NCBI GenBank assembly: GCA_963969595.1
Contig: OZ018412.1
Span: 4,032,501-4,096,500 of the forward strand
DNA: 64,000 nt
From: Neckera pumila
Taxonomy: Eukaryota > Streptophyta > Bryopsida > Hypnales > Neckeraceae
Reading direction: 5' to 3'
Shown: in pieces, positions 1 through 64,000 of the stretch
Numbering within the stretch: position 1 is the first letter of the stretch
How the letters are laid out: each line of letters opens with the position of its first letter
Notes under the pieces: generated by a model
Database searches by the model: none
Told to the model about the DNA's origin: nothing
Seen by the model: the letters and a program-made list of their open reading frames with translations, nothing else
Program-made: the position numbers and the translations under genes

Positions 1-792
1 AAAGGAACTGAGCCTGGCAAGCAGAGAGCTAGGTCATTGCTCGGCTTCGATCTTTCTTTTCTAAATCTTGCTGTTTCTGCGATCGAGACATGGAGTCAGT
101 AGTTGCTGGCACCAACTCGGTGAGAACTTCGCATAAATATATGCATGGTAGGTTCACTAGGTTGGTACTTGTAATCGAGGATACATGCAGCAGCTGTGCC
201 TGAGCGTGTCCCCAAAGTCTGGCATTATCAAAGACCATTGGTCAAAGCAGATGCGAACGCAGGAGAGGAAGCTTCCAAAGCCAACACTGCGCCTAATGCT
301 GAAGTTATTGAGCCAGAGCCCTTGGTTCAAAATACTTGTATCCAAAGCAATGCTAAAATTTTTCATATATAATAGTTGTTCATTAACAAATGAAACTGTA
401 GAATCTTTTAGTTAATTTGTTGGAATACAAACTCCTAAATTTTAGAGTAAGAAATTTTACCAATTGCAAGATTGTGATGCTTGAATTTCAGATTCTGAAA
501 GAAGTGTTTATGAAAGAAGTGTTTTCAACTCTTCACAAATGGTTACGTTTCATCTTTCAAACTTTTTATCCAAAAATGTATACTCAAATATCATTTTATA
601 CTTGGGGGAACTAAGGAGAACTATCATCCCGAGACAGATCGAGGTCTTACAATCTCTATGGAAGTTCTGATTCAATGTACAATTCTGAGTCTTTCTGTGA
701 AAATTCTAATTCAATGTACAGTACATTTCTGAGCCTCTCTATGAAAGTTCTAATTCCATGTACAATTATAAGTCAGTGACACTATTGCCTAG
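1..792. other. AT-rich flank with a possible gene remnant
   Basis: No gene is secure here. An ATG at 90 opens a short frame with a donor-like GTGAGA at 120. A frame rich in Ala, Glu and Pro runs from about 190 to 405 and looks more protein-like than its surroundings, but I could not join the two with matching splice phase. From about 620 to 780 a motif around TCTGATTCAATGTACA repeats three times, and related text recurs near 15,150-15,250. Confidence 0.2.
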
Positions 793-1679
793 CCCTAAGG
801 TAGCTTGTGTGACCTGAAATATTTTAGCTTGATTTTTTGAAACTTTTTTTAAGATAGGGAATCACAGTAGTTTTCTAAAGATATATGTTTTTTTTCAATT
901 GGTGCCCGGGAGCAAAAGTTATGCCATCTGAAATAAAAAAAAAAGCAACTCGCTAGGAAAAAAAACCCGGTAAAAAATTGTATTTTTTTCTTAAAAAATT
1001 CTTCTCAAAGATTATGTTTTTGTCTACATTTGAAGCTTTGATTCATTCTTTTTGGACTCAAAATGAGAAATTTATAGACAATCTTGATTTTTTCGGGCAA
1101 TTTAAGCATTTTCTTCAAAAAACAACTCATAGAATTCATTTTTGAATGCAATTTTCAAATTTTTTCAAATTTTCTTTTTTGGAAAGGTTAAGTTTGTTTG
1201 CAAGAACAATCCCACCATTGGGATTATGGTGTTTTAATTCCACCTAAGAGCTATTAACGATTTAGTGCTTCATTCAATTTTGGACCTCTTCTATTTAACA
1301 ATTTTTTTAAATGTGAAAATCAAGTTTTGATGTTCTGAAATGTATAACCCTAACTCTCAACTCAAATGTTCAACATAAAAACTTTTAATCCAATGGTGTG
1401 TAATGCAAAACAAATCTACAAATGACCGTCAAAGTCATCTGAAGTTGCACGCCACAGTTCCAAAAAACTTCTTTTTCCAACTTCAAATGCTAATATCTTC
1501 CAATCCATACGGTTAAACTTCATGAAATTACCACATGATCTAAGACAAGTGAAGTACAAGATCCTATGGTTAGATTCTAAAAAAATAGTATTTTTTGGTT
1601 TCTTGAGTGATCGCAGCAGAAATGACAATTTCTAGTGGTTTTGGAGCCAGAAAATGCCTTGGGCCTTTAGGGGGGTTAA
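793..1679. repeat. TTAA-type miniature element, left end degraded
   Basis: The right end is clear: a GGGCCTTTAGG-type terminus runs into GGTTAA at 1,676-1,679, like the other TTAA elements in this window. The interior matches the subfamily at 8,642-9,555 (for example, the stretch from TTTTTGAAACTTTTT through the poly-T run). I could not find a clean left TTAACCCC end, so the left boundary is approximate. No coding capacity. Confidence 0.5.
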
Positions 1680-4600
1680 ATCAACCTCTTTTGCCATTGA
1701 GTGAATTGAAGAAAAAGTGTTTTTTATTGCAAGAGCCAATCTTTTTTTTTGCTTTCTTCACATCTCTTCACAAGTTGCACATCAACAGATTTTAGGAGGC
1801 CTACGGTCACAAATGAGTGCCTACAACACAAATCCTTGAAAATTCATAAGTAACTCAATAATGTTTCAAAATATGAAGCCAATTGTATTACAAGTAGCAT
1901 CTATTTGTCTTTCTTTGAAAAATGAGCTAATAATCTTTTGTCCACAAAAACGCATGAAAAATGCGGATCAACCCTTAAATGGTTGCTTTAAATGGTTGCT
2001 TTTAGAGCATTTCAATCTATATCCATTGTATATGCAGATACTAGGGAATAATGCAATTTATGCATCAATAACCAAAGGAAGTACACTGGGAGATGCAACC
2101 TTCTCATTTTCTCAATTCCTAGGGACAACCATTCTATTTTGGCTAAATATTGCCAGATTTCAATAGTTGTACTTGTTGTAAACTGGCAGATTGACTTGTA
2201 ACTGGTTGTGATCCAAAAATTGAAAATACTTTGCAAAGTTTGCCATTCTAAGTCATTAGAGGAAATTTCAGGCCTCCTGAGGGCTGCTCCACGGTCCTCT
2301 GAGGTACCTTGAAATTTGTTTTTTTTTTGCTGAAAAACTCGTTTTTTTCCTATTTCCACCCTGTTGAAACTGTAGCAACAGTGGCGTAGGAATCAAAAAT
2401 TCCGAATAAAAAATTATTAATTTTTTTTTAATCTAATTTTTTTAAGAATAAATAAAAAATAAAAATAAAAATAAAAAATAAATCGCGAAAGCTGACTGCT
2501 CACCGTAACAGTCAACTTGGTGTGATAGACCAAGCTTTTAATAGTTTGGTTTGTCACATTCTAGTAGCGCCCTAGAGGGTTCATTTTTTCTCTAATGTGG
2601 CCTAAGGTATACAATCTGTTTCTGACCCATTTGCAAAAGAGATAGGGTGAATTATTTTCATAAATGAGGGGAAGATGATGTCGACTTGGGCCTTCATTAT
2701 TGTGTGAAGAATAACAAATTGACACCTAATGACATTGCTAAGACCAAGTTTTAGTTTTGCGCTTTCAGAAATAGGTTTATTTATACATTGAAAACAAGTT
2801 GAATTGTAATCTATACTTCCATATTTCCAAACAAGATGAAAAATTAGTAAAAAATAGAGTAATCTTCATTATTTTTATCCCCTAGCTAGAAAAAATTATC
2901 CCCCTACCATCACTCAAACGGACAAATGCTAAAACACTTAACATTATAAAAAATGTGTCTTATATTTTAAGACACCTTTTTGGATACCTCCCCTCCCAAG
3001 GAAGTCAGGGAACATAACATAGTTATGAAAGTGTTAGAAATTTAAAATTTGTAACAACAAAAGGGTACAATCTATGCTTAAGATAAACCAGCTTATGACA
3101 AGCACAATGATTGTTTTGCCTTGTTGGCATTGTTGAAATTTTTTAAATTTTATTCACATAAAGAAAAATAATACAAATGGGGAGAGCAATTGAAATTCTA
3201 TTTTATTGACAAATTATGAATTTTTTATGAATTTTTGAAGTATGCTATCCAATTGGCCCAAAAGAGTCTCTAGACTATTCAAAAATCAATAAAAAATTAA
3301 ACCATATAGTCATCTTATACACCTAAAGAAGTCACAATATTTCCTAATATAGACACTACATGAAGGCCTAAAAATGTCACTTCATGTGATGTTCCTATTG
3401 CACCCACTAATTATTCCATTACCATCATCAAAGACATTGATTGTGGCCACCAATTCAACCTAATGTAGCCCAAATCTTATTTATTGAAAAAAGGTTGTCA
3501 TGGATTGATGCAAGATTTAAATGGATCAATTCTAAATATTTTTTATGGTCTTTTGCTTGTAATGGGCTGGTTTATTCTTTATAGTTTGTGTTTTTTCTCT
3601 TTTATTTTCCAATTCAAGCCTGAAATAAAAGGAAATTAAAATCCACTATTATTTCAATACAAAAAAGAAAAAAGAGCTCAGGTACATTTCCACTTGGAGG
3701 TGACTAATTCTTTGGGTATAGCATATATCATTGCTTGAGAATAACACGTAAATTAAAATTACATGAGTTTACAGGACAAATTAAGACCCCGATTAAGACT
3801 TGCTACAAAAGTCATAAGCAATTAGAGCCTATTAGTAAGTAACTAGCAATATAGAGAAGAAGGTCAGATCGCCCAATTTCAAGTTACCTGTATTTTGAAC
3901 AGATAGGAACAGATAGTGAGGAACAAGTTCCAGATCAAATTATTTTTCAAAACCCCTCATTTTATTTTTTTTGGGGGGGGGTCTGAAAATAATTTGATTG
4001 GAAAATCTCAAAATCCCAGTACCCTCCCTCAGTCTTGTATTTTTGGAAACAAAGTCGTTTGACAATCAATATGGGATAATCCGTATCCGTTTTCCGTATC
4101 TGTTTCCGTATCCGTATACATACGATATATGTACGGTATCGTAATATTCGAATCAAGATTAACGGCAGGGAAGGGGGTGTTTTTATTTTGGGGGGAGGGG
4201 GGGGGGGGGGGGGGCTAATTAATTGAGTAGGAAGTGTTCCTCTCTTTCAAGGGATAGTAGAAAAGAAGGTCAAATCGCCCAATTTCAAGTATGTTCTCCA
4301 AAAGCAAGCCCTAGATAAATCAAAGAAAAATAAACGTTTGGTGAACTCTCTTTAAGGTGTAAACATTGAAAATAGGGTACAGTTTTAAAAAATCTACCAA
4401 TTCAACTTTGATCATGTTTAACTTTTGCATATTACAATCAAATATAATTTTTAGATTGCACTCAACTTTAATTGCAATTTGTTTTTATGTGATTAAAAAT
4501 TTGAAACTTTCCAGTACTCAATAAGACTCTTCACAAAACTTTGTTTGGTTTAAGGTGATTCTAGCTTGTTTCTATAACAACACAATGGCCTAAAAGCATC

Positions 4601-6048
4601 CGATGGATGACAGAGAATATGTCTATGTAAGACAAATGTGCATGAGTTCATCTTTAGAAATTTGTATGAAAAGAGGAGGCCTTGTACAGAAGTTTGACCT
4701 CCAATGAGTGCTCTTGGTGTTTTTTAAACAAATGATTCATACAATATCAAAAAGGATGATTTCTACGGTGACTAGCCTAGCATTTTAAGGTTTAGCCTGC
4801 TTTACAAGTATTTTAGAAGTAGTGGATGAAAAGTGCCCAAGTAATGCTTGATACCCCCAACAGTCTCTTTGGAATGGCAAAAATGCCATTTTTGTTAGGG
4901 TTGGTAATTCTATCAAATGCTAACTTTTCTGTTAAGAATAGTTTAGTGGATTAGCAATGATGGAAATTCTATTTGCTTTTGCACATTAGTATACTTGTAA
5001 ATTAAAGAATCTCCATCTTTGCTAATCCAATTGCTAAACCAATTTTTAAAGACTAAAGAACCCACTTTGAAATTTTTGGAAATTTGGGCAAACTTTGTTG
5101 ACTTCAAAATTTAGAATGTTTAGATGAATTTTTAAAATGGATGCTAATCATTGTATTCTATGTACAAAGCTTGGTTTCATGTCATTCCAATTAATATTGT
5201 AAAGGTTAGAAGGGTTTAAAATTTCTTTTATTTGAATGTCAAACCGGGCAGCAACAAATATATTCTGAAATTTGACCAATTAATTCTTTTGGATTGTACA
5301 GTTTGATATATAGTCAAAAACATTTGAACCATTCAATTATGAGTATTGAGATGAAAATTATGAGGATTTTTAGTTTGCAGACAATGAAGTTTGAAAATAT
5401 AAAAAGCCATCTTTTGAACTTAATCTTGAAAATTTTCAAATAAAACCAAAACCAAAGGATACTGATTGTTTACTAGAATATTTTTACCATTGGATTAAAA
5501 AATTCTCAACTTCCTGTAAAAATTATGAGTAGTTTATTTTTTTCTTTCGTTCAATATCACCTTCTACTATGTAATTTTTTTAAAGATGAATATGAAAGTA
5601 TTTTTGTTAAATTTTCTTAAATATATTCTCAATCCATTCTCCAATATATTGACAAAAATACACAAGTTATAGGACGTACATTTTTTTTTCTAATAATGTT
5701 GAAAGACAAATTTTCACCTTTTGAAAGGACTCCAAAAGTCTACATTTAGAATTATGAGCACATTGAACATACAATGGGGATATTCACTCTAAAATTTTGG
5801 AGCAATGTACTTAAGCAAGTTAACCAAGGGATCTTTTGTTTAGAGTTGGTTAAAAACAAATATAGATGAGGATATTAGTCTTGCTTTTGGGGATGGATAT
5901 TTGAAGCACTTTGGGGCCTCTAAACACAAAAAACTTTAGGAGTTAAAGTTGCACATGCGGGACAAATGGGTAACCCATATATATATATATTTCAAAAAAA
6001 GCCATAACTAATTAAAAAACTAGATTTTTTCAACAAATTTTAGACATG
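1680..6048. other. AT-rich intergenic region, no gene seen
   Basis: I see no convincing gene. There is A/T low-complexity sequence at about 2,395-2,485, a degenerate CCGTATC-type simple repeat at about 4,078-4,145, and an uninterrupted run of 18 G at 4,197-4,214, a likely site of assembly error. The short open frames are what AT-rich DNA gives by chance. Confidence 0.6.
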
Positions 6049-6990
6049 TTAACCCCTAAAGGTTTTTTACTATGTTTTCACCAAAATTGCTCCAAAACTG
6101 CCATTTCTAATACAAGTATCAAATTTTAGAAAACAAACATTTCTGAATACATACAACCATATGATCTTGTAGTACACTGGTTTAAGAAGATGTGGAAAAA
6201 ATTTCAGAATTTTCCACCATATAGATTGCAAGATAGTAGCGTTTGAACTAACAAGAATCCGGTTTTAATCACTGGAAAAATCTGGGCAGCTGCCCTTCAC
6301 AAGGTCACATTTGTATGAAAAAATGTCTGAAATGGTGGTTACTCTTTGAATTCATTCTTCAAGGCAAGTTTGGCTACATCCTTGAAAATTTTCAGATCAT
6401 TTGGAATAGTACAACATATAGGAAAAAAATAGTAAGTAGGAAGAGGTAGAGAATGACTCAAAATACTAAATTGTCAAGAATTTAATTATGGAATTGAAAA
6501 ATGCCAATCCCAACAATCGTAATGTTGTAATAAACAATATACACCCAATGTTTTTTGTTTTATTCAAAACTATTGAAAATTGAGTTAGATAAAGGACTTC
6601 AAAGTTTATTTTAGAGTTGAGATTCCATAACTACCCTCAAATTAAGAATCCTCATAACTTTTGACTCGTTAATCCAAATGGAATGATTCAAAGCTTCCCA
6701 CGTACACATAAATCTAAAGAACCAATTTCAAATTTTTATTCTCTTAAAAAGTGATTTTTAAAGAAGTTTTTTATGCTGCCCGGGCTGCCCGCCGAGCAAT
6801 GAAAATGACATATCATGCAATAACTTTTTAATCATGTAGTCAAAAGTTATGAAAATTATTGGGCCTTAAAGCTACTCCTTGGGAAAATATTGTGTGAAAA
6901 TTTCAAAGAAAAATGAAAAAATTCGCTTGTAGTGAGCTGCCTAAAAACGCTATGTTCTCAAAAAAGCATGTTCAGGGCTTTAGGGGTTAA
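6049..6990. mobile_element. TTAA-flanked non-autonomous transposon (about 0.94 kb)
   Basis: Begins TTAACCCCTAAAGG and ends CTTTAGGGGTTAA, so the termini are inverted repeats with TTAA at both outer edges. The interior is homologous to 15,402-16,331 and 16,652-17,594 (shared stretches near TTCACCAAAATTGCTCC and GGATCTTGTAGTA). There is no open frame of useful length, so it must be mobilised in trans. TTAA targets followed by CCC fit piggyBac-like or Kolobok-like elements; the superfamily is inference. Confidence 0.75.
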
Positions 6991-8641
6991 AGTACAAGTA
7001 ACATACTCGTATAAAATGATTTTTTGAAAAGTTTGAAAACACTTTTTATTTTTGAAGAACTCAACCAAATTTATTACCTGAAAAAAACTTTTAATATGAA
7101 TAAAATTTTTCCAAGATTCTCTAGTAAATGGAATGAAAATTCTTCTTAGAATTTTTTTGTAAGAATTTCATGAAATTAAAAATTTATTGAGTTTAATATT
7201 AATGAATAAAATATGACTCAAATGAATTACATTTCTTATAACTCACCTCCAAAATCTCCAAAAAGTTATAAAAAATAATATATAAATCTTTTATATACCT
7301 TCAAGAATTCCTTAGTTTTGAATATTTTTAGAAAAAATAATGAAAACATTAAATATATTGAAGTCGTATTTTAGTTAGTAATATATCATTCAATAAAATT
7401 GTAAAATTTGTGAAATTCTTACCAAAAAATTGGAAAAATATATATAAAAGTATTAAGTTGTATTCAAAGTTTTTTCACTAATAAATTTGATTCAATTATT
7501 TAAAGGAAAAAAATTGAAATTAAATAATTTGTTTCATCAAAACATAAAGTCACTATTTTGGAGAATTTATGAGAGCCATTGTAACTTTCACATCACAAAT
7601 CCAAATAGAATGAGTCAAATCTTTCTCTATTGACAAAAATATAATCTATAAGAAACAAAAGTCAATTTTTATTTCCATTTTTTTGGTTGCCCACTGAATA
7701 CCATTCTGTACTTAATATGGCATAATTTTTTTATTAAGGCACTAATTGAAATAAAAAATTTATTTCCAAAAATGTAATATGTTTTTCTATATCTATAAAA
7801 ATAAGGGTTAAAAAAACAATGGTGCTAGTATGTGAGCCTAAGAATGCGAGCTTATGAGCATTGAGCCTACTATATAGATACCTATAATATAGATACCATA
7901 CACTATAGAAGGTGTATGTATCATAAACACCTATAATATGGGTATTTGTAACATATATATAATATAATTATAGATGGTTTATACAATATATACATCTATA
8001 ACATAAGTATGTAGTATTCTAGGCTCATGGGCTCACACTCCTATGCTCACATAATAGCAACCCTTGAGCTCACTCTAGTGTCCCATGAATGACCTCTAAA
8101 CCATTGTATATAATAATCTACACCAAAATTGATCCTTGTATAGATTCTTACTTTAATTATATAAAATCATACTAATGATTATAAAAATTGTTGCAAAGTC
8201 AATTTGCAAGTTGTTTTCCACTAAATAATGAAAAATATAAATTTAGACAATTATTCAAAAATTATCTTTTTAGAATTTAATTACATAATTTTGGTGAGTT
8301 TCCAAAGTCAAATTACTTTTAAATCGGTTCAATTAATATAATTTTATATTTCTAATTTTATTTTTATTTTTTATGATTATCCAAAATCAAATTGTTTAAA
8401 TAGATTTGGTGAAAGTGCATTAAGATTTTTTTAAATGTACTTATGTAAGTTACTTGGAAACATATGTGTGATTTGTCTTTTACACAAATTTTACAAAGGT
8501 TGAAGTAGGCAAGAAGCCATATTTTAAAACACATGCACGCTTTGTTATTGTTTGATTGGATGATCCATGAGGGATTCAGGATAGACATCATGCTCCTATG
8601 CTAGTTCAATCACTTTTCAATGTGGTTAAAGTAGTAGCACT
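6991..8641. other. AT-rich intergenic region, no gene seen
   Basis: Nothing coding is visible. Between about 7,860 and 8,000 there is a run of short degenerate repeats built on ACCTATAATAT and its complement, probably simple-sequence expansion. Confidence 0.6.
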
Positions 8642-9555
8642 TTAACCCTAAAAGCCCATTGTCCCTTTGGAAGATAAATGGGATTTTGGTCAAGTACCTA
8701 TGGGCTGAATTTTTGTCGTGATTTTGGAAACTTTTTGTGAATATAAAAAAATTGCTAGGCTTCGTGGGAATAATTTTTTTTTTCAAACAATGCTTGGAAA
8801 AAAAAGTTATGCCTAAATATGCTCAGAACAGCGTTTAGGGGGCAGCAAAAAAAAATTATTTTTATTTAATTTAAATTTTTCTTTATATATTATATTTTTG
8901 TCTTTTTGGATAGCTTTGATTCATTTCATTTGGATTTGTTAAGAAGAAGTTATGGATAATCTTGTTTTGGGGGCACTTAGAGCATCTTCTTGAAAAAAAT
9001 AACTTGTAGGATTTATTTCTGAATGCAACTTTTACAATTTTTCAAAAAAAAGTTTCACACGGTTTAGGTTTTTTACTAGAATAATCTCACAGTTGGAATT
9101 AGTGCTTTTTAATTCCATATGAAAGATATTAATATTTTAGATTTTCCTTCTATCTCATATCTACTTCTACTTAATAATTTTTTTAATAATGAAAATTAAT
9201 TGATTTTGGGTTTTTAGTTTTTTCCTAGACTCTCAACTCAATTCTCCACTATAAACATTTAAATCTCAAAACTCCATAGTGCAAAAAATTTAAGTTAAAA
9301 ATGTTCAAATTTATAAAATCTAGTCCCGCATTGTGCTAAAAAATTTGTTTTTTTTCACTTTAAATGCAAATATATTGCAAATTGTGCAGTCAAAAGTTCT
9401 GAAATTTTTTCTATACGTTCTCATACTAGTTAGGTGTAAGATCCTACAATTAAATGTGCAAAAAAACATTTTTTAATTTTTTTACTCTTTGCTATAAAAT
9501 GGCAGTTTTGGGTGTTTTTTTGGCAAAAAAAAAGCCTTAGGCCTTTAGGGGTAAA
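8642..9555. mobile_element. TTAA-type non-autonomous transposon, second subfamily
   Basis: The left end reads TTAACCCTAAAAGCCCATTGTCCC and the right end GGCCTTTAGGGGTAAA, so the right TTAA has mutated. The interior resembles 18,322-19,169 and 23,666-24,603 (the GGACAATGGG terminus, and the stretch around GATTCATTTCATTTGGATT). No coding capacity. Confidence 0.65.
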
Positions 9556-10076
9556 ACAACAATATAAGAGTTTCAATGTCTTTTGTATGGCCACATAGTG
9601 AATTTTTTGATTAGGTGATAAGCAAATTACAGTGAAAGATGTTGTAAGTAGAATATATAAATTTTTTGATACTTAAAGAATATGTTATAAATTTTCAAAA
9701 GCAACATGACATAGGTCACTACAATGGTCATATTCAATAGAAATTAACAAATGATGATTGAACCTCAAAAGCATCAAATGATGATTAAATCAATGATGAT
9801 TGATAAACAACTAGTATACAATTTGAAAGCATCTCAAAAATGACTCACTTCTAAATCGCTGAAACTTCATCGCAGCGAAATACACACAAAATACGGAGGT
9901 AACGTCAAATTTCCTCAAAGGCGCCTTCAGTGAAAAAGAGGCCATTTGCAAGTCGTAGATTAGTGAGGCCAAGTCGCAAAAAATCACTGTGACCTTCACA
10001 GGAGGAAAACAAATGAACTCTCGACAAAACCACGTATAGGAAGTTTGATTTTTATCGCGTCTTCATCCCCCAATGG

Positions 10077-10669
10077 ATGATTGCAAGAAACACCTATACT
10101 ATTTGTTGCGTTTTGCAACAATAATCATGATTTTTTTTGGAATACTTTAAAATTAGAAAAAAAATCTTATTTTTAACTAATTTAAACATCAAAGTATCTA
10201 TTTTCTTGAGTTTTAGCACTTTTCTATTTCTCCTACTTAGAGAATTTTCTTGCGCTTTTCCTTTGGTAGTTATCGTCATTTTAAAGGTGTATACATTAGC
10301 CATATTTTTAAAATTTTAAATTGAGTATTTTTAGAATTGCTTTGGACCATAGCTATAAGTCTACTAGAAGACCATCTACTCAAAATTTCAACTCAAAATA
10401 GTTGACTAAAAAATATTATTGTTTTTTTGGATACAAAATAGTACTAAAAATCTCAAAATTGGCAAATGTGACATAATATTGGGGGCTATTATTAAATAGC
10501 AAAAAATATTTAAAAATTTCCAAAAAATTAGGCAAGATGTATTATAGTTATAAAAACCTTGTCTATGAATTTGGAATCATTTGGACTCAAATGCAAAAGT
10601 TATAGCCAAAATACTAATCATCACGCAACGTGTGACAGGAAATAGTACAAGTGTTTCTTGCAATCACCA
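10077..10669. mobile_element. MITE with TGATTGCAAGAAACACC ends
   Basis: ATGATTGCAAGAAACACCT at the left is mirrored by GTGTTTCTTGCAATCACC at the right, about 590 bp apart. The same termini bound a 156 bp relative at 19,303-19,458, so this is a family and not a chance palindrome. No coding capacity and no clear target duplication. Superfamily not assigned. Confidence 0.65.
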
Positions 10670-10739
10670 CACTCGCAACTGCAACTAGTAGTAAATGACT
10701 TGAACATTGTTGCCAAAGGCCAGATGGTGCAATTAGAGA

Positions 10740-10814
10740 AGTGCAATCGTGCCACAGTCATTTTGTGGGGGCATATATGACTTTAGTCATTTATGCCCTC
10801 ATTTTCTTGTAGTG
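10740..10814 (-). repeat. Partial CACTA-type MITE end
   Basis: ATTTTCTTGTAGTG at 10,801-10,814 is the complement of CACTACAAGAAAAT, the classic CACTA terminus. Just inside it lies an imperfect hairpin: GGGCATATATGAC at 10,769-10,781 against GTCATTTATGCCC at 10,786-10,798. The matching left terminus was not found, so the copy is truncated or solo. Confidence 0.55.
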
Positions 10815-11059
10815 GTAAGATTATAGTTCCTTGTGTAAGTTTTCTATGTCTATATTTCATAATCATGCTCAAATAATATGTTTGTTGTTTATCAAATTTA
10901 TATTGAGGCATTACTTTGGGCTAACCACTTTGATATCATTTTTCTTAGAACAAATCTCATAGTACTAAGGCGTAATGGTTTGTCTAGAAATTTAATGAGG
11001 AAGAATCACCAACTTAAAGCCAACCAACAATCAATGCAGGCATGAATCTTTGGTCTTCA

Positions 11060-14000
11060 TCTTACAAGATAACAAATCTTGAGCATCAACCAAGTAAGAA
11101 CAAATTAGTTTATTTGATAAATCTTTACATTGAGGTCACATTACTCTGATTATAAAACTAAATGAATGCTTCTAGACTTAGATCCAAACCTCTTTAAGAT
11201 CACATTGTCCAATATCTAATTCACTTGCCCTCTTACCAAATCATAAGTAATGAACATTTCAACCTCAAAAACACACTTGTCTACCAATATCAAAATTGCA
11301 ATATTAGAGTTGTAAGTTGTATTACAAGAAGTTGCATACAATTGTAATAACATGGATTTGACCCGTACTTGTTCAGAAAGTTCCAAACTAACTTCTTCAA
11401 ATTCCAAGGAGTCTAAAGGCTTCTTGGATGTCACACTTTCATTCAACATTGTGTTGTCATAATGTAACGAAACTCCATATAATCACAAATGGAACAAACA
11501 TCCCCACTTCAAAAGACTCTCTCTGTACTCCCCCTATCGGAGTTGTTGCTCAGTTACAAGCAACCTTTGTGTGATAACATGCTGTTGACAAGGGCACTAC
11601 TGCTTAGAACCAACTTCGTCAGATTTCAAGCTCATATTTCAATTGATCATTTATTATCATGTTCTCTCAACGAAACAAAACTCCATATAATCACGTGCAT
11701 CATGGGTCCCTAGCTGTGTGAGTGTGTATGGAAAGCAACGAAGAGCGTAGCACAACATTCTTAAGGAGTAGATTCGACGACTTCAAAAATATTCTACATT
11801 CATACTGTACATAGTCAGCCTCAACTGGGAAGAACATACAAAAACTAAAGAGAACTGACCAGTCATTGAGAGCCATGCATGCATTGCCACATGAATGTCA
11901 AAATATTGAGTCTTTTTTCGGTAGCAATATAGAATGGCGAGGGTCATTTAGGGTTACGTTATGGGTTTTGCGTAGTCATCTGCCACAGAGAGAATGTCAT
12001 CAAAGAGTGCTTAACAACCTGAGAGGACTGATGACGAGGTTGTGGCGAAGGACGTCTGCATGTCGGCTCGCTCTCCATCGGAATCACTGGATTGTGACGA
12101 TGGTTGCTCTCCCTCTCGCACATTTTCAACACTTTGCGTTGTAGACAATGATCTGACCATGGCCATGTGCGAGAATCCCGGACGAGAGTACCGCGCCTGC
12201 GGTTTACATCTTGGTAAAGGAGGCAGAGACGATGTTGTAGACTCATTGGATTGCAGTAATTGGGACACGAGTCGCATTGATGGCCGATCTTCGGGATTAG
12301 GGCTACAACACAGAAGTCCCAAGTGCAACAGATTTGCCACCACCATCTTGTCTTCCATTGATGGATCTCGAGTGTGAATTGTTGAAGAGTCGAATTCATG
12401 CATGATTGCTGCATCTTGCGCTTCGACATTACCAGAATGTGCAGACCAAGGTGAGAAAGTCCCAAGTCTTGAATCGGACACGAGGAGAAGATCACCCGCT
12501 TCGTGTGCGCGCCATGTCCTGTCAACTAGCGTTCCGTCTCCTCGCTCGATGTTGTTTGTATCAAGCGGCCGTGTCCCGCTCATGACTTCAAGCATCAGGA
12601 CGCCGAAGCTGTACACGTCTGATTCCTTGGTGGCTTTTCCTGTGTGCGGCATCTCTGGGGCCATGTAGCCCAAGGTTCCTGCCATCAAGGTCGTCTTTTC
12701 AATCTTCCGGTGGTCGATTAGTCGAGCAAGTCCAAAATCTCCCAAGTAGGAATTCAAGTCTTCGTCCAGCAAGACGTTGCTGGACTTGATGTCGCGATGC
12801 AACACACATTGCTTGCATTCCTCATGTAAGTACGATAGCGCTGCGGCCACTCCGCTGAGAATGGAGTGGCGCAGTTGCAAAGGAAGTGCCTCCGCTGCAT
12901 TCAATCTCAATGGTCCCGTTGGCTTTTGCTTAGCGAATTGAAAGAGCCACTCATCCAAGCTGCCGTTGCACATGAAGTCATACACAAGCAATAGTTGCTC
13001 TTCTTCGTGACACCATCCTCGCAGCTGCACCAAATTCCGGTGCCGAATCTGACTGAGACTCGCGGCTTCTGCTTGGAAACTCTCCTCCCCGTGCTTGCTC
13101 TCATTTCGCATTCGTTTCACCGCCACCAGGGCACCCGAGGGGAGAATCCCTTTGTACACAGCTCCAAATCCACCGCTTCCAAGCATTTCACTTTTGCTGA
13201 AGTTCATGGTCGCCTTGCTGAGCTCTTTATACGTGAACACGCGCGGCACAAGGTTTTGGTCTACGAGATTAAACTTGGTACCTTGCTTGGTGTAAGATGC
13301 TCTCTTCCGCCGCTTTGCAATTACTATCCCTGCAAGCAGCAACACTGTACCAACTGCAGCACAGACACCAGCAATGATTCCGACCTTTCTTCGACTAGTA
13401 GAGGAATGCTGTATTCCCGGGTTCATTGTCAGTGGAGGTTGCATTCCAGAGCTCGTGAACTGACATGATTGAATGGCGTGAACATTACTGGCCGCTCCGT
13501 TGCTGGAGCTAAAATCCCGCATACATGAAATAGTCTAGAATGTCATCTAAACGAAGATTGGGAGCTTCGGTCGAAGGCTTCGAAGGTTTGGGGATGCTGT
13601 TGTACAGAGAGCCATTAGCAAAATACACCTCCAGCTTCTGAGATGGACTATCGTAATCTATCCAAGCAGTGAAGGATCCACCGTTGACAAGATACGTGCA
13701 GTTGGGAATAGAACCTCCACAGAGATTATGTGACCACGTCGAGTTCATGCTCTTAAGGTCGATGCCGATGTGGTTGTTGCTGGAGTCATTCAGCCAAATG
13801 CTTCGGAAAGTGTCGAACTCGACTGCGAAGACGAGATTCGAATCCCTGCCATAGTCGACATCTTTCATGAGGCACAACGACGAGCCCGGGCTTTGGCCCA
13901 GCAAGGAGGTGTTTCTGGCGAAGGTGAAGGCCATCCGTCTGCATGAAGAAAGCCCGTTTCGATTCGTCGCCCCAGTAGTTGAGACCCGTAATGGAGAATG

Positions 14001-15045
14001 TGAAGGCGGTCTGAAAGGAAGCCACTGCACCAGAACTTGTGTCTTTCATCCCCGCTTTCATCTTCACTTTGTCTTTGTACAGCAGCCTGCCGCAAGTGCG
14101 GGTGGAGATGGAGGATCCCATCGAATTCATCAGGAAGGACAGGTTGTAGGCGTTGTAGCGCACATCTTCCACCATCTCGAAATTGTCGGGCGAGCTAAAG
14201 GAACGGAAGCTGAAGTTCGTGTTTTGAGCGGAACTACCGGGGATTATGAACCCTGTTAGAACTAGCAGGCCCATTATCTTGGGATGCCCATTTAACGTCA
14301 TCGTCGATGTTGCAATTGACTGTCCTTGTGAAAATTCTTACATGAAAAAAATCTAATCTTGCGCCTAGAATCTTAGCTTCAACCCATCGAAACTTTAAGC
14401 AGACTAAAGTGTGCAGCAACGTGCTCACTACCCCCCTCTTGTGATTCCTTCTGATCCATCAACTCTAAGAACGACCTCCTAGACAAATTCTAATCCAAAT
14501 CACTCACCCGCGCGCCACTCATAGGAGCCTTACCGATCATGTTCCAATTACAATCATGCTTCTCCTTGCCAATGAACCCTTTCTGATCGCTTAATTCCGG
14601 ACCAGATACCTCTCCGAGTACTAGCTTTTCCCAATCTTGAAAAACTAAATAAGATTGGAATGTTGCAGCTAAGTATGGGCTACATGCAAGTAATTCTCTA
14701 CCGCTATTTGCTAACTATTGTAAGGAAATAAACCGCCAAAGTTGGAGTTTAAACCGACTGGCCTGGACTCAATCTGCTGTAGGTTCTTACAGTCAAATAC
14801 ATATATATGTCCCCAATGTCAGATCTTTCCCCGGTTTTGCAGATCGGGAGGAGACTGAACGCCAGCGAAGATTGTTAAAGACAAGCCAGTTTCCAATAAA
14901 GCTACAAGAAATTGTGGGAACATGCAAGACATTCAAACGATTCTGGCCGCGACCTTCGATTTCTATACACCGGTCTTGTATGGCAATCAACTAACAACCT
15001 CGAAGCTAATACTGCATGTTTAGTCAGACAGTGCTACATTGTGTC
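11060..15045 (-). repeat. Segmental duplication, copy 1
   Basis: About 4 kb that is repeated, inverted, at 26,470-28,099 plus 56,410-58,958. The match covers the LecRK gene and both flanks: the 5' flank around 14,430-14,940 matches 26,690-27,240, and the 3' flank around 11,070-11,760 matches 58,230-58,950. The far 5' part differs by an indel of roughly 170 bp. This copy is continuous and serves as the reference for the interrupted one. Confidence 0.85.
12011..14301 (-). pseudogene. L-type lectin receptor-like kinase, frameshifted copy 1
   Basis: Intronless plasma-membrane receptor kinase. In order: signal peptide (start at 14,301, hydrophobic GLLVLTGFIIP, then GSSAQNTNF); legume-lectin domain with the signature FAVEFDTF and NNHIGID; one membrane helix (VGIIAGVCAAVGTVLLLAG) followed by basic residues; Ser/Thr kinase with the glycine loop GSGGFGAVYKG, VAVKRM lysine, HRDIKSSNVLL, DFG and GTLGYMAPE. 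It is an RD kinase and the kinase part is complete to its stop at 12,011. Against copy 2 it has a 5 bp insertion near 13,961-13,965, a 1 bp deletion near 13,933, and one extra base near 13,510-13,516, where the lectin frame hits TAG just before the stalk. A full receptor could not be translated, though a base-calling error at any of these sites is possible. The family senses extracellular ligands and acts in defence and development; the ligand here is unknown. Confidence 0.85.
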
Positions 15046-15401
15046 GTTCTGGCTTCTTAATGATGCGTCCCGACTGTGGCAATCCAAACTTGCACTTGCA
15101 TCAAATAGAAGTGTGAGACATTTCACTTTATGTTTCGTGTAACGAAGGAAAAGTAGCATCCCGAGACATCCCGAGACAGATAGATAATTATCTTGCAATC
15201 TCTGTGACAGTTCTGATTCGACGTACAGTTCTGAGTCAGGGACAGAGTCGCCTGCACATTTCAACCAATATTGTACATATAGACACGAGGGTAAGGTAGA
15301 AGCATCAATTGTCTACCACGCCCAGTACCCAACCTGCAGGGTGCGCTTTTTCCAACCTTAGGTTGGAAATCAGGTTTGGAGTGTTGTTTTTCTGTCTTTT
15401 T

Positions 15402-16331
15402 TAACCCCTAAAGGACCAACATGCGTTTTTTGGCCGTATAGAAATTTTGGGCAGGTACGTGTGACTAGAGATATCCATATTTGAGGCTGAAATTTTAATA
15501 GAAGGTGGGGGCGAGGAATATCTTCATGTGTACCAAGTTTCATGACATTTTGAAATACGAGTCAAAAGTTGTGACCTAATATATTGCTTTTTTTCGTAAC
15601 TGGGCAGTTTGGGCAGATCAGAAAAAATCATTTTTTCTGGAATTTTTTTTTTGAAATTGGTTCTCTACATTTATATTTACTTAAAAAGCTTTGAGTTGTT
15701 CCATTTCAATCAATGAGTCAAAAGTTATGAAGGTTTTTGGTTTGCGTGCAGTTATGGATTGTCTACTCTAAAAAAATCTTTAAAGTCGTTTATTTAACTC
15801 AATTTTCAATATTTTTGGAAAAAAAAAAACCCTAGGATGTAAATTGATTATTACAACATTACAACCGTTGGGATTAGTATTTTTAAATTCCATGATTAAA
15901 ATTTTAACAATTTAGTATTTTGAATCATTTTCTACTTCTTTCTACTTACTATTTTTTTCCTATATGTTGTTCAATTAGAAATGATGTGAAATTTTTCAAG
16001 CATATAGACAACTTGTTTAGGAAACTGAATTCAAAGAAGCACCACCTTTTTCGGCATGTTTTCATTGAAAAGTGAGCTTGCAAAGTGCAGCTGCCTGGTT
16101 TTTCGCAGGATTGAAAAAATGGTTTTCAAGACTTTGAATGCTTATATCTTATGATCCACACGGTGGAATTTTCTGAAATTTTTACCACATGTTTTCAAAA
16201 TATCATACTACAAGATCCTACGGTTACATGTGTCAAAAACTGTTTTTTTCCAAAAATTTGGTAGTTGTATTAGAAATGGCAGTTTTGGAGCATTTTTGGT
16301 GAAAACATAGTCATGAAACTTTAGGGGTTAA
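15402..16331. mobile_element. TTAA-flanked non-autonomous transposon (930 bp)
   Basis: Starts TTAACCCCTAAAGGACC and ends AACTTTAGGGGTTAA. Interior shared with the elements at 6,049, 16,652 and 20,753; the related element at 16,652 lies 320 bp away in the opposite internal orientation. A short hairpin (TTCCAACCTTAGGTTGGAA) lies just outside, near 15,350-15,370. No coding capacity. Confidence 0.75.
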
Positions 16332-16651
16332 GGTTGGAATTAATATGGTTAGGACACATGTCCCAAAGTAGTGAGCATCCTTGACAATCCAAGACTCTAG
16401 ACATTGTCTACTAGTGAAATGCACTTTTTGGCTCCCAAAATTCACTGTAATTTCAATTTTGGGAATAAAATTCTGAAAATTTTGCAATCTCCATATTTCC
16501 TATCTTCCTACATGGGAAAATTTTCCACCACCTCAAATTGCACACAATCTGCTCCAAAACTCCTTAAATGATCGACTATTGGTGCTTCTACCTTATATTG
16601 CAATTCAGTCGTCAATACCCAGATGACATAGACGGGTCTAGGTGCAACCTT

Positions 16652-17594
16652 TTCAACCTCTAAAGGTTTTGGACTATATTTTCACCAAAATTGCTCCAAA
16701 ACTATCATTTCTAATTTCTAGTACAAGTACCAAATTAAAAAAAAAAAAAATCATTTTTGGACAAATGTAACCATAGGATCTAGTAGTGCATTGGTCTGAA
16801 AAGATGTGGAAAAATTTCAGAATTTTCCACCATGTAGATTGTAAGATAATAGTGTTTGATTTGACAAAAATGCTTTTTTTGTCCCTGCGAAAAAACGGGC
16901 AGTTGCACTTCACAAGGTCACATTTATATGAAAAATGTCCAAATGGTGGTAACTCTTTGGATTCATTTTTCAAAGCAAGTTGGCTACATGCTTGTAAAAT
17001 TTCAAGTTAATTGGAATTGTACAATATATGGGAAAAAAATAGTAAGTAGAAAGAAGTAGAGAATGATTCAAAATACTAAATTGTTAAGAATTTAATTACG
17101 GAATTATAAAATGCCAATCCCAATGATTGTAATGTTGTTATAAACAACATACATCCTATGTTTCTTTTTTTGGAAAATAATTAAAAATTGAGTTAAATAA
17201 AGAACTCCAAAGTTTATTTTAGAGTAGAAAATCCATAACTGCCCGTAAACTAGAACACCTCATAATTTTCATCTCATAAATAAAAATGGAATGATTCAAA
17301 GCTTTCCATGTACATATATATCTAGAAGATCAATTTCAATATTTTATTTTTTTCTAAAAGTGATTTTTCAGAAAAAATTTGAGCTGCTCGCTAAATGTTG
17401 AAAATGACATATCATCTTTGGAATAACTTTTTAATCAATCAGTTAAAAGTTTTGAAAAATTGTTGGGCCTTAAAGCTACTCCTCGGGCATATGTTGTGCA
17501 AAAATTTCAAAGAAAAAAAAAATTTCCGTTTGTAGTGAGCTTTCCAAAATTGCTATATTGCCAAAAAATTGTCGTTTGCTCCTTTAGAAGTTAA
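16652..17594. mobile_element. TTAA-type non-autonomous transposon, degraded left end
   Basis: The left end reads TTCAACCTCTAAAGG in place of TTAACCCCTAAAGG, and the right end CCTTTAGAAGTTAA. The interior is the reverse of 15,402-16,331 over most of its length. The mutated termini suggest it is older than its neighbour. Confidence 0.7.
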
Positions 17595-18321
17595 CTTTTA
17601 GTCCCCAGGACCGTCATTCTATTTTGGTAGTAAATATTGCCAGATTATAATATTTGTATTTGTTAGATTTCAACAGTTGTAAATTGGTAGAATTTGTAAC
17701 TATGGTTGTGACCAAAATGTATGAAAATATTTTGCACAGTTTGCCATTCTAAGAGCATCTCCACAACGACTTGCCAAGTGGGGCTAATTTGCTGAACTAG
17801 ATAGGCATAGTAGAATAAATTTTTTCAAAAAACTTTGAATTAAGAAAGTTGATAAATCAAGATAAACTCCATCACCAAAGATGGGATAAAAAGGATAGAG
17901 AGTGCCTTGAAGATTGGGTGAAAAGGATAGTCAAAGCGGCCTTTGACAAGCCATGCGTTAGACACTTCATTTAGCCGTGTATACACCCAAATTTGCAGTG
18001 GTTAGCGAGTTTGCTTTGGGACAATAAAGTTGGCATGATTTGCCAATTTGGAGAGTCAGATCCACTTACTGAGTCTTGTGGGGACGCTCTAAGGTGTATT
18101 TTTGGAGCCCTCTCTTCCTAGAGAAGTTCAAGAATTGAGGTATTCTTCAATTGTGTCAAAGTGGGGATGTTCTCTACAATATTTTTACAAAATATTAGGT
18201 GCCAATTGAATCTACAATCATACAATAAATTGGTGACTTTGATTTGAACAAACAAGACCACAAGAATAGGGAAGTTTTTTTCTGGTCATTTTTTTTTTTT
18301 TTTTTTTTAAAATTAGCTTGA

Positions 18322-19169
18322 AAATTCCTAAAGTCCCAAGGCCTTTATTAGTTGTCAAATACCACGCAAAACTACCATTTTCAATGCAAAGAGCAATTTT
18401 TTTTTAAATGTCATTTTTTTGCATATCATACCATAGGATCTTGCAATAGACCACTAAATATGATAATATGTGGTTAAATTTCAGAAACTTTGATAGCATA
18501 TATTGCAAGATAAATGCATTCAAAGTGAAGAAACATGATTTATTGGCACTATGACAAACTAGTTTATAAGACTTTGAATCTTCTTATCTTAAAAATTTTG
18601 CACTGCATATTTTGAATTAAAAAAATTTACCATGGAGAATAAAGTTGAAGACTTGAAGGTCTAGGTCTTTATTAAAAAAATGAAATGATTTCAGTTCATC
18701 AAAAATTTATTAAGTAGAAGTAGATATTAAATAGAGGAAAAAACTAAATCATTAGTAGCTCTAAGATGAAATTAGAACACACTAATTTGAACGATGAGAT
18801 TGTTCTAATTAACCCTATGGTCCCTATGGATCTTTATGATTAGAAAAAATGTAAGAATTATTGAGCTCAAAAACAAGTCATATATGTTCTTGACCAATTA
18901 ATCAAGATGCTCCATATCAAATCCAAATGGAAGGAATCAAAGCTTTCCATGTAGACTAAAATATAATCTAAGGGAAACAAAAATTTTAAACTTTTACAAC
19001 TTTTGCTCTCGGGCACCAATGGAAATAAAATGTCACTTTCTTAGAAAGATACTAAGGTTTTATATCTCAAAAAAAAATTCATAGAAATTCACCAAAATTG
19101 TGCATATAGTAGGAACCTACCCAAAATCCATTTTATTCTACATAGGGACAATGGGAATTTAGGAGTTAA
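18322..19169. mobile_element. TTAA-type non-autonomous transposon, second subfamily
   Basis: The left part reads CCTAAAGTCCCAAGGCC after a long A/T run; the right end is GGACAATGGGAATTTAGGAGTTAA. It matches 23,666-24,603, which keeps both ends, in the order of its internal blocks. No coding capacity. Confidence 0.65.
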
Positions 19170-19302
19170 ATGATAATTCAAGATATAATTGACTAAGATT
19201 TACTTGACAAGTATTTGTTGAATTGATGTATTTTAGTAAAAATGGTCCAATTTCACTTGCCCTAGTGAAATCTTTGCTCAAACTTCTATGATTATGTTTG
19301 AA

Positions 19303-19458
19303 GGTGATTGCAAGAAACACCTTGTCCTTATAGATGTAGACATTGGCAATATTTTTAAAAATTTAAAAATTGTTTTTCTAATTTTAAAGTATTCTACAAA
19401 AAAAAAACATGAGTATAGTAAAACACAACAAAATCGATAGGTGTTTTTTGCAATCACC
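19303..19458. mobile_element. Short MITE, deletion derivative (156 bp)
   Basis: GGTGATTGCAAGAAACACCT at the left and its near-perfect complement AGGTGTTTTTTGCAATCACC at the right, one mismatch in 20. Same termini as the larger element at 10,077-10,669, from which it looks internally deleted. Confidence 0.75.
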
Positions 19459-20752
19459 CATGACCGTCTCTAAAAAGACCCTCTAAAACATCATGTACTG
19501 TAACCTCGGTTTGATTATGACTTTCTATTTAATTGCCAAACTATCTTAACTATCTTAAACTATAAGGATGTTGTGGACTAAAGTGGTCCAATAAATGACA
19601 AAGAATCCTTCTATGTAAGACAAAAGTGCATATGTTCATCCTTCAAATTTTGTGAAAAGGAGAGATCTTATACAATAGTTTGACTTCCAATTAGTCCTCT
19701 TGGAGTCTTTTAAGCAAACAACTTAGACCCATAACCTTCTGTGTAACCTTACCATCATCTTGAAAATCTTGGGAAATCTTTGGAAGTGAATAGAGGTGAT
19801 TACAAGGATTTACATCTAAATATCACGTAGGAATGTTAGTATTAGGTGCATTTGTAGTCATTTGCTTAAAAATTCACAACTTATTCTTACAGTGTCCAAA
19901 TAATACACTCCAAAGTGCAGAGGAATAGTTTTCTATTGCTAATAGGGCACAATGATTTGTTGGATGTCTATTTAGAAATCTTGTTCAAACCCCCTTAAAT
20001 TCACAGTATGGGTGCTTCTACCTTATACCAAAAAGGATCAGACATTACAAAAAATTTGAGGTCTCAACAAGGCCGCTAAGCCTGGCCCCCCGTGGTGATT
20101 TTAAGAGAAAAAAAAAATTGAAAATTTGAAATGTGACGTGGTCGCATTTCGACCATGTCAGCGCCATATCATATTGAATTTTTTTTCGAAAAATTAAATA
20201 AAAAATATATATACTCAATTTTTTTTGAAAAAAAAATATACATATATATATTTTTTCAATTAAATTTTTTTTTTCTTTCCATAATTGCACCCACGGGTGT
20301 CGAAAATCATGCACTTGCAGTCTTGTTGAGGCCTGAAATTTTTTGTAATGATTTCCACAGTGACTAGCCTGTCCTAACAAGGTTAAGTTTACCTGTACCG
20401 CATGTACTTGTTACACATTCAAATGCTCTTTGTCATGATAGTGAAAGAGTTGGGAACCAAGTCTAAGGGTACATTCACACCTGGCCTTAGAGGTGGTCTT
20501 AGAAGGCGCTGTTACGGCGCAGTAGGAGCAGGGCTTCACACCAATGACGTTTTGTAACTGCCGAGCCGACCTGGAGTCGACGTGAAGTCGTGCGTGGCAG
20601 GCGCAAAGTGCGGTGTTTCCAAACACGGTGGTCCCACGGTATTTTTTAAAGGAAGTGCTATCTGCCGAATTTAATGAGGAGTACAATCATCTGGAAACGT
20701 AGATATGGGATTTGTAGGACCGCTGATAGTTAAAGCCCATCTGAGAGGGCGA

Positions 20753-21660
20753 TTAACTCCTAAAGGATCAACATGCGTTTTTTGGCAACATAAAATTTTT
20801 GGGCAGGTACGTGTAAGTAAAGATTTGCATATTTTAGGTTGAAATTTTAATAGAAGGTGGAGACAAGGAATATCTTTCATATGCACTAAATTTCATGACA
20901 TTTGAAAATACGAGTCAAAAGTTATGGCCTAATTTGTTACTTTTTTTTGGTAATTGGGCAGTTTGGGCAGATCTGAAAAAATCCTTTTTTTTTAAAAATA
21001 AAATTTTGAAATTGGTTTTCTAGATTTATGTATACGCGAAAAGGTTTGAATCATTCCATTTCAATCATTGAATCAAAAGTTATGAGGAGTTTTAGTTTGT
21101 GGGCAGTTATGGATTCTAGACTCAAAAATAAACTTTGAAGTCCTTTATTTAACTCAATTTTCAATATTTTTTGAAAAAAAATAAAATCATAGAATGTATA
21201 TTGTTTATTACAGCATTGCAACTATTGGGATTGACATTTTTCAATTCCATAATTAAATTCTTAACAATTTTGCATTTGGAATCATTTTCTACTTCCATTA
21301 GGAAAAATTTGAACCTTCCAAGAGCCCTCTTCATTTTGACAACACTCCAATATATTGAGCCTAGACTTGGTACATTAAAATGCATGTGAAATGTCTCTAC
21401 CTTGTATGACTTTCTTATTGTACAAGAGCTCATCTTTCCATTAATATAGTATCCCAAAGATTAGTTGTAAGAACCATGTACTAAGCACGAGACTATTTTA
21501 TGATTTAGATGGAACATGTATCATTGTGCATGTAACCATAGGATCTTGTAGTAAGCTGGTTTGAAAAAATGTGGAAAAAATTTCAGAATATTTCACTGCA
21601 AGTCAGACCCCCCAATGTCGATCTTGTACAAGTACCAAATTTTGGAAATCAGATGCTCTT
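20753..21660. repeat. TTAA-type element, broken copy
   Basis: A good left terminus (TTAACTCCTAAAGGATCAACATGCG) matches 15,402. Homology continues to about 21,300 and resumes in pieces near 21,540-21,650, without a right terminus. Rearranged or interrupted. Between 20,450 and 20,690, just upstream, a GC-richer block of unknown origin is present. Confidence 0.55.
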
Positions 21661-22472
21661 GTTTTTCTTGACTGGGAATGAGATGCTTGCTTTTAATTTT
21701 CTCTTCTTCCGTTTTTTGTTTTTGCGTTTTCTACCGGGAATCAGAAGCTTCCGTTTCTCAATGATTACTACTGCGAACATGTAGTCGGAGGCCGGTCGTT
21801 GAAGCATCGACGATTCATTCAAGGTGACTGTGTTTCCTAAGATTCCTAAATTGCAACCCAGCTTTTCAGTGATTCTATACTGCTCTTCTTCTTCCCATTG
21901 AAGCAAACTTCTTTTTAGAACCTGTAATCTGGTTACCGTAAAAACCAAGTCTCCCAAACTGAGGCTATATTTCGTGTGTTTTCAGATCATCGCAATACCT
22001 TGCTCTGCCCGTCTTCCATCAGCGGCCGCCCTCTCAAAAATTTGAAGGCAAATAATTGAGCACTTAGATACTTCAAGAGTGCACTATCCCGTATAACCAT
22101 TGCCTTGGAGGCTGGAGGCCAGGCAGTACGTGTTTCATGTGAACGCGGCATAACTTCTCACGACTGGATTATTACCGAACCAACGCAATAAATGCGTTTC
22201 AATAAAAAATAGGCTTTCTTGTCTTTTTGCAAAGGTCTTATCTTTTAGGAACAGTTGTTACCAAAAACCAAGTGCAAATGCACCATTACTCCCTTCTGTT
22301 GTAATCAGACATACAGCACGAGACCTCCTAATCCTACAACAATTCGAATCCCAATGCTGGAAACAAGGGAACCACACATTCACACACATTCACGATGTAC
22401 TTGTTAGTATGAAATTATAAAATAGGCTCTACTTAGTACTCAATTCAATCTAATCAGCTTTGGGATACTTTA

Positions 22473-23075
22473 TTAAACCCTAAAGGACGGGGGGAATTTG
22501 AGCATAGTTCTTCTTTTTTTGACTAACTCTTGTAACAAGCATAACTCTTCAATTGTGTAAAATAATTTTGATGATCGCCATTGTTGAAATGAAAGAAGAC
22601 TTATTTAGCTTTCCTATGAAAAAAAGATCAACAAAATCGCACAATTTTTGAGAAAATGCCACCGTTGACAAGATTGATGAAAGATATTCGGTTAGGTGGT
22701 ACTTTGTATGTACGCTGAAATCAAAATGTTGAAATTGGAATGCTCAAAGGTGCTCCAAAAACTTTGATTTTTTTTCCACAAGAACATACCATCATAATAT
22801 TGATGTGTAATTTTTTTCAAATCATTTTGAAACGTAGAAAAAAAGATATGAGAATGTAAAGTGATGGCCGACAACGCCTTTTCCATTCTCAAAAAATTCA
22901 CCAAAAATCACACACTAAATCGTTTCTTGATCAGATTGCACTGATGGATTCAACAAATAAAATTATCTAGGGTCTCTTTGTTGTTCACGGACTGTTAGTG
23001 AGGTTCACATATCAAAAATTTTACAAATGTAGTTGCAGAAGCCACGTGGTGGCTTTGTGGTCCTTTAGGGGTTAA
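22473..23075. mobile_element. TTAA-flanked element, third subfamily
   Basis: Starts TTAAACCCTAAAGGACGG and ends GGTCCTTTAGGGGTTAA, about 600 bp. The interior is not obviously related to the 0.9 kb elements, so several subfamilies share one type of terminus. Its right TTAA is the start of the next block. Confidence 0.65.
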
Positions 23076-23669
23076 CTTTGGAGTGCCACGGGTGCCATTC
23101 CGTGGTGTTTTGATAACAACACTATTAGATAGAATGACTTCAAAAGCACTTTTTGGTCCATATTTTTCTTGTTGACCTTTCATGGTGGATTATGAAGAAA
23201 AATCAATTGAATTTGTAGTCTTGCAAGTGTTTGTCTTCATGTAAATGAGAAGAAAGTATAAAAAACGGATCACAGAATATACTAATTTTGTGTATTTGGG
23301 GAAGTTATTGCAATTTGAACTTTAGGAGTATTTTCAATGTCTATTATTTTCTAATTATAGAATGATACGGTAATTGAGTTTACACCATGATGTTTGTCAT
23401 TGTAATACACACGCATGGTAAAATTTTCAGGTTTTCTGATATAATTTTCTATTTGATATGATTTTTCTTTACTTTTTCTTCAAAAATTCTCAAAAAATAA
23501 ATTTTCTACATTATCTAAATTTTTGGTCAAATACAAAAGACATGAAATTTCATCTCTGAAAAATAAATATAAAATTTTTCAAACATATCTAGTTGCAAAA
23601 TAATAGCAAACAGAGTGATAGGTAGTGAGGTTTGAAATCAATGGTCATGGGTCGTCCTATAGGGGTTAA
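23072..23669. repeat. Block between two shared TTAA junctions
   Basis: This segment opens at the TTAA that closes the previous element and ends GTCCTATAGGGGTTAA, which is also the first TTAA of the next element. The left side lacks the CCCCTAAAG terminus. It may therefore be the distal part of one longer element running from 22,473 to 23,669, with an internal terminus-like sequence. Confidence 0.45.
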
Positions 23670-24603
23670 CCCCTAAAGTCCCAAGGCCCTTTTTCCATCA
23701 AAAACCACTCAAAACTGCCATTTCTATAGCTAAGAGCAAAAAAAAAAGTTTAAATGCGTTTTTTGCATATTTAACCATAGAATCTTGAACTACACTAGTG
23801 TAAGAATGTATGGAAGAAATTTTAGAAACTTTGACCATGTAGATTGCAAGATATTTGCATTTAAAGTGAAGAAATCAAGTTTTTTTGCACCTTCATTTGT
23901 TCAACTACATTTTTTGGCTTTGAACCTTCTTAACTTAAAATTTTTGCTCTTATGATTTTGAATTTCTAATTTTATATGATGAAGAATTGAGTTGAAAATC
24001 TAAGAAAAAAAATTCAAAAAAGAAACACTTAGTTCCCATTCATTAAAAATTTGTTAAGTAGAAGTAGGTTCAAGATTGAAGGAAAAATAAAATCATTAAT
24101 AGCTCTAAGATAGGGCTGAAATATACTCCGTACTAATCTCAATGGTGAGATTGTTCTAGCAAGAAATCTTAACCTTGTGAAATTTTTTTTTTTAAATTGT
24201 CAAAATTGAGTTTAGAAATGAATCCTACAAATTATTTTTTCAAGAAGATGCTCTAATTGCCCCCAAAATAAGATTGTCTATAACTTTTGCATGACAAATC
24301 CAAATGGAATGAATCAAAGCATGTATATGAGAGTAAAATCTATATGAAACAAATTTTTCAAATTTTTAATTTAGAGTTTTTGTGAGGGTTTTTTTCTGCC
24401 CAACAAACTAAAATTTGGGTTTTTTTTGCCATAACTTTTGCTACTGAGCACTGATTGAAATGAAAATTATGTTTTTGGAAAGCTAATGTGATTCTCTGTC
24501 TTCACAAAAAAATTCAAAAAATTACGACAAATATTGAGACCATAGAAGTCTGCCCCAAATCCATTTTGTCCTTCTGAGGGGACAATGGGACTTTAGGGGT
24601 TAA
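23666..24603. mobile_element. TTAA-flanked non-autonomous transposon (938 bp)
   Basis: Best-preserved member of the second subfamily: TTAACCCCTAAAGTCCCAAGG at the left, GGACAATGGGACTTTAGGGG then TTAA at the right. It abuts its left neighbour with a single shared TTAA. No coding capacity. Confidence 0.75.
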
Positions 24604-26469
24604 ATGAATGTTGATTGTAACATTCCACTCTTGTATGGAGTAAGTTACAACAAGAAAGTCATGCATGGTAAGGACATCTCACACACATTTTCGACGTACC
24701 TGAAGCTAGGCTTGTAGTGCTGTCAGATTTAATGGCCTCTTTGAAGGCCTAAAATTTTTGCAATAAGACTCAAGACCCTACGAAGTGGCAGATATTCACA
24801 CTTTCTGTCTGAAATGTGCATTGGTACTTTAGGCATAAGATTTTCAAGCTAATTCCAAATACAAGAAAAAGAAATGACCGATAAGGCTTCCCTACAATTG
24901 CACATTAATTCAATCAAAGTCACCCATTGCTTGTACGATTTTAGATTCAAGACGCACCTAATATTTTCTAAGCATGTTACAGCGAGCATCCTCACTTTGA
25001 CCCAATCAAAGAATACCTTGATAGTGGGCGTGTACTTTTGTTCTGATTAGGTTGGTTTATGCTGTCTGAAAATCTTTAAAAAATTCCGCCGGGGACTGGT
25101 TCCCTTGGTTCTTTGTACTGTTTTCCTCTATCAATGGAAATTGTTCATGTGTTTCAAATAATAAAAAAATAAAAAAAAACTCGATCAAGTCCACGTGACA
25201 TTCGTAGTCAGTGGATCCACCCTAACCGACTCTTATTTCTTTCTTTTTTTTCTTTTTTTTCGAGAAACCAATGGAAATCCATTGCAAAACAACCCATACA
25301 CAGCAGCCAAGCCCGAAGGCTGGACAAGAAAAAAGAATAACCGACTCTTATTTCACGTGGGTGCAAAATCTACTATTGCGCTCCAAGCATGAGGTTCAGT
25401 TTCTAAGTGGGAATACAAAACTATCTGTTACTCTTTCTCAGGCTATTGCAATATCATAGAGTCTTGCTAATTCTCAGGGTACTGCAAGCACTCCTCGTTC
25501 GAAACCTTCTCTTCTCCAATGCTCGAATTGATTCAAGTTCACGTTCAGTTCATGCTGCATCAAAACTAGTAATAAAATGTAAGGTAACTACACCTAAAAC
25601 CAACCGTGTTCTAATTGCGACCCCTATCTAGGAAGGATTGACATGTTGCTTGAAGTATGTTCTACTGTCAGTGATGAGTTAGGTAGGCTTAAATGGTCGC
25701 TTTAAGAGCATACTACCTTATCCCAATGCTTATTTTGCATATTGCAGCATCAAAAGGTTGGGCAAGTGCAAGCTTGCCACACGCGGGCGTTCCTTCCTGA
25801 CATACCGAGTTCTTCGAAACAAAGGTTAGGCGCGTCCAACGTGGGACTTGCCTTCGTCTTCAACTCGTCATTAGGCTCCGAGCTCGGGCAATTCATGGTT
25901 GCTGACGCTAAGGTCGGACCACCCATTTCCAACCAGGGACCAATTTCCAACCGGTACAATAGTGCCCCTATTTCCAATCAAGGCTTGTAATGTGTTTTTT
26001 ACTCTCTTTTAGGGTTGAAACCAGTAAGATCATGACACATGTCCTAAAGTATGCAGAAAGTAACAAGAAAATAGATAGTAGGAAGCTAGTTCTTGAATGA
26101 TTAGAATTGGAAGACTCTACAGATTGGAAATTAGTTTGGAACACTTTTTGGCTCCCAAAATTCACAGAAATTTCAGTTTTGCCAAAAAATTCTGAAAATT
26201 TCACAATCTGAGTATTTTCTATCTCCCTACACAGGAAAAAATCTCCATTCAATTCGACTGCTCACCATCTGCGCCACAGGAGCTTAAGTGATTAGGTATA
26301 GGTGGTCTGACCTTAACTCATTCCCAATTGGTTTAGATTAAATTATCGATCGAGTCCTCCGCGGCTCTACCTGCGATAGCTAGAAAGACTCACACTTCTA
26401 TTTGACGCAAGTGCAATTTTAGATTGCTACAGTCAGGACGCCTCATTTAAGTACAAGCCAAAGAGACAA
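24604..26469. other. Intergenic region, no gene seen
   Basis: No gene recognised. A solo terminus TAAGGTAACTACACCTAAAA at 25,580-25,599 matches the ends of the MITE at 62,140-62,420. A short triplicated motif built on ATTTCCAACC lies at about 25,921-25,978. Pyrimidine and A-rich runs occur near 25,160-25,260. Confidence 0.55.
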
Positions 26470-27331
26470 TTTAGCACTGTCTAACTAAACATAGTATTAA
26501 TGGGAAATTCCATCCGCCATTCCTTCTTTAGCTCTAAAGTCTAGCTCTAAGTCTAGGACAGGTTTAGAGTTCACTATTTCAGAGTGTATGTTCTAAAAGT
26601 AAAAGTGCCAAGTTTGTGGAATGTCGCCACTTTAACTAAGTTTTGGTTGTATTTAGCTTCGAGGCTGCTAATTGCCATGCAATATATAGAAATCGAAGTC
26701 GCATCGCAATGAATGTCTTGCATGTTCCCACAATTTCTTGGGGCTGCATTGGAAACTGGCTTGAATTAGCTGGCGTTCAGTCTCCTCCCGATCTGTAAAA
26801 CCAGGGAAAGATCTGGCATAGGGATATATATTTAAGTGTGAGAACCACGGCAGATTGAGTCTGGACAGGCCAGTCGGTAAACTCCACCTTCGGTGGTTTA
26901 TTTCCTTACAATAGTTAGCAAACAGCGATCGAGAATGACGTACTTGCATGTAGCCCATACTTAGCCGCAGCATTCCAATCTGATTTTGTTTTTCAAGATT
27001 GGGAAGAGTTTCAAGATTAGTATGAGAGGTTTCTGGTCCAGAATTAAGCGATTAGAAAGGGTTCGTTGGCAAGGAGAAGCATGATTGCAATTGGAACATG
27101 ATCAATAAGGCTCCTATGAGTGGCGCGCGGGTGAGTGATTTTGGATTAGAATTTGTCTAGGAGGTCGTTCTTAGAGTTGATGGATCAGAAGGAAACACAA
27201 GAGGGAGGTAGTGAGCACGTACGTTTTAGTCTGTTCAAAGTTTCTAAGGGTTGAAGATTCTAGGCGCAAGACCGGATTTTTTCATGTAAGAATTTTCACA
27301 CGGACCAATTGGACCAATTGTAAAATCGACT

Positions 27332-28099
27332 ATGGAGTTACAGAGGCATCTCAAGATACTGGGCCTGCTAGTTCTAACAGCCTGGTTCATAATACCCGGC
27401 AGTTCCGCTCAAAATACCAATTTCAGCTTCGCCTCCTTCAGCTCGACCGACAATTTCGAGATGGTGGCCGATGTCCAATACAACGCCAACAACTTGTCCT
27501 TCCTGATGAATTCGATGGGATAGTCCCTCTCCTCCGGCAGTTGCGGCAGGCTGCTGTACAAAGACAAAGTGAAGATGAAAGACACAAGTTCTGGTGCAGT
27601 GGCTTCCTTTCAGACCGCCTTCACATTCTCCATTACGGGTCTCGACTACTGGGGCGACGAAACGGGCTTTCTTCATGCAGACGGACTGGCCTTCACCTTC
27701 GCCAGAAACACCTCCTTGCTGGGCCAATCCCCTGGCTCGTCGTTATGCCTCCTGCAAGAGGTCGACAATGGCCTGGATTCGAATCGCGTCTTCGCAGTCG
27801 AGTTCGACACTTTTCGAAACCTTCCGATTAACGACTCCAGCAACAACCACATCGGCGTCGACCGCAACGGCATGAACTCGACGTGGTCGCATAATCTCTG
27901 TGGAGGTACTATTCCCAACTGCACTTATCTTGTCAACGGTGGATCCTTCACTGCTTGGATCGATTACGATAGTCCATCTCAGAAGCTGGAGGTCTATTTT
28001 GCTAATGGCTCTCTGTACAACAGCATTCCCAGACCTGCGAAGCCTTTGATCGAAGCTCCCAATCTTCGTTTAGATGACATTCTAGACGATTTCATGTAT
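27332..28099 (+). pseudogene. L-type lectin receptor-like kinase copy 2, lectin half
   Basis: Signal peptide from ATG 27,332 (GLLVLTAWFIIPGSS), then the legume-lectin domain in one frame to 28,099, with GLAFTFARNTSLLG, FAVEFDTF, NNHIGVD and the tail LRLDDILDDFMY. One in-frame TAG at 27,521-27,523 lies where copy 1 has a TCC serine codon. The lectin domain lacks the frameshifts of copy 1. The frame is then cut by the insertion at 28,100, in the family's terminal motif (usually YVGFSAxTG). The rest of this receptor is at 56,410-58,051 on the same strand. A secreted lectin domain might still be made if the TAG were bypassed, but this is speculation. Confidence 0.88.
28096..28099. repeat. Target-site duplication GTAT, left
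   Basis: GTAT directly precedes the left inverted repeat and is found again at 56,410-56,413 directly after the right one. Copy 1 has a single GTAT at the homologous place. A 6 bp reading (TGTATA/TGTATG) with one mutation is possible but less simple. Confidence 0.75.
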
Positions 28100-28130
28100 A
28101 TGGCATATTTCATTAAAATGGCGGTATTCC
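28100..28130 (+). repeat. Left terminal inverted repeat of the giant element
   Basis: Begins ATGGCATATTTCATTAAAAT and ends GGCGGTATTCC. It pairs with 56,379-56,409; the only mismatch is at position 13 (A against G). Confidence 0.88.
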
Positions 28131-28131
28131 A

Positions 28132-28227
28132 TGTGCCATTTTGACGGTGTGCCATTTTGACGGTGTGTCATTTTGACGGTGTGCTATTTTGATCGCTTGT
28201 CATTTTGACAATGTGCCATTTTGACGG
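28132..28227 (+). repeat. Subterminal 16-bp tandem repeat, six units
   Basis: Six consecutive 16-mers with consensus TGTGCCATTTTGACGG, directly inside the left inverted repeat. The core GCCATTTTRACG also occurs in both terminal repeats (as its complement at the left) and next to the right terminus (GCCATTTTAAAGG at about 56,368). Clusters of a shared motif at transposon ends are typical transposase-binding sites; that function is inferred. Confidence 0.85.
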
Positions 28228-28839
28228 CAAGGACTTTTGCGATGTTTTCGATGTGTGCCAATCAAGTTGTTGGTCAAATGCCATTGTTGTATGTCATCAA
28301 TTGTTGCACGTAGATGAGTGCATGAATTTTCCTATATGATTTGCAAGTGATGCCTTGATGGTGGCCATAGATGCAGTTAGCCCAAGTTATTTGGATTTTG
28401 TAGAATGTAGAATGTTCATAGAATGTGGAAGTTATTGAGTCAGGTTTTTCTTTTGCTCCCTGCATGGGAAGGGATGCGTTTGGTGTCGTTGTTATTATAG
28501 GAAGAAGTGTAGGTGGATGGATGTCATTGTGTACTATTCTTGAGCTCGAGAGCGACAAATATGAAGTTCAAATATGGCCCTTTTGAATGGACAAAAAATG
28601 AAAGGAAAAAAGCTAGGTTTGTATTTTGTGGAGAATGAAGTGCTTAGTACAGATATTGCTTAGTGTGGAGGACATGCTTGCTACTGTCTACAAAGAAGCT
28701 CAACAATCACAAGCGATATTCATGCTATGAAGCAAGTGATTACAATCTGTACTACTGTAAGTATAGATTTAACTTCTATAGCATGTACCCAGTGGCAAGG
28801 CCGACAGAGGTGATGATTTTTGCAGAAAATTCATACTTC

Positions 28840-31800
28840 TCAGCCTTGTTGTTCTTCCTCTGCAATGCGACGTAAATTATCCACCGCAAATTGCACTTGT
28901 TGTCGAGGTGCCACAAAACTGGCCCCGTTGTTCTTCTTCGGTTTTCAAGATGCCATAATGGCATCCGTTGAAATGTAGTCAGGATGTTCTGCCCTGTTGT
29001 CAATCTTCCATTTGAAATTGGTCCTTGTATCCCACCCTTTGTACAGTTGTCCCACGTGCTTTGCTGTTCCGCATGGTATGAGCCATTGCACTAGAACTTC
29101 ACGAAAGTGTTAAGCTTCGGGGTCAAATTCAGGATTCGACATTGCTTTACCAAGCCACACGGGTTCAGGACAATTCTTCGCTGCTCTCACAAATACATAG
29201 AAATCTTCCCGGATATCGGTGGCCACGTTGTATGCTCGTGGTGGCCTACCTTCGAGAATGCCTATGTACGGGTCTTCTAGGTCGAGTTCTTCTCGGGAGC
29301 GTCCGTCTTGCATGAGGTCTGTCGTGAAATCCCCTGGTTGTCGAGTTTGAGGCCAAAATCTGTCATTCAACTCCGTGGATAGTGGGGCGTCTTCTTCCAC
29401 GCTTTTACGGATGGCATTTCTCACGTCGGTCCAATATGTCACCAATTGTGACATGTGCGCCTTGTACTCAGTCGTCCCGTCTTCTTTTGATATGTCGGTC
29501 CAGTGTTTAATGTATTCGTCCAAGCCACGCTCAATCTCTGCTTGGTTAGTCATTTTATTGGGTTTCACGTGATGGGGATCACCTTTGGGAAGTAGAGGTT
29601 TGTGATTGGCATCTTCCTTCCATAACTTCACTCCGTTTTTGGGCAACCACGTAGTGTCGGTACATGCTAATTTGTATTGCATGATTGGCTAGCCATTGTC
29701 GTCCATGAAGAATTTGTATTGCCTTCCTTTCGAGTGACCCACGAGTTGTTTCTTGTTCATCCCAATATAAGGTTTCATGAATGCCTTAAAATCAGGCACT
29801 TCTTCTATGAGGTGAGGAATGAACGGAACTTCTTTGATTTCCATGTACGATTGCATCAGCAATGGCAAGGTTGGGTGGTCTTTCTCGCGGAGCGCCATGC
29901 TCCACCGCCCGAACGATGCGTCGATGTCGTCGTGTGTGTGCCCCACTATCATGAACAATACCACCACTTCTTTCACGATCCGCCTTGCAACTAAGAGGGA
30001 CCAGAAACAAAACACATACCTGTTTTTGTTTTCCCTCCACGAGTTGTCCATTTGAATGTGTAACACTGGTGGCAATGGGAGAGGTTCGATTGGTTGGGAA
30101 GGAACGTTTCGCAAGGAATTGATACAGATCTCACTACCCTTGAGTAACGCGCGATACAACTCTGTGCTCCCGGCCCTTGCAAATAATGAGCGGGAGGACT
30201 TCACAGGGGGGGCTTCCAAATCTCGCAAAAGTTTGGCGATTGATCCTATACTGAAGTTGCTGTTGTTCGGGAACACATCCAAACTGTAGTGTGCATATTT
30301 GTCGTCCCCGTGTCCATGTGTAAACATTCCCGTCACTTTGACGGGGAGTTTCATGAATCCATCTAGCGCCTTCGTTTTCCATGCTAGTGAAGGACATGCT
30401 GTTTTTGAATGGTCCATTTTGTCATGCATGATGGATAACAGTTGGGATGGTCGCAATTTGGATAACCATCTACTATGGTAGTACGCATGGCGACAGGCTT
30501 CTTGAAGAAACAAGTGCTTCTCAAAACGCCTCTGAATTCGTTGATAGTCTTCTGATCCTAGTGCAAATGATGCACGTAACTGCTTTAAGTTGTCACAAAT
30601 GCTACATCTTGCAAAGGAGTCTCCTTTTCCTTTGATGACGTATTCTGAGAAGTGTTTTTTCCGAACTTTACTGAAGCAAGGTTGTGATAGTGGTGACAGT
30701 CCGAGTTGCTCGTTGGCCTGCAAACAAGGCAAAGCGCAGCGGCATTACTTTTGGAACGTTTACAAGGGATATTCTAGGTTGCTATTGACTTGACTTCTGT
30801 TATGTTCATACGACGTCCCACCTATGATTCCATAATATGTTTGTCATATTGCAATTGATGAACGATTCTTACCTCATTCACAGTTGCCAGTAATTGATTC
30901 CATTCCGTCCCGGCTGGGAGAACTCTTAGGTTCACTTTCTCGCCGCTGGGCAAAGTGCGTGACAAATGGGGCATGTGGTCAGCCTTGGCTTCCAATAGTG
31001 ACCGCAAAGTCTCGATGGCTTGAGCGGTTGCTACCCTTGTCTTCGTTCTATTACAATTCCCATGGGGAGCACCTTTCATGTCAGCTTTTGCCTTTGCTTT
31101 ATATCTCTCAAATGTGCGGAGAGGGACGTTGTGAAGAATCCTCCATGCCTTTGTACAGATGTTTATGCCCTCCACGGTAATGAGGTCTTTTCCCCTTCCC
31201 ACTTTCTCGTGCGTTGCCTTGTGGACATCCAAATTTTTGGTGGACTTGATTTGAAAAGTTTGTAGGTGCATTTCAGTGCGCAATGTGCGAACCGTGGTAG
31301 GATTGAATTTGAAGGTACATTCTCTGTCGCAGCAACGTTGTAGACAGGCACGTGCAACGTTGTCTCCTGATAACAACTTTGTCGCTTTATCTACCAAGGC
31401 GGGGATACGAGCTCTCCTCTCATAGCGATATTGTCACTTGGTCACTCTTTTCCGACTTCCCTCGAACTCCTTATGGATGGCATCTCGTTTGCGAGCATGA
31501 TCGTAGATACTGACATATCCAGTATTGCCGTGGTACAACAATTGCCGCATGGGCCAACGCAAACATGTGTCCGCGACGCTTGGATCCCCATCGTGCACAT
31601 CCAACACAACGATGCCGACATCATCTTCCCCCAATCGATTTTGCCTGTCCACACAAGCGTTTGGATTCGTAGTGATTATAATCACTTCGGCAAAATTGGA
31701 ACCATCAGCTCGTTTTGCAAGTAGAGCCTTGCCAGACCATTCGTCGCGGTCAATGCCCTCACAGTTGGGAATGGGATTAGTGTCGACGTCTGACCCAAGG

Positions 31801-31844
31801 AATTCCTCCATGTCAACATCCTCCTCTTCAAATTCTAGGAATCC
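28840..31844 (-). pseudogene. DUF7869-like DDE transposase, coding exons with four stops
   Basis: Probable transposase of the surrounding element, next to its left end and reading outwards. Exon 30,873-31,844: acidic N-terminus, then a cysteine cluster (CLQRCCDREC). A phase-0 intron at 30,718-30,872 has GTAAGA and TTTGCAG borders. Exon 28,840-30,717: ARCSICDNL cysteine pair, HDKMDHSKTACP, LHIQMDNSWRENKNR and VGHTHDDIDASFGR. The last three look like the three acidic stations of an RNase-H-fold DDE enzyme, and the QMDN...ENKNR / GHTHDDID pair is the pattern I associate with DUF7869 proteins of plants and protists. A C-terminal reader-like segment ends PVWLGKA...VLVQWLIP. In-frame stops: TGA 31,434-31,436, TAG 29,689-29,691, TAA 29,110-29,112, TGA 28,945-28,947; the frame resumes unchanged after each. 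The likely true stop is at 28,840-28,842. Family assignment is from memory of the motif. Confidence 0.75.
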
Positions 31845-34800
31845 CTGTACATTCAACATTCCAAGAGTACTAACAATTATTTGACATGGACTTTCAAATT
31901 GGTACGTTGCCATCCCGCAGAGATCACTATCAATTTTTGGAAGACTACAAGAGTTAAGAAATAGGATTCATTTAATTTCAGGAAAGAAAATTTATATAAT
32001 ATTTTGGGCTTACACAAAATACCTACGGTGAACGGTGGTTGAAAAATTAGTACTAAAATGTAGTGTACATGTAAGACATTAGAAAGAAGGGGCAAAAACT
32101 GTAACAATGCATGAATAGGGAGGCCAACATTTTTGTACATTAGAATCACATTTGTATGATCCTATACGAAATGATTTTCGGATATGTATCTCCTAATTTA
32201 GAAATTCTTGTTCGTCAGTTGGATGATTAATTTTTTGAAGTCCGTTATATAAAATATTGAAAATTTAGGAAATATTACGAATATCAAAGCTAAACTACGT
32301 TTTAAGAAATTCAAAGTCAACCAAATCATGGTTACGTATTAGCAAGGTGACACATCCCAGACAAAACATCCAGCGTAAGTAAGATTCACATGACAATAAA
32401 GTTTTTGTAGCTATCATCCCTCTTGAACTTTCGAAATAGTTGACCACACTGTTAAATAGCCCTTGTAAATGTATTGCTGACCTAACGTGTTCTATATCTA
32501 ATTTCCCTTTCTTTGTCTTTTTATATGTTTTGAATTTCTTCAGTCTCATGGACAATTTTCATTACAAAGAAAAATAATACAAAGAACCAAGGGACCATGA
32601 TCCCGGCGAAGTATACACATTTTTCACATTTGTTTTGCTTTTTTGGATAAGAAGCTATAAACCAAGAGCCAACTCAGAACACCAACCCAAACATGCACAA
32701 TAGCCAAGCCAGAGCACCTTGTAGGATGAAGGTCAGAAGCGATCATAGCTAGGAGTGAATAAAGGGTATAGGACAGAAGCTTAGGCAAAAGACCCCATGT
32801 TCAGGTGAGGAAGATGACCGGTTGACTTTGAATCCCTTCCAATGAACACATTCTCCCCCGAGGGGGAAAAAGGATTGAGCTCACGATGTTTATTTAGTGC
32901 ATCCATTATTAACCCCTAAATGCCCTAAGCTTGTGTGCGGCTTCCTGGAATTTTCTTTCAACTGAACAAAATGCCAACATTTTGATAAGTTGTATTAATT
33001 TTTTGGAAACTGTAATCGTAGAAATTAAAACTGAATATGTTTAGAGATTTCATAGAAAAAGAAAGCAGTATTACTTAAGGAGTTAAAGATCATAAGGCTT
33101 GACCATGAGTGTGCTAAAACTGTAGAAATCATTCAATCTTCATTACACAATTCAAAACTAAGAAGTTGGTGGTTTATAAAATATGACCTTAAAAGGCGAA
33201 ACTTGAATAATCCCATTGAATTGATGGCTTCTTAAAATATACTCAAGTATCTCGAATAAATCTAGTTATAATTTCAGAAAATTTTAATAGATGCCATCTT
33301 CATATTTTGGCCAAGGAGTTTTTAAAAAATCTAACCCAATTGCAAGGAAGAGAAAATAGTATATCAAAACTTTACAGGAAAAAATTTACAGATTGTTTGA
33401 CTCGAATCTCTAGCTGATGTGTACATGGATTTGAATTCATTTTTATTGAGATGATGTGAAATTCTCAATAGTAGTTTTAGGGTGATCAATCTTATTAACC
33501 CTTAAATCTAAAGCTTGTTAGCTTGCTTAGTTGGGAAGAGGAAAAAACAGAAATTGCCTATTCTTGTGAGTTGTTCGAAATTATAATATGAGGAACTTGC
33601 AGACCATTACAGCATGTGGATTGAAAGATTACAATGTTTGATGTGAAAAGATTTTCCATTTGTTCTTGGAAACTACGGTTAGTAGGCTTAGAAGGTTCAA
33701 GTCTCTTGGAGTAAATATTTTGTTGTACACAGACATGAGTATTGTGACAATTCCTAAGTACATGTCAATGATAATTTAGAGAAGCAAGTTTGGTGTCTAG
33801 CTTACTCGGAAACAACCTTCAATGCAAGGAGGTCCAATACAATGGCAATGCAATTCTAATTCTATTATGACTTCCGTAGTCAGTAGATATCCTTATGGAT
33901 TTCCTAAATGACACAAGCATATGGAATCTATTGGGAAAACATTCAAATTTGACTACATATGGCTAGTTAATAGGGCTCCACATCAATAGAAAAGGATTAT
34001 TATTGAAGCCCCTCTAGCATAACCAATAAGGTTTTAGTTTTTTATTTTATTTTTAACAAATGGGAGACCCATAGCATTACGAAACCACCAAGTACACAAC
34101 TACCAAGGTAGAAGGTTGCACAATGAAGAGAGGATGAGCAAAAGAAAAGAAAAGAGAATAGAAAAAACTAAGCAAGGCAAGGGGACCCTCCTTGTTCTAG
34201 CTACTCTGGTTGCCAACACGAGTGGCAAGAATGAGTGACTGCACCCAAACTAAGTAAAACTTGCTCTTCATGGAGTCCGATTGAATTGGACGAAGTTTTG
34301 AGCATGTCTTTGGGCTGTAAGAAACCAACGAGGTTTCACTATTCTCGGGTGTCATTTGGGTACTTCTGACAAGCCACATTGTACTATATATTTGAAAGTC
34401 AAATTCAAAGAGTTGACGCAACATTTTTCAAAAGATGCCTTGGCGCCAAAGGACGGCGAAGAAGTTGGGGAAGAAATAAGGATTCTATTTACACGAAGCT
34501 TGTAAATGTTCACATCTTTTGTCCATTGGACAAACATTTGACCAAAAATTACTTCATTGGATCTTATCCGAATTTTCAGAATTACAATGAATGGACACTT
34601 TGTCTGTACGGGTTACCAATTGTCGCTTGGTCAATCCTAAAATACCCATAGGAATGCTTCCTGCCCATGCTTCCTTCACTGATTTTAACTTCCTCTTACG
34701 ACATATGTCTAGGGGAGAGGAACATTCTGAAACCAACAATCTATGCAATTCGACACTGGAGTTTTATAAATAAGGCAATTGGCGCACGCTTTTCTACGCA

Positions 34801-36444
34801 TTTAACATATTACTTTCTTCCATTTCTCCTATGCTAGAATGTAGATAAACAAAGTACGTATAATCTTTAAATGAAAATTTGACATCGTCATACTATATTC
34901 TTTGAAAAAATTTACATGCTGCAATATAAAGTAATTATACAGAATTTTAAGATCATAATTGAATTGTGCAAACTAACCACTGCAAAGATGATAACATTGC
35001 AATAAGAATAAAATAATCAAGTGAACAATGTAAGTAGAATCTTCACATTTGAAGATGTAGAGCAACGCTAGCGGGTGGTGCTTCCTTATTCATTAATAGG
35101 ACTTCTTAAGAAGACGTGAAATTTATCTGAAGTTCTGTTGTCTGAAGAGTTTCTTCGAATTTCTTAAAAAAGAATCCATTCGATTTCAAAATATTTCGTG
35201 AAAAGAATAAATTATATATAGTAGAAAGTATCCAATGGCTCAGTAAAAACGCAATTGAATTTCTATAATGCTATTCAAAATTGAATTGAGATATTATAGA
35301 AGTCATTGCGGTTTTAGTAGTATGATTAGTAGTCTGACTAGCGGTTGGCGCTTGTTAAGCTACGCATCCATCATTAGCATTGTTAAAATTTGTATGTGTT
35401 AGATAAAATGCAGAACAAATATTTCAATAAATCATCAAATACAAATTACTAAAATCTTTGTGTCATTTCGTTTATAAGTAAGCATATAATGAAATGTACA
35501 ATAGAAATTTATTGAATGATGAGTGAAATATATGCAATGGTGAATGTTGTTAAAGATACACCTTAAATTTTGAATGCAATAGAGTCAATCGTAATACAAA
35601 CAATCGCCATACAAACAATTGCAATCCAAGAAGTTGATGAATTGAAAAGATGAACTTCATAAATTAACTTAATTGTTGTGAAATCCAAAATCACTTCAAC
35701 TGAATAAATTTCTCAAATCATTTGGTAGTAGCAATAAAATTTTGAAATCCTAAAAGCTGTAAAAGCGATATTACAGAGGAGATTGCAAACTACTATATTT
35801 TTGCAAGATAACTGTGAAAATAGCATTTCTATGTATGCATAACTGAAAATAGTTTGACAAAATATTAAAAATCATTATTTCAAAGACTTAAATCATTATC
35901 ATGCATTCTATTCAAATATATCAAAAGTTTACTAATGTGATAAAATGAGTATTACTAATGGTAGCATATAATATTAATAATGGTAACAAGTATAAGGCCC
36001 TATTATTAATGATAGCATTCGTGATATTTCAGGAGTCATCAATTTAATAGTATGATAGGCTCTTAACACTTAATGGACGCAAATCTGACCCTGGAAATTA
36101 TCCTTCATCATTACCGTGTGACATGTACATTAAAAAATCCAAAGGTATCTATTGGAAGTGAAGCTACTGTAGACGATCTCCCCTTTTCACACAAATTTCT
36201 GAGAACGAATAATTGTTGTTCTGTCCTACACCAAACGAACGACTCTGTCATTCATCGACCAGAAAATGGCTGCCGCGACGTTTATAGGTTAAAAACTAGC
36301 ACAAACGCAATTGTTAGAACAGTAGGCTATTTAGAATATGCCCCTCCTAGTACCGACTTAAACAAGGCGTCATCGTAAATGCAATATATTCTGTAAATAC
36401 TATGCGTGAACAAGAATGAACGGAGTGTGAAATGATTAGACTAC
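31845..36444 (-). other. Probable long intron of the transposase gene
   Basis: Donor CAG|GTAGTC at 36,444 and acceptor AATGTACAG| at 31,845, phase 0 on both sides. AT-rich throughout, holding a TTAA-type element from 32,909 and another such terminus at 33,494. The short open frames inside (for example 34,197-34,773 and 36,073-36,378) show no recognisable domain. That this is one intron is inference from the splice sites. Confidence 0.45.
32909..33490. repeat. TTAA-type element, 0.6 kb subfamily, right end unclear
   Basis: Left terminus TTAACCCCTAAATGCCCTAAGC, then GGAATTTTC and AAAATGCCAACATTTTGATAA, as in the complete element at 54,604-55,232. The right terminus could not be recognised; another element in the same orientation starts at about 33,496 (TTAACCCTTAAATC). 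Confidence 0.55.
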
Positions 36445-36477
36445 CTGATCGCCATCGGACTCGCTAGAAGAAGCCAT
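36445..36477 (-). CDS. Probable first coding exon of the transposase gene
   Basis: ATG at 36,477 opens eleven codons (MASSSESDGDQ) ending in CAG before GTAGTC, a textbook small first exon. Phase 0 joins it to the acceptor at 31,845, giving SDGDQ|GFLEFEEEDVD, a smooth Ser/Asp/Glu-rich N-terminus. The alternative is a start at 31,913 (ATGGCAACGTACC), which would read through the acceptor. I prefer the spliced start because both splice sites are strong and the composition matches. The distance of 4.6 kb is swollen by nested repeats. Confidence 0.45.
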
Positions 36478-36756
36478 GCGGATTTAGGGGGAATGAAGGA
36501 TGCCAGACTGCCAAGCGGTTTCTCCGTCCAAAAAGAATTTAAAGCCTTGACAGCCGATGTTACTGGCAAACTGAATGTGCAAGAGATGTGAGGGCTAACT
36601 CCTTGCAGTTACTTCCCAGCTTCCCATTATACCGAGCTTCCTGCATTAGACGACAAGGCAAGCAATGTGAAAACCGTAATGAAAACAATTAAATTGACTG
36701 GCCAAGCATCAACAATGCAAGGAAATGCGATTACAATGTGTGGTAAGAACATAGTC

Positions 36757-37562
36757 TAGGCGGGACGTCCTAGACACTGCGACACGGACGAGCCGGTCCA
36801 TGACAGGAACGTGCCAAACTGAGTAAACATTAGGGTGGGCACCCTAAACCATGCGCTGAAGGACCTCGTTCATGACGACAAGGTGACGTACCAAGAAGAG
36901 TTTAGGGCGGGACGCCCTAGACACTGCGACACAGACGAGCCGGTCCATGATAAGAACGTGCCGGACTGATTGAACATTAGGGTGGCCACCCTAAACCATG
37001 CGCTGAAGGACCCCGTTCATGACGACAAGGTGACGTAACGAGAAGAGTTCAGGGCGGGACGTCCTAGACACTGCGACACGGACGAGCCGGTCCATGACAA
37101 GAACGTGCCGGACTGAGTGAACATTAGGGTGGCCACCCTAAACCATGCGCTGAAGGACCTCGTTCATGACGACAAGGTGACGTACCAAGAAGAGTTTAGG
37201 GCGGGACGCCCTAGACACTACGACACGGACGAGCCGGTCCATGATAAGAACGTGCCGGACTGATTGAACATTAGGGTGGCCACCCTAAACCATGCGCTGA
37301 AGGACCCCGTTCATGACGACAAGGTGACGTAACGAGAAGAGTTCAGGGTGGGACGTCCTAGACACTGCGACACGGAGGAGCCGGTCCATGATAAGAACGT
37401 GCCAGACTGATTGAACATTAGGGTGGCCACCCTAAACCATGCGCTGAAGGACCCCGTTCATGACGACAAGGTGACGTAACAAGAAGAGTTTAGGACGGGA
37501 CGTCCTAGACACTGCGACACGGACGAGCCGGTCCATGACAGGAACGTGCTGGACTGCGTGTA
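36757..37562. repeat. 147-bp tandem repeat array with paired palindromes
   Basis: Five to six units; the same base (the C of CGGGACGTCC, a T in the fifth unit) occurs at 36,761, 36,908, 37,055, 37,202, 37,349 and 37,496, exactly 147 bp apart each time. Each unit holds two dyads: GTTTAGGGCG...CGCCCTAGAC and TTAGGGTGGCCACCCTAA (a perfect 18 bp palindrome), about 73-75 bp apart. The two halves of the unit are recognisably related (palindrome, then a GGTCCATGA or GTTCATGA stretch), so the array looks like a dimerised 73-bp monomer. GC-rich, in contrast to both flanks. Not coding. Confidence 0.9.
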
Positions 37563-37800
37563 GTTTAAGGCGGGCGGCCTAAACCTGCCGGAAGGACTGG
37601 GTTCGTGACAAGAGCGTGCCTTAACGAATACAGTTTAGGGAGGGCACCCTAAACCGTCACAAGGATGACCGCGTTGACGACATGAACGTGCCGAAACAAG
37701 TTCAGGGAGACGTGTCTGAAGCAGTCGTCCGCGATGTATTGATCACAAATCAGAGCGCCCGCTCTAAATTGTCTGAAGAAGACTCTGTGCCGACCACATT
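37563..37800. repeat. Diverged single monomers flanking the 147-bp array
   Basis: At least four further palindrome-bearing monomers of roughly 50-70 bp follow: TTTAAGGCGGGCGGCCTAAA near 37,564, TTTAGGGAGGGCACCCTAAA near 37,633, TTCAGGGAGACGTGTCTGAA near 37,699, and CAGAGCGCCCGCTCTAAA near 37,751. The last matches the palindromes at 44.8-48.1 kb better than those of the array, linking the two sets. Confidence 0.7.
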
Positions 37801-39828
37801 TGATTTCTCATACTGATTTCTATGAACGTAAGACCCATTATGAAGCTGGTTTCAGACTATGAAAGTGCTTTGCATACACAAGAATTAAATCGTTCTATTC
37901 AATGGATCCAAGAATACCAGTAATAATGCAGCTAGTTTCTGTCAAGAGATTCGGACTTTAGTATGTTGAAGTAGAGCAATCAAGGACGTCACGAAAATTC
38001 AGAAACTAACAAATTCAGCAATTCAGTGACAATAAGCAAACTATGAATTCAATTGTTCAGCCCCTGGACAAGATGATTTATGCATCCTGAATATTTCGAC
38101 AAGGATGCTTATGTGAATACTGAATTCAGTCAAAAAGATCTTACAAACCATTGAATTTCAAGTCGATGAACTCCATCATATTCTGGACTGCACCAATTTT
38201 CAAAGAGACAGCTACATTGTGCAATCAAGTGCACTGAATCCAAGTGAGTGACGGCCCCAACTAACGGAGGAATGTTGGAAGTTCAAAATTTCGGGAGTGA
38301 CTCCAATCAAAAAGCAATGCGGATAAACCACAATATGTACAAACCACAATAGGAATGAAACTCACAATGAAATGAACTGCTAAGCAATTCTGCCCATACT
38401 TATATGATGCAGTCGATGCGCACACCAGGTCTTCAATCTCCGGAACTGAGGACGTCTCCACCGAAACTAAAAGACGTCTCCACTGAAGGCAGCCTTTCCT
38501 TCCTGTACGCAAAACAGCAGGCCGATCAAAAACACCAACATCACAAGCAATAAGAATCCGTCCAACTTTGAAATCAAAACAAGAAACGCAAGGAACCATG
38601 GAAAAAAGCAGCGGTTTTGGGTTAGTGTACAGTAAAGTTATGGTACCGGAAGTGGAAGTGGAAGAATTAATCTTCGGCGCGGCAATGCGGTGGTCTACAA
38701 CAACCTTTCACTTCGTCAAACGGGATGCACTGCGAGCAAGGCACAAGGTCATAGCGACAGAGGCAACGGACTCTACGAAGAAAGCAAACTTCGGCCACAG
38801 TTGCATTCCACTTCGTGAAGGCGGTTTAGGTCGGGTCATTTAATGCGCACAGGAATTGCGGCGGCCATTGTCAGGCACTTCCTTGTTAGAAAAAAAAAAA
38901 AATTTGTTTTGGACTTCTTTAAACACATGGACTACAACCTCGCAATCCACCTTTCTTTTTAATTTTAAAAATACCAAAAAAATTGTTATGAAGGGGATTT
39001 TAAAAAAAAAAAAAAAAAAAAAAAATGAAGATAAAAAAAAAATTCCATGAAAAGAAAATTGTCCATGAATGGAATATATATATAAAAATAAAAAAAAATA
39101 AAAAATTAGAACGGAATATTGTCTATGAACGGAATACAAAAAAATATAAAATAAATAAATAAATAAAAATAAAAATAAAATTAAGAAAAAAATATAAAAT
39201 TAAAAAAAATATATATATATATATTTTATTTTTTGTAGACTTTCAACTTATAACTTCAATATAAAAAATTTGAAATTCAAAGTTTGTAGTGTCAAAAAAA
39301 TCAGCAAATGGCGGTCAAAGTCATATGAAATTGCTGGTCAGTGTTCAAAATAAAATTTTATTTTCAACTTTCACTGCTAAATAATATCTTCCAATCTATA
39401 CGGTCAAACTTCATGAAATTTTTACCACATCATCTTTGACAAGTGAAGTATGAAATCCTATGGTTAGATTCTAAATTGTTTTTTTCTTGTGTTCTTGGAT
39501 GAACACAGCCTAAATGGCAGTTTTGGGGGGTTTTCCACATGAAAATGGCCTTGGGAATTTAGGGGTTCAGCTATTTTTGAAGTGTACTTCCGCATCTTTA
39601 ATCAACCTCATATTTCTGGGGTGACCAATTTTATAGATGTGATATGCAAAATGAGAATTGAAAGATTTCCATAGTTGGAATACTCTCATGATTGAACATT
39701 ATCATTTTCCGATTCATAAATTATATTGTTGTATTTTCTTTTCATATGTGGTCCTAACATGTCTAGTTTGAATTTGTACGGTCACGATCGAAAAGAAATT
39801 CGCACAACTTATGAAAATGTTGTTTTAA

Positions 39829-39890
39829 GTTCAAATAAAGTAAGAGGGTTTAGGGTTTAGGGTTTTAGGGTTCAAATAAAGTAAGAGGGT
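39829..39890 (+). repeat. Interstitial telomere-like repeat between direct repeats
   Basis: Three TTTAGGG units (39,846-39,870) sit between two identical copies of GTTCAAATAAAGTAAGAGGG starting at 39,829 and 39,870. The arrangement looks like a 41 bp local duplication of telomere-like sequence. Confidence 0.8.
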
Positions 39891-41249
39891 GCAATTTGGG
39901 AAAAATTTAAAACGTCGAGAATATACAGAACCCATAGGATCTCTAACGTGTCCAGTTCGGATTTGTATGGTTACAATAAAAAAAAAAATCATTGATACAA
40001 CTTATCAAAATGTTGGCATTTTGTTCCATTTAGAACAAATTCCAAGAAGCGCCAAACAGGCCTTTGTCAATTTGGGCTTCAAAAACATTTGTACAGTAAG
40101 ACCTCTCTAACCTGATTGGTCCGGGACTGCCTAACAAGATTGCTTTAGAGAGAGTAATTGCTTTAGAAAGAATTTGCACTACACAAGAAGTTGCCCAAAG
40201 GATACATGAGGAAAACGACCTGCTGGAACTAATTGATTTTTCTTTTCTGGACAAGGCCGAGGTGCACTACTATTCCTAGGGAAGGTGTCATTTTGTTCTA
40301 CAGCTTATTTTAATCCCCAAGTCGGGACCACCCGGCTCTATTTGTTTGAAGAGGTCTTAGGGTGTTCAGAGGATCAATTTTTGCAGGTGTTAGTGTAGCT
40401 CTAATGTTCGATTTCAAATTCATGTATCAAGAATACAAAAACAATTGTGATGATTCCACTATATTCAAAGATATTGGAAAAAATATACAAATACGCTGAA
40501 GAATAAGTTCCCTGAATTGGCGCATATATGAGTTTTAAATAACCATAATGAAGGGTTTCGGAAGAGAAGGGAAAAAAGAGTAAAGCAAAATAGGAGAAGA
40601 AAACAACAGAAGGCAGAAAAGATTTTAAAAATGTAGGGTGCTATACTAAATGGAAAATAAAAAGTATTTCTAACAACACTTCGCTTATAGTAAATTACAA
40701 ATATAATAGGTAAACAACCTCCCATAAAGCAGGCCCCGATCTCAGGTGTACACTAAACTTCTAAGCTAATGACTCCATTGAGGCGAGTGCATAATTTATA
40801 AAATCTATTTTTCAAGCACACTTATAACATGAAGACCAATTTAATCTTTGTATATACGTAATACCGTTGTGATTACACCTACTCTATCAGTGTAAATATA
40901 TCGTACATTGCATTTGGACAATTACAAATCTCCAAAAGGTGCTACAACTTCTTCACATGTTTATTTTTCAATTATCCCGTAAATGACAAACATGCGTTTG
41001 TTGGCTGTCCCGTGTGGATCATTTACTACATTTTTAAAATGACATGTGGCCAAAAGTAGGGAAGCTCTTCTTTTGGGGAGATAAAAAAGTATAGAGTATT
41101 TACAACTAAAGTAGGAGACATGCAAAGGGTGAAATGTATTCCAAGTAAGTTAATAGGCCTACTAATGTGATCCTTTCACTTTTTGTACATCTAATTTAGG
41201 AACTGCTCATTTGGGTCTTCATTTTCACCATTTACTACTGTCTATATGT

Positions 41250-41310
41250 GGGTTTAGGGTTTAGGGTTTAGGATTTAGGGTTTAAAGGTTTAGGGTTTAG
41301 GGTTTAGGTT
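41250..41310 (+). repeat. Interstitial telomere repeat (TTTAGGG)n
   Basis: About eight near-perfect TTTAGGG units, with one GATTTAGGG variant and one TTTAAAGG interruption. Plant-type telomeric heptamer, internal to the giant element. Confidence 0.9.
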
Positions 41311-42877
41311 TTTGGCTTATCTTCATAAGATGATGCTGAATCCATTTAATATTTTCTGGGCTACCAAGAACATTGTCATTTTCAATGATTCATAAACAAA
41401 GACTTTTAATATAAAAAAAATAATCTTTATAATAGATCTACCTTTCTTCAATGTATTATTCTTATAAGTGATTTTCTAGGGTACACACGTGTTAATAATT
41501 TTTAGTATTTTAAAATCTTTAGAAATTTACAAATAAATATTCAAATAGGAAAAAAAAACAAATTCACATTGTCAAGCATGCACAAGGAATTCAGGAAAAC
41601 AAAAGTGTCTACTAAAAAAATTCAATGCAAAATATGAAGATACTTGTAAAACCATCCAATGTACCTTGCAAAAAAAATTGGGTGGAAGAAATAGGGGGAC
41701 AGAAGGGGAAAAGAATCGCTGTGGCATGGGTAGTATAAGTAATGATAGGGTACCATAATATAAGTAATTTTGCCGAATTATATAATTATACGGGCCCCTT
41801 TTTTAAGACCTTGGAGATAAATAGACCCCCAAAAAATACCTCCTTGCCGCACGGGGGTATAAGACATAGAAAGAGTGATGCACCCAAGCTGGGTGTATAG
41901 AAATTCATTTTCCAAATGAATATTTTAAGTTTTGTGGTCAACAGAATATTAGAATTAATTATGTTTTGTGAGTTCAAAAAACAATTGCTACATTTGGAGA
42001 CACCTACAAGCGTATGGTATATTCTTACTATATGTTCAAACAGTTATTGGATGGTATGTCATTTTCTCGGAGGTGCAGTAACCGATGTCGATATTTGAAT
42101 ACAAGCAAGTACACTAGAAGAAAATTCAAGTTTTCTGTTGTTTAGGTCTCGTTGATCTAATGAATTTTTGAGAAAATTTCTTTGATTTCAACAGATTTCT
42201 ATAAAAAATTGACCAGATCATCGCAACCAAAACAACAAAATAACTAAATTTGACACTACTGACAAATAAAAGTTTTTTCAAAAAATATTTAAATTAAGAA
42301 TTATAATCTCATTTGGTATACTGTACTATTCATAGAATAACATTGCATGTCTTCTAATAACTACAGAATGTTGCATAATAGGATCAAGTAGAAAAAATGA
42401 TAAACCTAGAATACCCCCATAGATATGAAATTAGGATGACAAGTATCCAGTTTTGGCCGGCCTTATTAGTTGGTCCAGCTATAAGTATAGTAATTGTATA
42501 ATAATTTGAGGAACGTTGAAGCAGCTGTTGTAGCCGGGTGATGAATTGAATTGTAGCAAGGTGTATTTTTTTGCCTTTTTAGTTTCATATGATTGTGTAG
42601 TAGGAAGGTGCATTTACAATTCTTTCATTTTTATATGAATGTGTTGTAGGAAGCTGTATGTTCCTTTCTCTTTTAGTTCATATATGAAGTTGTTAGTTCA
42701 AAAATAGAATGTTACATGAGGAAATTGTATTTGTGAATGTGTTTATGTTCTTGTTTCATTCCATTTTCAAGATTCCATATGAACATTGAATGCATGTATA
42801 CTGAGTACTCCTGCTTGAGAGTTGGTAACTTTGTAGATTTCAGAGACACAGTCCATGAATCCTGAAGCGCAAATTCA

Positions 42878-43125
42878 AATTCTCTAATTCTAAATAATGA
42901 ATAGGACAAAAACAAAATAGAGCTTCAATTTCCTAATTCTAAGTAGTCAATAGGCCCTAGGAAAATGGAGTTTGAAATTCCCTAAGTTGGAGTACGAAGT
43001 AGGCCTTAAAACAATGGAAACTTCAAATTTTCTAAATCTGAGTCGTGAGTAGGCCTAAAAAAAGAAGGGAGCTTGAAATTCCCTAAGCTTGAAGTATTGA
43101 GTACACTAAAATAATGTAGTAGTAA
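42878..43125. repeat. Degenerate ~50-bp tandem repeat, five units
   Basis: Units begin AATTYYCTAA at about 42,878, 42,927, 42,976, 43,026 and 43,077, a period of 49-51 bp. Each unit carries AGTAGGCCT-like text followed by an A-rich stretch and GGAG-TTGA. Strongly diverged, so older than the 147-bp array. Non-coding. Confidence 0.7.
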
Positions 43126-43239
43126 CTTATTTTTTAGTAAATATATCCTACAACATATTCCAGCCAAATAGGAATTATAATTAATAAAAATGTGAAATTT
43201 TTTTTTAAGAAATTTAGTATAATTAATAAAAAATTCAAT

Positions 43240-43835
43240 ATGGTTTTATAGATTTATGTATACGTGTAAATTTTTGAATAATTCCATTTGATGTATGAGA
43301 TGAAAATGAAGTTTTATTCTAGTTTGCAAGTACTTATGGATTCCTTCCAAAAAAAAATGGAAGTCCTTCATTTAACTCAATTTTTAATATTCTTTGAAAA
43401 AAATAAAGGCATACAATGTACAATGAACCTTACAACATTAAACCATGGGGATTGACATTTTTCAATTCCATAATTATATTCCGTAATTTAGTGTTGTCAA
43501 TCATTCTCTACTTTCTTTCTATGATGTATTTTTTTCGTATATGTTTTGAAATTCAAAATGATTCAAAATTTTCAAGCATGTCGTGAACTTGAATACAAAC
43601 CATTAAATTTGAGGAGTAACCACAATTTTGGACATTGTTCATTTAAATGTGGTCTTTTCAATTGCAGTTGCCCGATTCTTCGAGCTTCCGAAAAAAGGAT
43701 TCTTGTCAAATCAAATGCTTTTATCTTGCAATCTACAAGGTGGAAAATTCAAATTTTTTTTCTACATATTCTCAAACTATCTTACTACAAGATCCTACGG
43801 TTACAAATGTCCGAAAGAAATAACTTTCTAGAATT
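43240..43835. repeat. Internal fragment of a TTAA-type element
   Basis: Homologous to the interior of 15,402-16,331 and 20,753-21,300 (GATTTATGTATACG, CATTGGGATTGACATTTTTCAATTCC-like text, GATCCTACGGTTAC), but without either terminus. The right edge abuts the GC-rich start of the cargo locus. Confidence 0.6.
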
Positions 43836-44164
43836 TGGTTTAGGGCTTCGCGCGGCCATAGGGCAAAATCTGGTTCGATGCAGGTCCGGCACGAGCATAG
43901 GGCAAACTCTAGGTTCGGTGGAGCTTTGGTGCAGCTCCGGTTCGAAGTCGTCCGCCTCGGTTGATCGTCGTCTCTGCGCGCCAGGGTTTCCTGTGTTTTC
44001 TCTTGTTCTTCCTTTCTCGCTGCTGCGTTGCTGTTGCTTTTGCATTTCGGTTTTCCTTGTTTTCGTGTCTTCACTTTGCTGCTGTCATTGTGGCGCGTGC
44101 TTCTGTGTGGTGCCGGAGTTCCCTGCGGCGGTGGCGGAGTTTGTGGCGGCGTCATCTGTTGTAG
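43836..44164 (+). promoter_or_regulatory. Probable promoter and 5' non-coding exon of the cargo gene
   Basis: An abrupt change from AT-rich to GC- and pyrimidine-rich sequence, with a donor GACAAG|GTAAGG at 44,165 and an acceptor CATTCAG| at 44,572. The CT-rich leader (CTTGTTCTTCCTTTCTCGCTGCTGC) resembles plant 5' UTRs. A GGTTCGATGCAGGTCCGG-like motif is partly repeated at 43,870-43,950. No clear TATA box. Whether translation starts here or in the next exon is not resolved. Confidence 0.4.
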
Positions 44165-44798
44165 ACAAGGTAAGGTTCACTTTTCATTTTCAGGTTTTGC
44201 GTCATTTCGAGGTTTTGGCTTCATGTTATTCAACTCTAGTTAGTTACATTTATTGTGCTGGGTTTTAGGGTTTTGTGCGGTGGCAGTTCTTGTTTTAGTC
44301 TTGCAATGTCAATCTGCTTCACTGGAATTTCCCGACTTCTCTGCAGATTGGCTTTAGTTTCAGTAGAATGTCTTAGTGTTTTGCCTTGTTTCTATTACAG
44401 TTTTCTGCGAAACAGAAGAACTAGTTTCAGTACGTTTACATGTTCAGTATGTTTGCATTATAGATCACAGTGATCTATTCTTATTTCTAAGGTTTCTTCT
44501 TATTTGTACTGTTGTTATTGTAAAGTTAGTTTGTTTGGAGTTGAGAATTGACTTCGTATCATTCTCATTCAGGTTGTCCAAGACATAGTCGTCGAGGTTT
44601 TGAAGGTCATCTTTCTAATTGGAGTGATTCATTAAGCTTGGAAGGCCCGGCATTGGAAGTTGGACAAGCTCGGCGGTACCTGCGTCAACAGTGATCATCC
44701 CGGGAATCAGGTACTACAAGTCTCTATACTCGTATTTCCGAATTTCAGAAAAGTAGAACATCTTGCTGGTATAGAACAGAAACTCTAGCCGAAGAGGT

Positions 44799-46000
44799 TG
44801 TCTAGAACGGTCGCTCTAAACAGTTCCTACCGAGGAGGATGTTTAGACAACCGTCCTAAACAACTAAGGTCGTAAAAGATGTTCAGAGCGGCCGCTCTAA
44901 ACACCTTCAAGGGGTGCAACGGCCAGTATCAGAGCAGCCGCTTTGAACATCTGAGAAAAGGGCAACGGAAACCGGACAATAGAACCGGAGTCCCGCTCCA
45001 AAGCTAGAGGTAGAGAAGAGAGCCCAGAGTAGTTCAGGCCTAGAACAGCCGCTCGAAACGACTCGGACGAGAAGGAAGCAGAAGAGACAAAAACGCCAAA
45101 CCCAAAGTTGAATAGATAGAGAACGCAAAGGTAGAGTACGTGAAACCAGTTGTGTCTAGAGGTACAGATGAAATCCAGAACCCTAAACTTCAGAACGACC
45201 CCCCCTAAACCAGATGAAAGCAGCCGATCGGTTCTCAAGCAGATATGGTGATCCCCACGAAAATACAGGCGAAAAAATTAGAATATGCGGAACTTAAAAA
45301 CGCCCGCTTGAGAAGAAATACATCAAGACATCCGCTCTGAAACAAATTATGAATGGTGTCCTCAGATTTAAGAAAAGTCAAACAAGGCTGTCAGATTTAG
45401 AGAACAAATTACGAGGGAGAATCAACGCATAAGTATCTGAGAACCAATAGCTCAACAGTCCGAGGGCAAACCGCTAGAAAAGTAGGCCACCACCAAAATG
45501 ATATACCACGGATGTCTGTAGGTTCAGAACGGCCGGTCTAAATAGTGGTCACATCAAGATTGATTGTGCACTGTAGCATGAACAGAATACGGAAACAAGT
45601 CTAACTCAGTCGGCTTAAGCTAACACTAGATACGCAAGTACAAAGTAGTCAGGGTGGATGAATATGAGTAGACATACAATGCAGTAAGATGAATAGTGAA
45701 GGCCACGTTCACATGCGACAAGTGAAGATCAGACCGGCTGATCTGAACCCTACAAAAGTAGAGATCGGACTCTAGGTTCATAGCTGTACTGATGCAAGCT
45801 GCTTAGCACGTCATGGCTAGGGCGGGACACATTCGGGTGGACCAAATTAAATGTTCAATAATAACCCGTGATCGACAACACCATGAGGAGTAATATTGGG
45901 GTCACAAAATACATCAAAGCGCACGGTCTAAACATCCGAGGACTTGTTGCTAAATTGTGTTTGGCATACAGCATATCCAGTTTAGACCGCGCGGTCTAAT
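44799..46000. repeat. Cluster of 22-bp dyad palindromes in a cargo intron
   Basis: At least nine copies of a dyad with half-sites close to GTTYAGAGCG and CGCTCTAAAC: 44,799-44,821; 44,841-44,861; 44,881-44,902 (best, one mismatch); 44,928-44,948; 45,039-45,059; 45,322-45,343; 45,522-45,543; 45,727-45,748; 45,980-46,000. Weaker ones lie at 45,189-45,210 and 45,912-45,932. The first four are spaced 40-47 bp apart, the rest irregularly. They lie inside intron 44,711-46,006; the last sits just before the acceptor. Arms differ between copies while the dyad is kept, which suggests selection on symmetry or on hairpin formation. Confidence 0.8.
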
Positions 46001-47931
46001 GTGCAGAAGTTCGTGTGCACAGTGAAATGGAGTCATTCTTGGAGAGCAAGCCACCACTCACGGGCTACTTGAGAAGAATACCGTCAGATCATATTCACGA
46101 GTCCTGGAAACCGCACATGGAAGATAAAGTCCCTCTGCAGTTCATGTCGTCCAGGGCCCTGTGGACTGTCGAGATGGATTTTGTGAACGACTCCCCCGTG
46201 TTCAGTCTGGAGCTTGGATTCACTAGAAATGGCGGTCCTAGGTGGAAGTCATTCAAGTAGATAATAGTCATTAACATCAACGTCATGCAAGAGGCCGTCC
46301 TCATAGACGTTGTAAATTCCACAAACAATGTCCTCGGAGTCATTGTAATTCGTGTTGAAGATCGCATGACGATGTGCACCGAACGCCTAGTAAAGAATCG
46401 TGACAAGGTGCCCCAAATATACAAGGAACTTATGCTAGATATTCAGGATAGATGCCAAGCCCATGCTAGTGACTTTAGGGAAACCGCGAAAATGATTAGC
46501 ATGTACCTTCAGAACGCCAGTTCTATACACACGGCTACGCTAACACAGAAGATGGTCTCCCAGGAATCTCATCATCGAGAAATGGACGCTCAGTCGAACC
46601 CGATGAAGAAGGCCAAGAAAACTGCCGCCTCAGGCTCCGGAGCGGTCCCCCGCTCCCGGCCACCACCCTCAACAGCCCTCATCGGGGAGGCCGCCGCTGC
46701 TGCTCCGAGCCCGCCTCGGAACGTCACAACGGGGACGGTTGCCCCTGTCCCAGCAGGGCAAACCCGAAGGACGGCTGCATCCGCTCCAAGTCGGCTTAGA
46801 CCAAACCCAGCAAGCCAAGCGCCGGTCCAGAACGAGCAACAACAATCCGCAGCCGGCCATGCTGCACCACGGCAGCAACAAACTCCAGAGCGGAAGACGG
46901 CGGCACCCGAACCATCGAACAAAAGTCAGACGGGTGAGAAAGCGGGGGACGCTCTCCCCAAGGAGAGGCGCCCTAATGTCAAAGTCAAGACAAAGAAACG
47001 CAAGCCCGCACAGGCTGACGCAGGTCCATCCTCGCTTGCGGAAGGCGAGGATGCGAACAGGGGGACCAGGCGACAGCGGGTCAACCCACCGAGTTCAGAG
47101 ACGTCCGAAGGAGCCCCGAGCATGTCGACGCAAAGCTCATTAGCGGAGTACCCGGAAATAACCGAAGAGCAAGCTCGGTCCGTCGCGTACAAGAAGAAAG
47201 ACGGGAAATGGGTTGACAACCCAAATACGGTTCCGTTCAATCCAGCGGACATCCCTGAGAAGCTGATAGTGCCGGTGGATTTCAAACCGCAAGCTAAGCG
47301 CGGGCAGGAATCCGAAATGAGGAGGCGCTTGAAGGCCGAGGCCCAGGCCAACAAGAAGTTCAAGGAGAAATCGCGTTATATGTACATCTTCGGCCGTGGC
47401 AATTACTTTGAGTTGAACTTGGAGGACATGGTGAACGCAGACGAGAAGTCGGGCATATCTATAGGCCGCTTCAGGATGGTGGAGTGGTGAAAATTCTCGA
47501 CCGAATCGTGAAGCTGAATTTCACGAAACAAATCCTGACAGTCATGCCCGACACGCCGGTCAGGCCAACCTGCTGGAAGGACTGCGTCGATGCCGGGAAA
47601 TTCAAGATCATCAACGGCCAACACACCTGGAAGGCCGCTAGGAAGATCACTTCGGGGGAGTTCGCCGTCGACGACGATAACATATCCAAGACCATGCAGA
47701 ATTGGATATGCGAGATCGTATGGTCCGAGAACAAGGACCACCTTCACGCGTTGTCATCAAAGTGCAACGACGGGAATACGAGCATCCCGTTCCTGACGTC
47801 TGTGTCGGCAACCATCGTTCACTGCCGGCACCTCTAGGTGGCCGCAGGAAAACCGTCGATATTCCGGAAGAATGCAAATCCGGAAGACCAGGACGAACTC
47901 AAGAGGTTCCAGGTACTATGACAAGCCAACA

Positions 47932-48116
47932 CTCTAGAGCGGACGCTCTGATGTTCACGTCTTGTAGTTATAATCATGCAATACATTGTGGATGAAGTAG
48001 TTAATAATACTGCCAGAGATCAGTGGACTAGCTCTACATGGTTCAAATTGAATGTCCCTCACCACATATCACTAGTGTCTGCGGTAGGAGGTAGGATCAG
48101 AACGGCCGTCCTAAAC
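47932..48116. repeat. Two more dyad palindromes in the next cargo intron
   Basis: CTCTAGAGCGGACGCTCTGA at 47,932-47,951 and GATCAGAACG...GTCCTAAAC at 48,095-48,116, both inside intron 47,913-48,162. This intron and the palindrome-bearing intron at 44,711-46,006 both start GTACTA followed by ACAAG within a few bases and both end ATGTGCAG, so they may be related to each other. Confidence 0.7.
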
Positions 48117-51100
48117 CTATGTGTTACCTGCCCAATTACGTATGTCTTCCGTCCATGTGCAGGTGTTCCGGGAGAAGGTGGAGCAGAGTTTTGATGCAAC
48201 CTTCAGTCCAAAGAACACCAGTGGGACAAAAAAGCCCTATGAGTTCAAGAAGGGGGGGGAGTGCAAGCTCTTCGTGGCGTCGGACGACACATGGGCGATC
48301 TGGAAGAGTGTCTTCGACTCGGAGGATTCCGGCAATCTGCACGACCTCGATTCGGACTGCCCTTTCAAGAAAAAGGTAGACGCGGATGGGGATTGCAAGC
48401 CATACAAGCCAATCCCGTGGTTCCAGAATCAGTTGAGGGCATTGTCCGGATTGGACGATTTCGCGGTCGGTGAGCTGGGACGCAAAATCTTGGACGCCCC
48501 ACCCAAAGTGTACCTGAGGAAGCCGTATTGCTGGAACACGGCCCTCTCACTCGGTCAGTGGTGCACGAACAAGAAGCACAAGACAGTACTCGTCAGGGAG
48601 TTGGTAGCAAGGGCCAAGCGATTTGGAATTCTTGAGGCCGTGGACGTCTTCGACAAGGATAGTGGTGACCTCGCCCTAGAGAACTGGCGGAATCTGAAGG
48701 CGGTCCTCGGTATAAACGGCTTCCACATGGGGGTTCTTCAAAGACTTGGTGATTCCTGGTTGAAGGTGGAATGCAAGTCAGGGCGAAGAAGGAACCGAAA
48801 CCGAATGACCTTGTCGCGGCCCTAGACAGAGTCATGCAGAACAACGAGAGGTCGACTAGTGTCGGTCAGTACTCACGCGCCTCGGTTTGCAGGTGGAGTC
48901 AACCAACGATGAATTTTGACCCTCAACTCTATCTCTACCGTAATGAATATTGGTCGACCTGCTCTCCCGAACCCGCAAGCTGGAAGTACGCCGAGGTCGG
49001 GATCAGGGACCTCCGCCAATTTCCCAAGGTGGGGAAAATGGAGATCAACTCTGCGTACAAGTATGTGCTGAAGCACGTGGACAAGGTCACGAACAAGAAT
49101 ATGTCCAAGCTCGTGCACACGTGGATGGTCATCCTAAACAAGAGGAGATTGGCCATAGTGCAGAACATGCTGAAGGACGTGTTGCCGGGACACAAACTCA
49201 CGCGCGACTGCGTTTACAAGCGCAGCAAGGGCGAACCGCTCGTGAAGGACAAGAGCAAAGACAACGTCATGTACCTGCAGAGATACTCCAAGAGTTTCAT
49301 GAACTCGAAGCTCGTGGACCAGGAGGGCATCGTTCCAAAACTTTCGGCGGATGAAGAGGAGCCGTTGGAGACGGACGACAAGAGCTACAAAACCGCGGAT
49401 GTCTGTCGCCATGACTATCCGATGATGTTGTCCGATTTTGAGCTCTGGTATGAGACGTACCTCCGCTTCATCGACAAGTTCTGCAGGGACCAAGGCACGG
49501 TCATGCTCTTGTTTGCCGGGGCCAAGCCTATCTCTGCCTGCGCGGTAAGATAGTGACCTGCTCTTTCTATTATCCCACTTATCGTATCCTACCAAGTTGG
49601 TGAAGTCTAAGTACCGCATTATCTAACAACGTCTTGGCTTCTGACTGCAGATGTTGTGCCGTAGCTCCGTGTCCTTCATGCTCCCATCCAAAAAAGGTCT
49701 TTTCCGGCACAGAGTTCACAATCGGATTGGTTCCATGATGTGGCCCGACTTCTTGGTCCCTCCTCCATACGCCCTGAGGTATGTTTACGACAGGAACACG
49801 CCTCCGATGACGTTGGAGGAAGAACCGATTCGGACAGCCGAGGAAGTGGAGGCCGACGCCGCCCGGAATATCGTCGACGAATTTGCTGACGACGACAACG
49901 CCGGCGACGTAGCCGGTGATGAACCTGTCGTGGGAGCCGAGTCCGAAGGTGGGGACGACGATGACGTATCCAAGAGCGACGACGACGACGACAGCGAGGA
50001 TGAGGATGAGGATGAGGACGACCCAGGAGACCGCGAACCTAGCGATACGGAGTCAGATGACTTGGTGGAGCAGTCACAAAACCCGGCGGCCAGCGAGACG
50101 ACGGTCACAAACGATCTCGCTAGTGAGCGCGGTGCGGTGACACCTCCGGTCCCCCGATTCCATTGTCAGGGTCAAGACAATCGTCCTCAGCGTGTCGCTC
50201 CCGGCGGGAGTCCTGCACAAGCATACACTCCATCGAGGCGGGATCAAGGCGGCCGCTTTGAAGACCTTGACACTCCGTCGCCCCGCCCTTCGTCTCCGCG
50301 GGACCAAGACAGGAACGAGGATGACGAGGCCTTGGATCCTCCATCGCCAAGGCCCCTATTTCCGTCTGTGCTGGATCAAAGCATCCGTTCCGAAGGTGTT
50401 CACCCTCCTGCTCCCCGACCGACGTCTCCACCTGGGCGGGGTGGGGGCGTCCCATCTGATCATGTCGTCCCTCTCACCCTAACCTACCACGAGCCATCTC
50501 ACGATGTGGATATCGTTATGACCCCTCCTTCCACCATCCCTACCACTCCGTCTCAAGTGGATCAGAACGCACATTCTGATCAGGGCGGATCGTCTTCACA
50601 GGCCGCGCCTCCACCTTCATCGAACGCGCTAGCTGCAGGAGCTACCACTTCTACTGGAGCCGAATCGGCCACACCTGAGGCACCCCTCAGGTTGCAACTT
50701 GAAGACATGCAGCAGCAAGTGGACGACATGAAGTCGCTTATGACTGCTGACGAGTTGCTAAAGTTCAACACGGTCCGTGTCGAGGTGGGCTCCGTGCCCA
50801 ATCCGCCGAGCAATAACTCCTTGGCAGATAGGGTGAAGGAGACGCGGGCCCGTCTTGATGGAGTGATCCTGGCTCCCGTGGGCGGTAAGGAGAAGGTCAA
50901 GATGGTTACAATTGCCCAAGTCCAGATCGACACCCTCGTCTCGCAGCTTCCTGCACCCTCTCCCGAGGAGAGAATATGCATCGACTTTATCCGGAAGATG
51001 AGGTGAGATCTGGCCGCGGAGAAAGCCAAGGAGAAGGCCGAGGTTGAAGTCATCGTCATAGACGATGATGAGGACGATGAAAATGACGTTGAGCTTCAAG

Positions 51101-51619
51101 CGCGTCTGAATCGAGCTGCGGCAACCAGGGCGGAGTACAAGGAGACGGTGGACGCCATAAGGCATTCCAGGGCCGCCGCTGCTCCGTCTGAACAGGGTGC
51201 GGCTGGAGCGACTGAGGGCGGGAGCAGTAAGGGGAAGGCTCTTTGGAGGATAAGGCCGATGTGAAGATGGAAGTCTCGCATCTGCAACGTTTGGGCGATC
51301 GGTACAGGAAGAAGCAGTCCATGACGGTGGAGGGGTTCACGAAGACCATCCAGGAGTTGAAGGACAGGGAGGCAGAGGCGGATAGGATAAGGGCAGCGGA
51401 GAGGCAAGCTGATGCGGCAAGTAGGGAGCAAATGGCGGCTGAATTTGCAGAAACCCGCTCTATGATGCATAATATCCAAGCGTGGTTGAAGACCATGAAG
51501 GGAGAAACAGCGACGCCGGCTCCCAGTCCAACCCCTGCGAGCGAGTTGCAGAACGCGTCAGGGTGTCGACGACAAACTCGCAGTCGGCAACCTAGACCGC
51601 GGCCACGGGTCTCTTGAGG

Positions 51620-53744
51620 ATGTCCTCGCCCAGCCCAGCGATTGTACCGGTGAGTGGTTCTCTCGACCCCGAGTTCGATGACCTCGCCCTCAGTCAATTT
51701 CCTTTCGTTCCTTCCTCTGAACCCGTGCATTGTTCGAGCTTCAACGACGATGACCCCTACGCCCTGGATGTGGAACTTGGAGATGTTGAGGTCTCCTTCA
51801 CTAACTTGACTGCGGAATATGATCCAATGCTGCAGGCCCCGCTCGGTCCGAGGCAGACTTCGGTGGCGGAAGCGGACCCTGCCCAAGTGGACACGCTAGC
51901 CGCGGATCAAGAGGATCCCACGGTGGGTAACCCCTCCACATAGCCCCCTTAGTTGTAGATAGGCGTACGCTATGTGAGGGAGTTATGCCAGGCCGATCAA
52001 TGTTCGTCCTAGAGAGGGGGCAGAGGTGTGGGCCGTAGTGCTAGCGGGTGTCATTGCATGTTAGACGTAGTCGGGACAAACCTTCGCCCACATTTGTACA
52101 AAATACTTCAGATTGTAAACATTGTAAACTATTTTGAATATATTGATTTTTTTTCATTAAAATCATGTGCGCTCGATAGGCGTTGTGTACATTGTTACTC
52201 GGTGCACTTGTCTTTCCTGTTGCATTTGATGTGCCTTGTAGTCACCCTCGTATAATGTGCGTTCAGGGTGACGAGGCTCTTCTGGTCGACCATGAGGCCG
52301 CTGTGCCGTCACATGGCACGAATCCAACACTCCATTGTGCTGCGCCCCCTTGCCAATAACATAACCCAATCGTCGCCCATACTTCTGTGGATTTGGTCCC
52401 TCCGGTCTCCTTGGACGTGCCCGCGCCCAGTGCCGTGGCTGTCCTCCCTCCAAACATGGAAGAGGTTGTTCCCGCGTCGAATGAATTCCTCCCTCCCGTG
52501 CAGCATGATTTAGCAACTCCCGATGCTGTGCCAATACTTCTTGGAATTGACTTGGAACTCCCAACTCTGGCTGCGGACGAGGAGGTCGCACCCATCCGAA
52601 TGGAAGTGGAACCAACCCCAGCAACGGAGGTCGGCCTTCCTCTAGCGGCAAACTTGGCGGCAGACGTCGTAACAAAGGTAACTCGCAATCCAAGTCTCTC
52701 ATAATTGCCTGCTCGATTTGGTAGCACGGTCCTTTCATCTTGGATTTGATCCTTCTAGGAGGACTTCATTCCTGCCATTTCCGGAGTTGCGTTTTATGTC
52801 GTCGTCAACTTCCTCTACCGTTTTTATAAATCGTACTTAGAGTACGGGGATCGCCTACGCAGGCATCGGTGCCAATACCTGTGAAGACCCCCGCAGAAGC
52901 TGTCGTTAGGGACTACTTGATCATTCTGGAGGTAGAAGGGGTCCTGTGTCGTATTAAGCACGAGGGCCACGTTGTGCCCGAATCCATGCCCGCGGGTGCT
53001 ACGCCAACCCAACAGGATTTTCATCCCACGAGACGTCACGTGTTCGGCGAATATACACTATACTGTCGTCCCGGTATGCGCCCCTTCTTGAAGGGCTTGA
53101 CCTCCAAATTTAGATTAGCCATCTGGACGAGGCTGCCGGCCGCCATCGCAAAGCTGTTGGTGAATTTTCTCTTCCGGGGCAGTGAGACGGATAGGGTCAC
53201 AATCCTGGCGTTGGAGGACTGCACGACGATCATCCGGTATCGGGCGTGGTGGGAGTGCAGGTGCCCCCCCGTGCCGAGTTTTCCCCGTGATTGGTCCGTT
53301 ATAAAGTGTGATTATCCCCTTCAATTTTGTCCGGCGCACCCCACGGACACGGACTGCAATACCTCTATCGCGTCCGACACTTTCCTTGAGTTTGCCGACC
53401 ACCCGGAGGGGCTTTTGCGGCTGAAAGTTCTGCACAAAGTAGTTTGGGAAGGAAATAGGTTTTCCTCGACCACCATGAGGGCCAATTCTTCCAACACCTT
53501 GCTCATTGACAGTTGTCCATTCAGCAACATTCTCAACCCATATTACAATGCCATATTCCCAGAGTCGTACACGGGCGGCGAGGAAGATGACTTTCTTCAC
53601 CGATCGTTGTGCCCGTACCTCTCGGGTCTGCTTCGATCCCATCGCAGTGTCACCCAATACGTGTCAGAGAACCCACCTCCTTTCGGACAAGACGTGTCGG
53701 ATGACCATGCCATATTTCGCTCTGGACGGATCCTCTTGAAGTAG
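51620..53744 (+). pseudogene. FCP1/NIF-like HAD domain protein, catalytic residues lost
   Basis: Exons 51,620-51,922, 52,267-52,677 and 52,863-53,744, joined in phase 0. The first two encode an acidic, Pro-rich leader; TAA at 52,357-52,359 interrupts the second. The third is a full FCP1-homology domain without stops: LIILEVEGVLCRI at motif I, RPGMRPFL...FRLAIWTR, the C-x-C insert region, VLHKVVWEG, then SNTLLIDSCPFSNILNP, AIFPESY, and the NPPPFGQ tail typical of plant members. FCP1/NIF phosphatases use DxDx(T/V) in motif I; here the first Asp is Glu, and the later DDSP is DSCP, so phosphatase activity is very unlikely. It directly follows the ParB-like gene (2 bp gap) and may be one gene with it. 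A binding role for a phospho-peptide such as the RNA polymerase II tail is speculation. Confidence 0.65.
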
Positions 53745-53906
53745 ACGCTTCTATATCGACAAGTCCAGAAATTAGCTTGGTTTGAAGATCGGTCCCTCGT
53801 GTTACGTTATCCAGCCTTCGTCGGACAATATTTTAAAGTCGGAACCGATGTTCACCTCCAGAGAAGGGGAAAGTTTCCTCATTTCACATAGAATCTTCAT
53901 GTGCAG

Positions 53907-54077
53907 GTCCGGCAACGCGCACGCGTCTTTGTGAAAGGCGGTCTTGCCGGATCCAAAGTCGCTACCAAACGGGCCAGGCGACAACGGATGCACATGGCAG
54001 AAGGAGTGGGCTCCTCCAAAGGCTGTGCGGTTCCGGAGGATGCAGAAGGGGACGTGACGTCCGCTCGGAATTGTTAA
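53907..54077 (+). CDS. Probable last exon of the FCP1-like gene
   Basis: After a good acceptor (CTTCATGTGCAG|) an open frame of 56 codons ends in TAA at 54,075-54,077. It is basic in the middle (KVATKRARRQR, a possible nuclear localisation signal) and acidic at the end. The acceptor sequence is like that of intron 47,913-48,162. The matching donor is uncertain: after the TAG at 53,742-53,744 the frame stays open for about 46 codons, and a weak GTGTTA donor at 53,799 would fit the phase. Confidence 0.4.
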   Translation, partial: VRQRARVFVKGGLAGSKVATKRARRQRMHMAEGVGSSKGCAVPEDAEGDVTSARNC

Positions 54078-54603
54078 ATGAATGTGACTTGTACTACAAG
54101 CCCTTACTATAGACTCGGGAACAACTTCACTATAGTGTATACATCACCCAATATTATTGGATTGTAGACAATAGTTTACTTCCTTTCACATTCTTTTCCT
54201 AAATATAATTCAAGAATACATTCCCACAGCATAGCAATAAAAAGTCGACACATATTATGATAGGTCGAGTCTTCTTACTATAGCATTCTTCCCCTCTTGT
54301 TGAAATCATAAGTAGAACAAAGGACTTCTTCGTTTTATGTTTCCAAGTTGTCCTTCAATGGACCCAAGTGTAATGTATTCACACAAAGAAAATCGCACAA
54401 CCACTGTTTGAGTTCAAGCTATGATGTGAAGAAAGTTGGATCCCAAACCTTGTAAATCCAAATTTTTCAGTACTAGTAAAGTATCCATTTTGGGAGTTTC
54501 AGATGTCTTTTCGAGTTCGCAGTCTTTGTTGTCGCTCGGGAATAAATTCACTTCATTGCACGAAACTCCATTTACCAATGATTCCACCCATCCGTCCATT
54601 ACC

Positions 54604-55232
54604 TTAACTCCTAAATGCCCAAGGCCTATTTTGGGCTTTCTGGAATTTGCTCAAAATTGAACAAAATGCCAACATTTTGATAAGTTGTATCAATTTTGTT
54701 TCAATTGTAACCGTACAAATTCAAAATGGACATGCTAGACATCTCATAGAAAAAGAAAACACAACAATACCACTTATGGAGTGAAAGATTCTAATGTTTG
54801 ACCATGAGGGTACTGAAACTGCAAAATTCTTTCAACCCTCTTTGCACAAATAAAATTTAAAAAGTTGGTGACCAAAAAAATATGAGGTTAAAGGGCCTAA
54901 CTTGTATAAGCCCGATCAATTTACGGCTTCTTAAAATCTACTCTACAATTTTTTTAAATGAAACTTGAATGTGATTTTTTCTCCAAGATCTAGTGCATTT
55001 TAGACTCATTTCCAAGAGCTCTCAACACTACGGGAAGTGAAGATTGCAATTGATACCCTTCTTCAAAAAGTTGAATAGAAAAATCACTGTCATTTATTTT
55101 TAAGATCGGATTTTTGATGCTAAAATTAGACTCCAAGAAGAATTTTCTAGAAATAGCAACTTCATTAGGTTTTATTTAGCTTCAAAGTTCTGCAAACACC
55201 AGAAATGGGTGCCTTGGGCATTTAGGGGTTAA
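54604..55232. mobile_element. TTAA-flanked element, 0.6 kb subfamily (629 bp)
   Basis: Complete: TTAACTCCTAAATGCCCAAGGCC at the left and GCCTTGGGCATTTAGGGG then TTAA at the right. Homologous to the start of 32,909 and to a fragment at about 39,950-40,070. Nested inside the giant element near its right end. No coding capacity. Confidence 0.75.
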
Positions 55233-56378
55233 TCTATGAGCGCCACGTAGGCCAGAATGTCGCCTTCTAGTTTTCGAAGATTTAACAGTTTGACCATTAT
55301 GATCTTTTCATTGCTACCATCTAAGGGTCTAAATCCTTCCCTTGGAGCTTTAGACATACATCTACCACCAATTAAAAATCTATGCAATTTTTTTATATTT
55401 TAGCTATTTTGATGGCACAACAAACCCTACAGGTTTCCAAAGCTATTATTGAGTCTTGGGAAATCATTGTCTTCTTTCATTTTCGGAGGGACAACAATAT
55501 AGGGCACACCAATTTACGCATACATTGTTGACTATTTGGTGGTCTTTTGTTTGCTCTGTTTGTTAGCTTCAAATTTCTTGGACCGTGTTGCATACCCAGT
55601 TTGCATGTTGGGTACTACTATCAAAAAAACTGTCAACAAGCAAAGGCGTCCGTGCTTTCTTTCATGGATTTAGGATCCATGTCTAAATCTTATTGAATTT
55701 CAAAGTTAATTTTAAATTGAAGAAGTAGAAATTCCTTTTTTCATTTCAACAAGGGCAACGGCACAGGATGCACTATCGTATACATAGGTCAATTCTCGCA
55801 ATTACCTAAAAATAGTTTCCTTTCTATAGTTTGACAACTCGATAGCCAGATTTGGATTTTTTCAATTTCAGCATTGAAGCTTTTTCCAGACATTCCTAAT
55901 TTTGGATTGATTTTGTCCATTCATGCATTCCCCCCTTCCCTCTTTTCCAAGGATTTTTGATAACTTATTTTCTGAAGTTCTTAATTGTTATGAATCACGT
56001 TTTTCTGATTTTCAAGAATAACTGAGGAATTTTAAAAATGCTCGGCATTTTCCAAATTTTGCGAAGTTACTTACAAAACTGACCTATACGTACAAAGCAA
56101 CGCTCCAACTATGCAATTGCCAAATTGAATTCCTCCCATGACATTCACTGAAGCCCGAATTTCCACCACGTGCGACATGAACGTCCCACATGGCGCTCCT
56201 TTATCCCACATTGAGCCCTTAGACGAAATGGTTAATGCTATGTTCAACTCATACATGTGTCCATGTTGCCCCTCAGAAGCCCGAATCACCACGCTATAAC
56301 ATTCATTTTCCTACCTTGTGCCCATCTTTCCACTAGTTTTCGGCAGGCCTCCTAAACCAGCTTTCCCGCCATTTTAAA
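55233..56378. other. Right subterminal region of the giant element
   Basis: AT-rich, no gene. Unlike the left end there is no 16-bp tandem array; only one extra GCCATTTTAAAGG motif precedes the right terminal repeat. Confidence 0.5.
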
Positions 56379-56409
56379 GGAATACCGCCATTTTAACGAA
56401 ATATGCCAT
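56379..56409 (-). repeat. Right terminal inverted repeat of the giant element
   Basis: Complement of 28,100-28,130 with one mismatch, ending AAATATGCCAT. GTAT (56,410-56,413), the second copy of the target duplication, follows directly. Confidence 0.88.
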
Positions 56410-58051
56410 GTATGTGGGTTTAAGCTCCAGCACCGGATTGCTCAATATGGTTCACGCCATTCAATCATGGCAGTTCACGAGCTCTGGAATGCTAGAGATT
56501 GTTGCTGTGCCGCCTGTGCAACCTCCAATGACGACGAACCCGGGAGTGCAACATTCCTCTACTAGTCGAAGAAAGGTCGGTATCATTGCTGGGGTCTGTG
56601 CTGGAGTTGGTGCAGTCTTGCTGCTGGTAGGGATAGTCATTGCAAAGCGGCGGAGGGGAGTATCTCAAACCAAGCCCGGTACAAAGTTTAATCTCGTAGA
56701 CCAAAACCTTGTGCCGCGCGTGTTCACGTATAAAGAGCTCAGCAAGGCGACCAAGAACTTCAGCAAAAGTGAAATGCTTGGAAGCGGTGGATTTGGAGCT
56801 GTGTACAAAGGAATTCTCCCCTCGGGTGCCCTGGTGGCGGTGAAACGAATGCGAAATGAGAGCAAGCACGGGGAGGAAGGTTTCCAAGCAGAAGCCGCCA
56901 GTCTCAGTCAGATTCGGCACCGGAATTTGGTGCAGCTGCTAGGATGGTGTCACGAAGAAGAGCAGCTGTTGCGTGTCGATCGAGACGGGGGACCCCTGCA
57001 CGTTCCAGTACACTCCCTCTCCCGGGTATCAAGTCAATTGCGCGCGATGGAACCACACCATGTGTATGACTTCATGTGCAACTGCAGCTTGGACGAGTGG
57101 CTCTTTCAATTGGCTACGCAAAAGCAAATGGGACCATTGAGATTGAATGCAGCGGAGGCACTTCCTTTGCAACTGCGCCACTCGATTCTCAGCGGAGTAG
57201 CCGCAGCTCTATCGTACTTACATGAGGAATGCAAGCAATGTGTGTTGCATCGCGACATCAAGTCCAGCAACGTCTTGCTGGACGAAGACTTGAATGCTTA
57301 CTTGGGAGATTTTGGACTTGCTCGACTAATCGACCACCGGAAGATTGAGAAGACGACCATGGTGGCAGGAACTTTGGGCTACATGGCCCCAGAGTTGCCG
57401 CTCACAGGAAAAGCCTCCACGGAATCAGACGTGTATAGCTTCGGCGTCCTGATGCTTGAAGTAATGAGCGGGACAAGGTCGCTTGATATGAACAACATCG
57501 AGCGAGGAGACGGAACGTTATTTGACAGGACATGGCGCGCACACGAAGCGGGTGATCTTCTCTTTGTGTCCGATTCAAGACTTGGGACTTTCCCACCTTG
57601 GTCTGCATATTCTGGTGATGTCGAAGCGCAAGAAGCAGCAATCATGCATGAATTCGACTCTTCAACAATTCACACTCGAAATCCATCAATGGAAGACCAG
57701 AAGATGGTGGCATATCTGTTGCACTTGGGACTTCTGTGTTGTAACCCTAACCCTGAAGATCGACCATCAATGCGACTCGTGTCCCAATTACTGCAATTCA
57801 ATGAGTCCACAACATCGTCTCTCCCTCCTTTGCCAAGATGTAAACCGCAGGCGCGGTACTCTCGTCCGGGATTCTCGCACATGGCCATGATCAGATCATT
57901 GTCTACAACGCAAAGTGTTGAGAATGTCAGTGCGAGAGGGAGAGCAACCATCGTCACAATCCAGTGTTTTAGATGGAGAACGAGCCAACATGCAAACGTC
58001 CATCGCCACAACCTCGTCATCAGTCTTCTCAGGTCGTTAAGCTCTCACTGA
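56410..58051 (+). pseudogene. L-type lectin receptor-like kinase copy 2, stalk and kinase half
   Basis: Continues the frame cut at 28,099. Order: stalk (MYVGLSSSTG at the insertion point), membrane helix (VGIIAGVCAGVGAVLLLVG), basic stop-transfer, Ser/Thr kinase with GSGGFGAVYKG, VAVKRM, HRDIKSSNVLL, DFGLARL and GTLGYMAPE. Against copy 1 there is an in-frame 29-residue insertion (about 56,973-57,061) between HEEEQLL and VYDFM, which would split strand beta-5 and the hinge, so this kinase is probably inactive. A 4 bp insertion near 57,926 shifts the C-terminal tail and gives a new ending (SLSSH). With the lectin half 28 kb away no intact receptor can be made, unless the kinase half is expressed from an element promoter. 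Confidence 0.85.
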
Positions 58052-58958
58052 TAACATTCTTTCTGGCAGATTCATGACTACCCTAAACGACCCTCTCCAT
58101 TCTAGATTGCTACCAAAAAAATCCCTCAATATTTTGACATTCAAAGTGGGAATGCACGCTTGACGCTCAATGAGTGGTCAGTTTTCTTTATTATTTCTGT
58201 TCTTCCCAGTTGAGGTGAGCTGAAGGCTGACTGTGTACAGTACTGTACTGATTGAATCTAGAATATTTTTGAAGGTGTTGAAGCTGCTCCTTAAGAATGT
58301 CGTGCTATGCCCTTGGTTGCTTTCCGTACACACTCGCACAGCGAATGACCCAAAATGAACGTGATTCTATGGAGTTTTGTTACGTTGAGACACCATGATG
58401 TTGAATGAAAAAGTGACATCAATTGAAATATGAGCTTGAAATCTGATGAAGTTGGTTTGAAGATTTAGTGCCCATGTCAACTGCATAAAGGTTTCTTGTA
58501 ACACAACAACTCTGATAGTGGGAATAGAGAGACTGTCTTTTGAAGTGGGAATGTTCATTCTGTACGAGCTAGTATATGGAGTTTCATTACATTATGACAA
58601 CACAATGTTGAATGAAAGTGTGACATCAAAGAAGTCCTCGACTCCTTGGAATCTGAGGAAGTTAGTTTAGAACCTTCTGTACACGTACTGGTCAAATCCA
58701 TGTTATTACAATTGTAAGCAAACAACTCTAATATTGCAACTCTGATAGTAGTAGTGTGTTTTGACATCGGAATGTTCATTACTTACGGTTTGGTGAGAGG
58801 ACAGAGAACCAAGTATTGTATACGGTGATCTTAAAGGATTCTGAGTCTTCTAGAAGCATTCATCAAATTCTGTGACCAAAGTAACGTGACATCAATGTAG
58901 ATTTGTCAAATAATCTAAATTGCTCTTACTTGCATTGGTTGAAGCTCAAGATTTATTG
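56410..58958 (+). repeat. Segmental duplication, copy 2, right part
   Basis: Matches 11,060-13,515 inverted, including about 0.9 kb of 3' flank (for example the text around ACAACACAATGTTGAATGAAAG near 58,600 against 11,430-11,460). Homology fades near 58,958. Confidence 0.8.
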
Positions 58959-61900
58959 AGGCAAAACAAATATTTTTTCAGAGGTACATCAATAGAAATG
59001 ACAGGGATTGCAAAAGAATTGGTAATTTTATCGCTTGAACTGAAAATACTAGAAATTTTGTGAGGCAAAAAGTGCTCCGGATCCATGGCCAACCTCTAGA
59101 CTCTTCCAATTTTGATCGTTCAATAACTTTTTTTCTAATCATTATTTCCTACTTTCTTTCTCACAACTTGGGACATGTATCATGTATTTATTAGTTCCAA
59201 CCTTGAAAAGGAAAAAAACAACCATTCTAAGCTTGGTCAAAAATACTTGCACCTATAGGTCGGGAATGGGTCACTAGTCGGGAATGGGTCACTAGTCGGG
59301 AATGGGTGGCTCTACCTTACTTAATAAGATGAAGACATGCAATTCAAGCCTACGCTGGTTCAGTACACAGGACTTGGTCATTCTTGTCTAAGTCTTTCGT
59401 AATTCAACAAGTTTGGTCGTTGGTTGGCTTTAAGTTGGTGATTCTTTTGCATTCAATTTCTAGACAAAACAATACTACCATGAGAGTTGTTCTAAGAAAA
59501 ATTGATTTCGAAGTGGATTACAAAATTGAAATGAAGTACAGGAGGTCTTTTTTATCAAAGAATTAGCTAAAAGTAATGCCTCAACACAAATATGCTCTTT
59601 GAGCATGATTACAAAATGTGAATATGGATAAAACTTATATAAAGTCATCATTACTATAATCTTACTTCAATGCCCAAGGAAGGTATTGATAGTAAATTAT
59701 CCACAAATGAAGACATTTGGATAAGTTATTGAACAATTTTCATTTTTGAATTCACTATTTGGGTGCTCACTATATTCTTTTCAATGTGTGTGTACTGATT
59801 TATACGTGACCCTACTATCAATTATCAATGCTCTACTAAAATGAACTTTGGAAGTAATTATTTCTTCAATTTGGAGGCTGAAGTTCACCACTTTCACTCT
59901 AGCACACCACCTCTTCTAATTGCTAAAAATACACATTATTCCTTCATCCAAATTGGAGTTGCAATAAATAGTGATTACAAGTGTGCATACCTTAAAGCCC
60001 GAGCTCATTGAAAAGATTTCCATTATGAAATCAGCATGAATCAAGAGTATCCAAAGGGACTCTTCTAGAATGTGACATTTCAAAGTGCAATTCTTGGAAA
60101 CTGGAACTCCAGTAGACTTGAACATCATATTGGCATTTGGAACACTTCCAAGATCTTGAAATTTTGTTTCAAAAATATAGCAAAACTCTATATTTTTTCA
60201 ATCGAACCTTGTCTGCAGCTACTTATCTATCATGAGTGTGAGTAATGAGATTTTACAATGAAATTCTTTTTGCAACAAAACTCTCTTTTATTTCAGCCAA
60301 CAAAACTACAAGAAACGTCACTTTCATTGGAGGGTTGCTTGTTTCATTTTTGAAATCAATCGATCTTCATTTTATCTAGCACTGCTACTAGTTGCAAGTT
60401 GAAATCAGACAAACATATCATAAACTTGTTCCAAGTCAAATCCACCAAAACAAAAACAAGTCCTTCACAGTCAGACACGACTTCAATTACTGATGAAATG
60501 TCTCCATCTTGGAGTCATTTAGATGATTATAACACTATACAAGTCACAGTGAACAATTATTGTGCAATCCCCAAACTTAAAAAAAATCAATAGAATCGGC
60601 TGTAAGCATGACATTAAAAGTTCAATACATAAGAAAGTAACCCAACATTCAGTTCATTTGCAAGCAAAGAAACCAAGACCAAATCACCAAATGTGGGGAT
60701 TCAAGGATCTTTTAGCAAACAGAGCACCTCAGTTTGCTAAAGGATGTCCTGATGTCCACATTCTCACATTATAGTACACAACATGAAAACCCATTTTCCG
60801 GCCTGTTGTCCATGGCCATTGTTATGCACAGCTTGGCCTTTTTTGAACAAGAGATGACATGACCATTGATCAAAGGCCATTCATCAAGCAAACAATAGTT
60901 TTGTGGCAACAATGATTCTTAAAAAAAGCCCCTAATGAAGCGTAATTTGTGACTCTTCAATGGGGTGACAAAATTGTTTATGTCCATGAGTATGTAGAAT
61001 ATGAAAAAAAAAAAAAAATCGTTTGTATGACGGTCTCTCAATTGTGAAAACTGAGATTAATGTGCAAGCAATTCTTCCTTTGAAAAGAAGGACAGATTTA
61101 GATTTTAGTTTGGTGGACACGTACAATTGTACAACACTTCATCTAAATCATAGAATGTATCCTCCAATGGACTAAAAATGTATACAGATAGAATCTGAGG
61201 AATGAGGATTCAGTTGGGTGAGCAGACTGCACACTGCAGTCTTATTTTATTACGACATTGTTTGGAGATGGAGGTGTAACTACCATAACACACATGAGGA
61301 GCTGCCTGACCACTCTGGACCAAGCGCAAGCAAAATGAGAATAGAATGTAGTTTACCTCATTATTTTCCTGTGTGAGATGCCTTCTTCCTGAGACATTTT
61401 CTCTCGTGACAATGTCAAAGTTCAGCTGCAATGCTTCTAGGTGCAAAGAGAGTTGTCCTTCCCAACTTGATACTCTTCTGCAAGAACTCTCCTACACTCA
61501 AAAATTTGGTACATTATAAGAGAGGGCAATCATGGAATGTGACACTTGAAGTGTCAAATTTGTTGCAAATTTATTCCATTCTTTGCTTCTTGAAAGAGAG
61601 ATTGCTGAGGAGTCACCGGAATTGTGCTAGAATTGCACCTTAAACACAAATTCGGAATTTCGGATAGCATGAGTGAAGGAGGTGGTGTGGAGTTAGGGTA
61701 CAACTTTATGAGTGCAAATTCAGCATCCGTGGCTTGTATTTGATCCTAATACTACAATGAGCACCTGCAAATTGCATTCATGCATTCATTGTGCCCATCG
61801 AATTGCATGTTTGGAATTTTGTGCTTCAAGTAGCAGATTTCATTTGTATTGAAAAATTTGAAATTGGCTTCTTTGACTTCAAATTTCGTCAATCTTGAGG

Positions 61901-62139
61901 TGCACAATGTTTTTGCCATTCGTGTTAGAGCAATCCAAACTGAATTACTTCTCAGAAAATTTTGTTGGATTTTGTGAAATTTTAATGGAACCGGTGCGTG
62001 CCTCGCCGCTGTTTGTAGTTTGGAGGAGAATCCAATGCCCCTGTTCGAGCTCCGACTTGACTAGACGCTCCCTGCTGATGACTGAACGTTCCCTTGATCT
62101 GCATGTCCCTGATGACACTGTTGCTCCTCGTCGCTACTA
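58959..62139. other. AT-rich region, no secure gene
   Basis: No domain recognised in any frame. A short frame at 61,907-62,140 is GC-richer toward its end and could be an old exon, but it has no recognisable motif and ends at a MITE. A long A-run lies near 61,003-61,017. Confidence 0.5.
59261..59307 (+). repeat. 18-bp tandem repeat
   Basis: CGGGAATGGGTCACTAGT twice in full (59,261-59,296) and once in part (to 59,307). Confidence 0.9.
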
Positions 62140-62420
62140 AGGTAACTGCACCTTAAATTGCACAATTGAGCAATTCATTATGGTTTTTATTATTATATTG
62201 AATTTTTTTGTAGGGTCCCATTGGTAGTCAAAACAGGATTCTAGATTCTCTTAGAATGCATTTTTTGGACACCCTGTGAATAGACTACAAATTTCCAAAT
62301 TGCTAAAAATAGGTGCACCTAAAAGCGATCATAGAGTCACATGAATAGTGGGAGTACATTTTAGGCAAGAATATCTAGTGTGCAATTTTAGGAACCGTGC
62401 AATTTTAGGTGTAGTTACCT
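62140..62420. mobile_element. 281-bp MITE flanked by TA
   Basis: Inverted ends AGGTAACTGCACCTTAAATT and AATTTTAGGTGTAGTTACCT, 18 of 20 positions complementary. TA on both sides (62,138-62,139 and 62,421-62,422) fits a Tc1/mariner-type target duplication. A solo end of the same family is at 25,580-25,599. No coding capacity. Confidence 0.7.
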
Positions 62421-63537
62421 TATAGTAGAACCTCCCTCCCTAAGTTGTTCCTCTAAAAGTCGATAAAACCTCTGTAAACAAATAGGCTCGGGGGGTGCAC
62501 TCTATACTATTCTTAGACATCACGTGTGTTCAAGCCCCTATTGGACAAGGGCTATGTAGGTAAATTTTGTGAATTTACCTAGGGCTATCTTTACCTAAAT
62601 TTCTAAAATTGTCTTATTTTATGTACCGTAACTTTCATTTGGATTTTTTTTTTGTCTTAGTTTCGGCTATCCTATATTCATTATAACTAAAGGAGAGCTA
62701 TATGTTTTGCACCAACACTTACGGGATCCAAAAAAAATTATCAGTAAGAAATTATCAGTAAAAAAAGTGTAAGCATTTCTGGGATCTAAGAAACTATATC
62801 ATACAATTTGAAGTCCTCGAAAGCAGTGTGACAAAACCAAATCTGCATTCAAACACATTCAATGTGCGGAAAAGCACAAGACACAGTAATACTCACAGCA
62901 AAATCCATGAACGTATACAAACCACACACAAAGTATCCCATAGCTGGTGCGAATAGCAAAAGAGAATGCCATGTGCAAAAATGCTAGGGATGTGTTCACA
63001 AACACAACATAGCCTAATATTGTAGTCCAAAAATTGAAGGTTGTGCAAAGAATAGGGTAGCGATATGGTTTCAATGTGCAACAGGGAAACGTGCTGCCTA
63101 AAAGGACGCAAAGATCCTAAAAATAAAATACACAAACAACAGGTGGCTGTTGGTGGAGTTCATTGCTGAAATCTTTAAACGCAAACTGTAGAACCTGCAC
63201 ATTCCACAACACCACCACGATCAAGGATAATCAGAATACTTACAACTTACATGGAAAATTAAAGAACTAAGCATTGGCTGGAGAGTTTATCACAATTAAC
63301 CTCAACGCATTGCAAGTGTTACCCGAATTTTTGGACAGAGAATTTGCCCATCTGCCTTCTGTACCGTAACTTCATGGTGACAACCGCTCTGAAGAATCTA
63401 ACGGAGTTTGTGAAGTTGTGCATCACTCAGTGCTTGAAGAGGACTGATCCGGAAGTGCTTGGGGACTTCACTGTCCAATTTCCAGGACTTTGTGAAAACT
63501 TGCATGTTCTTGTCAAATTGCCGTAGTATCACAGTAT
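62421..63537. other. AT-rich region, no secure gene
   Basis: A 60-codon frame at 63,344-63,526 (MPICLLYRNFMVTTALKNL at its start) has balanced codon use and could be an exon fragment, but no family is recognised. Otherwise nothing seen. Confidence 0.4.
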
Positions 63538-63772
63538 CACCATAAGAAACCCATGTTTTTTGGGATGTTTTTACTATTTTTTGGAACGCATTTTTGTGGA
63601 CATTGAATGAAACAACCCATGTTTTTATGTCAACAATGATCAATAAAACATCTTGATGTTTTATTGAACATCATTGTTGATATAAAAACATGGGTTGTTT
63701 TATTCAATGTCTACAAAAATGCGTTCCAAAAAATAATGAAAACATCCCAAGAAACAAGGATTTCTTATAGTG
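63538..63772. mobile_element. 235-bp CACTA-type foldback MITE with TAT duplication
   Basis: Almost entirely an inverted repeat: two arms of about 115 bp around a centre near 63,655 (AAACATCTTGATGTTT). Ends are CACCATAAGAAACCC and its near complement ending CTTATAGTG. TAT is duplicated at 63,535-63,537 and 63,773-63,775; a 3 bp duplication and CACTA-like ends are the marks of the CACTA superfamily. The transcript would form a long near-perfect hairpin, a possible source of small RNAs (inferred). Confidence 0.88.
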
Positions 63773-64000
63773 TATGTACTTTGCCTTCTTCAGTTTCGAA
63801 CACTTCACACCAGCAATCTGCACGTCCAGAGCGGCAAGTTGCAGCGCTGCATACTGTGGTGTAGAACTTGCACACATATGAGCAAGTCTAGAAACACTTG
63901 CCAAAGCAGGCAGCAAGCGCAACAATGCGCTCCGATTCACATGGTGACACTCAAAAGAGAGCCACCCACAGCAAGACTCACAAGAAAAGTCCAGCACAAA

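Follow-up and report, generated by a model that had tools for sequence, protein, structure and literature searches.

Results

A LecRK locus interrupted by a block with inverted ends

The window, by which we mean the whole 64-kb stretch of moss DNA that was analysed, carries on its plus strand the two parts of a LecRK receptor-kinase gene separated by 28,310 bp. The legume-lectin part lies to the left (27,524-28,099; Lectin_legB, E 6.7e-39 for the ORF 27,524-28,144), and Pfam places the end of the lectin domain and the kinase to the right (56,414-58,051), with PK_Tyr_Ser-Thr at E 3.3e-38 and Lectin_legB at E 0.00018, the latter under the curated cut-off. A paralogue of this locus, 85-89% identical to it and without the insert, is found on the minus strand at 11,071-15,009. 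The original prediction took this paralogue, at 12,011-14,301, to be uninterrupted and the receptor kinase gene to be split by the element. The insert is indeed missing from the former, and LecRK parts do flank the element in the latter; yet the lectin and kinase parts of the paralogue are spread over three ORFs in different frames, and the split copy has an extra in-frame TAG at 27,521-27,523, so the insertion did not hit a proven working gene. Frame breaks or stops are thus present in both LecRK copies. The locus as a whole is an inverted duplication of ~4 kb per arm (11,071-15,009 versus 26,653-58,957 minus the element), and self-comparison also pairs separate pieces of ~110 bp nearby (10,925-11,034 with 59,413-59,516 and 15,007-15,117 with 26,389-26,499).

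The block between the two LecRK parts (28,100-56,409) is bounded by terminal inverted repeats (TIRs) of 31 bp, the left at 28,100-28,130 on the plus strand and the right at 56,379-56,409 on the minus strand, where a 19-bp tandem copy overlaps it at 56,366-56,384. The end sequence, ATGGCATATTTCRTTAAAATGGCGGTATTCC, is inverted at the opposite ends, the termini start ATGGC, and the two arms are identical at 30 of 31 positions, compared with a best agreement of 22/31 among 100,000 random pairs of 31-mers drawn from the window. Searching the 64-kb window with up to three mismatches recovered the two element ends alone, with no hits in 100 shuffles, and the same tolerance yielded no second TIR pair inside the element; the window holds one copy of the family. 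GTAT flanks the block on both sides (28,096-28,099 and 56,410-56,413) as the target site duplication (TSD), which is 4 bp long given symmetric TIRs; if the ends are allowed to be asymmetric, the direct repeat extends to at most 7 bp (CATGTAT). These searches bear out the original call of a TIR transposon with exact 31-bp ends and a GTAT duplication.

Comparison of the whole window with itself indicates where the host sequence stops. On the left flank the inverted paralogue matches as far as 28,099 (85.7% over 1,514 columns). On the right flank the match begins at 56,407 (87.7% over 571 columns), an overlap of three bases with the element that arises because the element's terminal CAT is the same as the host CAT. 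Flank queries cut at the element edges gave 87.7% identity to the paralogue on the left (1,229 columns) and 87.7% (568) and 88.7% (1,367) on the right, although in this comparison the match ends are set by construction, the queries having been cut there. When the flanks are fused with a single GTAT, they are collinear with the paralogue through the insertion site and remain in frame, reading DDFMY-VGLSSSTG, that is ...DILDDFMY-VGLSSSTGLLNM..., to beyond the end of the lectin domain. The earlier empty-site argument, in which the paralogue was held to show the site before insertion, thus holds: the paralogue, used here as a stand-in and not as an allele, reads straight through the insertion point. 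The TIRs, the doubled GTAT and the continuity of the paralogue together establish that a 28.3-kb TIR element was inserted at 28,100, and the block 28,100-56,409 is a TIR-transposon insertion.

Subterminal iterons and nested repeats

Immediately inward of the left TIR are six 16-bp iterons (TGTGCCATTTTGACGG; 28,132-28,227, plus strand). Their core, YGYYWTTTTGA, has six plus-strand sites in the window, all of them in the array, and one minus-strand site at 6,968; the iteron core GCCATTTT is present in the TIRs too. This arrangement suggests a putative transposase-binding array.

Nested repeats make up part of the length of the element. An internal repeat occurs in three places (32,902-33,244, within 39,604-40,079 and within 54,595-54,943), a tandem array of 147-bp units occupies 36,733-37,693 (TRF: 36,759-37,556, 5.4 copies, 93% match), a dispersed repeat at 43,195-43,816 is also found outside the element near 6, 15.7, 16.7 and 21 kb, and a MITE-like repeat with inverted ends TTAACYCCTAAATGCCC is nested at 54,604-55,233. 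All told, 1,058 of the 28,310 element bases recur in the outer window (1-26,600 and 59,001-64,000) and 2,266 belong to within-element repeats, including the TIRs and the 147-bp array. MITE-like repeats with the ends TTAACCCCTAAA / TTTAGGGGTTAA, which we presume to pair with each other, are located at 6,051-6,988, 15,403-16,329, 23,668-24,601 and 54,604-55,233, among others, and so occur both inside and outside the element. An interstitial repeat of the plant telomere type (TTTAGGG) lies inside the element at 41,250-41,312, in keeping with the land-plant origin that is indicated by the combination of a legume-lectin domain with a kinase in the flanks.

A DUF7869 gene next to the left end

Gene 1 (29,110-31,913, minus strand) is transposase-like, matches DUF7869 (Pfam PF25273, E 3.8e-43) and ends ~1 kb inward of the left TIR. 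An ORF at 29,689-30,744 holds the DUF7869 core and the candidate D-D-D residues, and a 155-bp GT-AG intron lies at 30,718-30,872. Relatives were sought by a motif scan of genome contigs, which returned 14 loci. Three of these (L007, L012 and L014) resemble the DUF7869 core with E values of 2e-9 or lower and are all confirmed by Pfam; ten of the other 11 are no better than E 0.07 and the last shows the motif alone. Viral contigs gave no relatives, either in four protein scans or in one motif scan. The best relative, L007, has a single open frame that spans 963 codons between stops and aligns with three of the four gene 1 pieces at 31%, 51% and 35% identity, the 51% being that of the core. Because all three align to the one open frame of L007, the last three pieces of gene 1 form one gene. 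The first piece (31,437-31,913), which is likely part of gene 1, has no match to L007 up to E 1.

The three relatives lie on contigs with bacterial labels and are probably carried by eukaryotic contaminants. The L007 contig (1-4,327) is labelled as a Synechococcales MAG and carries a DUF7869 gene, the flanks of which show, by eye and uncounted, palindrome-like motifs of the form TTTAGCTCGA...CTAAA. L012 and L014 are on contigs in Bacteroidetes-labelled bins, and their DUF7869 relatives are apparently split over several frames, whether by introns or by decay.

Two of the candidate catalytic residues, namely the aspartate of the (M/I)(H/S)D strand and that of Q(M/I)D, are each conserved in all four sequences with coverage (the window, L007, L012 and L014), whereas conservation of the third D is given by construction, since it lies inside the motif with which the loci were found. 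The gene 1 core fits a D-D-D transposase on these sequence features, and DUF7869 proteins may be credited with a putative transposase activity. Structure prediction was of little help here, as the two models (mean pLDDT 33.5 and 42.1) are too poor to show a fold; a fold search with the second returned nothing at E <=0.001, and comparison of the DUF7869 core with the PDB by sequence retrieved PP2A subunits alone, at E 0.19 or worse.

That the element carries its own transposase-like gene, as originally proposed, is correct in that a DUF7869 gene is on board, but this gene is interrupted. An in-frame TAG (29,689-29,691) falls between two L007-aligned pieces, and a TGA (31,434-31,436) lies just before the L007-aligned part; whether the latter is a second stop depends on the first piece being part of gene 1, and it is counted here as probable. 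Given the one clear in-frame stop and this probable one, autonomous movement of the copy is unlikely.

GC-rich cargo on the opposite strand

The plus strand between 46.3 and 53.7 kb is GC-rich, coding-type sequence that is frame-broken. GC content is 0.52-0.58 in four 2-kb bins (46.1-54.1 kb) versus 0.36 outside the element. The multi-exon cargo locus first proposed here is borne out in part, as coding-type sequence with broken frames. Gene 2 (46,261-51,006), on the strand opposite gene 1, comprises ORFs at 46,261-47,490, 47,412-47,837, 48,115-48,825, 48,753-49,553 and 49,645-51,006, with frame changes near 47,480 and 48,750 and a TAG at 47,835-47,837. A stretch from 47,598, KFKIINGQHTWKAARK, looks ParB-like, and a gene 2 fragment compared with the PDB up to E 10 matched two Noc (ParB-family) sequences alone, at E 0.60 and 0.63, over this motif. 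Pfam detected neither a ParB nor a methyltransferase domain in gene 2. We take these sequence matches as a hint that gene 2 may be ParB-like.

Further along the same strand, an ORF at 52,830-53,744 resembles the NLI-interacting-factor-like phosphatases (Pfam PF03031, E 1.8e-9). Enzymes of the NLI type usually carry the phosphatase motif DxDx(T/V); in this ORF the site reads EVEGV, and the product may therefore not be an active phosphatase. Comparison of the ORF with the PDB by sequence gave nothing at E 0.01. When five ORFs were searched against PHROGs, four had no match and the ORF 48,753-49,553 had one at E 0.046. Scans for tRNAs (bacterial code) and Rfam families found none in the 64-kb window.

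Discussion

Placement of the element

We propose that the element is a giant cut-and-paste transposon, probably of the Sola superfamily (Sola-1-like), inserted in a land-plant LecRK gene. Available excerpts describe Sola elements as having 4-bp TSDs, TIRs of 11-1124 bp and a DDD transposase, with a length mostly of 2-9 kb and in some cases >15 kb, and as being found in Physcomitrella (PMC10741241). The TSD of the moss element has this length given symmetric TIRs, and its 31-bp TIR falls within the range. Giant-Sola-1-like is the best reading because the element shares the plan of Sola1-1_Ec32, a 21.5-kb element from Ectocarpus in which, according to the accessible part of its report, the transposase and an accessory gene with ParB-like and methyltransferase domains occupy opposite strands (PMC12477816). 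The likeness rests on descriptions of Sola rather than on a comparison of sequences, and DUF7869 is a candidate Sola transposase; in the literature searched, no paper mentioned DUF7869 or PF25273.

Several better-known types were considered and rejected. Elements of the CACTA/EnSpm type have ends that begin CACTA and a 3-bp TSD, and the ends here begin ATGGC with a TSD of GTAT. The MULE/Mutator TSD is 7-12 bp (PMC10741241, in the part available), compared with 4 bp, or 7 at most, here, and the pieces scanned contain no MULE domain, which sets aside Mutator and Pack-MULE. A Starship was dismissed as there is no recombinase domain among the scanned pieces. The Pfam scans behind these statements covered 10 + 9 + 2 pieces of the window, and thus part of the element ORFs; in these pieces DUF7869 was the only known transposase domain.

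Proposed mechanism

In the mechanism we envisage, the DUF7869 protein would act as an RNase H-fold transposase of the DDD type, binding both the TIRs and the array of six iterons at the left end. It would cut the element ends and join these, at a 4-bp stagger, to the target DNA, giving rise to the GTAT copies. The transposase gene of this copy would now be dead, and since gene 1 is stopped at least once, the element would have moved either before gene 1 decayed or in trans through a working copy. The opposite-strand locus, with its weak ParB-like motif, may correspond to the ParB-methyltransferase accessory gene that Sola1-1_Ec32 carries; the ORF with NLI-phosphatase similarity could be a captured gene or a second accessory gene. 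One might go further and imagine a lineage of giant Sola-1-like transposons in land plants with a conserved opposite-strand module, ParB-like and NLI/HAD phosphatase-like, that would mark or protect the chromatin of the element itself and so enable growth past 25 kb, with DUF7869 as the transposase family; this is a speculative extension that we think is probably wrong.

Alternative explanations

The Sola-like feature of the element might be its TSD length only, in which case this giant TIR element would belong to a different superfamily, whether KDZ-like, MULE-like or an unnamed one with DUF7869 as its hallmark. The lack of any paper found that links DUF7869 to a superfamily leaves room for this, as do the TSD readable up to 7 bp and the size of KDZ elements, which can be as long as 30.3 kb in Ectocarpus and, in Chlamydomonas, 31.7 kb (PMC12477816, in the excerpts available). 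We nevertheless consider it unlikely, because the TSD comes to 4 bp with symmetric TIRs and the Pfam-scanned pieces show no known transposase domain besides DUF7869. We regard as more doubtful still the notion that the element is a non-autonomous giant with TIRs served by some other transposase acting in trans, the DUF7869 gene being mere cargo. An in-frame stop in gene 1 and the presence of nested repeats are in line with it, and several giant families of Ectocarpus are reported to have no transposase (PMC12477816, same excerpts); yet no second TIR pair of the same family was found inside the element, and the end of gene 1 lies ~1 kb from the left TIR, a position that a resident transposase gene could occupy.

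An assembly joint or a segmental rearrangement could in principle mimic an insertion, and the evidence comes from a single window, without read support, at a locus within an inverted duplication. A joint would not be expected to produce TIRs identical at 30/31 positions, a doubled GTAT and continuity with the paralogue; on these three features misassembly was ruled out, and we give this explanation almost no weight. The reading that we favour remains that of a Sola-1-like giant transposon.

Significance

The giant DNA transposons that turned up in the literature searched were from fungi, algae and animals, and a cleanly bounded 28-kb example from a land plant would widen the known host range. 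The presence of the ends, the target site and an insert-free paralogue in one window provides exact end sequences with which copies can be sought, and the placement offers a candidate superfamily for the uncharacterised domain DUF7869. It also indicates that a receptor-kinase locus can gain 28 kb, apparently in one event followed by later nested insertions.

Comparison with known giant transposons

The element is a well-bounded new example of an already known type of giant transposon. The original prediction had related it to the giant cargo carriers of fungi and fish, and in concept only; giants with accessory genes, Sola-1 among them, have been published for brown algae (PMC12477816, in the part accessible), so that this comparison was drawn too narrowly. 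Its claim of novelty was likewise too strong. Sola1 is already recorded in the moss Physcomitrella and in Capsicum, according to excerpts of the respective reports (PMC9033089; for the moss also PMC10741241). Among the matches listed, seen as titles and the starts of abstracts in a search that mostly lay outside subscription papers, there was no land-plant giant transposon of such a kind, and we make no claim to a first sighting in a land plant.

Teratorn is a piggyBac element combined with a herpesvirus. No tyrosine recombinase, piggyBac or herpesvirus domain was present among the Pfam-scanned pieces of the window. The Starships, whose classification is built around a tyrosine recombinase (PMC12134995), and the fish Teratorn (PMC6431247) resemble the moss element in being large mobile DNA with extra genes, as far as the accessible parts of these reports describe them. 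The giant KDZ elements share its size class and the presence of accessory genes in the excerpted account (PMC12477816), but the moss element shows no transposase domain besides DUF7869 among the pieces scanned. With the Sola1 of Physcomitrella it has in common a land-plant host and, by description, the 4-bp TSDs and the TIRs of the Sola superfamily, and it differs in its 28.3 kb from the length given for most Sola elements in the available text (PMC10741241).

The closest parallel is with Sola1-1_Ec32. In Ectocarpus, giant KDZ, EnSpm and Sola-1 elements are generally >10 kb and can be >30 kb, for the most part contain nested TEs and often hold accessory genes and pseudogenised transposases, as described in the part of the report available to us (PMC12477816). 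Both Sola1-1_Ec32 and the moss element are giant DNA transposons in which a transposase or transposase-like gene faces an accessory gene, a putative one in the moss, on the opposite strand, and the nested TEs and pseudogenised transposases reported for the Ectocarpus giant families have their likeness here. The accessory gene of Sola1-1_Ec32 has a ParB-like domain where the moss element offers a weak hint of one, and a DNA-methyltransferase domain was not detected by Pfam in the pieces of the moss element scanned. Unlike its algal parallel, as far as that is described in the excerpts, the moss element resides in a land plant, extends to 28.3 kb and carries an NLI-phosphatase-like ORF.
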